Shown here in pieces: positions 1 through 60,052 of a stretch of DNA of 60,052 nt. This DNA is from an uncultured bacterium (GTDB lineage: Bacteria; Bacillota; Clostridia; Lachnospirales; Lachnospiraceae). Under the pieces are notes generated by a model. The model ran no database searches and was not told the DNA's origin. It saw nothing but the letters and a program-made list of their open reading frames with translations. Each line of letters begins with the position of its first letter. Positions within the stretch are counted from its first letter, which is position 1. Where the stretch lies: contig CANDBT010000029.1 in assembly GCA_947383005.1 (NCBI GenBank), positions 1 to 60,052 on the forward strand, in the 5' to 3' direction. A program made the translations under genes and the position numbers.

Positions 1-56
1 AATACTTTTTAAACATTTTTCATTTTACCTATTGACATTTCTTAGCTGGACTTTAA

Positions 57-160
57 ATATAACTTATCGGAAATTGCGAAATAATTTCCGATAAAAAGCA
101 CAGCTTTTCGTGCCGTAAATCCGACTATAGGAAGCCGGTTTTGCTTCCTAATAGTATAAT
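57..160 (+). repeat. Three-hairpin structured element, copy 1
   Basis: Three consecutive stem-loops: 65-93 (TATCGGAAATT pairing with AATTTCCGATA), 98-113 (GCAC/GTGC), and 128-150 (TAGGAAGC/GCTTCCTA). A linker GCCGTAAATCCGA lies at 112-124. The same layout, linker and leading ATATARCTTATC recur at 23682-23780 with different stem sequences that still pair. A TTGACA at 32-37 could be the -35 box of a transcript starting near the first hairpin, but the -10 is poor. No gene lies in 1-409. Function unknown; an RNA leader, small RNA or MITE-like repeat are all possible. Confidence 0.6.
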
Positions 161-161
161 C

Positions 162-177
162 GTAACAGTTCAGACGG
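162..177. repeat. GTTCA-family repeat, single arm
   Basis: GTAACAGTTCAGACGG, the terminal arm of the palindromic family seen complete at 17057-17100, 21136-21221 and 24551-24743. No partner arm is visible nearby. Confidence 0.55.
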
Positions 178-409
178 AGTAGTCATGTGTTCATTAAAAT
201 GCTTTTTTAGATTATTGTCAAGGCATCCTTAAAAAGTTCGAATCAATTGTAAACATGTTCAAATCAAATCTAAAATTTTGCAAATGAAATCGCATATACA
301 TAAAAGAAAAAAGAAAGTATACTCATAATATCTAAAGAAATCAAATAAACAAGTGAAAATAACAGCAATAGTAACAAATTGTAAGAATTCCGGAGAGAGA
401 GGGATGTAT

Positions 410-1315
410 ATGCAGGTTATCGATATCCATGCTCATATTTATAGGAAAGTGGCAGGGATTACTAAGGGACAGCCCATGGCATCGACGAGTCTTGGGCGGG
501 TGACTGTCGGCAACCGTCAGGTACAGTTTCTGCCGCCGTCTTTTGAGGACAGCAGCAGCAAAACCGAGACGCTGATTGCTTATATGGATTGGTGTGGGGT
601 GGATAAAGCCCTTTTAATGCCAAATCCTTATTATGGTTATCATAATGCGTATATTAAAGAAAGTGTGGAAAAGTATCCGCAGCGGCTAAGGGGTGTGGCT
701 CTGGTGGATTTTTTGCAGGGGAAGGATGCGGCCAGGGAGTTGGCAGATATTTACGATGAAGGAGTCTTGTTCGGTTTTAAAATCGAGACTGACAGCACAT
801 TTCAATGCGCTTCTCATAAACGGATGTGCGATGAGGAGTTCAAAGATATCTGGGACTGCTGCAACCAATACCGCCAGCCGGTGTTTCTCCATATGTTCCG
901 GGACTGTGATGTGGAAGATTTGACGGTTCTTGCCGATCTTTATCCACAGATTACTTTTGTGATTTGCCATATGGGAGCAGATGCCTGTTTTCGTCCATGG
1001 GTGAAAAAGGAGAATTTTGATCATGTGCTGGATCTGGTGAAAAATCATGAGAATATGTATATCGATACATCGTCTGTACCTACTTTTTTCGGGGCGGAGG
1101 AGTATCCCTTCCCCAGCTCGATAGCTGTTATTGAAAAAGCGTATGCCGTTGTCGGGCCGGAGAAAATCATGTGGGCTTCCGATTATCCGGGGATGCTTAA
1201 TCATGCTACTTTCAAAGAGCTGATTAATTTGGTGGTTACAGGATGTAAGAACATTCCGGATAATCACAAGGAATTGATTATGGGTAAAAATGCGCAGAGG
1301 TTATTTTTTAAATAA
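410..1315 (+). CDS. Amidohydrolase family metal-dependent hydrolase
   Basis: Predicted cytoplasmic TIM-barrel hydrolase of the amidohydrolase-2 type, about 301 residues. The HxH metal motif opens the protein (IDIHAHIY). It is followed by metal-ligand-like His residues in VFLHMF and VICHMG and a late Asp in MWASDYPG, the usual order in this superfamily. GGAGAGAGAGGG at 392-403 is well spaced for ATG 410; a GTG at 353 would add 19 residues with no matching ribosome site. It lies just upstream of a sugar-type ABC importer and may process the imported compound, for example as a lactonase or decarboxylase. The substrate cannot be read from the sequence. Confidence 0.8.
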   Translation: MQVIDIHAHIYRKVAGITKGQPMASTSLGRVTVGNRQVQFLPPSFEDSSSKTETLIAYMDWCGVDKALLMPNPYYGYHNAYIKESVEKYPQRLRGVALVDFLQGKDAARELADIYDEGVLFGFKIETDSTFQCASHKRMCDEEFKDIWDCCNQYRQPVFLHMFRDCDVEDLTVLADLYPQITFVICHMGADACFRPWVKKENFDHVLDLVKNHENMYIDTSSVPTFFGAEEYPFPSSIAVIEKAYAVVGPEKIMWASDYPGMLNHATFKELINLVVTGCKNIPDNHKELIMGKNAQRLFFK

Positions 1316-1327
1316 CGGTTCAGACGG
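1312..1327. repeat. GTTCA-family repeat, single arm
   Basis: ATAACGGTTCAGACGG overlaps the stop codon of the amidohydrolase gene. A second small palindrome follows at 1368-1399 (AATGGTGAA/TTCACCATT), just ahead of the binding-protein gene. Confidence 0.5.
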
Positions 1328-1422
1328 TGTTACCCGTTTTGGATAAAGAGGTACTATTAACTACGGCAATGGTGAAACGCTTTGCTGCTGTTCACCATTA
1401 AGGAAAAGAAGGAGAGAAGAAT

Positions 1423-2541
1423 ATGAAAAAAATGTTAGCGGCAACAATGGCAATGATGATGGCATTTAGCCTGACAGCATGTTCGGGCAACAGCAATACT
1501 GCGGCCACCACGGCAGCGCCAGCGCAGGATTCGGGTACGGAAGCGCCGGAAACCAAGGCTGAAGAGCCTGATTCCAAGGAGGAAGGCGATGAGGCGGCTG
1601 CGTCCGGTGAAGGATATACCGTGGCGTTGTGCAACTATTCCATCGGTAATTCATGGAGGGCACAGATGGAACAGGAGTTTATCGCCGAGGCAGAGAGACT
1701 GAAAGAGCAGGGCGTTGTCAGTGAGTATTACATTACGAACTCTAATGAAGATATCAATAAGCAGATCAGCGATATGCAGGATCTGATAACAAAGAATGTG
1801 GATGCTATTGTTATAACGGCTGCTTCGCCTACGGCATTGGCACCTGTAGTGGAGGAAGCCACGGAAGCAGGGATCAAGGTGATATCTTTTGATAATGTCG
1901 TGGATACCGATATGCAGGTGGCAACCGTGGGAATTAACGAAGAAGAATTCGGCCGTATCGGCGCTGAATGGCTGGCGGAAAAGCTGGACGGCAAAGGCAA
2001 GATTGTTGTTCTGAATGGTGTGGCAGGAACAGCGACTGATGCTTTGCGGTGGGGCGGCGCCGAGAAAGTATTTGAACAGTATCCGGATATTGAAGTGATA
2101 GCTTCTGCCAATGCTTCCTGGGATTACGCGGAAGGCAAAGCAGCTATGGAGTCCATGCTGTCTGCCAACCCGCAAATCGACGGCGTATGGTCCCAGGGCG
2201 GCGCTATGACTCAGGGGGCAATCGATGCGTTCATTGCTGCAGGCCGTGATCTGGTTCCGATGACCAGTGAAGGAAACAACGGCGCTATCCGTGCCTGGAT
2301 CGAGAACCGTGACAATGGCCTTTCCTGCATCGCTCCTTCCAATCCTACCTATACCAGTGCGGAAGCCCTTCGGGTAGCGATTAAAGCCCTGAATGGCGAA
2401 GATGTTCCCAGCAATGTAGTGATGGAAGTATCTACCGTAACCGAAGACAACGTAGACACATATTACCGTGAAGATATGCCGGACAGCTATTGGGTGCACA
2501 CGGAATTGGATGAAGAAACGCTGGCCAAGCTGTATAAATAA
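1423..2541 (+). CDS. Sugar-type ABC transporter substrate-binding lipoprotein
   Basis: Membrane-anchored solute-binding protein of the ribose/RbsB type (Peripla_BP_4 fold), 372 residues. A signal peptide ends in a lipobox (SLTACSG), so the Cys near residue 20 is the likely lipidation site. A Thr/Ala/Glu-rich linker runs to about residue 62. The mature domain starts at YTVALCNYSIGNSWRAQM and contains the ITAASPTAL and SFDNVV patterns of this family. The ATPase and two permeases follow. Stem-loops in the gap after the gene could raise its mRNA level relative to the downstream genes, as is common for binding-protein genes. The ligand is probably a sugar or polyol but is not determined. Confidence 0.88.
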   Translation: MKKMLAATMAMMMAFSLTACSGNSNTAATTAAPAQDSGTEAPETKAEEPDSKEEGDEAAASGEGYTVALCNYSIGNSWRAQMEQEFIAEAERLKEQGVVSEYYITNSNEDINKQISDMQDLITKNVDAIVITAASPTALAPVVEEATEAGIKVISFDNVVDTDMQVATVGINEEEFGRIGAEWLAEKLDGKGKIVVLNGVAGTATDALRWGGAEKVFEQYPDIEVIASANASWDYAEGKAAMESMLSANPQIDGVWSQGGAMTQGAIDAFIAAGRDLVPMTSEGNNGAIRAWIENRDNGLSCIAPSNPTYTSAEALRVAIKALNGEDVPSNVVMEVSTVTEDNVDTYYREDMPDSYWVHTELDEETLAKLYK

Positions 2542-2564
2542 GTAACTGTGTAAAAAGGTAACTG

Positions 2565-2633
2565 CTAGTATGGGTCATACTAGTACTGCGTTGCCAAAAG
2601 AAAACATGACGGGGGCTGCCAAACACAGCCCCC
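2565..2633 (+). other. Two stem-loops between binding-protein and ATPase genes
   Basis: Perfect hairpin CTAGTATG/CATACTAG at 2565-2583, set in a weaker GGTAAC...GTTGCC frame. A second hairpin GGGGGCTG/CAGCCCCC lies at 2611-2633. Neither has a T-tract. They may protect the 3' end of the binding-protein mRNA or attenuate readthrough. Confidence 0.55.
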
Positions 2634-2637
2634 AATT

Positions 2638-2700
2638 GTAACCGTTCAGATGGGACGTTTTTTGTCCGTATGCGTCGGACAAGAAACGTTGGATGCCCAT
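2638..2700 (-). repeat. GTTCA-family repeat, inverted partial copy
   Basis: Begins GTAACCGTTCAGATGGG and contains the hairpin ACGTTTTTTGTCCG/CGGACAAGAAACGT, then TTGGATGCCCAT. This matches the copy at 21136-21221 in order and orientation, which is opposite to 24551-24743. It lies in a frame open to the ATPase gene but upstream of its true start. Confidence 0.55.
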
Positions 2701-2772
2701 TTGATGCGGAATTTGGACGGCTATCTCAGATCCGCCAGAAACGGCGCGGAAATTATAAAGGGGGGTTATATA

Positions 2773-4311
2773 TTGTCTGACAATAAAGGAAAAGAACCTT
2801 TGCTGAAAATGGAAAACATCACCAAACGTTTTGCCGGAATTACGGCCTTGGATCAGGTGAGTTTTTCTTGTGAAAAAGGCGAGGTCCACATATTAGCGGG
2901 AGAAAACGGCGCGGGAAAGAGCACAATATTGAAAATACTGTCCGGCATTCATCAGGCCGACAGTGGCGAAATCACCTGGAAAGGCCAAAAAGTGACGATA
3001 AAAGATCCCCAACAGTCACAGAAGCTGGGTATTGCCATGGTGTATCAGGAATTGACCTTGGTTGGTGAAATGACCGTGGCGGAAAATATTTTCTTGAATC
3101 AGGAACCAACAAAACCGTTTGGCGGGATCAATCAAAAGGAAATTAAGCGCCGTATTCAGGAGATTATGGATCGGTACGGCATTCACATAGATCCGGATGT
3201 AATAGTCAATACGCTTCCGGTAGCACAGCAGCAGATGGCGGAAATTTTGAAAATCCTTATTCGGGACCCGGAGTTAATTATTTTGGACGAGCCGACTTCT
3301 GCTTTGGCGAAAAAGGAAGTGGAGCAGCTTTATGCTATTGTCCGAAATTTGACAGCTATGGGAAAAACCATTATTTTTATTTCCCACCGTTTGGAAGAGC
3401 TGTTTGCTTTGGGGGACCGGATTACGGTTTTTAAAGACGGCCATTATGTAGGGACCAGGAAGATGAAAGAGATCGACGAGGAAGAATTAATCCGCATGAT
3501 GGTAGGGCGTTCCCTGGAAAATATCTTTCCTCCCGCCTTATGTGCGCCGGAGCCGGATAAAATTATTTTTGAGGTTTCGGATTTAACCGACAGTGAAGGA
3601 AAACTGAATCATATCAGTTTTCAGGTACAAAAAGGGGAGGTTCTTGGAATTGCCGGCCTGCAGGGGCACGGACAAAGCGAGCTGCTCAATGCCATCAGCG
3701 GCCTTTACAATTTAACCGGCGGCAAGGTGATGGTGAATGGACAGAAAGTGACGGTAAAAAATGCCGGACAGGCTATAGCCAACGGCATTGCCCTGGTTCC
3801 CGCAGACAGAAAAAACCAGGGGCTGATGCTGGAATTGTCCAACAGGCACAATCTTGCGGTATCCAGTATGAAAAAACGGATGAAAGGCCCCTTTATCGAT
3901 AAAAAGGCGGAGTCCTCTTTTGTGGAGGATATGGTGAAACGGCTGGCTATCAAAATCGGTAATGTGGAACTTCCGGTATCCAGTTTGTCCGGAGGAAACC
4001 AGCAGAAAGTGGTATTGGGTAAGGAGTTGGCTACGGAACCTAAGGTGATTTTGTTTGACGAACCTACCCGCGGCATTGACGTGGAAGCTAAACGTGAGTT
4101 TTATACCATTATGCACCAGTTGGCAGCGGACGGCGTGGCGGTAATTATGAACTCCAGTGACATGATGGAGATTATCGGCATGAGCGATCGGGTTATGGTA
4201 ATGTATGAAGGACGGATTACCGGCATTCTGAAAAAAGAAGAACTGAATGAGGAACTGATTATGCAGTATGCCATGGGATTGCAGAAAAATGAAGAGGAGG
4301 CAGGTGCATAG
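2773..4311 (+). CDS. Sugar ABC transporter ATP-binding protein (double ABC domain)
   Basis: ATPase of a ribose/galactose-type importer, 512 residues with two ABC cassettes, the normal size for RbsA/MglA proteins. The first cassette has Walker A GENGAGKST and Walker B LIILDEPTSAL. The second has the degenerate GLQGHGQSE P-loop, LSGGNQQKV signature and VILFDEPTRGID typical of the family. The frame is open from 2650, but AAAGGGGGG at 2757-2765 points to TTG 2773, and the upstream part is a dispersed repeat rather than protein. Works with the two permeases downstream. Confidence 0.88.
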   Translation: MSDNKGKEPLLKMENITKRFAGITALDQVSFSCEKGEVHILAGENGAGKSTILKILSGIHQADSGEITWKGQKVTIKDPQQSQKLGIAMVYQELTLVGEMTVAENIFLNQEPTKPFGGINQKEIKRRIQEIMDRYGIHIDPDVIVNTLPVAQQQMAEILKILIRDPELIILDEPTSALAKKEVEQLYAIVRNLTAMGKTIIFISHRLEELFALGDRITVFKDGHYVGTRKMKEIDEEELIRMMVGRSLENIFPPALCAPEPDKIIFEVSDLTDSEGKLNHISFQVQKGEVLGIAGLQGHGQSELLNAISGLYNLTGGKVMVNGQKVTVKNAGQAIANGIALVPADRKNQGLMLELSNRHNLAVSSMKKRMKGPFIDKKAESSFVEDMVKRLAIKIGNVELPVSSLSGGNQQKVVLGKELATEPKVILFDEPTRGIDVEAKREFYTIMHQLAADGVAVIMNSSDMMEIIGMSDRVMVMYEGRITGILKKEELNEELIMQYAMGLQKNEEEAGA

Positions 4312-4313
4312 CG

Positions 4314-5273
4314 ATGAAGAAAAAAAACGTTTTTGATTCCAATTTTTTTCAAAAGCATGGACATACCATGATCATCTATGGTTTTCTGTTTGCCTTGATG
4401 TTGTTTGTCAGCTTGTTTAATGAAAGCTTTTTTACCTTAGGGAATCTAAAGAATCTGCTGCGCAGCTCCATGCCGCTTTTAATGGTGGGTTTGGGACAGA
4501 CTCTGATTATTTTGACCGGGGGCATTGATTTATCTTTAGGCGGGATCGTGGCTTTGGGTAATGTCGTGTGTGTAACGCTGATGGATCCGGACAGCCCTGC
4601 AGGATTCCTGATGCCTGTGGCAGTAACGCTTTTGATGGGGCTGGCCTGTGGCGCCTGCAACGGGCTGATGATTACGAAAGGGCGTTTGGCGCCGATTATT
4701 GTAACTATCGCTACAACGGCTGTATTTGACGGTTTGGCTCTGCTTATTATGCCAAAGCCCGGCGGTTCCGTGCACAGGGCTTTCGCCCGCGCGATGACCA
4801 GGGGCTTGGGCGGGGCTGCTCCGCTGTTGCTTTTCCTGGTTGTATTGTTCCTGATTCGCAGGCTGACAAATCATATGCCTTACGGCAAAGCTCTGCGGGC
4901 AATCGGCGGAAGTGAGAATGCTGCTTATTCTACGGGTATCCGGGTGGAGAGAGTGAAATTGCTGGCTTATACTTTGGCGGGGCTGCTCTGTGCTATTGCC
5001 GGCATTTTCTTAAGTGCGCAGATCAATTCGGCAGATGCCACCATCGGCAAGAATTACGCGATGAACGCCATAACGGCTACGGTAGTCGGCGGGACGGCAA
5101 TGACCGGAGCGGTAGGTGATCCGCTGGGGACGGTGGCAGGGGTATTTATCATAGCGATTATCAACAATATGCTGAATCTGTTTGGCGTATCTTCTTTTTA
5201 CCAGTTCGTGTGCCAGGGATTGATTCTGATTGTTGCTCTTTCCTTCAGCGCATTGCGGAAAAAACACAGTTAG
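4314..5273 (+). CDS. Sugar ABC transporter permease (RbsC-like), first
   Basis: Integral membrane permease of the ribose-type importer, 319 residues with about eight to ten hydrophobic segments. The hallmark GQTLIILTGGIDLSLGG lies near residues 60-77 and the C-terminal VVGGTAMTGAVGDPLGT loop contacts the ATPase. It starts two bases after the ATPase stop, with AGAGGAGG upstream. The presence of two different permeases suggests a heterodimeric channel. Confidence 0.88.
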   Translation: MKKKNVFDSNFFQKHGHTMIIYGFLFALMLFVSLFNESFFTLGNLKNLLRSSMPLLMVGLGQTLIILTGGIDLSLGGIVALGNVVCVTLMDPDSPAGFLMPVAVTLLMGLACGACNGLMITKGRLAPIIVTIATTAVFDGLALLIMPKPGGSVHRAFARAMTRGLGGAAPLLLFLVVLFLIRRLTNHMPYGKALRAIGGSENAAYSTGIRVERVKLLAYTLAGLLCAIAGIFLSAQINSADATIGKNYAMNAITATVVGGTAMTGAVGDPLGTVAGVFIIAIINNMLNLFGVSSFYQFVCQGLILIVALSFSALRKKHS

Positions 5274-5287
5274 GGGGGGGCGGATAA

Positions 5288-6271
5288 ATGAGTAATCGAC
5301 AAAATGGCGGCAGGACGGTATCGACGGCAGCGTTGTTAAAACAGTGTACGGAAAACGCCCAGGTGATGGTTTATGTGATTCTTCTGGTGCTGCTTTTATT
5401 GGCACAGATTCTTTCCCCAGGATATTTGAAACCTTCGCATGTGGCGGGAATCCTCCGTCTGGCTTCGTTTATGGGTATTGCGGCTATCGGGCAGAATTTG
5501 ACCATTTTAACCGGGGGGATTGACTTATCCATTGCCAATACCATTACATTTGCCAATATTATCGGCGCACAGTTGATGATGGGGCGGGATGAAAATATGT
5601 TAAAAGCCTTTTTGGCGGTAATTGTGATGGGCTTGGTCATCGGAACGGTAAACGGAGCAGGCATACGTTTTCTGAAAATTCCGCCTTTTATTATGACTCT
5701 TGGCGTGGGAACAGTGGTACAAGGTATTTTTCTGATCTATACGAAGGGTGCGCCGAAGGGCAATGCTGCACCTTTTTTGAGAAGCATTTGCGGTCAAAGC
5801 ATGTTTGGCATTATTTCCGGCATTGTGATATTTTGGCTGATTTTCGCGGTAGCGGCTGTAATTATTTTGAAAAAGACTCCTTACGGCCGAAAAATTTATT
5901 CTGTCGGCATTAATGAGCAGGCAGCCAGATTTTCCGGCATACATACGGGGTGGATGATTTTTTCGGTATATATGTTGTCGGCAGTAATTGCGGCAATAGC
6001 CGGATTTTTACTGGTGGGCTATACCGGAACGAGTTTTTTGGATGTGGGAACCAGCTATAACACCAAAACCATTGCGGCAGTAATCATTGGAGGAACAGCG
6101 ATCAGCGGCGGCAAAGGCGGTTATTTGGGAACTGTGGCTGGTGCGGTGATTATGACGGTGCTGGATGACTTTTTGACTATCGTCAGTATTCCCGAGGCCG
6201 GACGGCAGATTATGCAGGGAGTGATTATTTTGATGCTGGTACTGATTTACAGCAGGGAGAAAAAGAAATAA
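5288..6271 (+). CDS. Sugar ABC transporter permease (RbsC-like), second
   Basis: Second permease, 327 residues, paralogous to the preceding gene. It has GQNLTILTGGIDLSIAN and IIGGTAISGGKGGYLGT, the same two family signatures. A G-rich ribosome site precedes ATG 5288. It is the last gene of the importer operon; a terminator follows at 6300-6329. Confidence 0.87.
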   Translation: MSNRQNGGRTVSTAALLKQCTENAQVMVYVILLVLLLLAQILSPGYLKPSHVAGILRLASFMGIAAIGQNLTILTGGIDLSIANTITFANIIGAQLMMGRDENMLKAFLAVIVMGLVIGTVNGAGIRFLKIPPFIMTLGVGTVVQGIFLIYTKGAPKGNAAPFLRSICGQSMFGIISGIVIFWLIFAVAAVIILKKTPYGRKIYSVGINEQAARFSGIHTGWMIFSVYMLSAVIAAIAGFLLVGYTGTSFLDVGTSYNTKTIAAVIIGGTAISGGKGGYLGTVAGAVIMTVLDDFLTIVSIPEAGRQIMQGVIILMLVLIYSREKKK

Positions 6272-6299
6272 TAACCGGAAAACAGATATGTGTTCTTGA

Positions 6300-6329
6300 A
6301 ATGCCTTGGCGGAAAGCCGGGCATTTTTT
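6300..6329 (+). terminator. Rho-independent terminator of the ABC importer operon
   Basis: Stem AATGCC/GGCATT with an inner GGC/GCC pair, followed by six T residues, 28 bases after the second permease stop. Confidence 0.7.
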
Positions 6330-6332
6330 ATG

Positions 6333-6394
6333 CACAGGCCCGCACAGAGGAATATGCCGCTAAAGCGGCGTGCGGGCCGCGCGGTGAGTAGGGG
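6333..6394 (+). repeat. GGCCCG...CGGGCC intergenic repeat, copy 1
   Basis: Palindrome GGCCCGCA...TGCGGGCC with a nested GCCGC/GCGGC hairpin, followed by GCGCGGTGAGTAGGG. Related copies lie at 23438-23505 and 51014-51084. A single GTTCA-family arm, CCGTCTGAACTGTTAC, follows at 6408-6423. Confidence 0.6.
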
Positions 6395-6463
6395 AGCAGC
6401 CTTCCCTCCGTCTGAACTGTTACATGCACATGGGAGCCCGGTCAAGAGGAGTTAAAATACCTT

Positions 6464-6492
6464 TTGACCCCAACATCAAATTATGATACAAT
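6464..6492 (+). promoter_or_regulatory. Sigma-A promoter of the alcohol dehydrogenase gene
   Basis: TTGACC at 6464-6469, a 17-base spacer, then TACAAT at 6487-6492. GGAGG at 6520-6524 and GTG at 6531 follow at normal distances. Confidence 0.7.
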
Positions 6493-6530
6493 GAAAAATT
6501 AGTAGAGATGACAAAAAATGGAGGTCGAAG

Positions 6531-7709
6531 GTGAATAATTTTGAGTTTTATACTCCTACCCGGATGATTTTTGGGAAAGAGACTCATCGGCAGGCGGGGA
6601 AAATTATCAGAGAATATGGGTTTAAGAAGGTATTGTTGCATTTTGGCGGGTCCAGTGCGAAAAAATCGGGGCTTTTGGATAACGTGACGGCCGATTTGGA
6701 AGCGGAGGGAATTGAGGTTGTGGCTTTGGGCGGTGTCAGGCCAAATCCGGCGCTATCGCTGGCGAGAAAAGGGATAAGCTTGTGCCGGAATGAGAAGGTT
6801 GATTTTGTTCTGGCTGTAGGCGGCGGCAGCGTCATCGATTCGGCAAAATGTATTGCGGACGGCGCGGGAAATCCGGAAGATGACGTGTGGGATTATTTTT
6901 TAAAGAAGAAAATGCCGTCGGCTGCCCTTCCGGTGGGAGTGATTCTTACCTTGTCTGCTTCGGGAAGCGAGATGAGTTCATCCTGCGTGATGAGCAATGA
7001 AGAGAACGGAATGAAAAGAGGCTTTAACAGTGTGACTCATCGTCCTTTGTTTGCCATTTGCAATCCGGAATTGACTTATACGGTGAGCCGCTTCCAGACG
7101 GGCTGTGGTACAGTGGATATTATGATGCATACGCTGGAGCGCTATTTTACGCAGACCCAAAATACGGCAGTTACCGATCGGCTGGCGGAAGGGCTGCTTA
7201 AGGCGGTTATCGAGGCTGGCCGGACGGCGGATCAATACCCCGAAGACTATGAAGCAAGGGCGTCCCTGATGTGGGCGGGGAGTTTGTCACATAATGACCT
7301 GACAGGGGCGGGGCGTGATTTTATGATGCAGGTGCATCAACTGGAACATGAACTTTCTGGTATGTATCCGGCTATTGCCCACGGGGCTGGCCTTTCTGCC
7401 CTTTGGCCATCTTGGGCCAGATTTGTGTGCCCTTCGAATGTAAGCCGTTTCGCTCAATATGCGGTAAATGTGTGGAATTTGGATATGGATTTTGAAAATC
7501 CTTTAAAGACAGCGATGGCGGGGATTCAGGCTACGGAGGACTTTTTTAAGAGCCTGAATATGCCGGTTTCTTTAAAGGAATTGGGTGTGGAACCGGGACG
7601 GATTGAGGAACTGGCAGAAAAATGTACGAATATGGGCGCCCGCACATTGCCGGGGATACGGGAATTAGGAAAAGAGGAAATGGTAGAAATTTACCAGATG
7701 GCTTTGTAA
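6531..7709 (+). CDS. Iron-containing alcohol dehydrogenase (butanol dehydrogenase type)
   Basis: NAD(P)H-dependent, Fe2+-type (group III) alcohol dehydrogenase of 392 residues, resembling YqhD/BdhA. The nucleotide-binding VLAVGGGSVIDSAK lies near residues 95-110. Metal ligands are the Asp in GTVDIMMHT and the His residues in HQLEHELSG and AIAHGAGL. The start is GTG, chosen for the GGAGG six bases upstream and the promoter at 6464-6492. It has its own promoter and terminator, so it is a separate unit from the importer. It probably reduces an aldehyde in fermentation; the exact substrate is open. Confidence 0.88.
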   Translation: MNNFEFYTPTRMIFGKETHRQAGKIIREYGFKKVLLHFGGSSAKKSGLLDNVTADLEAEGIEVVALGGVRPNPALSLARKGISLCRNEKVDFVLAVGGGSVIDSAKCIADGAGNPEDDVWDYFLKKKMPSAALPVGVILTLSASGSEMSSSCVMSNEENGMKRGFNSVTHRPLFAICNPELTYTVSRFQTGCGTVDIMMHTLERYFTQTQNTAVTDRLAEGLLKAVIEAGRTADQYPEDYEARASLMWAGSLSHNDLTGAGRDFMMQVHQLEHELSGMYPAIAHGAGLSALWPSWARFVCPSNVSRFAQYAVNVWNLDMDFENPLKTAMAGIQATEDFFKSLNMPVSLKELGVEPGRIEELAEKCTNMGARTLPGIRELGKEEMVEIYQMAL

Positions 7710-7713
7710 AAGG

Positions 7714-7743
7714 GTAACAGTTCAAGGTTATCTGAACGGTTAC
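7714..7743. repeat. GTTCA-family palindrome, minimal form
   Basis: GTAACAGTTCA at 7714-7724 pairs with TGAACGGTTAC at 7733-7743 around an eight-base loop. This is the shortest complete form of the family. Confidence 0.6.
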
Positions 7744-7748
7744 TAAAG

Positions 7749-7774
7749 AGAGTCCGGCATACCGGACTCTTTTT
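7749..7774 (+). terminator. Rho-independent terminator after the alcohol dehydrogenase
   Basis: Perfect nine-base stem AGAGTCCGG/CCGGACTCT with a CATA loop and a run of five T. It ends just before the ApbE ribosome site, so the apbE promoter must be weak readthrough or overlapping; none is clear. Confidence 0.75.
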
Positions 7775-7784
7775 GGAGATGGAT

Positions 7785-8870
7785 ATGAAAAAAATGAATT
7801 TGACAATTCCTGCGGTGATGGCAGTTTTGCTGATTTTGCTTTTTGTTCCGATGATGGGTGGCATGATGGAAAATCCCTTTTCCATGGCGGATTTTGTTTG
7901 GCAGAAACGGCAGGAATCGTTCAGTGCGCAATATTTTGACTATTTTGATACTTTTACTACTTTTACGGTTTACGCTGATGACGAGGAGCAATTTAAGGAA
8001 TATGCGGCGGCGTTCGAGGAGGAATTGAAAGCTTGCCATCAGAAATTTAATATTTATGAGAGTTATCCGGGGATAAACAATATCAAAACCATCAATGACA
8101 ATGCAGGAATTACTCCGGTTCGGGTGGATGCAGAAATTCTGGATTTGCTGGAATTTTCCCGGGAGAAATACGAAGAAACCGGGGGAAAGATAAATGTGGC
8201 GATGGGGAGCGTATTAACCCTCTGGCATGACTGCCGTGAGGCGGCTCTGGCGAATCCGGAAGAGGCAACCATACCGGATGAATATGAACTTAAGCAGGCG
8301 GCGGCCTATACGGATATAGAAAATATGGTTATCAATCGACAGAAATCCACGGTGTATCTGACGGATACGCATGTAAAGCTGGATGTGGGTGCAGTAGCGA
8401 AAGGTTATACGGCTCAGCGCGTCAGTGAAAAATTGCAGCAGATGGGGGTTTCTTCCGCTTTGATCAGCATCGGGGGAAATGTGCAGGCTATTGGAGCAAA
8501 AGCAGATCGGGAACCATGGAGAGTGGGGATACAAGACCCCAATACCCAATCGGTTCTTCTTGCTTTAAATCTGCAGGGAATGGCTTTAGTGACCAGCGGG
8601 ACGTATCAGCGGTATTATGAGATAGACGGGGTGAGGTATCATCATATTATCGATCCGGATACATGGATGCCGCGTTACGATTACCAATCGGTTACAATTT
8701 TGTGTCCGGACGGAAGGGAGGCAGATGCCCTCTCTACGGCGGTTTTTAATATGACTCTGGCGGAAGGGCAGTCATTGGTAGAGTCCCTGCCGGATACGGA
8801 GGCATTTTGGGTATTGGCGGATGGGAAACAGGTATGCAGCCCAGGGTTTAACGTTTATGTGAAACAATAA
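7785..8870 (+). CDS. apbE: FAD:protein FMN transferase (ApbE family)
   Basis: Enzyme that transfers FMN from FAD to a Thr or Ser of target flavoproteins such as Rnf/Nqr subunits; acts outside the membrane. About 361 residues with an N-terminal hydrophobic anchor (residues 5-24). ApbE patterns are visible: KLDVGAVAKGYTAQ, SALISIGGNVQAIG, HHIIDPDTWMP and DALSTAVFNMT. ATG 7785 is chosen because GGAG at 7775-7778 is six bases upstream. Its target cannot be identified here; no Rnf or Nqr gene is in the window. Confidence 0.87.
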   Translation: MKKMNLTIPAVMAVLLILLFVPMMGGMMENPFSMADFVWQKRQESFSAQYFDYFDTFTTFTVYADDEEQFKEYAAAFEEELKACHQKFNIYESYPGINNIKTINDNAGITPVRVDAEILDLLEFSREKYEETGGKINVAMGSVLTLWHDCREAALANPEEATIPDEYELKQAAAYTDIENMVINRQKSTVYLTDTHVKLDVGAVAKGYTAQRVSEKLQQMGVSSALISIGGNVQAIGAKADREPWRVGIQDPNTQSVLLALNLQGMALVTSGTYQRYYEIDGVRYHHIIDPDTWMPRYDYQSVTILCPDGREADALSTAVFNMTLAEGQSLVESLPDTEAFWVLADGKQVCSPGFNVYVKQ

Positions 8871-8933
8871 CACAATAGCTGCTGTTTGGTTGGTTATGCG
8901 GTATGAGGAAGGGAAATATGGAGGAGCGCCGGA

Positions 8934-11900
8934 ATGAGTGAGAAAAAGAGAACGTTTTTTAAAGTGACTTATGCACTGGCTTTTTTAGTTCTTATTCTGT
9001 TATCATTTGGCTGGTATACCAGACAGAACAACAAACGTATCGAGAGGCAGAATCTGAATTATGCGGCAGATTCGGCACGGCAGATAGCGTTCCATATTAC
9101 GAACGAATTTGAAAATTCGCTTAATCAAGTGAAGACATATGCTTATTTTTTGGATGAGAATTTGTCCGAGCCGGAAGTTACCGCTGATGTACTGAAAGAA
9201 ATTGAGAAAAATTCATCTTTTGATGCTTTTCGTTATGTAGACAGCGAGGGGAATAATCTGGCCTCTGACGGAAAGATTTCCGATGCTTCTGACCGGGATT
9301 ATTATTTAAACAGCATGGACGGAAAGTCGGGCATATCGGTTATTTTTCATTCCCGGCTTACCGAAAAAGCATTGGTTGGCTTTTATACCCCCGTGCATTA
9401 TCAGGGAGAGGTTATCGGAGGCGTCAGAGGGGTGTACTGGGCGGACGAATATCTTCATAATATGCTGAAAACCAGCTATTTTGGACATGAAGCAGGGGTA
9501 TATCTTTGTACGGAGGATGGGCAGATTGTTTCCAGTTCAACCGACCAGCAGGCGGAAGGAAATTTTCTTACTTGGCTGGATACGGCCAATATTACCGATT
9601 GGAAAGAAGTAAACAAGGCAAAGGATATATTTGCCAATGGGGGAGAGGGGTCGCTGCGCTGCAATTCCTCCAGCAGGGCAGACAACATTTCCGTGATTCA
9701 TTTGCCGGACAGTCCATATGTCCTTGTGCAGACTTTTCCACGTGTGGTTACGCAGCAAATGGTAAAAAATGCCAATTTTGCCGGGATCGTGCTGGAAATC
9801 ATGTTATTAGGATTGTTTGCCGTTTATCTGCTCGCCCTGCTTGTTCATGAACAGAAGGAGCGGAAACGGCTGAAAAAAGAGAATTTGGAAATGGGTTATG
9901 TGATCAGCGGCATACATATATTATTTTCCCGTTTTGCCATGATCGATTTGAAGAAGGGCGTCTACCAATATCTGGCAGGGACAAAACCAAAACAGGAAAA
10001 CTTTGCCCCCAGTGGGAGTTATGATGCTTTTGTCGGACACTTGTGTTCATTGCCGGTACGAAAAAGCGAACGGCAGAAATTCGAGGAGTTGTTTGCCGAT
10101 AACGGGGGGATTGAGCAGATACCGCAAAATGACAGTCTGCGGTATGAATATGATGTGGAAAGAGACGGCAAAAGTGGTTGGGAATGTCTGAATATTGTCT
10201 GTCTGGAGCAGGAAGAAGGAAGGACGAGTAAGGTTTTGCTTCTCTGGCAGAATACTACGGAAGCCAAAGAGAAAGAACTGCGCATCCGGGCGGAGATAGC
10301 GTTGGCTAATCGAAAAGAGAGACAGTACCGCGTGGCGATTACGGCAGATTCTATTTGTACCTATGATTTTAACCTGACTCATGATCGGATAGAGCAGGAT
10401 ATCCTTCGAAAGTATAACGGGAGGGAATATTCGCTCCTGGAACGGGTAGGGCTTACTGTTCCCTGCAAGGCTTCCCGGTGGTTTGAGCTTTGGGAGAATT
10501 TTGTAGCAGAAGAATCTTTAGAGGTATACCGGGAGACGGCAGATATCGAACATCTGCGGGATTATTTTCGCCAGGGCGGTGCGGAAGCAATAGTGGAATA
10601 TTGGAACATCAATTTGGGTGGGGAGAAAATCTATGTGCGCCAGTCTTTTATCATGACCAGGGATGACGAAACAGGAGACATCATGGTTATGGTGGTGACA
10701 AAAGATATTACGGAACAGATTCAAAAGCAGGCGGAGCAGACGCAGGCGCTGCAGGATGCGCTGATGCAGGCCCAATATGCAAGCAATGCCAAGACGACTT
10801 TCCTTTCCAATATGTCGCATGATATCCGCACACCGATGAATGCGATAATCGGCTTTACCACGATCGCTATCAGCCATATTGACAACAGAAACCAGGTCAA
10901 GGATTGTCTGAATAAAGTCCTCTCGTCCGGCAACCATCTGCTGAGCCTGATTAATGATATTTTGGATATGAGCAGAATTGAAAGCGGGAAAGTGCATATT
11001 AAGGAGCAGGAATGCAATATTTCTGAATTGATGCACAGCCTGGTGAATATTATCCAGCCTCAGGTGAAGGCGAAACAGTTGGAGCTGTTTATCGACACCT
11101 TTGATATTTCTCATGAAAATATTATTGCCGATTCACTGAAGCTGAATCAGGTGTTTGTCAATTTGATCAGCAACGCGGTGAAATATACGCCGGCTGGCGG
11201 CACGATCATTTTTCAGATTCGGCAGAAGGCGGTAGTGTGCCAGGGATACGGAGAATATGTTTTTATTGTCAGGGACAACGGCATAGGGATGTCGCCGGAA
11301 TTTGTGAAGCATATTTTTGAGCCGTTTGAGCGGGAAGCCAGCGCTACAAAGAGCGGAATCGTCGGCACGGGGCTTGGAATGAGCATCACGAAAAACATTG
11401 TTGATATGATGGGCGGAAGTATTACCGTTTACAGTGAGAAGGGCAAGGGAAGCGAGTTTATCGTAGAGCTTAAGCTGAAACTTCAGGATTTGGAAAAAAG
11501 CGATATTAAAATCAAAGAGCTGACAGGCAAAAAGGTTTTGGTTGTTGATGACGATATGGACACTTGCAGCAGTGTCAGCAAGATGCTCAGGCATATTGGC
11601 ATGTGCCCTGAATTTACCACATCCGGCAAGGAAGCAGTATGTTGGGCAAAAGATGCCTGTGAGGGAGGAGGGCCTTACCATACTTATATTATTGACTGGC
11701 AGATGCCGGAAATGAGCGGGATAGAGACGGCAAAAAGGATTTTATCGATTGTGGACGGGGAAGCGCCGGTTCTAATTATGACTGCGTACGACTGGGCGGA
11801 TATAGAAGAGGAAGCAAAGGCTATAGGAGTTACGGCTTTTTGCGCAAAGCCGCTGTTTATGTCGGATCTGCGGTTTGCTCTTCTGTCTGCCAACCATTTG

Positions 11901-12326
11901 ATTGAGCAGGAGGAAGAGAAATTCGCCTGGACCATGGAAAACTTCAGCGGAAAGCGAGTGCTGTTGGTAGAGGATAACGAGCTGAACAGAGAAATCGCTG
12001 AAGAAATTTTGAAGGAGACCGGTTTCATCATAGAAACGGCGCCCGATGGGGCGGATGCCGTGGAAATGATGAAAAAAGCCAGGGAATATTATTATGATGC
12101 CATTTTGATGGATGTACAGATGCCGATAATGGATGGCTATGAGGCAACAAGGACAATCCGGGCTCTGCCGCGAGAGGATGTAAAGGATTTGCCGATTATT
12201 GCCATGACGGCCAATGCGATGGATGAAGACAGAGAGGCGGCGCTGAAAAATGGGATGAATGCCCATATAGCTAAGCCAATAGATATTGATACTTTTTTAG
12301 CCGTGCTGAAACAGTTCTTTCATTAG
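8934..12326 (+). CDS. Hybrid sensor histidine kinase with two receiver domains
   Basis: Membrane hybrid kinase of 1130 residues. A TM helix (about 11-28), an extracytoplasmic Cache-like sensor (30-275) and a second TM (281-300) precede a cytoplasmic PAS-like region. HisKA follows with the phospho-acceptor His in SNMSHDIRTPMNA (near residue 628). HATPase_c has NAVKYTPAGG, DNGIGMSPE and GTGLGMSIT. Two C-terminal receivers follow: VLVVDDDMD/IIDWQMPEMSG (866-985) and VLLVEDNELN/LMDVQMPIMDGYEATR (1006-1128). No Hpt domain or partner response regulator is seen nearby, so the output is unknown. GGAGGAG lies before ATG 8934. Confidence 0.9.
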   Translation: MSEKKRTFFKVTYALAFLVLILLSFGWYTRQNNKRIERQNLNYAADSARQIAFHITNEFENSLNQVKTYAYFLDENLSEPEVTADVLKEIEKNSSFDAFRYVDSEGNNLASDGKISDASDRDYYLNSMDGKSGISVIFHSRLTEKALVGFYTPVHYQGEVIGGVRGVYWADEYLHNMLKTSYFGHEAGVYLCTEDGQIVSSSTDQQAEGNFLTWLDTANITDWKEVNKAKDIFANGGEGSLRCNSSSRADNISVIHLPDSPYVLVQTFPRVVTQQMVKNANFAGIVLEIMLLGLFAVYLLALLVHEQKERKRLKKENLEMGYVISGIHILFSRFAMIDLKKGVYQYLAGTKPKQENFAPSGSYDAFVGHLCSLPVRKSERQKFEELFADNGGIEQIPQNDSLRYEYDVERDGKSGWECLNIVCLEQEEGRTSKVLLLWQNTTEAKEKELRIRAEIALANRKERQYRVAITADSICTYDFNLTHDRIEQDILRKYNGREYSLLERVGLTVPCKASRWFELWENFVAEESLEVYRETADIEHLRDYFRQGGAEAIVEYWNINLGGEKIYVRQSFIMTRDDETGDIMVMVVTKDITEQIQKQAEQTQALQDALMQAQYASNAKTTFLSNMSHDIRTPMNAIIGFTTIAISHIDNRNQVKDCLNKVLSSGNHLLSLINDILDMSRIESGKVHIKEQECNISELMHSLVNIIQPQVKAKQLELFIDTFDISHENIIADSLKLNQVFVNLISNAVKYTPAGGTIIFQIRQKAVVCQGYGEYVFIVRDNGIGMSPEFVKHIFEPFEREASATKSGIVGTGLGMSITKNIVDMMGGSITVYSEKGKGSEFIVELKLKLQDLEKSDIKIKELTGKKVLVVDDDMDTCSSVSKMLRHIGMCPEFTTSGKEAVCWAKDACEGGGPYHTYIIDWQMPEMSGIETAKRILSIVDGEAPVLIMTAYDWADIEEEAKAIGVTAFCAKPLFMSDLRFALLSANHLIEQEEEKFAWTMENFSGKRVLLVEDNELNREIAEEILKETGFIIETAPDGADAVEMMKKAREYYYDAILMDVQMPIMDGYEATRTIRALPREDVKDLPIIAMTANAMDEDREAALKNGMNAHIAKPIDIDTFLAVLKQFFH

Positions 12327-12341
12327 GTTGAGAGGGAAAAC

Positions 12342-12388
12342 AAAAAAGGATGCCAGCAAAAGAATAAGATTTTGCGGTATCCTTTTTT
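12342..12388. terminator. Bidirectional terminator between the histidine kinase and argG
   Basis: A long imperfect stem flanked by A6 on the left and T6 on the right (AAAAAAGGATGCCAGCAAAA against TTTTGCGGTATCCTTTTTT). It can stop both the rightward kinase and the leftward argG transcripts. Confidence 0.8.
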
Positions 12389-12403
12389 GAGAAATTTTTG
12401 CCT

Positions 12404-13624
12404 TTATTTATCAGCAGCCTCGGCCAGTTTCATGGCACGGACCTTCAAGGGAAGGCCGAACAGAGTGATAAAGCCGTCAGCATCATGGTGATCATAGAGC
12501 TCGCCTGTGGTAAAGGAGGCCAGGGATTCGCTGTACAGGGAGTAAGGGGAGGTGGTGCCGGCTTTTATGATATTGCCTTTATACAGTTTGAATCTTACTT
12601 CGCCGGTTACATATTCCTGGGTGGATGTCACAAAAGCCTGAATGGCTTCACGCAGCGGGGTAAACCATTTCCCTTCATAGACGATCTGGGCCATCTTGTT
12701 GCCCATATCTTTTTTCACTTCCATAGTGGCACGGTCTAAAATCAGCTCTTCCAACTGCTGATGTGCTTCCATCAGGATTGTCCCGCCGGGAGTTTCATAT
12801 ACGCCGCGGGATTTCATGCCCACCACACGATTTTCCACAATATCGACAATGCCGATGCCATGTTTGCCTCCTAAAGCGTTCAATTCGCGAATGATATCGG
12901 AAACTTTCATTGTCTTGCCATTGACACTGGTGGGAATGCCTTTTTCAAAAGTCATTGTTACATATTCGCCTTCTTCCGGTGCTTTTTCCGGTGTCACGCC
13001 AAGTACCAGAAGGTGATCATAATTCGGCTCGCTGGCCGGATCTTCCAGTTCCAGGCCTTCGTGGCTGATATGCCACAGGTTGCGGTCGCGGCTGTAGCTG
13101 GAATCTGCGGAAAACGGCAGATGAATGCCGTGCTGTTTGCAATATGCGATTTCATCTTCCCGGGACTGCATGGTCCAGATATCGGTCATACGCCAGGGGG
13201 CGATGATTTTCAGATCAGGCGCCAGGGCTTTGATACCCAACTCAAAACGGATCTGATCATTGCCTTTTCCTGTAGCACCGTGGCAGATAGCGGTAGCGCC
13301 CTCCTTGCGGGCAATTTCAACCAGACGTTTGGCGATAGCCGGACGAGCCATCGAAGTACCCAGCAAGTATTTGTTTTCATAAACAGCATTAGCCTGTACA
13401 CAGGGCATAATGTAGTTGTCGCAGAAATCGTCAACCAAATCTTCAATGTATAATTTTGCAGCGCCGGACAACTTTGCCCGTTCTTCCAAACCATCTAATT
13501 CGCTGCCTTGGCCGCAGTCGATGCAGCAGCAGATAACTTCATAGTCAAAATGCTCCTTCAGCCATGGGATAATAGCGGTGGTGTCCAGGCCGCCGGAATA
13601 TGCTAAAATTACTTTTTCTTTCAT
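12404..13624 (-). CDS. argG: Argininosuccinate synthase
   Basis: Condenses citrulline and aspartate with ATP to argininosuccinate, the penultimate step of arginine synthesis; cytoplasmic tetramer. At 406 residues it has the standard length. The N-terminal PP-loop ATP site is AYSGGLDTTAI, and CHGATGKGNDQIRFE and SYSRDRNLWHIS are family hallmarks. GGAGGAAAAAC precedes the start on the minus strand. It is divergent from the argC operon, with a mirror-image promoter, and its leader contains a 161-base inverted repeat. No argH lies next to it. Confidence 0.95.
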   Translation of the reverse strand: MKEKVILAYSGGLDTTAIIPWLKEHFDYEVICCCIDCGQGSELDGLEERAKLSGAAKLYIEDLVDDFCDNYIMPCVQANAVYENKYLLGTSMARPAIAKRLVEIARKEGATAICHGATGKGNDQIRFELGIKALAPDLKIIAPWRMTDIWTMQSREDEIAYCKQHGIHLPFSADSSYSRDRNLWHISHEGLELEDPASEPNYDHLLVLGVTPEKAPEEGEYVTMTFEKGIPTSVNGKTMKVSDIIRELNALGGKHGIGIVDIVENRVVGMKSRGVYETPGGTILMEAHQQLEELILDRATMEVKKDMGNKMAQIVYEGKWFTPLREAIQAFVTSTQEYVTGEVRFKLYKGNIIKAGTTSPYSLYSESLASFTTGELYDHHDADGFITLFGLPLKVRAMKLAEAADK

Positions 13625-13648
13625 TGTTTTTCCTCCTCATTATTGTTA

Positions 13649-13809
13649 TGTACTCTCGAAATCTCTCCTGTATCTGCCTTTGTGGATGATTTTCCGTCAT
13701 ATGCACCTAAATTTAATCAACGTACGTTCCACGTACGCTTCATAAATTTATGCACATCTGACAGAAAACCATCTCACAAATTCAGGCACAGAGAGACTCC
13801 GAGAGTACA
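13649..13809 (-). repeat. 161-base inverted repeat (MITE-like) in the argG leader
   Basis: Ends are TGTACTCTCG (13649-13658) and CGAGAGTACA (13800-13809). Almost the whole length folds on itself around the centre at 13729 (CGTACGT/ACGTACG), with many mismatches tolerated as G-U pairs. TTGTT lies next to the left end (13643-13647, one base away) and directly at the right end (13810-13814), which could be a target duplication. It sits between the argG promoter and its ribosome site, so it would form a large hairpin in the argG mRNA. Confidence 0.65.
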
Positions 13810-13848
13810 TTGTTTCGGATAGTTAAGAATCCTTACAAATGTTCAATG

Positions 13849-13862
13849 TTCATAAATATACA
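13849..13862 (-). promoter_or_regulatory. ARG-box-like operator of argG
   Basis: On the minus strand this reads TGTATATTTATGAA, matching the E. coli ARG box pattern TGAATAATTATTCA at about 10 of 14 positions. It overlaps the argG -10 box. A near-identical site overlaps the argC -10 box (13939-13952). ArgR/AhrC binding is inferred. Confidence 0.5.
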
Positions 13863-13883
13863 ACATTTTGTAAGGAAATGCAA
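13855..13883 (-). promoter_or_regulatory. argG promoter
   Basis: Minus strand: TTGCAT (13878-13883), 17 bases, TATATT (13855-13860). The -35 sequence and spacing equal those of the facing argC promoter. The leader would be about 220 bases. Confidence 0.65.
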
Positions 13884-13917
13884 GAGGAAATCATTGAAAT
13901 GAATATAAAAAAATCTG

Positions 13918-13946
13918 TTGCATATTATTCATCAATAATGTATAAT
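13918..13946 (+). promoter_or_regulatory. argC operon promoter
   Basis: TTGCAT at 13918-13923, a 17-base spacer, then TATAAT at 13941-13946. The ARG-box-like site overlaps the -10. The first codon of argC is about 300 bases downstream, leaving a long leader that holds the 112-base repeat. Confidence 0.7.
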
Positions 13947-13952
13947 TATGAA
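13939..13952 (+). promoter_or_regulatory. ARG-box-like operator of the argC operon
   Basis: TGTATAATTATGAA, about 11 of 14 matches to the ARG box TGAATAATTATTCA, placed over the -10 box. It nearly equals the argG site at 13849-13862, so joint repression by an ArgR/AhrC protein with arginine is likely. Confidence 0.55.
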
Positions 13953-13985
13953 ACACCAAGGGAATGAGGATGAAATATCTCTCCA

Positions 13986-14097
13986 CACTCCGTTTCGGTT
14001 CGTCCTAAACAAGCGCCGCTGGCGCTTAGGACCGCCGCAGGCGATTTCTAATGGGCATATGCGGTTATGTTCACAGGGTACCTGTGAACAGTAACAC
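13986..14097 (+). repeat. 112-base structured repeat in the argC leader, copy 1
   Basis: Shares order and much sequence with 58592-58703: CCGTTTC, a nested hairpin (GTCCTAA..AAGCGCC/GGCGCTTAGGAC), CCGCCG-AGGCGATTTC, GGGCATATGC, and a terminal GTTATGTTCACAGG/CCTGTGAACAGTAAC palindrome of the GTTCA family (14065-14095). The outer hairpin differs from copy 2 by changes that keep pairing. It lies in the argC 5' leader. Confidence 0.6.
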
Positions 14098-14257
14098 TGA
14101 CGGTGAAAAGGCTAAGACAATAAAGAAAAAGGGCTTTTCATATCAGAAGAAAGTTACTATAATAATAGCGGCAAGGCTTTCGTTGATGAAAGAAGACAGA
14201 GACAGTCTGATTAAACAAATTGATTTCAAAAGATTACAGGCAGAGAGGAAAATGAAA

Positions 14258-15298
14258 ATGATTAGAGCAGGAATTATTGGCGCCACCGGTTATGCAGGGG
14301 CCGAGCTGGTGCGTTTGCTGTTGCAGCGGGAAGATGTGGAAATTGTATGGTATGGTTCCCGCAGTTATGTGGGGCAGGATTTTGCTTCCATTTATGGGAA
14401 CGTGGTTTCTCTGGCCCAGGAGCCATGCAAGGATGACGATATGGCCAGGCTGGCTCAAATCGCGGATGTTATATTTACGGCTACTCCCCAGGGCTATTGT
14501 GCTTCGCAGATGACGGAAGAGATTCTGTCCAAGGCCAAGGTTATTGATCTAAGTGCGGATTTCCGGATAAAGGATGTGGAGGTTTATGAACGATGGTATA
14601 AGCTGAAACATCCGGCGGTTTCATTTATTGAAGAGGCCGTTTATGGCCTTCCGGAAATCAATAGGGAAAAGATAAAGAAAGCCCGCCTTATCGCCAATCC
14701 GGGATGCTATCCCACCTGTTCTTTCCTGACTTTGTATCCTATGGTAAAGGAAGGTCTGGTGGATACAGCCACTTTGATTATCGATGCAAAGTCTGGTGCG
14801 TCCGGCGCTGGAAGGGGAGCAAAAGTGGCCAATCTGTACGGTGAAGTCAATGAAAATATCAAACCTTACGGAGTGGCCAGCCATCGCCACACGCCGGAGA
14901 TTGAGGAACAGCTTTCCTATGCGGCAGGCAAACCGGTGACGATTAGTTTTACTCCCCATTTGGTTCCTATGAACCGGGGAATCCTGGTGACGGCTTACGC
15001 CACCCTGAGCCAGCCGGTGACGGCGGAAGAGGTAAAAGCTGTTTATGATCAATATTATCGGAACGAATATTTTGTGCGCGTGCTGGACGCAGGGACGGTG
15101 CCTCAGACCCGCTGGGTGGAGGGAAGTAATTTTGCCGACGTGGCATTTCAGATTGATTCCCGCACGGGCCGTATTGTGATGATGGGCGCTATTGACAATA
15201 TGGTAAAAGGAGCTGCGGGCCAGGCAGTACAAAATATGAACCTGATGTTCGGCCTGCCGGAAAATACCGGCCTGAGGCAGATTGCCCTGTTCCCCTGA
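14258..15298 (+). CDS. argC: N-acetyl-gamma-glutamyl-phosphate reductase
   Basis: Third step of arginine synthesis: NADPH reduction of N-acetylglutamyl phosphate to the semialdehyde. About 346 residues, matching the family. The Rossmann motif GIIGATGYAGAEL opens the protein and the catalytic Cys is Cys150 in NPGCYPT. The His in HRHTPEIEEQ is also typical. The frame is open from 14051, but those codons lie in the repeat-bearing leader. AGAGAGG at 14242-14248 suits ATG 14258; ATG 14252 is an alternative. First gene of argC-GNAT-argJ-argB-argD. Confidence 0.93.
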   Translation: MIRAGIIGATGYAGAELVRLLLQREDVEIVWYGSRSYVGQDFASIYGNVVSLAQEPCKDDDMARLAQIADVIFTATPQGYCASQMTEEILSKAKVIDLSADFRIKDVEVYERWYKLKHPAVSFIEEAVYGLPEINREKIKKARLIANPGCYPTCSFLTLYPMVKEGLVDTATLIIDAKSGASGAGRGAKVANLYGEVNENIKPYGVASHRHTPEIEEQLSYAAGKPVTISFTPHLVPMNRGILVTAYATLSQPVTAEEVKAVYDQYYRNEYFVRVLDAGTVPQTRWVEGSNFADVAFQIDSRTGRIVMMGAIDNMVKGAAGQAVQNMNLMFGLPENTGLRQIALFP

Positions 15299-15344
15299 CA
15301 GCAGATGCACCTGAGACAGAAAGGAAACGGTGATGGGAGGAACC

Positions 15345-15797
15345 ATGAGTGTAATCATCCGTGAGATGACTATGGATGATTACGATAAAGTGTATGCGCT
15401 TTGGATGAGTATTCAGGGATTTGGTATCCGTTCAATTGATGACTCGCGGGAAGGTGTGGAGCGGTTTTTGCGGCGCAATCCCTCAACCAGCGTGGTGGCG
15501 GAACAGAACGGGCGGATTGTGGGTTCGGTTCTTTGCGGCCATGACGGGCGGATGGGATGTTTTTATCATGTCTGTGTGGCCAGGGATTACCGCAAACATG
15601 GCGTGGGTCATAGAATGGCGCTGTATTGTATGCGGGCGCTGCAGGATGAGGGAATCAGCAAAGTGAATTTGATTGCTTTTAAAACCAATGCTGTGGGAAA
15701 CGCCTTCTGGCAGGGAGTGGGCTGGACCAAGAGGGAAGATATCAATTACTATGATTTTATTCTGAATGAAGAAAATATTACCCGGTTTAACCAATAA
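15345..15797 (+). CDS. GNAT-family N-acetyltransferase in the arg operon
   Basis: Small acetyltransferase of 150 residues. The acetyl-CoA loop is visible in VARDYRKHGVGHRM (R-x-x-G-x-G type), followed by the family's NAVGNAFWQGVGW. GGGAGG at 15335-15340 selects ATG 15345 over the upstream GTG and ATG codons. It sits between argC and argJ with short gaps, so it is co-transcribed with arginine synthesis. It could be a short N-acetylglutamate synthase that primes the pathway while ArgJ recycles acetyl groups; equally it could acetylate another amine. Fold confident, substrate inferred. Confidence 0.8.
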   Translation: MSVIIREMTMDDYDKVYALWMSIQGFGIRSIDDSREGVERFLRRNPSTSVVAEQNGRIVGSVLCGHDGRMGCFYHVCVARDYRKHGVGHRMALYCMRALQDEGISKVNLIAFKTNAVGNAFWQGVGWTKREDINYYDFILNEENITRFNQ

Positions 15798-15822
15798 AAG
15801 TTAAAGAAAGGCAGGATGGGAA

Positions 15823-17046
15823 ATGAGAAAGATTGACGGCGGCGTGACTGCCGCAAAAGGCTTTCAGGCAGCTTCTGTAGCTGCCGGAATCAAATATAAG
15901 GACAGGATGGACATGGCGCTCATATACAGCGAAGAACCTTGTAGGGCGGCAGGGACTTTTACGACGAATCTGGTCAAGGCTGCGCCGGTGAGATGGGATC
16001 AGCAGGTGGTGAGCCAGTCGCCGTATGTTCAGGCGGTTGTGGTAAATGCCGGTATTGCCAATGCCTGTACCGGTTCGGAAGGCTACGGCTATTGCCGGGA
16101 GACTGCCCTGGCGGCGGCGAGGGCTCTCCATATTGCGGAAAACGCCGTGTTGGTGGCTTCTACCGGCGTCATCGGCATGCAGCTACCCATGGAAAAGCTG
16201 AAAGCCGGCATTGAGGCTATGGCGCCCAGGCTGGACGGGAGTATCCAGGCGGGAACGGCGGCGGCCAGGGCGATTATGACCACCGATACAAAGAAAAAAG
16301 AAGTGGCTTTGCAAGTGGAAATCGGAGGGAAAACTGTGACCGTAGGCGGCATGTGCAAGGGTTCCGGCATGATTCACCCCAATATGTGCACGATGCTGTC
16401 TTTTGTGACAACTGATCTGGCTATTTCCCGGGAGCTCTTGCAGGAAGCGCTCCGGGAAGATATAAAGGATACGTATAACATGATTTCCGTGGATGGTGAT
16501 ACTTCGACCAATGATACGGTGCTGCTGCTTGCCAACGGCATGGCCGGCAATGATGAGATTACCGAGAAAAACCAGGAGTACCGTAAATTTTGCCAGGCAT
16601 TAAATCAGGTGAACGAGACGCTGGCGAAGGCTATGGCGGGTGACGGCGAAGGTTGTACTGCCCTGTTTGAAGTAAAAGTGGTGGGGGCTGAAAGCAAATC
16701 TCAGGCTGTAACATTGTCCAAATCGGTCATCACTTCTAATCTGACCAAAGCGGCGATTTTCGGCCATGATGCCAATTGGGGAAGGATTTTATGCGCTATG
16801 GGCTATTCGGGGGCGCAGTTTGACCCGGAACAGGTGGATTTGTTTTTTGAGAGCCGGGCCGGAAAGCTGCAGATTATCGAAAACGGGGTGTCCGTGGATT
16901 ACAGCGAAGAAGAGGCCACCAGGATACTTTCCCAGCCGGAGGTGACGGCTCTGATCGATGTCAAGATGGGTGACGCCTCAGCTACGGCATGGGGCTGTGA
17001 TTTGACGTTTGATTATGTGAAAATCAATGCGGATTATCGTTCATAA
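15823..17046 (+). CDS. argJ: Glutamate N-acetyltransferase / ornithine acetyltransferase
   Basis: Transfers acetyl from N-acetylornithine to glutamate, closing the cyclic arginine pathway. 407 residues, the normal precursor length. It self-cleaves before a nucleophilic Thr; here the site is HPNMCTMLSF with Thr190, preceded by Cys rather than the commoner Ala. KGSGMIHPNM, STNDTVLLLANG and FGHDANWGRILCA are family motifs. Whether it also uses acetyl-CoA (bifunctional form) cannot be told. GAAAGGCAGGATGGGAA precedes ATG 15823. Confidence 0.94.
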   Translation: MRKIDGGVTAAKGFQAASVAAGIKYKDRMDMALIYSEEPCRAAGTFTTNLVKAAPVRWDQQVVSQSPYVQAVVVNAGIANACTGSEGYGYCRETALAAARALHIAENAVLVASTGVIGMQLPMEKLKAGIEAMAPRLDGSIQAGTAAARAIMTTDTKKKEVALQVEIGGKTVTVGGMCKGSGMIHPNMCTMLSFVTTDLAISRELLQEALREDIKDTYNMISVDGDTSTNDTVLLLANGMAGNDEITEKNQEYRKFCQALNQVNETLAKAMAGDGEGCTALFEVKVVGAESKSQAVTLSKSVITSNLTKAAIFGHDANWGRILCAMGYSGAQFDPEQVDLFFESRAGKLQIIENGVSVDYSEEEATRILSQPEVTALIDVKMGDASATAWGCDLTFDYVKINADYRS

Positions 17047-17056
17047 TTGAGCGGTT

Positions 17057-17100
17057 GTAATAGTTCAGACGGGCAAGAAGATAGCCGTCTGAATTGTTAC
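17057..17100. repeat. GTTCA-family palindrome inside the arg operon
   Basis: Arms GTAATAGTTCAGACGG (17057-17072) and CCGTCTGAATTGTTAC (17085-17100) pair over 16 bases with two G-U type differences; the loop holds GCAAGAAG. It fills the argJ-argB gap, so it is transcribed with the operon. Confidence 0.7.
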
Positions 17101-17149
17101 GAGTGGTTTTGCCCGGGATATCCGTAATAATAAGAGGAGCAGGATAATT

Positions 17150-18058
17150 ATGGAAATGGATAAAAGCGTTATGCAGAAAGCGGAGGTGCTGATCGAGGCT
17201 CTTCCCTATATTCAGCGGTTCAACCGTAAAATCATTGTGGTAAAATACGGCGGCAGCGCCATGATAGACGAAGAATTGAAGCATCAGGTGATCCAGGATG
17301 TGGTGTTGTTGAAATTGGTAGGATTTAAGCCTATTATCGTCCATGGCGGCGGCAAGGAAATCAGCCGCTGGGTCGGAAAAGTCGGCATGGAGCCTCATTT
17401 TGTCAACGGTCTTAGAGTTACGGACGAGGCTACCATGGAAGTGGCCGAAATGGTGCTGAATAAGGTTAATAAGAGCCTTGTTCAGTTGGTCAACCAACTG
17501 GGTGTGAAAGCTGTGGGAATCAGCGGTAAAGATGGCATGATGTTAAAATGCCAGAAAAAATATTCCGGCGGAGAAGATATCGGTTTTGTGGGGGAAATCC
17601 AGGAAGTCAATCCCAAAGTTATTTACGATTTGCTGGAAAAGGATTTTTTGCCGATTATCTGCCCGATTGGGTTTGATGACCGATTCCTTAGCTATAATAT
17701 CAATGCAGATGATGCCGCCTGCGCTATCGCCAGGGCGGTTAAAGCGGAAAAATTGGCGTTTTTGACAGATGTAGAAGGTATTTACCGGGATTTTAATGAC
17801 AAAAATTCATTGATTTCCGAGATTACCGTGGACGAATCCCAAAAATTCATTTCCGGCAGCAGTCTGGGCGGCGGCATGCTGCCTAAGCTGCAAAACTGTG
17901 TGGAAGCTATTGAGAACGGCGTGAACAGGGTGCATATTCTGGATGGGCGTATTCCTCATTGCCTGCTTCTGGAGATTTTCACCAATAAGGGAATCGGGAC
18001 TGCGATTTTAAGAAATCGGGATGAGCGCTATTATCATCCGGAACAGGGAAAAGCATAG
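17150..18058 (+). CDS. argB: Acetylglutamate kinase
   Basis: Phosphorylates N-acetylglutamate, the usual arginine-feedback step in organisms with ArgJ. 302 residues. Amino-acid-kinase motifs: [10 protein letters not shown] (residues 25-34), [21 protein letters not shown] and a C-terminal [11 protein letters not shown]. The N-terminal helix (residues 4-20) is of the kind that makes hexameric, arginine-sensitive forms. It lies after the GTTCA hairpin and 11 bases before argD. Confidence 0.95.
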
Positions 18059-18069
18059 GAGGGAGCAAA

Positions 18070-19278
18070 ATGGCTGAACAGGATATGCAGCAATGTATCG
18101 ACAGGGCAGAGCGGGTGTTGTATAAAATTTATAATCGCTTTCCCGTGGTGTTTGATCATGGACAGGGAGTTTATCTTTATGATACAAATGGCCGGGAATA
18201 TTTGGATTTTGGCGCCGGCATAGCGGTAATGGGCCTGGGTTATGGGTGCGAAGAGCTGAACCGGGCCATGAAGGAGCAGATTGACAAATTGTGCCATACT
18301 TCGAACCTGTTCTATACCGTGCCCGCCGTTGAGGCGGGCGAGAAGCTGCTTGAGGCTTCAGGTATGGATAAGGTGTTTTTTACCAACAGCGGTACCGAGG
18401 CGGTAGAAGGCGCGTTGAAAGTAGCCAAGCGTTATGCGTACAATAAAGGGCTGGCGCCGGATTATGAGATTATCGCTATGGAGCATTCATTCCATGGAAG
18501 GAGCTTAGGGGCGTTGTCCGTCACGGGGAACGACCATTATCAGGAACCATTCGCACCGCTGATTCCGGGAATACGTTTTGCCAGGTTTAATGACCTGGAC
18601 AGTGTGAAAGCGGTGTGGAGCGAAAAGACATGTGCGGTTTTGATGGAGACAATTCAGGGAGAAGGCGGCATATATCCGGCCACGGAAGAGTTCCTAAACG
18701 GCGTGCGCAGGCTGTGCGACGACCATGATGCGCTGCTGCTGCTGGATGAAATCCAATGCGGCATGGGACGCAGCGGAAGCATGTTTGCCTGGCAGCAGTA
18801 TGGGGTAAAACCGGACGTGATGATGGTGGCCAAGGCATTGGGTAACGGCATTCCCATAGGGGCGTTTTTGGCCAGCGGGAAAGCGGCGTCGGCCATGGCG
18901 CCGGGAGATCACGGCACCACTTATGGGGGGAATCCATTTGCCTGTGCGGCTGCATCCAAAGTGCTGGATTTGTTCTCATCCCGAAAAATTGTGGAGCATG
19001 TACAAAAAGTAGGCGCATACTTGTGGGATAAGCTGGAGGAGTTTACCGCTGCTCATCCCTGTGTGCAGGCCCACCGCGGAAGGGGGCTGATCCAGGGGCT
19101 TGAATTCGCCGATCCGGTAGGGCCTCTGGTGGAGTGTGCTTTGCTGGAAGAAAAATTGGTTTTAATTAGCGCCGGGACAAAAGTGATCCGTTTTGTTCCG
19201 CCGTTGGTAATTGATCCGGCAGACGTGGATGAGATGATAAGGCGGCTGGAAAGATGTGTGGCGGACAGCAGCCGGTAG
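18070..19278 (+). CDS. argD: Acetylornithine aminotransferase
   Basis: PLP-dependent class III aminotransferase converting N-acetylglutamate semialdehyde to N-acetylornithine. 402 residues. Signs: TNSGTEAVEGALK, HSFHGRSLGALS, LLLDEIQCGMGRSG and the PLP Lys in MMVAKALGNGIPIGA. AGGAGGG precedes ATG 18070. Last gene of the arg operon; fchA starts 33 bases later and may be read through. Confidence 0.94.
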   Translation: MAEQDMQQCIDRAERVLYKIYNRFPVVFDHGQGVYLYDTNGREYLDFGAGIAVMGLGYGCEELNRAMKEQIDKLCHTSNLFYTVPAVEAGEKLLEASGMDKVFFTNSGTEAVEGALKVAKRYAYNKGLAPDYEIIAMEHSFHGRSLGALSVTGNDHYQEPFAPLIPGIRFARFNDLDSVKAVWSEKTCAVLMETIQGEGGIYPATEEFLNGVRRLCDDHDALLLLDEIQCGMGRSGSMFAWQQYGVKPDVMMVAKALGNGIPIGAFLASGKAASAMAPGDHGTTYGGNPFACAAASKVLDLFSSRKIVEHVQKVGAYLWDKLEEFTAAHPCVQAHRGRGLIQGLEFADPVGPLVECALLEEKLVLISAGTKVIRFVPPLVIDPADVDEMIRRLERCVADSSR

Positions 19279-19311
19279 ATTGTACAAAGAGCTGCGGCAG
19301 AAAGGAAAAAT

Positions 19312-19941
19312 ATGATTAAAGAACACAATATCAACCAATGGATAAATGAGTTGGCCTCGAAAGCGCCAACCCCCGGCGGCGGCGGGGCATCCGCTTTAGG
19401 TGGCGCTCTGGGCGCGGCATTGGGACAGATGGTGGCTAATTTGACTGTGGGCAAGAAACGGTATGCCGAATTTGAGCAGGATATAGTTCGGGATTTATCT
19501 GTCCTTGGTATTTTACAGGATGAGCTTTTGACCCTGGCAGACAGGGATGCGGAGGTTTTTGCGCCTTTGGCCAGGGCGTATAGCCTGCCGGAGGATACCC
19601 AGGAGCAGAAAAGGCAAAAGGAGCAGATAAAAGAGTCCTGCTTGCTGGAAGCCAGTCTTGTTCCTATGGAGATGCTTAAAAAAACATTGAATGTGCTGGA
19701 GATTTTGGAAGAGCTGGAAGAAAAGGGAAGCCGCATGGCTGTTTCCGATATAGGGGTGGCCGTGCAGTTTGCGCGGGCGGCGCTGAACGGTGCGGTAATG
19801 AACATTTACATCAATACCCATTCGATGAAAAATCGGGAAAAAGCTGAAGAACTCAATAAACAGGCCAAAGCGTATATCGACAAGGGCGTCTGCCAGGCAG
19901 ATATGATTTATCGAAAAGTGCTGGAAAGGCTGGGAGGTTGA
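19312..19941 (+). CDS. fchA: Methenyl-/formimino-THF cyclohydrolase-type protein (FchA)
   Basis: Member of the formiminotransferase-cyclodeaminase C-terminal family, 209 residues, all helical. The N-terminal signature APTPGGGGASALGGALG is clear. Stand-alone members act in one-carbon metabolism as methenyl-tetrahydrofolate cyclohydrolases or formimino-THF cyclodeaminases. It sits two bases before a FolD that lacks two cyclohydrolase residues, which favours the cyclohydrolase role. No histidine or purine fermentation genes are adjacent. Family firm; exact reaction inferred. Confidence 0.85.
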   Translation: MIKEHNINQWINELASKAPTPGGGGASALGGALGAALGQMVANLTVGKKRYAEFEQDIVRDLSVLGILQDELLTLADRDAEVFAPLARAYSLPEDTQEQKRQKEQIKESCLLEASLVPMEMLKKTLNVLEILEELEEKGSRMAVSDIGVAVQFARAALNGAVMNIYINTHSMKNREKAEELNKQAKAYIDKGVCQADMIYRKVLERLGG

Positions 19942-19943
19942 GT

Positions 19944-20798
19944 ATGGTTGTTTTAAAGGGGGCGGAAGTATCCGCGAAAATTAAGGCACAGGTGCAGAAA
20001 GAATTGATGGATCTTGGCGACAGGCTTCCCAAGCTGGCCATTGTCCGGGTAGGGGAAAATCCCGACGATCTTTCCTATGAGCGAGGAGCAATGAAAAAAA
20101 TGGAAAGTTTTGGGCTGAGAGCAGAAACCTTTCCTTATCCGGCTGATATCAGCCATGAAAATTTCAAACAGGAATTTCAAAAAATCAACGACGACCCGGA
20201 TGTGGCAGGTATTTTGCTTTTATGTCCGCTGCCAAAACAGATTCGGGAGAAGGAGATAAAAGAAATAATCGCTCCCGACAAAGATTTGGATGGCATATCT
20301 CCGGTGAATATTGCCAAAGTTTTTGCCGGGGATGAGACGGGATTTGCTCCTTGTACTGCAGAAGCGGTAATTCAGGTCCTTAAGAAAAATAAGATTTCCA
20401 TTAGCGGGAAACGCGCAGTTATCGTAGGCCGAAGCCTCCTGGTGGGGAAGCCTCTGGCTATGTTGCTGTTAAAGGAAAACGCTACGGTGACGGTCTGCCA
20501 TACCCGCACCACGGATATGCCGAAAGTTTGCCGGGAGGCGGAAATCCTGATTGCCGCGGCGGGCAAGGCAAAGCTTTTGAGCCGGGAATATGTGGCATCG
20601 GGAGCTGTAGTTATCGATGTGGGGATTAACGTGGATGATGAGGGAAAACTTTGCGGGGATGTGGATTTTGAAAGCATTCAGGAGACAGCCGCCATGGCAA
20701 CTCCGGTGCCGGGAGGAGTGGGAGCAGTAACGACGGCTGTGCTGGCCGACCATTTGGTGCGGGCGGCAAAAATTCAAAAACAAAACAGAGGCCATTAG
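19944..20798 (+). CDS. folD: FolD-type methylene-THF dehydrogenase, probably lacking cyclohydrolase activity
   Basis: 284 residues. Family motifs: DKDLDGISPVN, VVIDVGIN, and the closing TPVPGGVGAVTT. The dinucleotide site is VIVGRSLLVGKPLA. By alignment to E. coli FolD, Tyr45 is the conserved Tyr, but the catalytic Lys four residues on (E. coli Lys54) is Ala49. The Gln of the VQLPLP motif (E. coli Gln98) is Leu93 in ILLLCPLP. The Asp of DKDLDG is kept. In characterised FolD/MTHFD proteins that Lys is needed for the cyclohydrolase step, so this may be a dehydrogenase only, with FchA doing the hydrolysis. GGGAGG at 19932-19937 selects ATG 19944. Confidence 0.88.
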   Translation: MVVLKGAEVSAKIKAQVQKELMDLGDRLPKLAIVRVGENPDDLSYERGAMKKMESFGLRAETFPYPADISHENFKQEFQKINDDPDVAGILLLCPLPKQIREKEIKEIIAPDKDLDGISPVNIAKVFAGDETGFAPCTAEAVIQVLKKNKISISGKRAVIVGRSLLVGKPLAMLLLKENATVTVCHTRTTDMPKVCREAEILIAAAGKAKLLSREYVASGAVVIDVGINVDDEGKLCGDVDFESIQETAAMATPVPGGVGAVTTAVLADHLVRAAKIQKQNRGH

Positions 20799-20803
20799 GC
20801 TGC

Positions 20804-20868
20804 ATGAAAGATTCTTTATGAAAAATGTCCTTTACTAAGCGACCATTTTTCTGAAGAATCTTTTTCAT
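20804..20868 (+). other. Long imperfect inverted repeat after folD
   Basis: ATGAAAGATTCTT..GAAAAATG pairs with CATTTTTC..AAGAATCTTTTTCAT. There is no T-tract after it, so it is only a possible transcript end. A second hairpin, GGATTGT/ACAATCC, lies at 20875-20906. The rest of 20800-21305 holds a promoter and a GTTCA-family repeat but no gene. Confidence 0.5.
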
Positions 20869-21077
20869 GTCTTAGGATTGTGGGAGTACGAAGTGTGGTA
20901 CAATCCGTGATATCACCGGAGGAAAATCCAGAAATCTGACGCAGAACACTGGTCATTGAACCGGCTAAACGGGTTATTGGTCATTCTTTGTTTAAAATAA
21001 GGAAATTTATGGTAGGATAGTAAAGGAAGAAGTATTATCATAAGAAAATAGTAATAATCTGGCAGGAGAAGTAGAGT

Positions 21078-21106
21078 TTGTATCTTTGGGAAAAGTATGC
21101 TATACT
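21078..21106 (+). promoter_or_regulatory. Promoter upstream of the cytidylate-kinase-like gene
   Basis: TTGTAT at 21078-21083, 17 bases, TATACT at 21101-21106. The leader of about 200 bases carries the GTTCA-family repeat. Confidence 0.6.
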
Positions 21107-21135
21107 AAACATAGCCATGAAAAGGCGCATCAAAT

Positions 21136-21221
21136 GTTACCGTTCAGACGGAGCATCTTCTTGCCCGTTTACGCCGGACAAGAAGCATCGGATGGAAATT
21201 CCCTGCCGTCTGAACTATTAC
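21136..21221 (-). repeat. GTTCA-family repeat, inverted full copy
   Basis: Outer arms GTTACCGTTCAGACGG (21136-21151) and CCGTCTGAACTATTAC (21206-21221). The inner hairpin CTTCTTGCCCG/CGGACAAGAAG (21157-21184) is followed by CATCGGATGG. This is the reverse-complement order of the copies at 24551 and 55473, so the element has a direction. It lacks the long variable hairpin. Confidence 0.7.
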
Positions 21222-21311
21222 CATCAAATACTTGTGGATAATAAACCAGGTATTAATCGGTATTAACACTGAGGATGAGGCTGGACCTCATGAAAAAGAG
21301 GAGGCATGATT

Positions 21312-21902
21312 ATGAGCAGAGTAATTACCATCAGTCGGGAATTTGGCAGCGGCGGGCGTGAAATCGGATATCGCCTGGCGGAAAAGCTGGGGATTCCCTT
21401 TTATGATAAGGAGATCATTTCTTTAGCGGCGGAAGACAGCAATATTGCAGAAGACGTGTTCCACGCTCATGAAGAGATGATTGATTATAAAAGAAAGGCG
21501 GATGATCATAATTATGTATCAGTCAATCCTTTTTCCTCATTGTATGAAATCCCGGTATCGGATCAGCTTTTTATGATTCAATCCCAAATTATCCGCCGGT
21601 TGGGGCAGGAAGGGCCTTGTGTGATTATCGGCCGCTGTTCGGATATTATTGTGGAAGGAGGCTTTCATGTATTTATCTGTGCCAGTTTGAAAAAACGGGT
21701 GGAGCGTATGCAGGGGTTAAATCCGGAGGAGAGTGCCAAGCGGATGGAAACGCGCATTCGGGGGATTGACCGGAAACGCCGGGATTATTATCAGTATTAC
21801 AGCGGCAACGAGTGGGGAAACCCCAAAAATTACCATTTATGTCTGAACAGCGGCAAGCTGGGAGTGGAACGTTGCGTGGAAATAATTGCTGCCTGCCTTT
21901 GA
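21312..21902 (+). CDS. Cytidylate kinase-like family protein
   Basis: P-loop protein of 196 residues from the cytidylate-kinase-like family common in Clostridia. The N-terminal ITISREFGSGGREIGYRLAEKLG resembles the CMP kinase P-loop, and GIPFYDKEII follows. GPCVIIGRCSD is also typical. The canonical GxxGxGKS Lys is absent, as is usual here, so substrate and activity are uncertain. AGAGGAGG at 21297-21304 suits ATG 21312 better than 21306. Its 3' end faces the XRE regulator gene seven bases away. Confidence 0.75.
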   Translation: MSRVITISREFGSGGREIGYRLAEKLGIPFYDKEIISLAAEDSNIAEDVFHAHEEMIDYKRKADDHNYVSVNPFSSLYEIPVSDQLFMIQSQIIRRLGQEGPCVIIGRCSDIIVEGGFHVFICASLKKRVERMQGLNPEESAKRMETRIRGIDRKRRDYYQYYSGNEWGNPKNYHLCLNSGKLGVERCVEIIAACL

Positions 21903-21909
21903 GGAAAAC

Positions 21910-23418
21910 TTAAAAGGATTCTTTTTCCAGCTTTTGCCGTAGGCTGGCAATATGGCGGTCCAGGATTGCCAGGGTTTTTTCCTTGGAATATACATATGGG
22001 CTGTCTGGCAAATAGGACAAAAAGTCAATGAGAGCGCTCAGAATGCCGGTTTCCTCAATGGAGATCGCGCTCCAGGAAGCTTCCTGCTGATAATTGAATA
22101 AAGAAACTTTGGCTTCGGTCACGGTTAAGAACAAATATGAGGGAATGTGAAAAACGGCGGGGTCGGTAATACGCAGAAGCTGGCGTCCCGTTTCACATAC
22201 TTCCCGCAGACGGCACAGCAGCATAAGCCGGAGAGACAGGGGGCATTCCTTTATTAAGGTGGGAGGGAATTCCATGCAGGCGCCGCTTTCGATAAAATCA
22301 ATCAAACCTTGTTCGGTAAAGTAGTGATGATGAGGAACATCAGGGTTTTGAAGCATTTGGAGCCGGGTGGCCATGGTTTTTAAGATCAGTTCCCGGTTTT
22401 CCAAATTGTCGTGAAGCAAGGCATCGGCCAGCTCAAGATCTCCGATGCTGCCCAGGCAGGGCTGATAATTCAACATGTATTCCGTATAGGAGCAAAACGG
22501 AGTGTCGGATAAGGGGAAACGTTTGAGATGTTCCATATAGCCGTCTGCAGTCTGAAGCATTTTTTGGCAGTATTTCAGGTGGTGGGTAAAGCGTTCCTGG
22601 TACAGTTTTACCAGGATTTTGTCAAAACTGAGAAAAGCGTTTTCCATGTCTTGAGAAAACAACATCAGACAATCGTTAAAGATAGCGTAATAAGGGAATA
22701 AAATGCCAAAATTCTGATTGCTCATATAATCATCGTAGTAATAATATGCCTGATAGTCAAACCGGGTAGAAAAACTGAGCGGAAGTATGGCAGAAAGAAT
22801 ATTCAGGTTATGGCTTCCGGCATGGTCAGAATTGGCATTCATTTTGGTTAAATAAAACATCTGAGTGAGCAGCAGAGTATGTTCCGGGGAAAAAGCGAGG
22901 GATGTCAGGCTGGTATTGAGAAGGGCGTGGCCCGGATCCGTGGGCAGGAACAGAGACACGCACGGCTTTTCCCAGACATAGGATATCCGAATCAGTTCCG
23001 TCTGAAAAATATGCTGGATATTGATAAAACCGGAAAAAGAACAGACTTTTTCTGGCAGGCATGAAAGAAGCTCCAAGGTATTGCCAGGAAAACAATCCAG
23101 GGAGTAAGGACGCAGTTGTTCTTCGCTGATGTAGATTGTTGCAATGGATTCCAGCAGCTCTTTTACGGAAAGACGCTGAAAATATAAAAGTTTTCCTGCT
23201 TTGGCAATTTCATAGGAAGTTTCCAGTTCCTGGCGCTCGTATGGTTTGAGCTGCAGATGGTTTAAAATAGTTTCAAAGGTATCCGGGGCAGGAAAACGCT
23301 GGTCGGTTGCATATCGCTGGATGCTGATTCGGTTGATGCCGGATATGCGGGCAAATTGATAAATATTAAAGCCGCTTTCTTCGATGTATTTTCTCAAAGT
23401 CTCACCAAATGTTTTCAT
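21910..23418 (-). CDS. XRE-type transcriptional regulator with large C-terminal region
   Basis: 502 residues. An N-terminal helix-turn-helix of the Xre/Cro type spans about residues 3-60 (TLRKYIEESGFNIYQFARIS then GINRISIQRYATDQ). The remaining 440 residues are helical with no enzymatic motif and may be a ligand- or peptide-binding sensor, as in Rgg-like proteins. GGAGGAC precedes the ATG on the minus strand. It is divergent from the first phosphatase of the type VII locus, with about 400 bases of repeat-filled DNA between them, so it is a candidate regulator of that locus. That link is inference. Confidence 0.7.
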   Translation of the reverse strand: MKTFGETLRKYIEESGFNIYQFARISGINRISIQRYATDQRFPAPDTFETILNHLQLKPYERQELETSYEIAKAGKLLYFQRLSVKELLESIATIYISEEQLRPYSLDCFPGNTLELLSCLPEKVCSFSGFINIQHIFQTELIRISYVWEKPCVSLFLPTDPGHALLNTSLTSLAFSPEHTLLLTQMFYLTKMNANSDHAGSHNLNILSAILPLSFSTRFDYQAYYYYDDYMSNQNFGILFPYYAIFNDCLMLFSQDMENAFLSFDKILVKLYQERFTHHLKYCQKMLQTADGYMEHLKRFPLSDTPFCSYTEYMLNYQPCLGSIGDLELADALLHDNLENRELILKTMATRLQMLQNPDVPHHHYFTEQGLIDFIESGACMEFPPTLIKECPLSLRLMLLCRLREVCETGRQLLRITDPAVFHIPSYLFLTVTEAKVSLFNYQQEASWSAISIEETGILSALIDFLSYLPDSPYVYSKEKTLAILDRHIASLRQKLEKESF

Positions 23419-23437
23419 GTTGTCCTCCGTTTTCTAT

Positions 23438-23505
23438 GCACAGGGCCGCATAAGGAAGTGTGTTGTCGGCGCAGCGTGCGGACCACGCGGCGAGCAGGGG
23501 AAAGG
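23438..23505 (+). repeat. GGCCCG...CGGGCC intergenic repeat, copy 2
   Basis: CACAGGGCCGCAT...GCGTGCGGACCACGCGGCGAGCAGGGG, a diverged copy of the repeats at 6333 and 51014. It lies in the leader region of the XRE regulator. Confidence 0.5.
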
Positions 23506-23658
23506 TTTTCTTACTCGATTATGGGATATCTGCTTGGATTATAACGGGACGGAAGAACATTTGTCAATGAATGAAATGTGTATACAAGGAAAAATAAGTG
23601 GTACAGTTGGTGGTACATATTGATGGTTGACGGTGGGGTTAGTAAAATAAAACAGAAT

Positions 23659-23687
23659 TTGTGTTAAGATGGTTGCAGGAATATAGC
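23659..23687 (+). promoter_or_regulatory. Possible promoter of the PP2C gene and type VII locus
   Basis: TTGTGT at 23659-23664, 17 bases, TATAGC at 23682-23687. It is weak, but a start near 23694 would place the three-hairpin element at the 5' end of the transcript. Confidence 0.35.
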
Positions 23688-23780
23688 TTATCATAATTTG
23701 CGAAGCAAATTATGATAAAAGGCGCGTATTATGCGCCGTAAATCCGATTACAGGATTTGCAGAGCGGTTCCTGTAATATA
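23682..23780 (+). repeat. Three-hairpin structured element, copy 2
   Basis: Hairpins at 23689-23717 (TATCATAATTTGC/GCAAATTATGATA), 23721-23737 (GGCGC/GCGCC) and 23748-23776 (TTACAGGA/TCCTGTAA). Linker GCCGTAAATCCGA is at 23735-23747. Compared with copy 1 at 57-160, every stem has changed yet stays paired, while the linker is identical. It ends about 40 bases before the PP2C start codon. Confidence 0.65.
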
Positions 23781-23816
23781 AATTAATATTTACTAAATCA
23801 ATAAGTGGGGGATTTT

Positions 23817-24548
23817 ATGGTTAAATTTTCGATGTTAAGCAATATGGGTTCCAGAGATAATAATGAAGACAATATCGGGATGTACCAGGACGGAGAGGAT
23901 TACTGTTTTATCCTGGCCGACGGTTTGGGAGGCCATGGCAAGGGAGAGGTGGCATCCCAACTGGCTGTAAATGCTGTGATTGAACAATTTACCCAGGGAG
24001 AACGGGGAGAAGATTTTCTTGATCAGGCTTTTGAAAATGCCCAGAACAGCATAGTTGCCCGGCAGGAGGAGGAACGGGCCTGCATGGATATGAAAACCAC
24101 ATTGGTGGTTTTGATGGTGGAAAACGCACAAATCCGATGGGGGCATATCGGTGATTCCCGTCTTTATTATTTTCAGAACGGAAAGCTGCGGGTGCGCACT
24201 TTAGATCACAGTGTTCCGCAGATGCTGGTGGCTGTAGGCGAGATAAAAGAAAAGGATATTCGCCATCATCCTGACAGGAACCGGTTGCTTCGGGTATTGG
24301 GTGTGGAGATGGATGAGATGAAGCATCAGACGTCCGAGCCCATTGGCCGTGAGAACAGACAGGCATTCCTTCTGTGCACGGACGGTTTTTGGGAGCTGAT
24401 CGAAGAGAAAAAGATGGAAGCGACTCTCAAAAAAGCTTCCACGCCGGAAGAATGGCTGCAGGAAATGGAAAAGATTGTGCAAAAGAACGGCAAGAATACA
24501 AATATGGATAATTATTCTGCCATCGCTGTATGGGCGGATAATCATTAA
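23817..24548 (+). CDS. PP2C-family Ser/Thr phosphatase, first
   Basis: Metal-dependent protein phosphatase of the PPM/PP2C (Stp/PrpC) type, about 243 residues, cytoplasmic. Motifs in order: GSRDNNEDN, CFILADGLGGHGKGEVAS, IRWGHIGDSRLYYF, LLCTDGFWELI and NMDNYSAIAVW, which supply the metal Asp residues. GTGGGGG at 23805-23811 selects ATG 23817 over GTG 23805. It is the first gene of the kinase/FHA/type VII locus and would oppose the kinases downstream. Confidence 0.9.
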   Translation: MVKFSMLSNMGSRDNNEDNIGMYQDGEDYCFILADGLGGHGKGEVASQLAVNAVIEQFTQGERGEDFLDQAFENAQNSIVARQEEERACMDMKTTLVVLMVENAQIRWGHIGDSRLYYFQNGKLRVRTLDHSVPQMLVAVGEIKEKDIRHHPDRNRLLRVLGVEMDEMKHQTSEPIGRENRQAFLLCTDGFWELIEEKKMEATLKKASTPEEWLQEMEKIVQKNGKNTNMDNYSAIAVWADNH

Positions 24549-24550
24549 AC

Positions 24551-24743
24551 GTAACAGTTTAGACGGCGGGCAATTTACTATCGATTAGGGCGTCAAGCTT
24601 GCTTGTAAGCCCTAATCGATAGTAAATTGCCCATCGGATGGACATCCGATGCTTCTTGCCCGGCGAAGACGGGCAAGAAGACGCCCGCGCGATATTTCTT
24701 ACCCAGCACAGGCGGGCAGGAAGATGCCTGTCCGGACGGTTAC
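24551..24743 (+). repeat. GTTCA-family repeat, large full copy with 24-bp hairpin
   Basis: Outer arms GTAACAGTTTAGACGG (24551-24566) and GTCCGGACGGTTAC (ending 24743). Inside are a perfect 24-bp hairpin (24568-24591 with 24609-24632), whose apical region contains GCGTCAAGCTTGCTTGTA; a CATCGGATG/CATCCGATG hairpin (24632-24651); and CTTCTTGCCCG/CGGGCAAGAAG (24652-24680). The copy at 55473-55623 has the same order and the same apical sequence but an unrelated stem. Confidence 0.75.
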
Positions 24744-24814
24744 GGCAGTCAAGATAACCACAGCGCTATTCAGGTGGTTGCGAGCAGAGAGAAAAGGATA
24801 TACAGGAGGAGAGT

Positions 24815-25432
24815 ATGGCTATTGTCAAATGCAACAACGGACATTTTTATGATTCAGATAAGTATTCCCAATGTCCTCATTGCGGGATTATTGATATGGA
24901 TGATGATGAGCGGACTATGGCAGTAAGGGATATGCCTTTCTCGGATTCCGACGATGACAAGACCGTATTTTTGGAACAGATGGCTCCCCGGGTAGTGAAG
25001 GATTACGGCAATTCACCGATGGGTGTGAATGGCAGCTACATGTCGGACCCGGATATCGGAGACAAGACTATCGGCTCTTATGAGATGGAAAAGGGCGCCC
25101 GCTTCATGGTGGGATGGCTGGTATGTATAACCGGGCCGGAGCGTGGCCGGGATTATCGTTTGTATCAAGGATTCAATCGCATCGGCCGGGATTACGGGAT
25201 GGATATTGCAGTGATGGAAGATCAGAGCCTGAGCCGGGAAGCCGCTTGCGCTGTGGTATATGATGACAGAAGCAATAAATTTTATGCCGTTCAGCAGCAA
25301 TCGTCCACCGCTTATTTGAATGGAGAGCTGTTGGCCGGGGCAGTCGAGCTTTCCAGCGGGGATATCATTAAAGCCGGTCAGAGTGAATTTGAATTTATCG
25401 CATTTTGCAGAGAGGGAAGGATATGGGAATGA
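24815..25432 (+). CDS. Zinc-ribbon FHA-domain protein
   Basis: 205 residues, cytoplasmic. The N-terminal zinc-binding knuckle KCNNGHFYDSDKYSQCPHCG (residues 5-24) is shared with the protein at 35070. An acidic linker contains two Thr in D/E-rich settings, Thr34 (DDERTMAV) and Thr50 (DDDKTVFL). The FHA domain covers about residues 105-200 (FNRIGRDYGMDI..QSLSREAACAVV). FHA domains bind phosphothreonine. The acidic Thr sites ahead of the FHA recall the GarA/OdhI phospho-switch. GGAGGAGAG precedes ATG 24815. Predicted adaptor substrate of the local kinases. Confidence 0.82.
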   Translation: MAIVKCNNGHFYDSDKYSQCPHCGIIDMDDDERTMAVRDMPFSDSDDDKTVFLEQMAPRVVKDYGNSPMGVNGSYMSDPDIGDKTIGSYEMEKGARFMVGWLVCITGPERGRDYRLYQGFNRIGRDYGMDIAVMEDQSLSREAACAVVYDDRSNKFYAVQQQSSTAYLNGELLAGAVELSSGDIIKAGQSEFEFIAFCREGRIWE

Positions 25433-27312
25433 AGATAAAACGTTTTTTAGCCGGTATGTTGATTTGCCTGGGAATATTTGCCGGCTGCATGGTAAGCGCG
25501 GCGGACGAAAATCCTTCTCTGGAGCAGGTTTTTGTGAATATGCCGGAAGTGATGGCCTATGGGCAGGGTATATCCGGGAATGTGACGGAAGCCAATTTGG
25601 GAAAAGAAAAACTGAATTACCTGGGAACCACTCCTTTTTCCCAGACAGGACAGCCCATTTATTATTATGTGCTGTTGGACGTATCCAATTCCATGCCTGC
25701 CACTTATTTTAACTCCATAAAGCAGGCGATTGTCAATTTTGAGTCGACACTGAATCCGAACGACCGCATGGCGTTTTATACTTTCGGCGAGCAGGTCGAG
25801 CTGAAACTTCCTGAGGAACACAGCCCTGCCGACACCCAGCAGGTGATGGAGACAATCACCAATACCGACAACCGGACGCTGCTGTTTGAGGCTATCAGCA
25901 TGGCGGCTGATCGGGCAGAGCAGATACAGCCGGAAGTTTGCAGGAGGAAAATCCTGATCGTGATTTCCGACGGGGAGGATTTTACCATCGGTGGGACCGG
26001 CGCCGCGGAGGCTCAGGAGAATTTAAAACGCAAAGGGATTCCGGCTTATGCTTATGCCATTAAAGATACGGCTCGGGTGAATATCAATAATTTCGGGGAG
26101 TTTGCCAGAACTTCAGGCGGCCAGTTGACGATATTTGACGCTCAGGAGGCGGCAAATGTACTGGATGGCTTGTCAGCACAACTGGGGGCTTTCGAGGTGC
26201 TGGAATTTGAAGCCGAGGACAATTTTGCCACCAACAGTATGGAAACTTTTTCTATAAAGACAGGAGCCAACCAAACGATCACTAAGGATGTCCTGGTATC
26301 CCGCCATATCCCGGATGAAATCGCGCCTACTCTTTTGCGGGCAGACAAAATCGCGGATGACCAGGTGGAGATTGAGTTTTCCGAGCCGGTAAAAGGGGCG
26401 GATGTAGCCGCTTCCTATACCGTAACAAGGAAAGAAGAAGAGAAAAAGAAAAAAGATAAGAAGAAGGATAAGAAAAAAGATAAAGACTCCGATGAGGACG
26501 GGGAAACAGAAGAGGAGACTGAGGAAGAAACCGAGGAGGAAACGGAAGAAGAGACGGAAGAGGAAACTGAGGAAGAGACAGAAGAGGACGGCGAAGACGA
26601 GGAAAAGAATGATAAGAATATAGCCGCCGTAGCCGGTGTCAGCGTGAACATGGAGAATCCGAATGTGGTGGTGCTTACCTTTACCAATGAATTGAAGCCG
26701 GGAGAATATACGATATCCTGCACCAATATTTACGATATATCCATGGAAAGCAATGCGGTTTCCAATACGGTAACTTTTGAAGTGGAACAGTATCCTTTGA
26801 GCAAGCGGATACTGATGCTGGTGCAACAGTGGTATTGGGTATTGCTGGTTCTTCTCGCGCTGCTGGTTATTTTGGTGATTTTCCTGGTGTACCGGAAAGT
26901 GAAAAAGGGCAGAGGAGTCATTTACGTGGACGGCAAGCCGGTGATGGCTGCCCAGGTAGAGATCCACAAGCATGTGGCGATTCAAAAAGCCCAGGAACAG
27001 AGCTATGACCCAAGCGGGAAGACGTTCCAGTTGAGAGTCAGCGTAAAGGGCGGAAAGCCTCAGGATATGAATTTACGGCTGTCCAAGAGCTTTATCGTGG
27101 GGCGGAACAAGATATGTAACTTGTATTTTGACGACAACCGCATGTCACGCCAGCATTTTGCCCTGGAATGGGACGGTATGAATATGTTTATCAGTGATTT
27201 GAATACGACCAATGGCACGAAAGTGAATAATGTGAAGATTAATACGAAACGGATGCTGCAGCAGGGGGATAAGATTTCTGCCGGTTCCGTAGAAATGACG
27301 ATCAGGTGGTGA
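25429..27312 (+). CDS. Extracellular VWA-domain protein with cytoplasmic FHA domain
   Basis: 627 residues. A signal sequence (with a possible FAGC lipobox) leads to a VWA domain (78-250) whose MIDAS reads LLDVSNSM (DxSxS). An Ig-like region is interrupted by a Lys/Asp then Glu/Thr tract (about 334-398). One TM helix (466-491) and a cytoplasmic FHA domain (547-627, FIVGRNKICNLYFDDNRMSRQ) follow. So the protein could link an external adhesive domain to internal phospho-signalling. GGGAAGG suits ATG 25429, which overlaps the previous stop. The acidic repeats are also a DNA-level repeat at about 26505-26590. Confidence 0.83.
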   Translation: MKIKRFLAGMLICLGIFAGCMVSAADENPSLEQVFVNMPEVMAYGQGISGNVTEANLGKEKLNYLGTTPFSQTGQPIYYYVLLDVSNSMPATYFNSIKQAIVNFESTLNPNDRMAFYTFGEQVELKLPEEHSPADTQQVMETITNTDNRTLLFEAISMAADRAEQIQPEVCRRKILIVISDGEDFTIGGTGAAEAQENLKRKGIPAYAYAIKDTARVNINNFGEFARTSGGQLTIFDAQEAANVLDGLSAQLGAFEVLEFEAEDNFATNSMETFSIKTGANQTITKDVLVSRHIPDEIAPTLLRADKIADDQVEIEFSEPVKGADVAASYTVTRKEEEKKKKDKKKDKKKDKDSDEDGETEEETEEETEEETEEETEEETEEETEEDGEDEEKNDKNIAAVAGVSVNMENPNVVVLTFTNELKPGEYTISCTNIYDISMESNAVSNTVTFEVEQYPLSKRILMLVQQWYWVLLVLLALLVILVIFLVYRKVKKGRGVIYVDGKPVMAAQVEIHKHVAIQKAQEQSYDPSGKTFQLRVSVKGGKPQDMNLRLSKSFIVGRNKICNLYFDDNRMSRQHFALEWDGMNMFISDLNTTNGTKVNNVKINTKRMLQQGDKISAGSVEMTIRW

Positions 27313-27317
27313 TGGAG

Positions 27318-28667
27318 ATGATAACAGAAGCAGCAGGAATGTGTCCAAATTGCTTCGCTTTTCATTACGTAGACGGACGATGTCCGGACTGCGGATATTC
27401 GGGTATGGCCGACAGCGCCAACGCTCAGACACTTCCGCCAGGGACTTTGCTGGGCAATCGGTATATGGTAGGCAGAATATTGGGAATTGGCGGTTTTGGT
27501 ATTACCTACAAGGCTTTTGATACGTTGTATCAGCGGATTTGCGCCATAAAAGAGTTTGCGCCTTCCGGCCTGGCTTACCGCAAATGGGGCGGGCTTACCA
27601 TGGAAATCCACAACAATTCCAATGCGGCTTCCTATTATCAGCACGGTATGCAGCGCTTTATTGAAGAAGCTCAGAAGCTGAAAACTCTGGAGAATGTGCC
27701 GGCAGTAGTACAGGTGTGGGAGTGCTTCCAGGAGAACAATACGGCCTATTTCGCTATGGAGTTTTTGGACGGGACGGATCTTAAGCATGTGATTAAGGCG
27801 ATGGGAGCTACCGTCAACAGTAAAGACATTACCAACATTATTGTAAAAATTGGCAGTGCTATGGATATTATCCATCGGACGACCAATATTCTTCATCGGG
27901 ATATCAGCCCGGACAATATTTATATTCTGAAAAACGGCGGAGTGAAGCTGCTTGATTTCGGGAGCGCCAGACAGAAGACCATGGATGAGCGGCAGGAATT
28001 TACGGTGGAATTTAAGAAAGGGTTTGCCCCTTTTGAACAGTATTCCCGCAACGGCAAGCAGGGACATTATACGGATGTTTACGCATTGGCGAGTACATAT
28101 TATTATTCCCTTACGGGAGTGATGATCCCTGATGCCATGTCACGGCTGGATGGCCGCACCTACACGCCGCTCTACCAGATGAGGCCGGATATTACTCAGG
28201 AGGTGTCGGCGGCCGTCGACCGGGCTTTGGAGGTGGATTACCGTAAGCGTACACAGAGTATGGCGGAGTTCATCCAGGGCATCAGTCAGGGAAAAGAGCC
28301 GGAACCGGTTGATTCCCATAATTATCAGCAGGAAAAGAAAGTAACTCCTTACTTGGAGGTGCTTACAGGCAGCGCGGCGGGGGTCCGCTGGAACCTTCCC
28401 AAAGATATGCTGGTCGTGATCGGACGTTCTGCCAAGCAGAGCAATATCGTTATCGGAGGGAACCGCAATATCAGCAAAGGCCATTGCAATCTGCTTTATG
28501 ACGGCAAAAGCGGAGAGTTTTTGCTGACGGATTTATCCTCTACCAACGGAGTTTATGTGGATAACCAACGGCTAGAACCCCAGAAGACTTATCGGTACAA
28601 GACGGAAGTCCAGTTTTCTCTGGCGAACAATCAATGTATCATTAAGGCGGGGGTATCGTATGAATAA
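27318..28667 (+). CDS. Ser/Thr protein kinase with zinc ribbon and C-terminal FHA domain
   Basis: About 449 residues, cytoplasmic. A zinc ribbon (CPNCFAFHYVDGRCPDCGY) precedes the kinase domain (43-327), which has LGIGGFGITYKAFD, the Lys in CAIKEFAP, the catalytic loop ILHRDISPDN and the DFG of LLDFGSAR; it should be active. The FHA domain (363-440) has VIGRSAKQSNIVI and LSSTNGVYVDN. No membrane segment. A kinase with its own FHA can dock on phosphorylated partners. Start is ATG 27318 or 27312, overlapping the VWA stop region. Confidence 0.87.
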   Translation: MITEAAGMCPNCFAFHYVDGRCPDCGYSGMADSANAQTLPPGTLLGNRYMVGRILGIGGFGITYKAFDTLYQRICAIKEFAPSGLAYRKWGGLTMEIHNNSNAASYYQHGMQRFIEEAQKLKTLENVPAVVQVWECFQENNTAYFAMEFLDGTDLKHVIKAMGATVNSKDITNIIVKIGSAMDIIHRTTNILHRDISPDNIYILKNGGVKLLDFGSARQKTMDERQEFTVEFKKGFAPFEQYSRNGKQGHYTDVYALASTYYYSLTGVMIPDAMSRLDGRTYTPLYQMRPDITQEVSAAVDRALEVDYRKRTQSMAEFIQGISQGKEPEPVDSHNYQQEKKVTPYLEVLTGSAAGVRWNLPKDMLVVIGRSAKQSNIVIGGNRNISKGHCNLLYDGKSGEFLLTDLSSTNGVYVDNQRLEPQKTYRYKTEVQFSLANNQCIIKAGVSYE

Positions 28668-29475
28668 TAATATCGAGCAGAGGAAGACCCGAGTAAAGAA
28701 CGGCCAGATACGGGCTTCCGCATACAGTATTATCGGCAGCCGGGAATACCAGCAGGATTATGCGGGGCTGATTTTGGAAACGGATCGCCTTCTGGCTGTT
28801 GTATGTGACGGTATGGGAGGGCTGAACGGCGGCGAGGTGGCCAGCCGGGAAGCGGTAAGGCTGCTGCTGGCCGATTATGACGAAAATCCGCCCCAGGATC
28901 ATTTTACCGATTTCCTTTGTCGGGAAGCAGTCCGTATGGATCAGTTGGTTTTTGATCTGAAGGATGAAAACGGGCAGCTTCTCAAGGCGGGAAGCACAGT
29001 TGTTTCCGTGATTATCCAGGAGGGGAACCTCCATTGGATGTCTGTGGGAGACAGCCGTATCTATGTATTGAGGGACGGCACCATGGTCCAGGCAACCAAA
29101 GACCATAATTACCGCAGGGAGCTGGATGAAGCCCTGGCGCGCGGAGAAATATCGAGAGAATATTATACCAAGGAAGCAGCAACCAAACGGGCCGAAGCCC
29201 TGACAAACTTTTTGGGCATGGGCGGAATCCGTCGGTTTGAGCGCAATAGCCAGCCTCTTGCTTTGGAAGATGGAGATTGTATTCTCCTGTGCAGCGACGG
29301 TTTGTATAAGAGGCTTGACGAACATCAGATCCGGGCGCTTTTGGTAGATAATCTGGTCAATACCCGGGTTGCCGCCAAACGGCTGGTGGAAATGGCCATG
29401 GCCCTTGCGGCCAGGGGGCAGGACAATACGACGGTAATTGTTATCCGATATCACACGTTACAGGAGGAAGCTTGA
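28660..29475 (+). CDS. PP2C-family Ser/Thr phosphatase, second
   Basis: 271 residues, overlapping the kinase gene by eight bases, which suggests coupled translation of a kinase-phosphatase pair. Motifs: IIGSREYQQDYAG, LAVVCDGMGGLNGGEVAS, LHWMSVGDSRIYVL, ILLCSDGLYKRL and GQDNTTVIVIRY. All metal Asp positions appear present. It is divergent from the first PP2C at 23817, so the locus has two distinct phosphatases. Confidence 0.9.
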   Translation: MNNNIEQRKTRVKNGQIRASAYSIIGSREYQQDYAGLILETDRLLAVVCDGMGGLNGGEVASREAVRLLLADYDENPPQDHFTDFLCREAVRMDQLVFDLKDENGQLLKAGSTVVSVIIQEGNLHWMSVGDSRIYVLRDGTMVQATKDHNYRRELDEALARGEISREYYTKEAATKRAEALTNFLGMGGIRRFERNSQPLALEDGDCILLCSDGLYKRLDEHQIRALLVDNLVNTRVAAKRLVEMAMALAARGQDNTTVIVIRYHTLQEEA

Positions 29476-29476
29476 G

Positions 29477-31597
29477 ATGGCCCGTTGCTTTAAGTGTATG
29501 AAAGAATATCCTGACGGATATGAGATTTGCCCTTATTGCGGGTATAACCAGGTGGGGGATGCCCAGAATCAGTATTATCTCCCGCAGGGGACTATGCTTG
29601 CCAATGGGCGCTATCAGATCGGGGTAGTGGTAAATACCGGAGGGTTCGGTATCGTTTATCGGGCCTGGGATACGGTTTTTGACAAGATGATTGCGGTTAA
29701 GGAATACTATCCCGGCGGAAAAGTTACCAGGATTCCCGGCACTTGCCAGGTGGTCGTCTATTCGGAAAAAGATGCTGAAAACTACGCGCACGGAAAGGAA
29801 GATTTCCTGGTAGAAGCACGGACGGTGGCCCGTTTTGATACCAAGCCGAATGTGGTTGATGTATATGACTATTTTGAAGCCAATAACACGGCATATATGG
29901 TTATGGAATTTATGGGCGGGATTCCTTACAGCCAGTATATCCGGCAGCACGGAGGAAAGCTGGATGTAAAGACTGCCATGGCAGTTACTTTCGGTGTATT
30001 GGAGGCGTTAAAGGAAGTTCACAAGGCAAGGGTTATCCATTGCGATATTAAGCCCAACAATATTTTTGTTGATGACAGCGGCGGCACAATTAAAGTAAAG
30101 TTGTTCGACTTTGGCGCGGCTTATCTGGCAGGATTCGAGCGGAAGAACGATACGCTTACCCCTTGTTACGCACCGCCGGAGCTGTACAATACAAAGGGAA
30201 AGAGAGGCCCCTATACCGATATCTATTCGGTGGGCGCCATGATGTATTATGCATTGACCGGCGTGAAGCCGGATGAGGCTACCGATCGTATGCAGGAGGA
30301 TCATCTCCGTCCGCTGCATGAAGCGAACCCGCAGGTGGCGAAAGGCATCAGCAATGCGGTGATGCGGGCGATGGCGCTAAAGGAAGATATACGTTTCCAG
30401 ACGGCGGACCAGTTTGCCGAAGCCCTGACTAAGGGCAATGCCTTGGATGTGGAGGCAGAGATACGAAGACGGAAAAGACGACGGATTCTCCAGGTGGCGG
30501 CAACCTTTACCGTGCTTGTCGGCGCCGGTGCCATATGTGCATTCAGCATGATGCGGCAGCGTGACGAGAACACGCTGAGGCCAACCAGCCTGGAGGTCTG
30601 GGTGATGGCTGATGAAAACGATATTTCCGCCGGAGGCAGCTCCGACGCCGTGACGGCGGATCAGCGATTTGCCAATATGACCGAAAATTTTCAGGAGCAA
30701 TATAAAATCGACTGTAATGTAACGGTATTTCCCTATGACGAATATGGGGATAAGCTGAATGAGGCGGCCGAAAAGGGGGAACTTCCCGATGTGTTTGACA
30801 GTACTTATTTAGCTTCCCAATATATGGATCGTCTGGAACCTTTGGAGGAAACCCGCAGGCTTATGGAGGAGAATGACACGGCAGACTGGTTGTTTATGGA
30901 TGCTTACGATAACGAGTTTCCCGAGAAAAAGCAGATGCCTTTATGTTTCCAGATGCCTTTGGTTTATATCCGGCAGGCAGCCGCTGCTGGAGGGGAGGGC
31001 GCCCAGGAAAATGAATTTTCCGGCCCTCTGCACACGATTGAGGAGCTGAAAGATTCCGACAATAATTACTCTTATTCGGTAAGGGCAGAGGATTATCTGC
31101 TGTATGATCACTTGCTGGGGGACGGCTGTGTGGAACAGTATAGCCAACTGGCTCAGGATAACGGCTGGAAAATGGGGGATGCCCTCGAGTTGTTTACGGA
31201 TGGGCAGGTACAGTATTATCTTTCGGATACAGGGGATTATCAGTTGATGTATGAGAAGCTGCCTGGCCAGTTCCAAGTGGCGCCTATGGGTTTTGACCAA
31301 TACCAGGTGCGTTTTGACCATCTCTGGAGCGTCAGCAAGTCTTCCGGCAAATCAAAGAAGAAAGCGGCTCAGTGGCTGATTCATTATATGTTGACAGACA
31401 GAGCGCAGAATGCTTTGGGAGTAAAGAGCCTGGAAGGATTGCCGCTAAGCGCTGTAATCAGGGATACGGTGTTTTTTGATGTTTATAACGGAGATTTGCT
31501 TCAAATCCAAAGTCATATCCCTAATGTAGCTCCTGCAGGAGGGAGCCAGTGGATAGAAGAAGCTCAAGAATATAGGAAAAAGTGGGAAGACAGATGA
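29477..31597 (+). CDS. Transmembrane Ser/Thr kinase with extracytoplasmic solute-binding-protein domain
   Basis: 706 residues. A zinc ribbon (CFKCMKEYPDGYEICPYCG) precedes the kinase domain (about 45-320): NTGGFGIVYRAWD, IAVKEYYPGG, catalytic loop VIHCDIKPNN (non-RD, Cys189 in place of Arg) and LFDFGAAY. After a basic stretch, a TM helix (334-355) leads to about 350 external residues that read like a family 1 ABC solute-binding protein. The pieces are LEVWVMADEN, GELPDVFDSTYL, LFTDGQVQYYLSDTGDYQL, LWSVSKSSGKSKKKAAQWL and a closing helix. AGGAGG at 29462-29467 selects ATG 29477. It probably senses a sugar, oligosaccharide or peptide. Confidence 0.85.
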   Translation: MARCFKCMKEYPDGYEICPYCGYNQVGDAQNQYYLPQGTMLANGRYQIGVVVNTGGFGIVYRAWDTVFDKMIAVKEYYPGGKVTRIPGTCQVVVYSEKDAENYAHGKEDFLVEARTVARFDTKPNVVDVYDYFEANNTAYMVMEFMGGIPYSQYIRQHGGKLDVKTAMAVTFGVLEALKEVHKARVIHCDIKPNNIFVDDSGGTIKVKLFDFGAAYLAGFERKNDTLTPCYAPPELYNTKGKRGPYTDIYSVGAMMYYALTGVKPDEATDRMQEDHLRPLHEANPQVAKGISNAVMRAMALKEDIRFQTADQFAEALTKGNALDVEAEIRRRKRRRILQVAATFTVLVGAGAICAFSMMRQRDENTLRPTSLEVWVMADENDISAGGSSDAVTADQRFANMTENFQEQYKIDCNVTVFPYDEYGDKLNEAAEKGELPDVFDSTYLASQYMDRLEPLEETRRLMEENDTADWLFMDAYDNEFPEKKQMPLCFQMPLVYIRQAAAAGGEGAQENEFSGPLHTIEELKDSDNNYSYSVRAEDYLLYDHLLGDGCVEQYSQLAQDNGWKMGDALELFTDGQVQYYLSDTGDYQLMYEKLPGQFQVAPMGFDQYQVRFDHLWSVSKSSGKSKKKAAQWLIHYMLTDRAQNALGVKSLEGLPLSAVIRDTVFFDVYNGDLLQIQSHIPNVAPAGGSQWIEEAQEYRKKWEDR

Positions 31598-33927
31598 TAG
31601 GACAAGGAAATGGCAGCCATATGGAAGATATTTTGCTGGCGATAACTCCAGATGGCAGTGTGAGGGAATTTCGCCTGAATCAGATGGGAAAAGGCGTGCT
31701 CCTTATCGGAAGGAGCCAGGATAATGATATTGTGCTGGACAGCAGCATGGTTTCCCATCATCATGGCCAGCTTAGCCTGGCCAACGGAAAGGTATATTAT
31801 CAGGACATGGGCAGCAGCAACGGCACGTATTTTGATGTCCTGGGCAATAAGAGATATTTGAAAAAATCTTCTTCTCAGATGGAGCTGAGGGATGGTATGG
31901 TGTTGAATATCGGCGGCATGGGCAAAGAAAATGCCGTGTATCTGCTGTATTCCCTTTGCCTGGCTACGGAGGGCTGGCAGAAAATCGGCATTGGCCGCCG
32001 CCGTCTGGCTATCGGCCGCGCCGCGGGCAATGATATTGTGCTGGCCCATCCGGCGATTTCCCGGAATCAGGCGGTGATTGATCCCATAGAGGACGGTTAT
32101 GAGCTGTCCGATGTGAGCGGGCGCCACAGTACCATGGTGAATGGCCAGCCGGTGGTTCAGAAAGTGCGGTTGAAAGAGTGCGACATTATTCAGGTGGTGG
32201 CATATCAGTTAATTTTTATTCAGGACTGCATTTTTTATAAGACCACTTCGGAAGGAATCAGCCTGACCGTTGAGCATTTGGGAAAAGTGGTAGGCAGCGG
32301 CGGGAAAAGGAAAGAGCTGCTGCATGATGTGAATATTCAGATTGAAAGCAATGAGTTTGTCGCAATTATCGGCGGTTCCGGCGCAGGAAAGACTACGCTT
32401 TTGAATGCTATCAGCGGTTTTGACCGTAAAATTACCGGTAAGGTTTTCTGTAACGGTGTGGATTTGTTCCGAAACTTCAAGAACTTAAAAGCGATTATCG
32501 GTTACGTTCCGCAGGAAGATATTATTTATCAAAACCTGACCTTGCGCAGGATGCTGGAGTACACGGCGAAACTGAAAATGCCGGATGATGTGACCAAGCA
32601 GGAGCGAAACCGCCAGATTGACAAAGTGTTGGACATGGTGGAGCTGAAGCCCCAGCAGAACACGTTTATCCGCAAGTTGTCCGGCGGGCAGAAAAAGCGG
32701 GCCAGTATAGCCGTTGAGCTTTTGGCCGATCCGCGGCTGTTTTTCCTTGATGAGCCGTCTTCGGGCCTCGATCCTGGTACGGAACAAAATTTGATGCGGA
32801 CATTAAGCCGTATGGCGAAAACGCAGAAAAAGACGATTATCATGGTGACTCATACTATTCAAAATCTGGATTTGTGTGATAAAATTATTTTGATGGGTAC
32901 CGGCGGACGCTGTTGTTTTTGTGGGACTACGGAAGAAGCGCGGATGTTCTTTGACACGAGGAACCTGGCTGACGCTTATAATACGGTATCTGCGGATTCC
33001 GTCACCTGGGAGCGGGAATTCGGGAAATTCCAAAAAAGGGATTATGAGATGCAGATGCCATCGGGGCAGAACCAGAGCGGTATGAAGACCCGGGCGCGCA
33101 AGCCCAAGACGATCCGCCAGGGATTTATTTTGACCCAGCGTTATATGGAGCTGCTGAAAAATGACCCTGCGCGTTTGGGGATATTGCTGCTGCAGCCGAT
33201 TATCATCGGTTTGCTGCTCTATGTGGTGGCGGATGACAGTGTATTTGACGTATACGAGAATACCAAAACGATGATGTTTGCCTTATGTTGTTCGGGCATA
33301 TGGATAGGTTTGTTCAATTCCATCCAGGAAGTATGTAAAGAACGCAATATCCTGCGGAGAGAATACATGACGAACCTGAAACTGCCGGTTTACATATTCA
33401 GTAAGATTTTTGTCCAGGCCATTATCGGGGCTGTCCAGGCCGGACTGTTGGCAGGGGTATTTATCCTGGCTGTGGGCAAGGATGTGCCGGGGCTGTTTTT
33501 GGATACTTTTGTACCGGAAGTAATTTTTACCATATGGGTGGTAATCATCACTTCGGAGGCGACCGGCCTGGTGATTTCAGCTAATGCCAAATCCGGTGAC
33601 AAAGCTATGGTGGTAGCGCCGTTTTTGCTGATTGTGCAGCTTTTGTTCTCTGGGATTTTGTTTAAGCTGGAAGGTTTTGGTGAGTGGATTTCCTACGCTA
33701 CGGCCAGCCGCTGGACAGTGGAAGGCCTGGGGAGCATAGTCAACTTAAATGACCTGCCTCTTAAGATGCAGGCGGATTATCCAATGATAACGCATGAGGC
33801 GGAAGAGTTTTTTGAGGCGACGACGGAGCATCTCCTCAGATGCTGGGGCATTATGGGGGGGATGACGCTGCTGTTTTTGATTGTCAGCGTGATCAGCCTT
33901 ACCCAATTGCCCAAAGATACGCGCTGA
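31594..33927 (+). CDS. FHA-FHA-ABC transporter (Rv1747-like)
   Basis: 778 residues. Two FHA domains (about 29-99, LLIGRSQDNDIVL..GSSNGTYFD; and 131-203, AIGRAAGNDIVL..VSGRHSTMVNG) precede an ABC ATPase (219-455; GGSGAGKTTLLNA, LSGGQKKRA, LFFLDEPSSGLD). An ABC-2 type membrane domain with about six helices (526-775) follows. The order equals that of M. tuberculosis Rv1747, an exporter whose FHA domains bind phosphorylated Thr made by PknF. Here the neighbouring kinases could play that part. ATG 31594 overlaps the stop of the SBP-kinase gene. The transported substrate is unknown. Confidence 0.87.
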   Translation: MIGQGNGSHMEDILLAITPDGSVREFRLNQMGKGVLLIGRSQDNDIVLDSSMVSHHHGQLSLANGKVYYQDMGSSNGTYFDVLGNKRYLKKSSSQMELRDGMVLNIGGMGKENAVYLLYSLCLATEGWQKIGIGRRRLAIGRAAGNDIVLAHPAISRNQAVIDPIEDGYELSDVSGRHSTMVNGQPVVQKVRLKECDIIQVVAYQLIFIQDCIFYKTTSEGISLTVEHLGKVVGSGGKRKELLHDVNIQIESNEFVAIIGGSGAGKTTLLNAISGFDRKITGKVFCNGVDLFRNFKNLKAIIGYVPQEDIIYQNLTLRRMLEYTAKLKMPDDVTKQERNRQIDKVLDMVELKPQQNTFIRKLSGGQKKRASIAVELLADPRLFFLDEPSSGLDPGTEQNLMRTLSRMAKTQKKTIIMVTHTIQNLDLCDKIILMGTGGRCCFCGTTEEARMFFDTRNLADAYNTVSADSVTWEREFGKFQKRDYEMQMPSGQNQSGMKTRARKPKTIRQGFILTQRYMELLKNDPARLGILLLQPIIIGLLLYVVADDSVFDVYENTKTMMFALCCSGIWIGLFNSIQEVCKERNILRREYMTNLKLPVYIFSKIFVQAIIGAVQAGLLAGVFILAVGKDVPGLFLDTFVPEVIFTIWVVIITSEATGLVISANAKSGDKAMVVAPFLLIVQLLFSGILFKLEGFGEWISYATASRWTVEGLGSIVNLNDLPLKMQADYPMITHEAEEFFEATTEHLLRCWGIMGGMTLLFLIVSVISLTQLPKDTR

Positions 33928-34039
33928 TGGCTGCCGGATAGGGGGGCGGTTTGCATAGATGTGCGTCCCGGCTGTCCGTGCGCAGTTTCCCGCCGTCAAG
34001 GCGGCAGGGAGCAGAAAACAGGAAAGGAGGCAATGGCCG

Positions 34040-35062
34040 ATGATACGTTGTATGGGCTGTATGGAGGAATTTGAGGAAAGCGCCTCCTCCACTTGTCCTT
34101 TTTGCGGCCATCGTTGGGATTTGCGCCTGATCGGGGAACCTACGCTGGAGGCGGGGGAGATCCTGCAGGGAAGGTATATTGTAGGTACGATCAGGAGGCA
34201 GGAAGAAGCTTATGTGCTTTATATCGGCTGGGATGCCTTATTTAACCGGAAGGTGCTGATTATGCAGCATTTTCCTGGTTCCTGCATAGTGGAGGATGAG
34301 CTGCCGTGTTACGCCGACTATGATGACAGAAGTTTTTCCGTTTCTCCGGAGAAGCGGAAACTATGGGATAAAGGGATGCGTGTTTTTCTCGCCAATGGCG
34401 AGGGATTGATCAGCCTTGACGATACGAAGGGGCTTTTAAATGTGTACAGCGTATTCCGGGAGGGCGGATATGCTTATATGACGATGGAATACCCGGGAGA
34501 GCTGACGCTTGGGAAAGTGCTTAAGGAGAGAGGTTTCTTGCCCTTGGAAGAGGTAGAGGAGCTGATCCGGAGCATAGCCGCCGCCTTGTCGGCGGCCCAC
34601 CATCTGCATTTTGCCCATGGGAATTTGTCACTGGGCTGCTGCTATCAGGTGGCGCCCGGACAGTATAAAGTGGGGTGCTTCGATGAGGCGGCTTATGTGA
34701 CTGGTGATATCCCGGAACTGAAAGGCGGAGCGAAGGATACCAAAGCGGCTGACAGGGATGTGTATCAGTTGGCGTGGATTGCCGGATGCGCTTTGCTCGG
34801 CACGGAAAGCTGGGAAAGCCATTCGATAGAGCAAAATCTGGAAACCCTGGCGGAAGAGGTGCCGGAGTATATCGTTGATGCTCTTGGCAGCGCCCTGCAG
34901 GAGAAGCCTTCCGGAGGACGGATATCGATCCGGCGGTTCATCGATTTGTTTGCCGACGAGGCTACAATAGAGATTTTGTCTATGCCAGACGAGCCGGAAA
35001 AAGATTCGTTAAAAAGCGGAAAAGGGAAAAAGAACAGAAGTTTAATCAATATGAGGAGGTAG
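34040..35062 (+). CDS. Zinc-ribbon protein with degenerate kinase domain (predicted pseudokinase)
   Basis: 340 residues, soluble. A zinc ribbon (CMGCMEEFEESASSTCPFCG) precedes a kinase-like fold (about 45-306). The ATP-binding Lys is Met75 (KVLIMQHF). The Gly-rich loop reads TIRRQEEAYV, the HRD catalytic triad reads His193-Gly194-Asn195 (FAHGNLSLG), and the DFG is lost (VGCFDEAAYV). Catalysis is therefore unlikely; a scaffold or allosteric partner for the active kinases is more plausible. GGAAAGGAGG at 34021-34030 selects ATG 34040; the frame is open from 33959. The C-terminus is basic. Confidence 0.8.
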   Translation: MIRCMGCMEEFEESASSTCPFCGHRWDLRLIGEPTLEAGEILQGRYIVGTIRRQEEAYVLYIGWDALFNRKVLIMQHFPGSCIVEDELPCYADYDDRSFSVSPEKRKLWDKGMRVFLANGEGLISLDDTKGLLNVYSVFREGGYAYMTMEYPGELTLGKVLKERGFLPLEEVEELIRSIAAALSAAHHLHFAHGNLSLGCCYQVAPGQYKVGCFDEAAYVTGDIPELKGGAKDTKAADRDVYQLAWIAGCALLGTESWESHSIEQNLETLAEEVPEYIVDALGSALQEKPSGGRISIRRFIDLFADEATIEILSMPDEPEKDSLKSGKGKKNRSLINMRR

Positions 35063-35069
35063 TTCAAGG

Positions 35070-35837
35070 ATGAATTTAACAAAATGTAAAAGCGGACATT
35101 ATTACGATGCGGATAAATATGCTTCTTGCCCCCATTGCGGCAAAGGCGGCGGTAACGATGATTCAACGATGAGCATGGGCAATCCGTCGATGCAGCCGAC
35201 ACCTCAGCCTGCCATGGGGGGCGGCCCCGCTATGGGAGGCGGCCCGGGAATGATGGGCATGGGAGGCGGCCCGTCTATGCAGGGAATGGCAGGAGGAGCC
35301 GGCATGCAGGGCATGGGAGGCCCGGCGATGATGGGCGGGGGATTCCCCAACGAAACCGATAAGACCGTCAGCCTGGCCCAGGCAGTCAATGTAGCCAGCA
35401 GCGCATCCCCCATCGCTCCCGGCCGCGTGGACGACAGTGATAAGACCATCAGCTATTACGGCGGTTCCTTGGGAAGCGAGCCGGTGGTAGGATGGCTGGT
35501 GTGTGTGGAGGGCGAGATGCTGGGTAAGGCTTTCGAGCTGAAAAACGGCAAAAACTTTATCGGACGTTCGCACAATATGGATATCGTGCTGCAGGGTGAT
35601 GCCAATGTCTCCCGGGAACGCCATGCGATCGTCACTTATGAACCGAAAGGAAGGATATTCTTTGCTCAGCCGGGAGAGTCCAGAGAACTGTTTTATGTAA
35701 ATGGCCAGGTAGTTCTGATGAATGTGGAGCTTCATGACCGTGATGTGTTGAATGTGGGTAATACCAAACTGATGTTTGTTCCTTTCTGCGGCCCTGATTT
35801 TTCCTGGGATGACTTGTTAGCAAACAGAGGAGCATAA
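35070..35837 (+). CDS. Zinc-knuckle FHA protein with Gly/Met-rich linker
   Basis: 255 residues, paralogous to the protein at 24815. The N-terminal CKSGHYYDADKYASCPHCG is followed by a Gly/Met/Pro-rich repeat region (about 49-93), then two acidic Thr sites, Thr99 (ETDKTVSL) and Thr126 (DSDKTISYYG). The FHA domain occupies about 150-250 (NFIGRSHNMDIVL..ANVSRERHAIV). The Thr sites resemble GarA-type phospho-switch sites. It follows the pseudokinase gene with a GGAGG site and ends one base before the PASTA kinase. Confidence 0.83.
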   Translation: MNLTKCKSGHYYDADKYASCPHCGKGGGNDDSTMSMGNPSMQPTPQPAMGGGPAMGGGPGMMGMGGGPSMQGMAGGAGMQGMGGPAMMGGGFPNETDKTVSLAQAVNVASSASPIAPGRVDDSDKTISYYGGSLGSEPVVGWLVCVEGEMLGKAFELKNGKNFIGRSHNMDIVLQGDANVSRERHAIVTYEPKGRIFFAQPGESRELFYVNGQVVLMNVELHDRDVLNVGNTKLMFVPFCGPDFSWDDLLANRGA

Positions 35838-35838
35838 A

Positions 35839-38052
35839 ATGAAACAGCTATGTTTGGGATGTATGCAGCCCTATGATACGGAATATGAGGTCTGTCCTTA
35901 TTGCGGGTATCTGCAGAATACCCCTGCCAAAGAGGTTTATCATATTGCTCCCGGGACTACCATACATGGCCGCTATCTGGTAGGACGGGTTTTGGGCTCC
36001 GGAGGTTTTGGCATTACCTATATCGGTTATGACCTGACTCTGGCCAAGAAAGTTGCGATAAAAGAATATCTGCCGATTGAATTTGCCACCCGGATGCCGA
36101 ATCAGACGAATGTAACCGTCTATGCGGGGGAGAAATACGAGCAGTTCACGGCCGGGATGAAGAAATCCCTGGACGAGGCCAAGCGTTTGGCAGAATTCCG
36201 CCAGACGGAGGGGATCACTCAGATCTTTGATTTTTTTGAGGAGAACAACACGGCCTATATCGTTATGGAGCTTCTGGAAGGGGAAACCCTGAAAGAGCGG
36301 CTGAAACGGCAAAACAAGATGTCCGTGCAGGAGGCGTTGCCGATTATTTTGGCGGTGATCGAGGCGTTAAAGCAAGTACATGCCAAAAGCATTATCCACA
36401 GGGATATCGCACCAGACAATATCTATCTTTTGAAGGACGGGACGGTAAAGCTGTTGGACTTCGGCGCTTCCCGCCAGGTGACGACCACGCACAGCAAATC
36501 GCTGACGGTTATCCTGAAGCTGGGATATGCGCCTATTGAGCAGTACCAGAGCGGCGGCAACCAGGGACCGTGGACGGACGTATATGCGCTGGCGGCAACG
36601 TTTTACCGGATGATTACCGGTAAGAAACCGCCGGAATCCCAGGAGAGAAGGCTTGATGATACTTTGAAAGAGCCTTCCAAGCTGGGCGTGCAGATTGACA
36701 AAAACCTGGAAAATGCACTGATGAATGCGCTGAACGTGCGCATTGAAGACCGTACCCAGTCGGCGGAGGAATTCGGAGCGCAGCTTAAGTCGTCGGATGT
36801 GGAGCGGTGGACACCTACGCCGGATCCGCCGGACCCGGGGAAATGGCCCACGTGGCTGAAAGCCGTATGCATAGTCGGGATAGTAGCAGTGGTTGCTGCC
36901 TTCGGCGTGTTGGTCACGGGAGTTTTGATTCCCCAGCTTGGCAACATGGGGGAAGGGGTGACACTGGCAGCAAATGCCGTATATGCCCCCAACCTGGTCA
37001 ATATGTCCAGGGATACGGCCAGGGAGTTGGTAGAGGGCAGGGAGTTGGTATTTGAGGTAGGAGGCACCCAGACATCCGATACGATTTTAAAGGGCTATGT
37101 CCTTGGCCAGACTAACGATAAGGACGAACGGATTTTGCCGGGCGATGAGTTGGAAAAAGGTTCTGTTATCCGCGTGGTGATTAGTTCCGGTACCGGAAGG
37201 GTAAGCATCCCGGACCTTTTGTGGATGCAGGGAGATAAAGTATCCCAGAGGCTGGAAGAGCTTGGGCTGCCGGCGGTGAATACCAGGGAGGACAGCCAGA
37301 GCTGGGCGCCGAAAGGCGTAGTGACCGGTTTTGAGGCCAACGGAGAAAACCTGGCGGTCAACGGGACGGAAGACGTGGAAGTGGAAGAAGGCGCCGTGTT
37401 TACCTTGCTGGTTTCCGCCGGGAACGCAGACGCGGGCAGCGGGAGCGCCCAGGTGCCGGATCTTTCCGGCGTCTCCGAAGATGAGGCATATAGTACCCTT
37501 CAGAATGAAGGGCTGTTCCTGGAAAAAGAAGAGGTGGAATACAACCCGTCGGTTCCCCGCGGGCAGATTATCAGCCAGACGCCCGCGGCCGGGACACAGG
37601 CCGCGAAGGGTGATGTTATAAAAGTGACGGTCAGTTCCGGAGCCAGGAAAGTGCAGATGGTTGACGTGCAGAATATGCAGGAGGCTGAGGCAAGGCAGGC
37701 TTTGGAAGATATCGGCTTGGTTGTGGATACCTCATCACAGGAATATAGCGCCACGGTAGAGGCAGGCAGGGTTATTTCCCAGAGCGTAGCGCCCGGGCCG
37801 GTAGATGAAGGCACGACGGTCAGCCTGGTGATCAGCCGGGGGCCGGAACCGGCACAGACGACGGCAGCAAGGACGACGGCCAGACAGACGACAAGCGCGG
37901 GCGGAGGCGGAGGACAGCAGCCGGCAAATCCGGGGCCGCAGCCGACGACTACAGCAGCGCCACCAGAACCGACGACTACAGCAGCGCCACCGCCGACTAC
38001 TACAGAGGCGAGCGGGAATCCCTTCTGGGATTGGCATGACGGAAACCAATAA
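35839..38052 (+). CDS. PASTA-domain transmembrane Ser/Thr protein kinase
   Basis: 737 residues, PrkC/PknB-like but with an extra N-terminal zinc ribbon (CLGCMQPYDTEYEVCPYCG). Kinase domain 45-318: LGSGGFGITYIGYD, VAIKEYLP, IIHRDIAPDN, LLDFGASR. TM helix at 339-366. Four PASTA-like external repeats (about 380-672), each ending in a VVISSG or VTVSSG pattern, would bind cell-wall muropeptide or lipid II. A Thr/Pro-rich tail (673-737) contains a duplicated 27-base DNA unit near 37945-38000. Should be catalytically active. GAGGAGC precedes ATG 35839. Confidence 0.9.
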   Translation: MKQLCLGCMQPYDTEYEVCPYCGYLQNTPAKEVYHIAPGTTIHGRYLVGRVLGSGGFGITYIGYDLTLAKKVAIKEYLPIEFATRMPNQTNVTVYAGEKYEQFTAGMKKSLDEAKRLAEFRQTEGITQIFDFFEENNTAYIVMELLEGETLKERLKRQNKMSVQEALPIILAVIEALKQVHAKSIIHRDIAPDNIYLLKDGTVKLLDFGASRQVTTTHSKSLTVILKLGYAPIEQYQSGGNQGPWTDVYALAATFYRMITGKKPPESQERRLDDTLKEPSKLGVQIDKNLENALMNALNVRIEDRTQSAEEFGAQLKSSDVERWTPTPDPPDPGKWPTWLKAVCIVGIVAVVAAFGVLVTGVLIPQLGNMGEGVTLAANAVYAPNLVNMSRDTARELVEGRELVFEVGGTQTSDTILKGYVLGQTNDKDERILPGDELEKGSVIRVVISSGTGRVSIPDLLWMQGDKVSQRLEELGLPAVNTREDSQSWAPKGVVTGFEANGENLAVNGTEDVEVEEGAVFTLLVSAGNADAGSGSAQVPDLSGVSEDEAYSTLQNEGLFLEKEEVEYNPSVPRGQIISQTPAAGTQAAKGDVIKVTVSSGARKVQMVDVQNMQEAEARQALEDIGLVVDTSSQEYSATVEAGRVISQSVAPGPVDEGTTVSLVISRGPEPAQTTAARTTARQTTSAGGGGGQQPANPGPQPTTTAAPPEPTTTAAPPPTTTEASGNPFWDWHDGNQ

Positions 38053-38103
38053 TCATGTACTCCCGGCCTTCCGGGAGCACATGATCCGGGAAAGGAGGAG
38101 AGG

Positions 38104-38772
38104 ATGAAGCAGAAGGCAGCGGGCATTATGGCCATAATTGCGATGTCGCTATTTTTTGCCTCTGCCGTATGGGCAGGCCAGTGGAAAGAGGATAACGGAA
38201 AATACTGGTATGAGAATGACGACGGAAGCCGGATATGGCAGAATATTTGGGAATATGAAGGCGAAAGATACGGGTTTGACGATGACGGATATATGCTGAC
38301 CGGATGGCAGAACTTTTCCCGGGAAAAATGGTATTACTTTTCTCCGGACTCCGGAAAGATGGTTCGCGGATGGCTGCAGCAAGACGGAAAGTGGTATTAT
38401 TTGGATGAATTGGACGGCCATATGTATACCGGCGGGCCAAAGAACATTGATGGGAAATTATACTTTTTCCACTGGGATACGGGGCAGATGAGGGCGAATG
38501 AGATTTTTTGCGCCTGTGACGGCAATCCCCGGCCGGAGGAAGGGCGTTGCTTTTACCAGGCAAATCCGGACGGGACGCTCAGATGCAATGACGAAGACCG
38601 GAATCCGCAGAATCCGAGTGAGCTTGTCCGATATGACGATAAAGGCAGGATAACCGCATACAACAGGGTGACGAATCATTATGAGCAATTGATTTGTCAT
38701 AAACCGGAGCATGATTTGAAGGGAATACAGAAGCCGGAGGAAGAAGCCGGGCAACCGGAAAGCCAAAGCTGA
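38104..38772 (+). CDS. Secreted protein with cell-wall/glucan-binding repeats, paralogue 1
   Basis: 222 residues with a signal peptide ending near ASAVWAG. At least four Trp/Tyr-rich repeats of the choline/glucan-binding type follow (GKYWYENDDGS, LTGWQNF, KWYYFSPDSGKM, GWLQQDGKWYYLDELDG). A C-terminal module with Cys pairs (FCACDGNPRP, DGTLRCNDEDRNP, LICHKPEHD) also occurs in the next gene. First of three tandem paralogues between the PASTA kinase and the FHA membrane proteins. Probably surface-bound by the repeats; the C-terminal module is not one I recognise. Confidence 0.75.
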   Translation: MKQKAAGIMAIIAMSLFFASAVWAGQWKEDNGKYWYENDDGSRIWQNIWEYEGERYGFDDDGYMLTGWQNFSREKWYYFSPDSGKMVRGWLQQDGKWYYLDELDGHMYTGGPKNIDGKLYFFHWDTGQMRANEIFCACDGNPRPEEGRCFYQANPDGTLRCNDEDRNPQNPSELVRYDDKGRITAYNRVTNHYEQLICHKPEHDLKGIQKPEEEAGQPESQS

Positions 38773-38821
38773 TTTTGTTGGCAGGTTCGGCGGGAAGATA
38801 ATCCGGAGGAAGGAGAAAAAG

Positions 38822-39502
38822 ATGAGCAGGAAGGTGGCCGGTGTTTTTATCGCGATGATGATGTCAGCGTTGTTTGCCTCTGCCGTATGGGCAGGCGAAT
38901 GGAAAGAAGACAGTGGGAAGTATTGGTATGAAAAAGATGACGGAAGCCGGATACGCCAGGAAATCCGGGAAATTGACGGGGTAAGATATGCTTTTGACTC
39001 GGAAGGCTACCGGGTATCCGGATGGTACAAATTTTCCTCACAGTGGTATTACTTTTCCCCTGAATCCGGGAAAATGGCTTACGGGTGGCTGCAGGATGAC
39101 GATAAATGGTATTACCTGGATGAGCGGGACGGCTTTATGTTTACCGGCGGTCCCAAAAGGATTGACAAGAAATTATATTATTTCCGTTGGGACAACGGGC
39201 AGATGAGGCAGGGGGAGATTTTTTGTGCCTGTGATACCAATCCCGAGCCTCCCGGTGACAACCGAAGTTTTTACCAGGCGAATGCGGACGGAACGCTCAA
39301 ATGCAATGAGGATGACCGTAATCCCAATAATCCTTACGAAATCGTGCGCTATGATATGGAGGGCCGGATAACGGCTTATAATAAAGAAAAGGATTATTAT
39401 GAACTGCTCAGGTGCGACAACCCGGAACACAATCCCAGGCTCAAGCAGCATCTGGAGGAAGAAGCCAGGAAGCTGGAAAGGGATAGTTCCGCCCGCCACT
39501 AA
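38822..39502 (+). CDS. Secreted protein with cell-wall/glucan-binding repeats, paralogue 2
   Basis: 226 residues, closely similar to paralogue 1 throughout: signal peptide, GKYWYEKDDGSRI, QWYYFSPESGKM, KWYYLDERDG, and the Cys module FCACDTNPEPPG..GTLKCNEDDRNP..LLRCDNPEH. The high identity and 49-base gap point to recent tandem duplication. GGAGGAAGGAG precedes ATG 38822. Predicted extracellular. Confidence 0.75.
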   Translation: MSRKVAGVFIAMMMSALFASAVWAGEWKEDSGKYWYEKDDGSRIRQEIREIDGVRYAFDSEGYRVSGWYKFSSQWYYFSPESGKMAYGWLQDDDKWYYLDERDGFMFTGGPKRIDKKLYYFRWDNGQMRQGEIFCACDTNPEPPGDNRSFYQANADGTLKCNEDDRNPNNPYEIVRYDMEGRITAYNKEKDYYELLRCDNPEHNPRLKQHLEEEARKLERDSSARH

Positions 39503-39651
39503 GAGCTGTTTGGGATTTTGGGTTGACGGCTGCAGGCGGCGCCCGCCTGGCAGCAGCAAAAGACCTTTTGGCACTTCTGGCATAATTATGGTTATATAAT
39601 TAAAATGCAATATAAATCATGAAAGATAATCAGGAAAGCGAGGAAGAAAAA

Positions 39652-40473
39652 ATGAAGAAAACAGTAGTTGGAGTGTTGGCGACTATGGCCATGTCTGTGA
39701 TATTTGCCTCTGCCGCATGGGCGGGCTGGGATTGGGACGGCGGCGAATCCCGGTGGTATTACAGCGACCCGGAGAGCGGGGAAAGGCTGACCGGATGGCA
39801 GGAGGTCGACGGGGCCTGGTATTATCTGGAGCCGGAAAACAACGGCGCGATGCACACGGGCTGGCTGGATCTGAACAATAAGCGGTATTTCTGTGACCTT
39901 AACACAGGCAAGATGAAGAAAAATGAAGTGTTCTGCACCTGCAACGAACCGGCTTATGGCGATGGATTCCTCTATCAGGTGGACGGTGAAGGTGCGCTGA
40001 TTACAAAAGGAGAGAGCGCGAATCCCAAAGATCCGGACGAGATGATTATCTACTGCAACGATGGCAAGCTGAAACTGAAGGATTCGGTTACTATCGGAGC
40101 AGGGATTGCCACCGGAAGCACTTATTACCAGTATGTACTTTGCGATCATTATAAAAATATCCAGTATGGCCAGAATGAGGAGGATATCCGCAACGGAATT
40201 ATCGAAAACACCGAGCTGTATAACGACCGTTATATCCGCCGGGTAAAGGGCGCTTCCTATAAGGTGCGCCAGGAGAGGCTGGAAAAATGGAAAGCATCCG
40301 TAGCCAGGAAGTTGAGCCAGCTTAAAGTGGAGCAGGAATGGATTGAGAAGTATTACCAGGATGTCCAGAGCGGCAAATTTGAGAATGGCGACGAGTGGGT
40401 AGACTACATGGAGCGCAAGATGAATGGCGACTGGACCGGCGACTATGAAGATGACGATGAAGAGTGGGATTAA
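39652..40473 (+). CDS. Secreted protein with cell-wall/glucan-binding repeats, paralogue 3 (diverged)
   Basis: 273 residues. A signal peptide is followed by shortened repeats (SRWYYSDPESGERLTGW, GAWYYLEPENNGAMHTGW) and a diverged Cys module (FCTCNEPAYG..YVLCDHY). A long charged helical C-terminal region (about 190-273, rich in Glu, Lys, Trp) is absent from the other two. GAGGAAG before ATG 39652 fits better than ATG 39619. The preceding gap, 39503-39651, holds a TATAAT at 39595-39600 with no good -35. Confidence 0.7.
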   Translation: MKKTVVGVLATMAMSVIFASAAWAGWDWDGGESRWYYSDPESGERLTGWQEVDGAWYYLEPENNGAMHTGWLDLNNKRYFCDLNTGKMKKNEVFCTCNEPAYGDGFLYQVDGEGALITKGESANPKDPDEMIIYCNDGKLKLKDSVTIGAGIATGSTYYQYVLCDHYKNIQYGQNEEDIRNGIIENTELYNDRYIRRVKGASYKVRQERLEKWKASVARKLSQLKVEQEWIEKYYQDVQSGKFENGDEWVDYMERKMNGDWTGDYEDDDEEWD

Positions 40474-40561
40474 GCCTGACCGGTATTGAAACTTGCCTAT
40501 GGCTGCTGTCTGTCAGGAGGACGGCAGCCCCTTACTACATTGAACGAATGGTGGAGCAATT

Positions 40562-41167
40562 ATGTTGGATGAATTAAAGGATTTTATAAGCGAGTATCCC
40601 TGGATTATTTTGGTGATAGCTGGTATTCTGCTGATGGTTATTATCATTATTGTGGCCCTTTTGCTGTTGATGAAAAAGAGTGGAGGGAAAAACAATTCGA
40701 ATATGTCTTTTGAAACATTAGATGAAGTGACCATAGATCCCGGTATGCGTTCCGTCCCGGTACAACCCATAAAGACAGCGCCTATTGAGCCGATGTTCGG
40801 GGAGGAGAACCTTACGCGTAAGTTGTTTCCGCCCCAGTATCCCGATATGGGGCTGAAAAGCTATCAGTTGGAGATGTATGACTTGAATATGCCGGGACAG
40901 GTATACCGGGTCAACGTGACGGATCGGATTACCATTGGCCGGAGCCATGACTGTATGATCAGCATACTTAACCCGACAATGTCGGGCCACCACTGTGAAA
41001 TTGTGCTTCGCAATGGTAAATTGTACATACAAGATACCGGTTCGACAAACGGCACATTTTTAAACGGGAACCCCAACCGGATAACCGAAGCGGAACTGGA
41101 GTCGGGCAGTACGGTGAAAATGGGGTCAGCCGAGTACCAGGTCCAGATTTCGCTGGTATCCATGTAG
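40562..41167 (+). CDS. Membrane-anchored FHA protein, first
   Basis: 201 residues. An N-terminal TM helix (about 14-38) leads to a cytoplasmic linker and a canonical FHA domain (about 118-195: RITIGRSHDCMISI, TMSGHHCEIV, GSTNGTFLNG) with the Arg, Ser/Gly-His and Asn residues that bind phosphothreonine. It directly precedes the second membrane FHA gene and essC, so it may be a phospho-dependent dock for the secretion machine, taking the place of the missing EssB-like component. That role is inference. Confidence 0.83.
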   Translation: MLDELKDFISEYPWIILVIAGILLMVIIIIVALLLLMKKSGGKNNSNMSFETLDEVTIDPGMRSVPVQPIKTAPIEPMFGEENLTRKLFPPQYPDMGLKSYQLEMYDLNMPGQVYRVNVTDRITIGRSHDCMISILNPTMSGHHCEIVLRNGKLYIQDTGSTNGTFLNGNPNRITEAELESGSTVKMGSAEYQVQISLVSM

Positions 41168-41185
41168 CCTGCCGGGGGAGGACAG

Positions 41186-41776
41186 ATGATACAATTTCTG
41201 AAAGACAGATGGTATTTTATTGTAGCAGCAATTATCCTGCTGGTGGTGTTTATGATTGTCCAAAACATATTAAAAAGCCAGAAGAAAAAGAAGGAACAGT
41301 ATCAGCAGCGGCTGAAAGAACAGGTACTCAGCGAAGCCTTGAAAAACAGCCGTACGAACAAAAACGTATTTGCCGGGAACGATCAGGCTGCACCTCTGGA
41401 TTTGGGAACCATTCCGGGAAGGCCGGATGGCGCCAGGGGCGGCCGGATTGTCGTGCAGTTGGCGGTTACAGGAGAAAAGACCGACCTGTATGTAGTTAAG
41501 CCGGAAGAGCATGTGCTTTTGGGGCGTACTCCCGGCATGAATAAGATTGTGCTGCCCAATGAAAACGTGGCGCAGCAGCAATGCGATGTGTTTTTACACC
41601 ATGAACAAGTATATGTAAGAAATCTGAATCCGACCTTTCCGATGGCTCTGAGGCGCAAAAAACAGCAGACGCCGGTCGGGGATAAGGGAATCCGAATTTT
41701 GACAGGGGACTTGATGCTGATAGGGCCATACCGTATTCAGGTTACTCTGATGGATTACGAAGGAAACATAGTGTGA
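41186..41776 (+). CDS. Membrane-anchored protein with degenerate FHA domain
   Basis: 196 residues. TM helix at about 10-31, then a charged linker and an FHA-like fold (about 90-190: HVLLGRTPGMNKIVL, NVAQQQCDVFLHH). The Ser-His and Asn of the FHA phosphothreonine pocket are replaced, so it may bind protein without phosphorylation. GGGGGAGGAC precedes ATG 41186, and essC starts 13 bases after it. It pairs with the preceding membrane FHA protein. Confidence 0.75.
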   Translation: MIQFLKDRWYFIVAAIILLVVFMIVQNILKSQKKKKEQYQQRLKEQVLSEALKNSRTNKNVFAGNDQAAPLDLGTIPGRPDGARGGRIVVQLAVTGEKTDLYVVKPEEHVLLGRTPGMNKIVLPNENVAQQQCDVFLHHEQVYVRNLNPTFPMALRRKKQQTPVGDKGIRILTGDLMLIGPYRIQVTLMDYEGNIV

Positions 41777-41789
41777 AAAGGAGTGGGAT

Positions 41790-44700
41790 ATGAGCACGGT
41801 ACTATCGGTTTATACCAATAATGCGTATAAAGAATTCCAGCTTCCTGCGCTGGCTAATGCCGATTACAATATTGGTATCTCCAGCCAGTTCTTTTCTTTA
41901 AAAGAAGATTTGACGCTCCGTCTGGAGTCAGTCAATGGAAGCTGGCGTTTGCGGCACAGCAAGGTTTATGAACTGGGCAAAGAGGGCGGGGATCCTTACG
42001 GGTATCTGCAGTCGAATGATATTATTCAAATTTCCACCTGGCTTGGCGAGCGGATGACCCTGGTGGTGACACAAAGGGAAAATACCTTTGAGGTGCTGAA
42101 TAAGTATGATATTTCCAAATTGAATCAAATTACCATCGGATCGGCGCCGGAGAGTGATATCTGCTATCATTTTTTGAATTTGATTTCCAGAAAACATGCA
42201 GTGCTGACGAAAAACGGCAATCAGTGGACTCTTGAAGATGTCAGTTCCAACGGTATCTTCCTGAACGAAAAGAAGATGGCAAGCCGGGTGGTTCTCCAGT
42301 TGGGAGACTGTATCAGTATTTATGGATTGAAAATTATTTATTTGGACGGGAAGCTGGCTATCACTTCAGTAAACCGACAGTTGAATATCAGCAATAAAAT
42401 CCTTCCGCTTCATTATGTGAGGGATGCCGCGGAAGAGAAAAAGGAAACGGCAAAACAGATTCGGGAGAAACAGTATTTTCATCGGGCGCCGAGAAACGTA
42501 GCACCTTTGGAGACAGATCCTATCGAGATTGAGGCGCCTCCCTCCCCGCAGAAGCAGAGGGAAAAGCCTTTGTTTATGGTGGCCGGCCCGGCCTTTACCA
42601 TGGCTATCCCCATGGTTTTGGGAACTTTGCTGACCGTGTACGGTTCTTCCGGCGGCGGAGGCGTTTATATGCTGACCGGATTGATTACGGCTGTAGGCGC
42701 GGCAGTCCTGGGGGTATTCTGGGCGATTATCAATGTAAGGTACGATAAAAAAATTTCCGCAGAAGAGGAGAAAAAGCGTTTTGAGGCTTACAGCGCCTAT
42801 TTAATCCGGCGGGTGGAGATGATTAAGGAAAAGTACGAGAAAACCCGCCAGGTGCTGCTGGCGTTGTATCCCCCGGCCCAGGCATGCCTGAAATACGACC
42901 GTCTTAATCCGGCCTTGTGGAGCAGGAACCGCAGCCATGACGACTTTTTGTCTCATCGTCTTGGTGTGGGCAACCAGCCTTTCCAAATCAAGATCGACGT
43001 GCCGAAAGAAAAATTCACCATGTCGGACGACAATCTGATGCAGAAGCCAGGGATGATCAAAAAGGAGTACGAGACACTTTACGATGTCCCGGTGCGGGTG
43101 AATCTGACGGATAATCCGATGATCGGCCTTATCGGCGGTACAGGCAAGCAGGGAGCTATTGACATTATGCACATTTTGTCTGCTCAGATTGCCGCCAATA
43201 ATTCCTATACGGATGTCAAGCTGATTTATATTTATGACGGGAAAAACCGCGGCGAGGAGTGGGAGTTTGCCAAATGGCTGCCTCATGTATGGGCAGAGGA
43301 TAAAAAGGCCCGCTATGTGGCTTCGGATAAGGAAGAGGCCAGTGATGTGTTTTACGAGCTGGTCAAAATTTTCCGTATGCGTTCGGAAGCCGAACAGAAT
43401 AATAAAAAGAAGGAAATTCCCAAACCTTATTATATCATGTTTGTTTCGGATGCTTCCGTACTGGAAGGAGAGCTGATTACCAAATATATTTATGAGGGGC
43501 AGCAGGCGGTAGGTCTGACCACCTTTATCATGACTGAAAGCTATGAGCAGCTTCCCAACCTCTGCCGGTATGTAATTCAAAAGGACGAGCATTTCCAGGG
43601 CTGCTATCAGTTGTCTGACGCTGAGCGCTGTCCGGTGCAGTTTGACCAGGTAAGCCCTATTGAGCTGGAGTATATGGCCAGAAGCCTGTGCGGAATTGAA
43701 GTAAAGGAAGTAGAAAAAGGCGGAGATATCCCGGCTTCTTTGACTTTCTTTGACATGTTTCAGGTGAATCGGCCGGAGGAACTGATGGCTGAGGAACGCT
43801 GGAGGAAGAACAGGAACTACGAAAACATGCGGGCCGAGGTAGGTGTGAAAGCCGGCGGCGAGCTGTGTTATCTGGATGTCCACGAGAAATATCATGGGCC
43901 TCACGGTCTGGTAGCCGGTACTACCGGATCAGGTAAATCGGAGACTTTGCAGACATATATGCTGTCGCTGGCGCTGAATTTCAGCCCGGATGATATCAGC
44001 TTTTTCATTATCGACTACAAAGGCGGCGGCATGGCGAACCTTTTTGACGGCCTTCCCCACCTGATCGGACAAATTTCCAACCTGTCCGGCAACCAGGTGA
44101 ACCGGGCGATGGTTTCCATCAAGAGTGAAAACAAACGGCGCCAGCGCGTATTTAACGAACATAACGTCAACAACATTAACCTCTATACAAAGCTGTATAA
44201 GAACGGCGAGGCAACGATGCCGGTTCCGCACCTGTTTATTATCATTGATGAGTTTGCCGAGCTGAAACGGGAAGAATCCGAGTTTATGCAGGAGCTGATC
44301 AGTGTGGCGCAGGTAGGACGAAGCCTTGGCGTACATTTGATTCTGGCTACGCAGAAACCCAGCGGTACGGTGGATGACAATATTTGGAGTAACTCCAAAT
44401 TCCGTCTGTGCCTGCGTGTGCAGGACCGCCAGGACAGCAACGATATGCTTCATAAGCCTGATGCGGCTTATATCACCCAGGCCGGGCGCTGTTATCTGCA
44501 GGTAGGCAACGATGAGCTTTATGAGTTGTTCCAATCCGGCTACAGCGGCGCGGTTTATGATGAAAATTCCGGTTCCTTCCAGTCAGGAATCGCTTCCATG
44601 ATCTCCATGACGGGCAAGGAGGCGCTGATCGGCAGCAATTTGAAGAGACGGCAGCAGTCCGAGCTGCGCTTCACCTGGATTCTCAATCTGATCCAGATTA

Positions 44701-46763
44701 TGCAGCAAGCGGCGGCAGACCGGAATATGACTCTGGCAGAGCTGGCGGACGGTCCCGACCCGATGGGGGCAATTTACCAGAAGCTTCAATATTTTGAAGT
44801 GGATTATCCGGAAAATGATTATAACAGCCGGCGGCTGGAGGAGCTTTTGCAGGCATATCTGGCTATCTCCGGTTTGATGGGGCAAAGCGGTTCCCACGAG
44901 CTGGAAGACGAAGTGCGGGAATTGCTTAAGTATGTAGATGAAAATAACGTAAAGCTGCCTGAACAGAAGATGAAGACGCAATTGGATGCGATGGTGGAAT
45001 ATTTGGCCAAGACAGCCCGGGATTATGGATACAACCATCATTTCCAATTGTGGATGCCTCTGCTGCCAACTTCCTTCCCATTGGATAAGCTGGCCGGCTA
45101 CAAAGAGCACGTATTTGCCGACGGACAGTGGCCGGAGGCGCCGGAAGAGTGGTCTTTGGATGTGCTGCTGGGACTTTGCGACGATCCTGTCAGCCAGGCA
45201 CAGATGCCGCTTACCGTGGACTTTTCCGAAAATGGGCATCATGCCTTCTGCGGTATGATTGTCAGCGGAAAGAGTACGCTGTTGCAGACTTTGTTCTATG
45301 CGCTGACACAGAAATATACGCCGGATTATGTAAATCTGTACGCGATCGACTTCAGCAGCCATATGCTTTCGCCGTTTGAACATGCGCCTCATGTGGGAGA
45401 TATTATCTATGAGGACGACCAGGAGAAGCTGGCGAAATTCTTCCATATGATGGAAGAGATGATGGAGAGCCGGAAAAAGCTGTTCAAGGGCGGTAATTAC
45501 AGCCAGTATGTACGCGCTAACGGCGTGACTGTGCCGGCGGTGATCGTGGCTATCGATAATTATGCCAGCTTGCGAGAGAAGACGGATGACTGTTATGAGG
45601 AAGTGCTGATGCACCTGGCGCATGACGGCGTTGGCTATGGTATTTTCCTGGCGATTACTGCCGGTGGATTTGGTTCCAATGAGATACAGACAAAGATCGG
45701 CGAAAATATCAAGACCGTTATTTGTCTGCAGATGAACGACAAATATCAATATGCGGATGCCATGCGGGTTAATCATGTGGATACCATGCCGGAGACCAAT
45801 ATCAAGGGCCGCGGTTTGGCTATGGTAGGCGAACGGGTGCTGGAATTCCAGACGGCTTTGTCTTTGGAAGCCGAAGATGATTATCAGAGAATTGAGAAAC
45901 TGGAAGAAGAAAGCAAAAAACTGCAGGAAGCATGGCATGGAAGACGGGCCAAGCCGGTGCCGATTATTCCGGAAAAGCCGGTTTGGGCAGAATTCGAGGA
46001 ATTGCCGGATGCGGAGGCTATGTTCGAGGACGACAGGCTGCTGCCTATCGGTTATGATATGGAAAGCGCTTCCGTATATGGTATCGATTTGAGCCGGACT
46101 TATTGTTATGCGGTTTCCGGACGGGCCAGGACAGGAAAGACCAATACATTAAAGGCGCTGGTCCGTTCCGCCCAGAGAAAAGGCGGAAGGGTTGTGGTGA
46201 TCGAATATGGTTCCGATGACTTGAAGGCCGTGGCTGGTAAGACCGGCGCGGAGTATATTGATAATCAGACGGATCAGGCAGAGTTCTTCTCCAACCTTTT
46301 AGAGCCGGTTAAAGAACGCAACAGGATGAAGAAAGCCCTTGCCGAGGAAGGAAGGGAAGAAGAGATATACGATGCATTGAAGGATGAAGAAAAAATATTT
46401 ATTTTCATAGCCGATATTGTATCTTTTGTCAACAGCCTGTATAAACCGGAAGAGGGTGTGACGATTATTGACGCATTCCTGGAAAATATTACGGAAAAAG
46501 GCAGAGATTTGAATATTTTCTTCTTCTATGGTATCAACCCGGATACGGTATCCGAAATTCTTGGGCTGCAGGTATATGAGAATATGAGCGGTTATCAGAC
46601 CGGAATGCACTTTGGCGGCAATGTGGCGAGTCTGAAATATATGGACTTTGAGTATCTGGCCTATGGGGATCAGACAAAGACGATGAAGGCTGGCATAGGT
46701 ATGCTGCCTGCGCATAATGAAGAAGATGTGGCTAAGGTTGTGGTGCCTTTAGTAAAGGGATAA
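41790..46763 (+). CDS. essC: EssC/YukBA-type type VII secretion ATPase
   Basis: Motor of type VII secretion, 1657 residues. The N-terminus has two FHA-like domains (about 1-95, degenerate; 108-190, ITIGSAPESDICY..LISRKHAVL..VSSNGIFLN). Two TM helices lie at about 262-316. Three FtsK/SpoIIIE ATPase domains follow. D1 has Walker A VAGTTGSGKSETL and Walker B LFIIIDEFAELK. D2 has GMIVSGKSTLL with IVAIDNYASL (Asn for the Walker B Glu). D3 has VSGRARTGKTNTL with IFIFIADIV. D1 therefore looks the most competent for ATP hydrolysis. Full length, no frameshift. AAAGGAGTGGG precedes ATG 41790. Confidence 0.93.
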   Translation: MSTVLSVYTNNAYKEFQLPALANADYNIGISSQFFSLKEDLTLRLESVNGSWRLRHSKVYELGKEGGDPYGYLQSNDIIQISTWLGERMTLVVTQRENTFEVLNKYDISKLNQITIGSAPESDICYHFLNLISRKHAVLTKNGNQWTLEDVSSNGIFLNEKKMASRVVLQLGDCISIYGLKIIYLDGKLAITSVNRQLNISNKILPLHYVRDAAEEKKETAKQIREKQYFHRAPRNVAPLETDPIEIEAPPSPQKQREKPLFMVAGPAFTMAIPMVLGTLLTVYGSSGGGGVYMLTGLITAVGAAVLGVFWAIINVRYDKKISAEEEKKRFEAYSAYLIRRVEMIKEKYEKTRQVLLALYPPAQACLKYDRLNPALWSRNRSHDDFLSHRLGVGNQPFQIKIDVPKEKFTMSDDNLMQKPGMIKKEYETLYDVPVRVNLTDNPMIGLIGGTGKQGAIDIMHILSAQIAANNSYTDVKLIYIYDGKNRGEEWEFAKWLPHVWAEDKKARYVASDKEEASDVFYELVKIFRMRSEAEQNNKKKEIPKPYYIMFVSDASVLEGELITKYIYEGQQAVGLTTFIMTESYEQLPNLCRYVIQKDEHFQGCYQLSDAERCPVQFDQVSPIELEYMARSLCGIEVKEVEKGGDIPASLTFFDMFQVNRPEELMAEERWRKNRNYENMRAEVGVKAGGELCYLDVHEKYHGPHGLVAGTTGSGKSETLQTYMLSLALNFSPDDISFFIIDYKGGGMANLFDGLPHLIGQISNLSGNQVNRAMVSIKSENKRRQRVFNEHNVNNINLYTKLYKNGEATMPVPHLFIIIDEFAELKREESEFMQELISVAQVGRSLGVHLILATQKPSGTVDDNIWSNSKFRLCLRVQDRQDSNDMLHKPDAAYITQAGRCYLQVGNDELYELFQSGYSGAVYDENSGSFQSGIASMISMTGKEALIGSNLKRRQQSELRFTWILNLIQIMQQAAADRNMTLAELADGPDPMGAIYQKLQYFEVDYPENDYNSRRLEELLQAYLAISGLMGQSGSHELEDEVRELLKYVDENNVKLPEQKMKTQLDAMVEYLAKTARDYGYNHHFQLWMPLLPTSFPLDKLAGYKEHVFADGQWPEAPEEWSLDVLLGLCDDPVSQAQMPLTVDFSENGHHAFCGMIVSGKSTLLQTLFYALTQKYTPDYVNLYAIDFSSHMLSPFEHAPHVGDIIYEDDQEKLAKFFHMMEEMMESRKKLFKGGNYSQYVRANGVTVPAVIVAIDNYASLREKTDDCYEEVLMHLAHDGVGYGIFLAITAGGFGSNEIQTKIGENIKTVICLQMNDKYQYADAMRVNHVDTMPETNIKGRGLAMVGERVLEFQTALSLEAEDDYQRIEKLEEESKKLQEAWHGRRAKPVPIIPEKPVWAEFEELPDAEAMFEDDRLLPIGYDMESASVYGIDLSRTYCYAVSGRARTGKTNTLKALVRSAQRKGGRVVVIEYGSDDLKAVAGKTGAEYIDNQTDQAEFFSNLLEPVKERNRMKKALAEEGREEEIYDALKDEEKIFIFIADIVSFVNSLYKPEEGVTIIDAFLENITEKGRDLNIFFFYGINPDTVSEILGLQVYENMSGYQTGMHFGGNVASLKYMDFEYLAYGDQTKTMKAGIGMLPAHNEEDVAKVVVPLVKG

Positions 46764-46775
46764 GGAATTAGACAG

Positions 46776-47486
46776 ATGGTTTCCATGTTGGTATATGATC
46801 CTCATGCAGAGGAACTTGAACTGATGAAAACATTGATTCGTCGGACTGCAGCAGCGTTGACGGAGGAAAAGTGGCAGATGGAATTTTTTGCCAGACGGGA
46901 ACAGGTGGCGGCTTATTTAAAAGACAGACCGCTTGTGGATATGGCTTGTTATGATGTGTCCCCCAAAGGGAGCATAGACGATTTGGAGCGAATACGAGGG
47001 TATTATCAGAATATGCTGCTTTTGCTGATTGCCGATCCCTCCATGTCTCCGATGGATTATATCCGGCCGACTATATTGGCTTCCGCTTTGCTGATCCGCC
47101 CTATTTCTCCTGAGCGCGCGCAAGATCAGATTACGGAGCTGGTAGAGCGGTTTCAGGCCCGGTTTTCCGATAATCAGGAGGAGAGCCTGGTTATTGAAAC
47201 CCGGGAAGGAAAAACTTATGTGCCATTGGCTCAGATCTATTATTTTGAAGCAAGAGAGAAAAAGGTCTATGTCCGTTTGAAAAAGCGGGAGCTGACATTC
47301 TATGAGACTTTGGAACATCTGTCGGAACGCCTTCCGGAACAGTTCGTACGCTGCCACCGTAGTTTTATTGTCAGTAAACAGCGGGTGCGGAAGGTAATGT
47401 TATCAAAAAACCTGATTGAGCTGGAACAGGGGATGCAGATTCCCCTTTCCCGCAGCTATAAATCGGCGTTTAAGGAGCTGGGATGA
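46776..47486 (+). CDS. LytTR-type response regulator with degenerate receiver
   Basis: 236 residues. The N-terminal half resembles a receiver (VSMLVYDPHAEE, DMACYDVSPKG) but the conserved Lys is Arg (LLIRPIS) and the Thr/Ser strand reads LLLLIADPS, so phosphorylation is doubtful. The C-terminal LytTR DNA-binding domain (about 140-236) is clear: YVPLAQIYYFEAREKKVYV, CHRSFIVSKQRVRK, IPLSRSYK. No histidine kinase partner is nearby. Its place directly after essC suggests local transcriptional control. The ribosome site is weak; ATG 46785 is a possible alternative start. Confidence 0.8.
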   Translation: MVSMLVYDPHAEELELMKTLIRRTAAALTEEKWQMEFFARREQVAAYLKDRPLVDMACYDVSPKGSIDDLERIRGYYQNMLLLLIADPSMSPMDYIRPTILASALLIRPISPERAQDQITELVERFQARFSDNQEESLVIETREGKTYVPLAQIYYFEAREKKVYVRLKKRELTFYETLEHLSERLPEQFVRCHRSFIVSKQRVRKVMLSKNLIELEQGMQIPLSRSYKSAFKELG

Positions 47487-48193
47487 TCGATATTTTTGAT
47501 TTACTGGAATTTCAGGTTTTGGCGGCGGCCCGTGGGATGGAAGATTATTATGGCTTTTTTGCCGACCAGGAGGCGGCCAAGGAAGATATATATTATACCA
47601 TATATCAGATGGCCAGATCTGGGATTTTGAAGCAGGAGGGAGAAGATCTGGTGATTCAGCCGCCGGTTTCCGGCTTGATGGATGTGATTGCCGCCTCTCC
47701 CTATGTGCTGGTTATTGACCGGGGGCAATATATGCTGCCTCGCCAGTGTATTTATTGCCACGGGGGAATTTATGTGTGTCTGGAAAACTGCAATACGGAT
47801 ATTTCCAAAATTAGCATCTGTGGCTTGGAGCAGGAGGAATTCAATCTTCAGCTTCGGGATTTGGACCAAATGCCGCAGCCTTATCTGACTGAGGATATGG
47901 GCGATTATGATTTTGAAGGATACTGGGAAGGCCATATGCCGGAAGAGCTGAAAAAGCTGCTTTCATCCGGTCTGGAAGCGGAGACAGAGGAATATTTGGA
48001 ATTTCCGCAGGTACACAGCGTGTTTGCCCTGCGGGAGAAAGAACAGGGTAAGCTTTTAAAGAGGATGTTCCTTTTGGATCCCGGCCTGGAGTTTTGTTTG
48101 GTTCTGCAGGAAGGAGATTCTCTGACTATGGAAAGGTATTCGCGGGAAAGGGCAGAGTCGGTTTTAGAAGCATGGTGGAGGGATGAAGGATGA
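47483..48193 (+). CDS. Uncharacterised type VII locus protein
   Basis: 236 residues, soluble, acidic, no family I can name. The N-terminal 75 residues look helical (FDLLEFQVLAAARGMEDYYG) and may form a winged-helix-like fold. A mixed alpha/beta part follows (VLVIDRGQYMLPRQCIYCHG). It overlaps the LytTR gene by four bases and yukD by four bases, so it is translationally coupled to both. Size, helical start and position next to the WXG100 genes are reminiscent of EspG-type substrate chaperones, but I see no diagnostic motif. Confidence 0.6.
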   Translation: MIDIFDLLEFQVLAAARGMEDYYGFFADQEAAKEDIYYTIYQMARSGILKQEGEDLVIQPPVSGLMDVIAASPYVLVIDRGQYMLPRQCIYCHGGIYVCLENCNTDISKISICGLEQEEFNLQLRDLDQMPQPYLTEDMGDYDFEGYWEGHMPEELKKLLSSGLEAETEEYLEFPQVHSVFALREKEQGKLLKRMFLLDPGLEFCLVLQEGDSLTMERYSRERAESVLEAWWRDEG

Positions 48194-48438
48194 TACTAGT
48201 AGATATCTATGTGCCGGGCGCCAATCAGACATATGATTTCAGCCTGGATGAGAACACGAAAATTGAGCTTCTTTTGGAGGAGATCAGTGGTATGATCTGC
48301 CAGAAAGAGCAGTCTACTCTGAATGGAAGCGTTAAAGAGCTGCTTCTGGTCAGCCAGAACCGGAAGCTGATCCTGAATTCCGGACTTACCTTATCCCATT
48401 ACAATATTACTCAGGGGGACCGGCTGATGCTGGTATAG
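48190..48438 (+). CDS. yukD: YukD/EsaB-like ubiquitin-fold protein
   Basis: 82 residues. A beta-grasp pattern like YukD/EsaB: ILVDIYVPGANQTYDFSLDE, KIELLLEEISGMI, and the C-terminal SHYNITQGDRLMLV. These small proteins are standard partners of EssC in firmicute type VII systems. It starts inside the previous gene (ATGA overlap). The 138 bases after it hold no gene; a short open frame there has no ribosome site. Confidence 0.8.
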   Translation: MILVDIYVPGANQTYDFSLDENTKIELLLEEISGMICQKEQSTLNGSVKELLLVSQNRKLILNSGLTLSHYNITQGDRLMLV

Positions 48439-48576
48439 CCCCATGGGAAACAGAAAATATGTCATTGGGAAGAACAGGCAGGTCATTGGTCATTCCAAAC
48501 GGGTCATTCATCAGAAATTGCCCCCAAACAGGGAATTTTGTAGTAAACTTCAATCATCAGAAGAAAGGAGAAGATA

Positions 48577-48936
48577 ATGTTTACGGTAGCGATACGAGCA
48601 TTGGCAGATTCCTCGCAGGAACTGCAGCAAATGGTCCGAAAATTGAATCAGCAGATTCAGGAAGTGGAAGGCATTGTCTCTTCGATCCGACGGTTATCCG
48701 CTTATGATGATGTAATCCACACGTTGCGGGCACAAGTGCAGAAAATGAATAATGAAAAACGCCGGCTGATGGAGATGATGGCCGCTTTGAACCAGATACA
48801 GAAAATGTATCTGCAGACGGAACGCAGGATTACGGAGTATGGTGATCAGATCCGCAAGGATAATTATTACCGGGGGATGGATGTAGTAAACCTGGATGGT
48901 ATACGGAATAATATCCAAGGATACCGGATCAGATAG
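48577..48936 (+). CDS. Small coiled-coil type VII locus protein without WXG
   Basis: 119 residues, nearly all helical with heptad character (LQQMVRKLNQQIQEVEGIV, LRAQVQKMNNEKRRLMEMM). No Trp-x-Gly turn and no Yxxx[DE] tail. The size and position, just before five WXG100 genes, suggest a secreted or chaperone-like helical partner. AGAAAGGAGAAG precedes ATG 48577. Confidence 0.7.
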   Translation: MFTVAIRALADSSQELQQMVRKLNQQIQEVEGIVSSIRRLSAYDDVIHTLRAQVQKMNNEKRRLMEMMAALNQIQKMYLQTERRITEYGDQIRKDNYYRGMDVVNLDGIRNNIQGYRIR

Positions 48937-48948
48937 GAGGGGAAGGCG

Positions 48949-49251
48949 ATGGCAGATATCATCGAAGTTAATATCAGGACTTTGGGAAATGACATTAAGG
49001 ATATGCAGATGGAAGTCAGCAGGCTCCGCAAGGAGATGGCCAGTGCTTTCAATTCCATTACCGAATTAAATGCCATGTGGAAAGGGCAGGCGAATGATGC
49101 TTTCCGTCAGTCTTTTCAGGCCGACCGGGAAGCAATGGAAGAAATGTGTAAGATTATTGACAGTCTGATTGGTTATATGGAAAATGCCAGAAGCGAGTAC
49201 CGCAGGTGTGAAGCGGCCGTATCGGCAGAAATTGATACAATACGGATATAG
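48949..49251 (+). CDS. WXG100 protein 1
   Basis: 100 residues, two helices around a central Trp-Lys-Gly turn (AMWKGQANDAF). Near the C-terminus YRRCE fits the Yxxx[DE] type VII export signal. Likely substrate or structural secreted factor of the EssC system. AGGAGGGGAAGG precedes ATG 48949; 12 bases after the previous gene. Confidence 0.88.
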   Translation: MADIIEVNIRTLGNDIKDMQMEVSRLRKEMASAFNSITELNAMWKGQANDAFRQSFQADREAMEEMCKIIDSLIGYMENARSEYRRCEAAVSAEIDTIRI

Positions 49252-49340
49252 GAAGCAGCCGTTAGGCAGGATTCTTATGGCCAGATGCGTAACGGTTCAA
49301 GGGCTGTCTGAACTGTTATTATAGAAAGGTGGTGTAAGGA
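49252..49340. repeat. GTTCA-family palindrome among the WXG100 genes
   Basis: GTAACGGTTCA (49289-49299) pairs with TGAACTGTTAT (49309-49319). It is the only recognisable feature of this gap and closely matches the minimal copy at 7714-7743. Confidence 0.55.
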
Positions 49341-49667
49341 ATGGCAATCAGCGGATCGGTAGAATTGCTGGTAACTCCGGAGGTGCTTAACCGGAAAGCC
49401 TCAGAAGTTGAGCGAAATGTAGCCAATATGCGTCAGCGTTTTGCGGCTATGAAAGTTCTGGTACAGAAGAGCAAAAGCTATTGGGTAGGAGAAGCGGGTA
49501 ACATGCATCGTCAAAACTACAATGAGCAGCAGGAAAATATTGAACAGGTACTCAGGCGGTTGGGAGAGCATCCGGGAGATCTGAGGCAAATTGCCCAGAC
49601 CTATACAGCCACAGAGCTGAAAATAGAAGAGGTTACTGTCCGCTCTCTTCCCGGAAATGTGATATAA
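49341..49667 (+). CDS. WXG100 protein 2
   Basis: 108 residues with the turn Trp-Val-Gly (SYWVGEAGNMHR) and a C-terminal YTATE that fits Yxxx[DE]. It most resembles protein 5 (50571) in its N-terminal LLVTPEVL and C-terminal GNVI, so those two may be a paralogous pair. The stop codon lies in ATATAACTTATCGGAA, which equals the first 16 bases of the three-hairpin element at 57. Confidence 0.87.
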   Translation: MAISGSVELLVTPEVLNRKASEVERNVANMRQRFAAMKVLVQKSKSYWVGEAGNMHRQNYNEQQENIEQVLRRLGEHPGDLRQIAQTYTATELKIEEVTVRSLPGNVI

Positions 49668-49722
49668 CTTATCGGAATCATATGAACTTTTGGTTAGTCG
49701 AGGGAGAGGGGAGTAAAAAGTA

Positions 49723-50034
49723 ATGGCAAGAAGCTTACACCGCATACAGATGGATTTCAGTTTAGCTAAAAAACAGGCCAGAGAATTGGATGAAGTTGCG
49801 GCCAGGATGGATAGGCTTGCGGGAACCCAGATGGAAAACACCATGAATCGGCTGGGGAGGAGCTGGACGGGAGACAATTCGCTGAAATATATCAAAAAAG
49901 GGAAACAGCTACAGGGCAATATTGATTCCACGGCTGATTCTTTACGGGAAGTGGCAGCGGCCATCCGGGAAATCGCCAAAAGGATTTATGACGCGGAAAT
50001 GGAAGCGTGGGAAATCGCCAATAACCGAAAATAA
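49723..50034 (+). CDS. WXG100 protein 3
   Basis: 103 residues with Trp-Thr-Gly (RSWTGDNSLKY). The C-terminal YDAEMEAWE does not strictly match Yxxx[DE], unlike the other four, so it may be exported only as a heterodimer with a partner carrying the signal. GGGAGAGGGGAG precedes ATG 49723. Confidence 0.82.
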   Translation: MARSLHRIQMDFSLAKKQARELDEVAARMDRLAGTQMENTMNRLGRSWTGDNSLKYIKKGKQLQGNIDSTADSLREVAAAIREIAKRIYDAEMEAWEIANNRK

Positions 50035-50084
50035 GATAGCACTTAAAAATTAATTATATACAATTATCCAAGGAGGAAATTATT

Positions 50085-50387
50085 ATGTCAAGATTCAGAG
50101 TAACTGCACGTGAGGTAAGGAATGCTGCACAGAATTTGAGAAGCCAGAACAGGAGTTTTAACAGTCAGGTGATGAGCTTGGAGAATTCCGAGCGCCGGCT
50201 TCATGGGATGTGGGAAGGCCAAGCCCATGATGCATTCCACAATGCGTTTATGCACGACAAGAACTATATGCAGAAGTTCTATCAGTTGATTGAGCAGTAC
50301 TGCCGGGCGCTGGATGAGATTGCCAGACAGTATGAAGATGCTGAGAGAAGGAACGTGCAGACAGCTACCCAGAGAAAAGTTCGTTAG
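50085..50387 (+). CDS. WXG100 protein 4
   Basis: 100 residues with Trp-Glu-Gly (GMWEGQAHDAFHNAF) and the tail signal YEDAE. It is most like protein 1 in the region after the turn. AAGGAGGAAATTATT precedes ATG 50085. The 183 bases that follow hold no gene. Confidence 0.88.
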   Translation: MSRFRVTAREVRNAAQNLRSQNRSFNSQVMSLENSERRLHGMWEGQAHDAFHNAFMHDKNYMQKFYQLIEQYCRALDEIARQYEDAERRNVQTATQRKVR

Positions 50388-50570
50388 TCAGCCGGATTAA
50401 GTCAGGTATTTGACGGCATAGAAGTAGTTGTCGCCGGGAATCCGGTGCAGGAATGGAAATTGGGACAAGACATCAGGGAGACAACTTAGGGGACAGCATG
50501 GGACGGCCGGATGGAATGATGGGAAAATATAAATTCGATAAATTCGTTTAATAGAAAAGGAGAAAATATC

Positions 50571-50888
50571 ATGGCAATGCAGGGAACATTATTAGTAACT
50601 CCGGAACAACTGAGAAGTACAGCAAACGCATTTCAGAGCAATATGACCAGTGTGCAGAGAGCAACCAACCAGATGCTTGATTTGGTAAGCCGGAGCAGCA
50701 GATATTGGGAAGGCGAGGCTTCCAGCTCTTACAGGAATAAGTTTAACCAGCTCCGCGACGATATTGATAAAATCCATAGAATGATCCGTGAGCATGTAGA
50801 TGATTTGAATGAGATGGCCAGAGTATACCAGGCAGCAGAAGATGCCAACAAGGCTACCAGCAGCCGTCTGTCTGGCGATGTAATCTAA
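50571..50888 (+). CDS. WXG100 protein 5
   Basis: 105 residues with Trp-Glu-Gly (RYWEGEASSSYRNKF) and the tail signal YQAAE. Begins GTLLVTPEQLRS and ends SGDVI, like protein 2. AAAAGGAGAAAATATC precedes ATG 50571. Last of the small export-substrate genes; the next 450 bases hold a repeat and a promoter. Confidence 0.88.
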   Translation: MAMQGTLLVTPEQLRSTANAFQSNMTSVQRATNQMLDLVSRSSRYWEGEASSSYRNKFNQLRDDIDKIHRMIREHVDDLNEMARVYQAAEDANKATSSRLSGDVI

Positions 50889-51013
50889 GGAAGCGCAGAT
50901 TAAATTACCGCTTTTAAGTATTTTAAGGAAAAACAAACGATTTAAACGGTCACAATTGTAGGTTCAAGATGGTGGCAAGGACCGGCAGGGCAGATGCCTC
51001 TGCCGGTCTTGGT

Positions 51014-51084
51014 TTATACACAGGCCCGAATATGAAAGCTTTCGGCTGGTGCAGCATGCGGGCCGCGCGGCGAGTAGGGAAGAA
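51014..51084 (+). repeat. GGCCCG...CGGGCC intergenic repeat, copy 3
   Basis: ACACAGGCCCGA...GCATGCGGGCCGCGCGGCGAGTAGGG. It keeps the outer GGCCCG/CGGGCC pairing and the GCGCGGCGAGTAGGG tail of the copy at 6333, but the sequence between them is different. Confidence 0.55.
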
Positions 51085-51200
51085 AAGGAAGTATTTGTTT
51101 ATTAACGGGAAAAATATGTCCTTCCAAAAACATTGAGTTTGAGATTTTTTGCCTTTGGCGGGAAAGTGAAAAAGGACTATCAAATATAGAAGAATTTTAG

Positions 51201-51230
51201 TTGACTGAACTGCTTTAAAAGAGTTACAAT
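51201..51230 (+). promoter_or_regulatory. Promoter upstream of the TM2-domain gene
   Basis: TTGACT at 51201-51206, 18 bases, TACAAT at 51225-51230. This gives the TM2 and FHA genes their own transcription start after the WXG100 group. Confidence 0.65.
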
Positions 51231-51339
51231 AAGGTAGCTGTACAGATAACAGTATTGATGAAACGGTTGCCTATAAGAGAATAAGCACTTATAGAGGGAA
51301 TGGTTAGATACGAAAAGAGGCAGGAAGGGAGTACATATT

Positions 51340-51969
51340 ATGTATTATTGCAGAAATTGCGGATATCAGGTTCCCGATGGGATGATGGTATGCCAGAGAT
51401 GCGGAACTAGGAAAGGGACAGGGATAAATTTTTGTTCTACCTGCGGTTCGCGGATGTCGTCAGGTTCGGGATATTGCGTGGTTTGCGGCGCCAATATGAT
51501 GAGTGGTGGTTCCGGGGGGAATTATCCGGCTGCGCCGGGGAGTTACCCGCCGCCGGGAAATTATCCGCCACAGGGGAGTTACCCGCCGCCAGGGAATTAT
51601 CCGCCTCCTGGGAATTACCCGCCGCCTGTCCGGCCACCGATGAATTATAATAATAATAATGGTTATAACCAGTATTCGGGGCCGATACAGCAGCCAGGCC
51701 AGCCGAGGAAATCCAAATTGGTTGCGGGTCTTTTGGGGGTATTTTTTGGGCAGTTTGGGATACATGATTTCTATTTAGGCTATTATGGCATAGGCGCTAT
51801 GTTGCTTTCCCTTAGTTTACTTGGATATATCCTTTGCTGCTTTACGGGAATGCTGTCTTGTCTATTCAATCTTTTTGCTTTTGGTTGGGGGACAGCAGAG
51901 GGGATAATGATTTTATGCGGCGTGGGCAAATATAGGTTTGATGGTTTTGGCAATCCCCTGGATCCGTAA
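51340..51969 (+). CDS. Double zinc-ribbon TM2-domain membrane protein
   Basis: 209 residues. Two zinc ribbons (CRNCGYQVPDGMMVCQRCG; CSTCGSRMSSGSGYCVVCG) are followed by Pro/Gly/Tyr repeats of the PPPGNYPP kind (about 65-105). A TM2 domain follows (about 125-205; KSKLVAGLLGVFFGQFGIHD, FYLGYYGIGA) with two to three hydrophobic helices. Function unknown; the zinc ribbon links it in style to the local kinases. A shorter paralogue is at 57917-58354. Confidence 0.8.
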   Translation: MYYCRNCGYQVPDGMMVCQRCGTRKGTGINFCSTCGSRMSSGSGYCVVCGANMMSGGSGGNYPAAPGSYPPPGNYPPQGSYPPPGNYPPPGNYPPPVRPPMNYNNNNGYNQYSGPIQQPGQPRKSKLVAGLLGVFFGQFGIHDFYLGYYGIGAMLLSLSLLGYILCCFTGMLSCLFNLFAFGWGTAEGIMILCGVGKYRFDGFGNPLDP

Positions 51970-52089
51970 AAATGAAAGTTTTGTGAAGAAAGGACAATTC
52001 GGCAGGAGTTTGTGGTATGATGGTTATGGCACAATTGCGAGGATGTAACCTGCGATAAAAATATTCAGAAGGATAAGGAAGGTAGCTGT

Positions 52090-53427
52090 ATGTTTTGTAT
52101 AAATTGCGGAAAGCAATTGGATGAGGGATCGAAATTCTGCATTTATTGCGGGGCGACTCAAGAGGATGCTGACGGCGGTTCTGTTCCAGGCGTAGCGGGG
52201 GCAGCGGCTCCGGCGGCAAATATGAATGCGAATAGTTATGGGGCAGGAAGCCCGTCTGTCATGCAATCGGAGGAAAAGCCGACAAAAGCCGGGCTGATTC
52301 TGCTTATCTCTGCGATGGTATCTGGTTTCCTGGCTATAGGGACGATATTTTTCCCTTGGATTGCCGTAGAAAGTGCCGAGATTTGGGGAAATGTGATTTC
52401 GGCAGAATGCCGTTTGTGGGATTTGATAACTTTGATGTTGGAACTACAGTCTGCCAGCGGCGAAGACGGGATGATCCTGCTGGTGATCATTGTCTCTATT
52501 CCTCTTGTGCTGCTGGGGATTGGGGCTTTGCTCTGGCTGGCCGGAGGGATATTCTGGCTGATCACGAAGACAGCAAGAAAAGCATGGCTGTGGCTTGTCG
52601 GCTCGTCGTTATGTTTGTTTTTATCCGATGTAGTTTTTTTGATCATGGTTTTTGCCACAAGGGCATATATTGATTATGCCGTAGACCAGGCGGCAAAAGA
52701 AACTTTTGGTATTTCTTTTAAAAATTTTGTAAAAGCAAGCGATTTTTTGGAGCTGAAGCCTGCTTTTTGGCCATGGGTTATGCTGGTTCTGGCTGTAGCC
52801 ATGTTGATTTTACTCATTTGTGCGAAGAGAGGGCTGGGGAAAAAGATTCGGAACGCCGGTTATCATTCTTCGGTGCCGGTAGAGCCGATGCCATCAGGGG
52901 CAGGGGGGCCGGAATTCGGTGCGGCTGGCCCGGAGGCAGGATATCCGCATACACAGCCCGAGTATATGCCTACGGCATCGGCTATGCAGCAGCCTTTGGA
53001 ACCGATTAATCCTACGGATGCCACTTATCCTTCTTTTAATGATGACGATGATGAAACCAGGAGACTGGGAGAGAATGGGATAATGCCGCTTGGCGGCGAA
53101 GCTACAGCTCCTGCCGGTTTGGTTATTTTCCAGGACAAAAGGGATTCTTCCCAACTTTACGGCTGCAGCTTAGAAGGCACAGTAATTATAGGAAGGGATC
53201 CTGAAGGGTGCAATGTGATTATCAGCAGTGATAAATCGATATCCCGGAAGCACTGTCGGTTATTTAAAAGCAATAATGTGTGCTATGTGGAGGATTTGAA
53301 TTCCTTTAACCACACTTATGTAAATGATGTGATGATCAGTTCCCCCACACCACTGCAGCAGGGGGATATATTGAAGTTGGGCACGGTGGAGCTTATGGTG
53401 GTTGAGTGTGATATGAACAAAAACTGA
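52090..53427 (+). CDS. Zinc-ribbon, four-TM, FHA-domain membrane protein
   Basis: 445 residues. An N-terminal zinc ribbon (CINCGKQLDEGSKFCIYCG) is followed by four hydrophobic helices (about 70-95, 130-160, 165-190, 225-247). A cytoplasmic linker has an acidic Thr site (DDDDETRRLG, about 320-330). The C-terminal FHA domain (about 365-440: VIIGRDPEGCNVII, KSISRKHCRL, LNSFNHTYVND) ends the protein. The acidic Thr before an FHA again recalls a phospho-switch. GGAAGGTAGCTGT precedes ATG 52090. Probably the last FHA member of the locus. Confidence 0.83.
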   Translation: MFCINCGKQLDEGSKFCIYCGATQEDADGGSVPGVAGAAAPAANMNANSYGAGSPSVMQSEEKPTKAGLILLISAMVSGFLAIGTIFFPWIAVESAEIWGNVISAECRLWDLITLMLELQSASGEDGMILLVIIVSIPLVLLGIGALLWLAGGIFWLITKTARKAWLWLVGSSLCLFLSDVVFLIMVFATRAYIDYAVDQAAKETFGISFKNFVKASDFLELKPAFWPWVMLVLAVAMLILLICAKRGLGKKIRNAGYHSSVPVEPMPSGAGGPEFGAAGPEAGYPHTQPEYMPTASAMQQPLEPINPTDATYPSFNDDDDETRRLGENGIMPLGGEATAPAGLVIFQDKRDSSQLYGCSLEGTVIIGRDPEGCNVIISSDKSISRKHCRLFKSNNVCYVEDLNSFNHTYVNDVMISSPTPLQQGDILKLGTVELMVVECDMNKN

Positions 53428-53439
53428 CATAAATCTAGT

Positions 53440-53494
53440 CGATGCTTCTTGTCCGGCATAGGCGGGCAAGAAGATGCCCCGTCTGGACGGTTAC
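53440..53494 (+). repeat. GTTCA-family repeat, 5'-truncated copy
   Basis: Contains CGATGCTTCTTGTCCG...CGGGCAAGAAG and the closing arm GTCTGGACGGTTAC, but the opening GTAAC arm and variable hairpin are missing. Same orientation as 24551 and 55473. Confidence 0.6.
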
Positions 53495-53539
53495 AGTATC
53501 GGTGTCCGGTTAATGATTGGATATTGGAGAGAGGATAGA

Positions 53540-54601
53540 ATGAATTTTCGGAGAATATTCAGTTTGGCGATTTTTACGGCTTTGATGACGTTCTTGTTCG
53601 GCAGCATGACAATATTTGCGGATGATGATTTTTGCTATACTGATCGGCAGCTAATGGTGGCAACTCAGATTGCTTATTATGATTTTAACCAGGAGCAGTT
53701 GGATAAACACGGCGGAGCTGCTACGGTGCGGGAGCTGCTTAGCGAAAGCCAAGTGTATCAGAAGCTGGAAAGCGGCTGGTACAGCGCCGAGTCTGATTTG
53801 GAGAAGCGGATAGCCCAGAGAAATCTGGAGCTGTACGAGGAGATATCAAAGGCAGATTCTGTCTATGGCGGCTGGAAAGTAGTAGCCATAAAAAACGAGA
53901 ACGAAGAGCATGGTTTTTATGGCGTTTTGTTGGAAACCGATCCTGAGCACGCGATTGCTGCATTTCGCGGTTCGGAATCCACCGACGAAAATCAAATTAT
54001 TAAAGATTGGATTAATGCGGATTTCGGTCTTTTGATGGATGAGGATACAATGCAGCAAAAGATAGCGGCACAATTTATGGAAGAAATCAATCAAAAGTTT
54101 TCCTATGCCTGGTATGCCGTGGCAGGACATTCTCTCGGCGGCAATCTGGCAGAACATGCGGCAATAGCCGCGCCGGATGAGATGCGGGGGAAGTTGGTTC
54201 AGGCATATAATTTCGATGGTCCCGGTTATTCGAAAGAATATTTAGGCCGTAATCAGACATTGATCAGCAAAGTGGTTTACCCGATTGTCCATTATCGATG
54301 GTCCTTGGTAGGGGCTTTGCTGACGCAGCCAGATTGTGTACAGACGCGGATTGTCAAAGTTACGGATGAAATTAACAAAGCAACGACGGCCGATGCCAAT
54401 TATATGAGGCATGCCACAACGTTTATTGCTTTTGACGGGGATCAGGTGCAGGACGGAGAAGAAGATTTAGTCTCCTTGGCCATGGGCGAGTGGTCACGCC
54501 AGGCGGATGAACGGGTGATTGAGCTGCGCCGGGAGCAGGAGAGCAAGGGGCCGGCTATGAATCCGATGAAAAAGGCAGGCACAAATATACTTTTTGAATA
54601 A
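53540..54601 (+). CDS. Secreted lipase-like alpha/beta hydrolase
   Basis: 353 residues with a signal peptide (MNFRRIFSLAIF to about SMTIFAD). The nucleophile elbow AVAGHSLGGNLAEHAA (GxSxG) and the upstream AFRGSESTDENQIIKDWI place it in the lipase-3/Mbeg1-like (DUF2974) group. A catalytic Asp and His are expected later but cannot be assigned with certainty. GAGAGAGGATAG precedes ATG 53540; the frame is open from 53474, through a repeat. It follows the type VII locus in the same direction but is Sec-type by its signal peptide. A terminator follows. Confidence 0.75.
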   Translation: MNFRRIFSLAIFTALMTFLFGSMTIFADDDFCYTDRQLMVATQIAYYDFNQEQLDKHGGAATVRELLSESQVYQKLESGWYSAESDLEKRIAQRNLELYEEISKADSVYGGWKVVAIKNENEEHGFYGVLLETDPEHAIAAFRGSESTDENQIIKDWINADFGLLMDEDTMQQKIAAQFMEEINQKFSYAWYAVAGHSLGGNLAEHAAIAAPDEMRGKLVQAYNFDGPGYSKEYLGRNQTLISKVVYPIVHYRWSLVGALLTQPDCVQTRIVKVTDEINKATTADANYMRHATTFIAFDGDQVQDGEEDLVSLAMGEWSRQADERVIELRREQESKGPAMNPMKKAGTNILFE

Positions 54602-54615
54602 TGGGAACAAGAAAG

Positions 54616-54661
54616 AGGCTGTTGCGGCATAAGGAGATATGTACGGTAACAGCCTTTTTTT
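54616..54661 (+). terminator. Rho-independent terminator after the lipase-like gene
   Basis: AGGCTGTT/AACAGCCT stem with a 24-base loop and a run of seven T, 15 bases after the stop codon. Confidence 0.75.
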
Positions 54662-54679
54662 GAGGAATTTAAAAGAATG

Positions 54680-55333
54680 TTAAAGAATTTTTGTGCGGAT
54701 TTCATCGGGATGGTCGATTATGTACTGGGGATGAAAAGATTCCAGTTCTTCTCTTTCCCGAAATCCCCAGGTTACGCCTACCGTGACCAGGCCCGCTCCC
54801 AGGCCGGTTTTCATGTCGGTATTGGTATCCCCAAAATACAAGCATTCTTCCGCTTTGACATCCAATGCCTTTAAGATCATGAAGACCCCGGTCGGATCGG
54901 GTTTTTTGGGAATCCCTGGCCGTTCTCCGGCAATATAGTCGAAGTATCCTTTCCCGAAAATGGTTTCAATGTTTTCCAGGGTGCGGGCATGGGGTTTGTT
55001 GGATAAAACGGCGATTTTGATTTTCTGGGACTTTAGATAGTCCAGTATTTTGGGGATTCCCTCATAGGGAACTACCTGGTACATACAGTGTTTGGCAAAT
55101 AATTCCTGATAAAGAGCCAGGCTTTTATCATAGTGGACCATTGCCGCGTCACCACTAAAGCGCAGCGCCCGCTCAATCTGCTTTTTATATCCGTCCCCTA
55201 CGAATTGCTTCATATGGGTTTCATCTATCTGGCGGCAGCCGGATTGGGCGAGAACCAGATTAGTGGTGTAAGTTAAAGCGTTTAGTGTATTTAGTAAGGT
55301 TCCATCTAAATCAAAGATACAACATCGAATCAT
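54680..55333 (-). CDS. HAD-superfamily phosphatase (phosphoglycolate phosphatase-like)
   Basis: 217 residues, cytoplasmic. HAD motifs in order: I CIFDLDGTLLNT, II AVLSNKPH, III IPKKPDPTG, IV LYFGDTNTDMKTG. A helical cap lies between I and II, as in Gph/PGMB-type enzymes. Substrate probably a small phosphoester; not determined. GGAGGG before the ATG at 55333 (minus strand) is preferred to the longer frame from 55384. Confidence 0.88.
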   Translation of the reverse strand: MIRCCIFDLDGTLLNTLNALTYTTNLVLAQSGCRQIDETHMKQFVGDGYKKQIERALRFSGDAAMVHYDKSLALYQELFAKHCMYQVVPYEGIPKILDYLKSQKIKIAVLSNKPHARTLENIETIFGKGYFDYIAGERPGIPKKPDPTGVFMILKALDVKAEECLYFGDTNTDMKTGLGAGLVTVGVTWGFREREELESFHPQYIIDHPDEIRTKIL

Positions 55334-55472
55334 AATTCCCTCCATTTTTGCCGAGATCTGCTTTGATTTTGTAACCGTATCCACCCATAGCGAATCAGCA
55401 GGGGAATGGCTATATTGCGAACAGTAATATTTTACTCCAGTATTCTGCGGAAAGCAAGGAAATAATTTGTGT

Positions 55473-55623
55473 GTTACCGTTCACAGGGCGGGGAAAACCG
55501 GATGAAAACAGGCGTCAAGCTTGCTTGTATAACTGTTTTCATCCGGTTTTCTCCATCGAGCGAACGCCCGATGCTTCTTGTTCGGTGCAGCCGGATAAGA
55601 AGATGCGCCCTGTGAATAATAAC
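55473..55623 (+). repeat. GTTCA-family repeat, full copy with unrelated variable stem
   Basis: Outer arms GTTACCGTTCACAGGGCG (55473-55490) and CGCCCTGTGAATAATAAC (55606-55623). A perfect 19-bp variable hairpin (55493-55511 with 55533-55551) is capped by GCGTCAAGCTTGCTTGTA. CATCG/CGATG (55554-55573) and the CTTCTTG hairpin (55574-55602) follow. Same architecture and cap as 24551-24743 with a different stem. A further palindrome with GTTCACAGG lies at 55653-55689. No gene in 55334-55846. Confidence 0.75.
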
Positions 55624-55737
55624 ATTTGTATAGTGTATTTGCTCCTTCGTGGGGTGCTGCTGTTCACAGGTACCCTGTAAACAGCAACCGTGGGATATCC
55701 GCAGCCACATGAATCCATATAGTTCCTCACTTGGTAG

Positions 55738-55766
55738 TTTAAAATACTGAAAATATATGGTATAAT
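55738..55766 (+). promoter_or_regulatory. Possible promoter of nfo
   Basis: TTTAAA at 55738-55743, 17 bases, then TATAAT at 55761-55766 preceded by TGG, an extended -10. The -10 lies inside the left arm of the next hairpin. Confidence 0.45.
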
Positions 55767-55795
55767 GCCGTCAGGCATTATACCAGCGTCAGTTC
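55758..55795 (+). repeat. TGGTATAAT hairpin repeat, copy 1
   Basis: TGGTATAATGCC/GGCATTATACCA (12 bp, GTCA loop) followed by GCGTCAGTTCGGCG. Related to the units at 59880 and 59998, where the inner stem bases are CTC/GAG instead of GCC/GGC. Confidence 0.6.
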
Positions 55796-55846
55796 GGCGC
55801 CGTGCAAATAAAAAATGAACAAGGAAATGCAGGAAAGGAAAAAATT

Positions 55847-56689
55847 ATGCTGACTATAGGATGTCATCTTTCTTCTTCCAAAGGTTATCTTGCCATGGGG
55901 AAGGAAGCGCGGAAAATCAATGCCAATACGTTTCAGTTTTTTACCAGAAATCCGAGAGGAGGGAGTGTTAAAGCTCTCGATTTGAAGGATGTGGAAGAGT
56001 ACTTGTCGTATGCCCGGGAACAGGGAATTCGGCAAATCCTTGCACATGCCCCATATACCCTCAATGCCTGCTCGGCGGATGAAGGGCTGCGGGCTTTTGC
56101 GAAAAATACGATGGCGGATGATTTGCTGAGGCTGGAACATATCCCGGGAAGCTGTTATAATTTCCATCCGGGGAGCCATGTCAAGCAAGGAGCGGAGGCA
56201 GGAATCAGCCTGATAGCTGATGCGCTGAACGAGATTTTGAAACCGGAACAGCATACTACGGTATTGCTGGAGACGATGGCAGGAAAAGGAAGTGAGGTGG
56301 GACGCACATTTGAGGAATTGAGGGAGATATTAGACCGAGTTACGTTGTCCGATCATATGGGAGTATGCCTCGATACCTGCCATGTTTGGGATGGCGGTTA
56401 TGATATCGTGAATCATTTGGATGATGTAGTTAAGGAGTTCGATCAGGTGATTGGCTTGGGGCGGCTGAAAGCGATTCACCTTAATGACAGCAAAAATCCA
56501 TTAGGCGCCCATAAAGACCGCCACGAAAAGATTGGGCAGGGCTATATTGGTAAAGAGGCACTGATTCGGGTCATTAATCATCCGATGTTGAAAGACCTGC
56601 CATTCTATCTGGAAACGCCTAATGAACTGGATGGATATAAAGCGGAGATTGCTTTATTGAGAGAAAATTATAGGGAAAACGGGAGGTAA
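55847..56689 (+). CDS. nfo: Endonuclease IV (AP endonuclease)
   Basis: Base-excision repair enzyme that cuts 5' of abasic sites; TIM barrel with three Zn ions, 280 residues, the standard length. Zinc-site motifs: [54 protein letters not shown] and [15 protein letters not shown] before ATG 55847 selects this start over GTG 55802, which lies in a repeat. The LUD gene follows five bases later, so they are co-transcribed. Confidence 0.94.
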
Positions 56690-56693
56690 GGTT

Positions 56694-57338
56694 ATGAGCG
56701 AGAGAATAAAGCCGAAGGAAAAGCGTTATGATAAGTTGGGGCCGAAAGTGGCAGAAGCGTTAAAACGCCGTCATTTTGACGCTTATTATTGTCCCACAGG
56801 AGAAGAAGCTGCCCAAAAGGTATTGTCCCTGATTCCTGAAGGGGATGTGGTAGCCTGGGGAGGTTCGGAAACCTTGTCTGTCTTGGGGATTATCGATAAG
56901 GTCAAAAAAGCGTATACGGTAATTGACCGCGAAGAGGCTTCCACGCCGGAGGAAAGGGTGCAAAAAATGCGGCAGGCTCTTCTTGCCGACACTTTTCTTA
57001 TGAGCAGTAATGCGATCAGTGAGGATGGCCAGTTATTTAATATCGATGGCAACGGAAACCGGGTGGCAGCTTTGGTATACGGTCCTAAAAGCGTGATTGT
57101 AGTGGCTGGTATGAATAAAGTCACAAAAACAGCCGAGGAAGCCCGGGATCGGGCCCGTCATCTGGCAGCCCCGCTCAATGCCCAACGGTTTCAGCTTGAT
57201 ACGCCCTGCAGCATCAATGGCTCTTGTGCAGATTGCCTGAGCCAATCCAGTATTTGCGCCTCTATGCTTTGCACAAGAATTTGCCGGCCCGCCGGGAAAA
57301 TAAAAGTGGTTCTGGTAGGGGAAGAACTGGGATTTTAA
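56694..57338 (+). CDS. LUD-domain protein (LutC/YkgG-like)
   Basis: 214 residues. LUD fold signs: VVAWGGSETLSVLGII, DTFLMSSNAISEDGQLFNID, GNRVAALVYGPKSVIVVAGMNKVTK. A C-terminal Cys-rich part (CSINGSCADCLSQSSICASM) is common in clostridial members and may hold a metal. LutC relatives work in lactate oxidation, but without LutA/LutB here the role is unknown. GGGAGG precedes ATG 56694. Confidence 0.85.
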   Translation: MSERIKPKEKRYDKLGPKVAEALKRRHFDAYYCPTGEEAAQKVLSLIPEGDVVAWGGSETLSVLGIIDKVKKAYTVIDREEASTPEERVQKMRQALLADTFLMSSNAISEDGQLFNIDGNGNRVAALVYGPKSVIVVAGMNKVTKTAEEARDRARHLAAPLNAQRFQLDTPCSINGSCADCLSQSSICASMLCTRICRPAGKIKVVLVGEELGF

Positions 57339-57347
57339 CGATAAATA

Positions 57348-57396
57348 TACCCTCAGAATAATCGCTCAGGCAGGCTGAACGGTTATTTTGAGGGTA
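57348..57396. other. 22-bp stem-loop after the LUD gene
   Basis: 57348-57369 pairs with 57375-57396 with few mismatches (ends TACCCTCA/TGAGGGTA) and a five-base loop. No T-tract follows on either strand. It could end the nfo-LUD transcript by a non-classical route or protect its 3' end. Confidence 0.55.
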
Positions 57397-57421
57397 CAAA
57401 ACGGTACAAGGCGATTCCGAG

Positions 57422-57482
57422 GCAACCGTTCAGGGAGTGTCCGGACGGCTGCGATCCGGGCAGTCTGCCCGGACGGTTCACA
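57422..57482. repeat. GTTCA-family related palindromic cluster
   Basis: Begins GCAACCGTTCAGGG and contains TCCGGACGG, then CCGGGCAGTCTGCCCGG and GACGGTTCAC. It carries GTTCA arms but a scrambled interior compared with the full copies. Confidence 0.45.
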
Positions 57483-57491
57483 AATCTGATG

Positions 57492-57917
57492 TCAGGATAA
57501 ATATCCCAGGTAAATCAATACGTTTTTCACTCCCCAATTCCCGAAAATTAAGAGAATTGCCAGGTAAAAATATATCGGCCTGAGCCACAGCATAAACGAA
57601 GGCGGACAATGAAACAAGTAGACTGCTGTGCAGGTTGATAAAAAAAGGAACATCATAATGGCGGCGTAAACGACAAAAGGATGATAGCAAAAGCTGATGA
57701 ATGGATGGCCGTGGAGCAAAGCCAGAACTGCCCGGGTGCCTCCGCATCCTGGGCAATAATAGCCGGTGTTATGGTAGAAGGTACAGCCGGGAAGGTTCTC
57801 CCATGGTTTAATACCGCTGAAATGGATAAATAAAAGGACGGATAATCCTATGCCAGCGGTAATTAATGCAGCGATATAGATTGCCTTTTGCGTTTCATTA
57901 GGAAAAGTTTCAAACAT
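57492..57917 (-). CDS. DUF2752 membrane protein
   Basis: 141 residues with three to four hydrophobic segments. The family motif YYCPGCGGTRAVLALLHG is present (about residues 53-70). Function unknown in general. It overlaps the stop of the upstream TM2 gene by one base, so the two are co-translated; they are frequent neighbours in Clostridia. Confidence 0.85.
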   Translation of the reverse strand: MFETFPNETQKAIYIAALITAGIGLSVLLFIHFSGIKPWENLPGCTFYHNTGYYCPGCGGTRAVLALLHGHPFISFCYHPFVVYAAIMMFLFLSTCTAVYLFHCPPSFMLWLRPIYFYLAILLIFGNWGVKNVLIYLGYLS

Positions 57918-58354
57918 CAGTCGCCCAAAGGCCGTCCCTGGCCGTCTTTGTCGATTTTACCAGTCAGGATCAGAATACCTTCTACGAATGCCCAAATTCC
58001 GATACCTGCTGTTACGATACAGGATATTCCTACTGTGCAGCAACCCAGCACAAGGAAAACGACGCTTACAGAGAGCTGGATAATAGCTTTGGTAGTATAG
58101 CCAAGATAAAAATTATGTATGCCAAAGGTGCCAAGGAAGAGAGCCAAGAGGCCGGCAACCAGCTTGGATTTCGGCGGGGTGACTTCCTCCGCCAGCAAAG
58201 GAGTGCCGCAGTTGTTGCAACGGGTGTCTTCCGGTGTGGTCGGCGCGCCGCAGTTGGGGCAGAACTTGCTTCCGTCTCCTTTGTTCGCACCGCAATTTGC
58301 ACAAACATCCGGAGCATTCAGCAAAATCGGGGAACCGCAATTTCTACAATACAT
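57917..58354 (-). CDS. Zinc-ribbon TM2-domain membrane protein
   Basis: 145 residues. Two zinc ribbons (CRNCGSPILLNAPDVCANCG; CPNCGAPTTPEDTRCNNCG) are followed by a TM2 domain (KSKLVAGLLALFLGTFGIHN, FYLGYTTKAI). It is a paralogue of the protein at 51340 without the Pro-rich linker. GGAAAGGAG precedes the ATG at 58354 on the minus strand. Role unknown. Confidence 0.85.
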   Translation of the reverse strand: MYCRNCGSPILLNAPDVCANCGANKGDGSKFCPNCGAPTTPEDTRCNNCGTPLLAEEVTPPKSKLVAGLLALFLGTFGIHNFYLGYTTKAIIQLSVSVVFLVLGCCTVGISCIVTAGIGIWAFVEGILILTGKIDKDGQGRPLGD

Positions 58355-58506
58355 AATAAATCTCCTTTCCGGATTCAAGCACGTCTACACGCACTTCCTG
58401 GAAAAATAATTAAATCTCGTGTGTTGTTTATTTCCGCGGGCAATGAGCCAAGCGGACATGCTTGCATATCCATCTGGCTCACGGGTATAAAAACGGATGT
58501 GTCAAT

Positions 58507-58703
58507 GTTACTGTTCACACCATGACTAATCACTTCGCTGATTAGTCATGAGCCAATATAGTTAAGGGGCAAAAGCATATGCCCCGGTCTGCATTCCGTT
58601 TCAGTCGGTTCTGAATAAGCGCCACTGGCGCTTAGAACCGCCGTAGGCGATTTCAAATGGGCATATGCTGTTACGTTCACAGGGTATCTATGAACAATAA
58701 CGT
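58507..58703 (+). repeat. Composite repeat: GTTCA-family arms enclosing 112-base unit copy 2
   Basis: Outer arm GTTACTGTTCAC (58507-58518) faces TGAACAATAAC (58690-58700). Inside are a perfect 12-bp hairpin CATGACTAATCA/TGATTAGTCATG (58521-58550), GCATATGCCCC facing a later GGGCATATGC, and the 112-base unit (58592-58703) shared with the argC leader at 13986-14097. It lies upstream of the amino-acid-type binding-protein gene. The rest of 58704-58849 shows nothing else. Confidence 0.65.
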
Positions 58704-58849
58704 GTCAATTTATTAGTATAGTATAGAATGTGGTTAAAGTCAACAATTGAAGTCAACAACGGGCATGAAAATTTTGTTTCTCATATGGCATGTTATGTAA
58801 CCGCGGGGGTGAATAGTTGCTGGCAATTTGTATTTTTATACATTTTTAC

Positions 58850-58877
58850 TTGATTAATTAGAAAAAATATGTATAAT
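58850..58877 (+). promoter_or_regulatory. Promoter of the binding-protein gene
   Basis: TTGATT at 58850-58855, 16 bases, TATAAT at 58872-58877. A small palindrome (TTCAC...GTGAA) lies in the leader at about 58910-58938. Confidence 0.6.
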
Positions 58878-58973
58878 GAATTAGGTCAACACAATTCGCG
58901 TATGTAGTTGCATTCACAAAATATCGGTGAACGGCAACCGGCAAAATATTTGTGTATAGAGGAGGAGAATATT

Positions 58974-59840
58974 ATGAAGAAGAAAATTTTTGCGTTGATG
59001 ATGGCAGTATGTATGGCAGCGTCTATGGCTGCTTGCGGCGGCAAAGCTGCAGAAACTACGGCTGCCAGCGGGGAGACAACTACGTCGGGAGCAGAGACGG
59101 CGGCTGACGGCGGCAGCGACAGTAAGGCAGAGACAGAAACTGAAAAAGAGGCAGACGGGAATAAGGAAGCAGGCGGTACTTTGGTTATGGCGACGAATGC
59201 GGAGTTCCCACCATATGAGTATCATGAAGGCGACCAGATTGTAGGTATTGATGTGGAAATCGCCCAGGCGATTGCAGCCGAGATGGGGATGGAGCTGGAA
59301 ATTGAAGATATTGCCTTTGATTCCGTAATTCCGGCGGTTACTTCTGGAAAGGCAGATTTTGGCGCCGCAGGCATGACCGTTACTCCGGAGCGTCAACAGA
59401 ATGTGGATTTTTCTGACACTTATGCTACGGCGGCTCAGGTGATTATCGTGAAAGACGACAGTGATATTGCCGGACCGTCTGATTTGGCAGGAAAGACTAT
59501 CGGCGTACAGTTAGGTACTACCGGTGACCTTTTTGTATCTGATGAGGAAAATGTTGCCGATGCCACAGTAGAGCGTTACAATAAAGGTTTTGAGGCCATC
59601 CAGGCGCTGAGCCAGAATAAGGTTGATGCCGTGGTTATTGATGGCGAGCCGGCCAAAGTGTTTGTTTCTCAAAATGAGGGCATTAAAATTCTGGAAGAGG
59701 CCCTGACAAGCGAAGAATATGCCATCTGCGTGAAGAAAGGCAATACTGAGTTGCTTGACAGTATCAATGCGGCGATTGCCAAGCTTGAGGAATCCGGTGA
59801 ACTTGAGGAAATTATCCTGAAGTATATCCCGGCAGAATAA
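58974..59840 (+). CDS. Amino-acid-type ABC transporter substrate-binding lipoprotein
   Basis: Family 3 solute-binding protein (polar amino acid type), 288 residues. The signal peptide ends in a lipobox (SMAACGG). A Thr/Glu/Ala-rich linker runs to about residue 62. The mature domain has TLVMATNAEFPPYEY, GIDVEIAQAIAAEMG, DFGAAGMTVTPER and LAGKTIGVQLGTTGD. GGAGGAG precedes ATG 58974; the longer frame from 58908 is not supported. Permease and ATPase genes would be expected just beyond the window edge, unless the repeats at 59880 onward mark the end of the unit. Confidence 0.92.
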   Translation: MKKKIFALMMAVCMAASMAACGGKAAETTAASGETTTSGAETAADGGSDSKAETETEKEADGNKEAGGTLVMATNAEFPPYEYHEGDQIVGIDVEIAQAIAAEMGMELEIEDIAFDSVIPAVTSGKADFGAAGMTVTPERQQNVDFSDTYATAAQVIIVKDDSDIAGPSDLAGKTIGVQLGTTGDLFVSDEENVADATVERYNKGFEAIQALSQNKVDAVVIDGEPAKVFVSQNEGIKILEEALTSEEYAICVKKGNTELLDSINAAIAKLEESGELEEIILKYIPAE

Positions 59841-59879
59841 GAGAAATGCCCGCGGGCAGTACGGGTATTCGGGCGGTTA

Positions 59880-60052
59880 TGGTATAATCTCGACAGAGAT
59901 TATACCAGCGCCAGTTCGCGTCCGACCAGAGGGAGGACAAACGCCTAAGCGAACTGTGCGCATCCCCCAGAGGGGAAGATATCCGAAGGATATATTGATA
60001 ATCTCGACAGAGATTATACCAGCGCCAGTTCGCGTCCGACCAGAGGGAGGAC
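59880..60052 (+). repeat. TGGTATAAT hairpin repeats in tandem, reaching the window edge
   Basis: A 55-base segment is repeated exactly at 59884-59938 and 59998-60052, a period of 114. Each has the hairpin TAATCTC-GACA-GAGATTA then ACCAGCGCCAGTTCGCG and ACCAGAGGGAGGAC. The spacer holds AGCGAACTGTGCGC, nearly the reverse complement of GCGCCAGTTCGC, and a small GATATCC/GGATAT hairpin. The array may continue past the window. Confidence 0.7.

Follow-up and report, generated by a model that had tools for sequence, protein, structure and literature searches.

A T7SSi-like secretion core and a separable Ser/Thr phosphorylation cassette in Lachnospiraceae

To our knowledge, the activation of type VII secretion in Bacillota is poorly understood. 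The question is raised by a stretch of 60,052 nucleotides from an uncultured member of the Lachnospiraceae (assembly GCA_947383005.1, contig CANDBT010000029.1; here called the window), in which type VII core genes stand in one row with genes for Ser/Thr kinases, phosphatases and FHA domain proteins. Does this phosphorylation gene set control the exporter, or are the two only neighbors? The original prediction, made from the letters and their open reading frames, had described about 25 co-directional genes. When the ORF list was scanned with Pfam and NCBIfam profiles, 27 plus-strand genes were counted between positions 23814 and 53427. The features, with one neighbor, are as follows:

23814..24548, plus strand: PP2C1, PP2C-type Ser/Thr phosphatase (PF13672, 5.6e-20; DGLGG, TDG, DN)
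24815..25432, plus strand: FHA1, with an N-terminal Cys motif (PF00498, 23.2 bits, cut-off 20.7; Cys pairs from the sequence)
25417..27312, plus strand: VWAFHA, signal/TM, VWA ectodomain, TM and cytosolic FHA (VWA 7.5e-13, FHA 1.6e-16; hydrophobic stretches at residues 7 and 464)
27312..28667, plus strand: KinFHA, kinase and FHA without TM (Pkinase 1.3e-29, FHA 4.9e-14; catalytic motifs complete)
28660..29475, plus strand: PP2C2, phosphatase (PF13672, 3.2e-15; motifs present)
29480..31597, plus strand: KinSBP, kinase, TM and extracellular solute-binding-protein domain (Pkinase 4.1e-33, SBP_bac_8 1.1e-11; motifs present)
31582..33927, plus strand: FHAABC, two FHA domains, ABC ATPase and ABC2 membrane domain (FHA twice, ABC_tran 3.2e-29, ABC2_membrane 1.3e-20)
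34037..35062, plus strand: PsKin, pseudokinase without TM (Pkinase 5.9e-5; Lys, HRD Asp and DFG lost)
35070..35837, plus strand: FHA2, with an N-terminal Cys motif (FHA 1.6e-8)
35839..38052, plus strand: KinPASTA, kinase, TM and PASTA repeats (Pkinase 1.8e-32, PASTA 1.5e-40; motifs present)
38104..40473, plus strand: CBP1-3, secreted choline-binding-repeat proteins (PF19127 in both that were scanned; CBP2 from the sequence)
40562..41167, plus strand: tmFHA1, TM and canonical FHA (7.7e-19; R, S, H, N and G present)
41186..41776, plus strand: tmFHA2, TM and degenerate FHA (17.8 bits, below the Pfam cut-off of 20.7; S, H and N lost)
41790..46763, plus strand: EssC ATPase with N-terminal FHA (TIGR03928, 1096.9 bits, cut-off 778.4; Pfam FHA 2.8e-13; Walker A at residues 710, 1155 and 1444)
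46776..47486, plus strand: LytTR regulator with an atypical receiver-like N-terminus (PF04397, 5.6e-24)
47483..48193, plus strand: EspG-fold chaperone-like protein (alignment of 37 sequences, the window's own plus 36 selected others)
48190..48438, plus strand: YukD/EsaB, ubiquitin-like (PF08817, 28.9 bits, cut-off 27)
48577..48936, plus strand: CC119, a small protein, perhaps a coiled coil, encoded after YukD and before the first WXG100 protein (weak coiled-coil matches only; an ORF of similar size in this position in 46 of 80 named loci)
48949..50888, plus strand: five WXG100 proteins, starting at 48949, 49341, 49723, 50085 and 50571 (PF06013)
51340..51969, plus strand: zinc-ribbon and TM2 protein (PF13240, PF05154)
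52090..53427, plus strand: ZnFHA, zinc-ribbon, four TM and FHA (FHA 5e-19)
53540..54601, plus strand: neighboring Mbeg1-like lipase with a signal-like N-terminus (PF11187, 3.4e-18)

The predicted parts were recovered. Both phosphatases carry DGxGG, [ST]DG and DN, and the three kinases taken to be active (KinFHA, KinSBP, KinPASTA) have complete catalytic motifs (scored as the VAIK-type Lys, H[RC]D, the catalytic-loop Asn and DFG), which the predicted pseudokinase lacks. The "many" FHA proteins amount to nine (FHA1, VWAFHA, KinFHA, FHAABC, FHA2, tmFHA1, tmFHA2, EssC and ZnFHA). EssC was identified clearly and YukD narrowly. Four of the five WXG100 proteins exceed the PF06013 cut-off of 27.3 bits, while the one at 49723 scores 22.1 bits; WxG is found in each. 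Thus, as far as can be read from the sequence, the parts of the cassette and of the machine are present with their catalytic residues.

The original prediction had not mentioned the LytTR regulator, the EspG-fold protein, the three choline-binding-type proteins or the TM2 protein. It also had not mentioned the Mbeg1-like lipase, which lies beyond the range it covered. Relatives of this lipase (58-59%) are encoded near EssC in two other loci (L153 and L261), and we consider it a candidate type VII client.

The core (EssC with FHA, LytTR, EspG-fold protein, YukD and five WXG100 proteins) is widespread in Lachnospiraceae. Judged against the published description, it is close to the gene set of T7SSi, a subtype reported only from Vallitalea (Garrett, Higginson and Palmer 2024, PMC11217815). 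As in T7SSi, EssC (TsiC) has an N-terminal FHA domain with a poor phosphothreonine motif, and YukD-like (TsiB), EspG-like (TsiG) and LytR-like (TsiN; PF04397 in the window) proteins are encoded. WXG100 genes are variably placed in T7SSi (PMC11217815), whereas the five found here have a fixed place, and the large kinase cassettes and VWA/TM-FHA proteins also set the loci studied here apart. T7SSi is said largely to share the parts of T7SSh, which include a kinase-like protein M (PMC11217815). According to its description, M has one C-terminal TM and no ectodomain; the kinases of the window either have ectodomains or lack a TM.

The T7SSb of Bacillus and Staphylococcus also combines an EssC with FHA, YukD and WXG100 proteins. 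The window's own genome, however, yielded no match at E 0.01 to EssB/YukC or to EsaA (B. subtilis controls were positive), and T7SSb was thus rejected. Several relatives resemble T7SSe and T7SSj (PMC11217815) in that a kinase D, a PP2C F and an FHA protein are encoded near EssC; an Ig-like giant in L044 recalls TseI, and the TPR-bearing kinases of L130 and L042 recall TsjD. Unlike T7SSe and T7SSj, the loci considered here have LytTR and EspG-fold proteins. DUF6382 (T7SSe TseJ) was found neither among the window proteins covered by the Pfam scan nor in the FHA proteins of L130 and L014, and no large Ig-like envelope protein (TseI) was found among the window proteins scanned; T7SSe sensu stricto was rejected for lack of both.

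According to the original prediction, no standard type VII locus is known to have this gene set. However, type VII loci that include kinase, PP2C and FHA genes and may be under phospho-regulation have been published, and the type VI threonine phosphorylation pathway is named in the discussion of the same paper (PMC11217815). That pathway (PpkA/PppA/Fha) likewise has a membrane kinase, a PP2C and an FHA reader beside a secretion ATPase; the likeness is one of logic only, and the window differs in having several kinases. No earlier report of a T7SSi-like system in Lachnospiraceae was found in the part of the literature covered. New here are this T7SSi-like core in Lachnospiraceae, the two kinase families, the FHA residue patterns and the LytTR-linked repeat.

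Kinases are found beside EssC more often than by chance. Of 26 loci other than the window, 23 encode a kinase no more than 20 kb from EssC, where 1.9 would be expected; when genomes chosen for linked kinases are excluded, 19 of 21 still do. The predicted association is thereby upheld, as kinase, PP2C and FHA genes accompany essC in relatives. The association is not universal: among 49 EssC loci flanked on each side by 8 kb or more, 36 have a kinase and none was found in the remaining 13. Trees of the kinase domains (those below 180 residues were left out, and a kinase on contig C18 of the window's genome is not included) separate two families. Family A is T7-linked, and both members scanned (L130, L042) have a TPR ectodomain. 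Family B comprises the kinases of the window and belongs to a separable cassette (in one tree, the EssC-linked loci L082 and L085 carry the cassette label). The window's kinases as the usual partners of this EssC were rejected, since the trees set them apart. B-type kinases occur in the 10-kb flanks of EssC in 12 of 80 named loci, and of 23 other genomes having both EssC and window-type kinases, 8 have the two no more than 20 kb apart (p 3.6e-5 at a generous chance rate of 6%), with different EssC types. Among the B kinases, KinPASTA is a PASTA kinase by domain and not a Stk1/PknB equivalog (NF033483, 316.7 bits, cut-off 450).

FHAABC has the architecture of Rv1747 (FHA-FHA-ABC-ABC2 membrane), and like the PknF/Rv1747 pair, this double-FHA ABC exporter adjoins a kinase, although it belongs to a larger cassette here. 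An expected co-occurrence of FHA-ABC with EssC did not materialize: in a sample of the family, EssC is present in 6 of 15 FHA-ABC genomes (Fisher p 0.22), and in the 14 genomes other than the window's (drafts), the best FHA-ABC match never shares a contig with EssC at a distance of 20 kb or less. A relative above 400 bits was seen in just two of the 80 named loci (L151 and L153), and in L072-L074, relatives are accompanied by an FHA gene and a kinase at sites apart from EssC. FHA-ABC as a general T7SS part was rejected because it does not track EssC.

The closest genomes show how the cassette is arranged. All seven that were tested have both cassette and T7SS; in three the two are contiguous, and in four they lie on separate contigs. 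A further close relative, L202, with a 75% EssC on a 5.2-kb contig, is outside this count. Two genomes (G398, G400) have nearly the same order as the window (PP2C1...KinSBP-FHAABC-PsKin-FHA2-KinPASTA-CBP-tmFHA-EssC). In the split genomes, CBP at the remote cassette is followed directly by a ZnR-FHA gene; the FHA part of the window's ZnFHA matches this cassette-end FHA at 51-56%. VWA-TM-FHA and tmFHA2 stay with EssC in all four. The split is clear in G397, where the cassette occupies about 63-73 kb within a 158-kb contig, and in G399, where about 17 kb separate it from the end of its contig and over 25 kb separate EssC from the end of the EssC contig. In G402, the cassette starts 0.2 kb into its contig and the EssC contig extends about 12 kb beyond EssC on the downstream side; a distance of about 13 kb between the two is thus possible. 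In G111, the cassette reaches its contig end and the EssC contig end is also close; linkage is thus possible, and the case is not clean. Trees of EssC, KinPASTA, PP2C1 and KinSBP recover the same split group with the same pairs inside it, and the window's own position varies among them. Judged from gene order, cassette and machine are separable and have been juxtaposed repeatedly.

The cassette might instead be a general cell-envelope signalling module with targets in the wall or in transport, which neighbors the T7SS through shared genomic islands. We regard this as possible, with clear reservations. Such a module would account for cassettes of varying completeness in genomes without EssC (G040, G160 and G194), for a partial paralogue on contig C1 of the window's own genome, for the blocks that are remote in four of the seven closest relatives, with a ZnR-FHA gene directly after CBP, and for the choline-binding genes that go with the cassette in several genomes. 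It would not account for the EssC linkage in 8 of 23 genomes across different EssC types, for the co-retention throughout the closest clade, or for the VWA-FHA gene remaining beside the T7SS where the other cassette genes are remote.

Which FHA domains could read phosphothreonine? In the FHA domain of EssC, the phosphate-binding Arg is present in only 6 of 78 sequences (the window and 77 of the 80 named loci; in three, EssC was too short) and is lost in the window, while S, H, N and G are kept. FHA proteins encoded immediately before EssC are canonical in 13 of 46 cases. Given both, a direct phosphothreonine contact from kinase to EssC is unlikely. In VWA-TM-FHA, the corresponding residues are intact in 24 of 27 sequences, and the gene is present in 20 of the 49 EssC loci flanked on each side by 8 kb or more. 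We propose VWAFHA as the adaptor.

The residue pattern of EssC would also fit a structural role of the membrane kinases. The kinase-TM-ectodomain proteins would then replace EssB, whose pseudokinase domain binds the EssC FHA with no need of phosphorylation. In a study of B. subtilis, the authors judged the pseudokinase-FHA contact to be phosphorylation independent (PMC9600267), and the window's own genome lacks matches to EssB/YukC and EsaA. This replacement is nevertheless improbable, given that three kinases and both PP2C have intact catalytic motifs, that four close relatives carry the kinases on a separate contig, and that some EssC loci have no kinase nearby.

The LytTR gene is in place in 57 of 68 EssC loci (counted over all ORFs; 12 loci with less than 2.5 kb downstream were dropped). 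Its proposed operator in the window lies upstream of the WXG100 operon:

48459..48510, plus strand: proposed LytTR operator, three CATT repeats 21 bp apart (48460, 48481, 48502)

The operator analysis covered 59 plus 14 of the 80 named loci, seven being dropped for lack of YukD or for ending too soon. Upstream of the WXG100 operon, a 20/21-bp direct repeat was found in 36 of 54 LytTR-positive loci with two mismatches allowed, and in 20 of 54 with one; LytTR-negative loci had it in 0 of 14 at either setting. Even at two mismatches, it is missing from 18 of the 54, including the close relatives L151 and L156. The repeat recurred in 6 of 8 testable validation loci (0.065 in shuffles; 7 of 15 were left out because YukD was not found). 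Five distant WXG100 pairs in the window's genome have the promoter element of the WXG100 operon in common. For a strict consensus (GKYCATT-N14-GGTYATT), the sole exact matches were the two sites of the window that had gone into building it, and with up to one mismatch, there were 28 matches versus 29 for the reversed control. A motif-free 21-bp autocorrelation was too noisy, and a promoter/terminator scan stayed at chance level. No LytTR operator of a T7SS was found in print in the part of the literature covered. The least probable reading is that T7SS control is transcriptional only, LytTR setting WXG100 levels and the adjoining kinases having no role in secretion: LytTR genes are commoner at the loci than kinases (57/68 versus 36/49), the repeat is seen solely where a LytTR gene is present and the distant pairs share the element, but the kinase enrichment at EssC loci is left unexplained.

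We tentatively favor, with somewhat less than even confidence, that a plug-in Ser/Thr phosphorylation cassette serves the T7SSi-like export machine, while LytTR separately activates the WXG100 operon. Envelope signals would reach the PASTA and SBP ectodomains; KinPASTA, KinSBP and KinFHA would phosphorylate Thr residues of cassette proteins, and PP2C1 and PP2C2 would take the phosphate off. VWA-TM-FHA would read the phosphothreonine and relay this state to the EssC complex, which would gate the export of WXG100 proteins and perhaps of the lipase. Independently, the LytTR protein would activate the WXG100 operon and the five distant WXG100 pairs from the 21-bp direct-repeat operator. Other lineages would use kinase family A for the same socket. 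It is rather doubtful that clostridial type VII systems in general possess such a socket for interchangeable Ser/Thr phosphorylation cassettes, with the VWA-TM-FHA adaptor reading the phosphothreonine made by a cassette of either family (A or B), whether docked or remote, and that LytTR commands a scattered WXG100 regulon via the 21-bp repeat; an adaptor that reads whichever cassette the lineage owns would allow different outside ligands to drive the same exporter.

The original prediction went further in proposing that a pathway similar to that of type VI systems switches the exporter on and off in response to external ligands. The co-occurrence of kinase, PP2C and FHA genes with essC stands. 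The interpretation is weakened by the published precedent for the idea (PMC11217815), by the loss of the Arg in EssC, by an FHA-ABC that does not track EssC, and by a separate kinase family, the window's kinases differing from most of those near EssC, having cassettes also in genomes that lack EssC, and being remote in four of the seven closest relatives tested. We infer that export may be phospho-controlled, and the placement of the cassette suggests that outside signals may switch the machine via plug-in phosphorylation modules. Close relatives that have the same exporter, with the cassette docked in some and remote in others, lend themselves to comparison as a natural experiment; concrete and cheap targets are at hand in the operator and the adaptor. 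With a T7SSi-like core spread widely in Lachnospiraceae, this subtype moves from a one-genus curiosity to a common feature of gut-type bacteria.

The T7SS core and the kinase, phosphatase and FHA genes do stand side by side in the window, as originally observed. The genome-wide profile search returned one EssC above the cut-off and no match to EssB or EsaA in the window genome. As both are unmatched, the system is not a T7SSb. By gene content it resembles T7SSi, whose parts, according to the available text of Garrett et al. 2024 (PMC11217815), include EssC(FHA), YukD, an EspG-like protein and LytTR, all likewise found in the window; that text describes T7SSi only from Vallitalea. Searching named genomes with the EssC alignment yielded 341 relatives, the best 80 of which were used as named loci. 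Among the 68 of these with at least 2.5 kb downstream, YukD is encoded at 67, LytTR at 57 and an EspG-like protein at 56, while WXG100 genes lie within 4 kb at 60.

Kinase genes are regular neighbours of EssC. Across 24 genomes, which together encode 145 kinase domains, 23 of 26 EssC loci (window excluded) have a kinase within 20 kb, against 1.9 expected; five of these loci come from genomes chosen for a linked kinase, and 19/21 remain when such genomes are dropped. A kinase is missing within that distance at G101:C35, G134:C23 and G166:C52. The EssC position was estimated from LytTR in six genomes (G253, G301, G337, G346, G357 and G373). Among the best 80 of the 341 relatives, 49 loci have at least 8 kb on each side; a kinase is found at 36, a PP2C phosphatase at 24 and a VWA-FHA protein at 20 of them.

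Across 250 genomes of the family, EssC (threshold 1e-100) occurs in 64 and a window-type kinase (1e-30, at most four candidates scored per genome) in 53. Both are present in 24 and neither in 157 (Fisher odds ratio 3.2, p 6e-4). The two lie within 20 kb on one contig in at least 8 of the 23 other genomes with both, which are drafts (read by eye: G012, G013, G017, G095, G101, G109, G129 and G226). For the FHA-ABC exporter, 6/15 genomes in this sample have EssC (p 0.22, not significant). Away from EssC, L072, L073 and L074 carry a three-gene set (FHA-FHA-ABC exporter, small FHA gene, kinase), an arrangement similar to PknF/Rv1747.

Kinase-domain trees resolve two families, A and B, with the split supported at 100/99 on both sides in the second tree. 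Family A includes 22 of the 26 rows labelled near-EssC (first tree), and family B all four kinase-domain proteins of the window. Two long-branch kinases, of 11 from elsewhere in the window genome, group on the A side (second tree). The B kinases belong to a cassette of varying completeness: PP2C1, FHA1, VWAFHA (VWA-TM-FHA), KinFHA, PP2C2, KinSBP, a pseudokinase (PsKin), FHA2, KinPASTA and the choline-binding CBP. The pseudokinase is a cassette member: one is likewise present, with PASTA repeats, in L068 (a partial paralogue on contig C1 of the window genome) and in L070. The cassette occurs without an EssC match at 1e-100 in G160, G194 and G040, and beside EssC of other types in G012, G017, G109 and G101:C39. 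Partial cassettes adjoin window-type EssC in G357 (L134), L158, L160 and L166. In G111, the two are on separate contigs, at a contig-end position that leaves linkage possible.

The window was compared with those named genomes that combine long contigs with the closest EssC, six in all (73-77%); L202 (75%, 5.2-kb contig) was left out. All seven have both the EssC locus and the cassette. In G398 (L151, L260) and G400 (L153, L262), gene order is near-identical to the window (FHAABC, the FHA-FHA-ABC exporter, 71-72%; KinPASTA 61-63%), except for a single tmFHA gene (TM plus FHA) in G398 and an additional FHA gene in G400. In G397, G399, G401 and G402, only VWAFHA (65-69%) and tmFHA2 precede EssC, and they lie beside the CMPK-like or XRE gene that the window also has. 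Their cassette is on another contig, in the order PP2C1-FHA1-PP2C2-KinSBP-PsKin-FHA2-KinPASTA-CBP-ZnR-FHA; the stretches examined showed no KinFHA, FHAABC or tmFHA1. The ZnR-FHA gene directly follows CBP there, whereas in the window CBP and ZnFHA (zinc-ribbon-TM-FHA) bracket the T7SS block. The window ZnFHA may be a fusion: its FHA part is 51-56% identical to the cassette-end FHA of the split genomes, and its ZnR-TM part, for which support is weak, shares 27% identity with a protein encoded downstream of the L152 T7SS. In the EssC, KinPASTA, PP2C1 and KinSBP trees, the four split genomes form one group with identical inner pairs (support 87/94, in the PP2C1 tree only); the trees disagree on the placement of the window, G398 and G400. 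We read these sequence trees as common descent of the EssC and cassette parts, with a branching order of the linked three that varies by tree. Clostridium sp. chh4-2 has two apparently identical T7SS locus copies on two scaffolds (L175, L177).

FHA domains contact phosphothreonine through Arg, Ser and Asn, plus the His of SxxH (Rad53). In 78 EssC FHA sequences, the Arg position holds Arg in 6, Lys in 27 and Ser in 23, while S (71/78), H (76/78), N (78/78) and G (78/78) are kept. Canonical residues are found in 24/27 VWA-FHA proteins, 13/46 FHA genes immediately preceding EssC and 15/48 remaining FHA genes. Because these residues are kept in VWA-FHA proteins and Arg is seldom present in EssC, we propose that the VWA-TM-FHA protein, instead of EssC, would be the phosphate-reading adaptor. 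A serious rival is that the window kinases are structural, with an EssB-like role, since the pseudokinase-FHA contact in T7SSb was judged phosphate-independent in the available text of Tassinari et al. (PMC9600267). A direct route from kinase to EssC FHA is disfavoured. Near EssC in L014, one FHA protein (3944-5581) carries a trypsin-like domain at the place of the VWA domain in others.

The proposed VWA-TM-FHA adaptor aside, the locus may have a transcriptional layer. A direct repeat, TTNGTC...TTNGTC (20 or 21 bp), lies downstream of YukD in relatives. It occurs in 8/13 testable motif-defining loci at two mismatches, and the fixed motif in 6/8 new testable loci at one mismatch, against 0.065 in shuffles. 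Among named loci outside the motif definition (best 80 of 341 relatives), it is present at one mismatch in 20/54 LytTR+ versus 0/14 LytTR- loci and at two mismatches in 36/54 versus 0/14, a contrast that is only partly independent, as some contigs recur from the fixed-motif test and the LytTR- loci may represent few lineages. Spacing in this set is 21 in 18 loci, 20 in three, and any other value in at most four. The repeat matches the LytTR consensus, in which 9-bp repeats are separated by a 12-bp spacer, and we infer that LytTR binds it. Repeats related to the promoter element of the orphan WXG100 pairs listed below occur in the window at 48460, 48481 and 48502, upstream of CC119 (the ORF between YukD and WXG100), and at 20951; the latter, a second exact copy of the proposed LytTR repeat (20951-20978), precedes a cytidylate-kinase-like, not a WXG100, gene.

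Five orphan WXG100 pairs lie among unrelated genes on contigs C50, C22 and C2 of the window genome:
L004 8079-8860, orphan WXG100 pair
L005 8326-9113, orphan WXG100 pair
L005 12961-13689, orphan WXG100 pair
L006 8372-9267, orphan WXG100 pair
L006 11057-11825, orphan WXG100 pair
They are 84-85% (WXG4) and 95% (WXG5) identical to the window proteins and share an upstream promoter element, of which a sixth match spans 22 bases only. No toxin-like gene was recognised among the ORFs read beside them. In L007 (8101-10324), a WXG3-like gene precedes one for a 390-aa protein, whose N-terminus is of WXG type, and a pair of small similar genes, possibly an effector with immunity genes. A short dispersed repeat of about 40-160 bases (window about 53440-53495, L004-L007, L068, L069) occurs on several contigs of the window genome, near the WXG100 pairs as well.

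Two window neighbours recur near EssC. Relatives of the 502-aa XRE-type regulator (21910-23418), divergent from the cassette, are found in L008, L043, L152 and L156, and those of the Mbeg1-like lipase (53540-54601, signal-like N-terminus) in L153 and L261 (58-59%) and, weaker, in L027, L033 and L045.

A phosphorylation-switched T7SS is a plausible reading of the window and has gained comparative support, if not in its direct form. The general claim is not new, because its general form is in print, as the available part of PMC11217815 indicates. What stands out is the modularity: a single exporter with two kinase families, docked or remote, plus a LytTR regulon.
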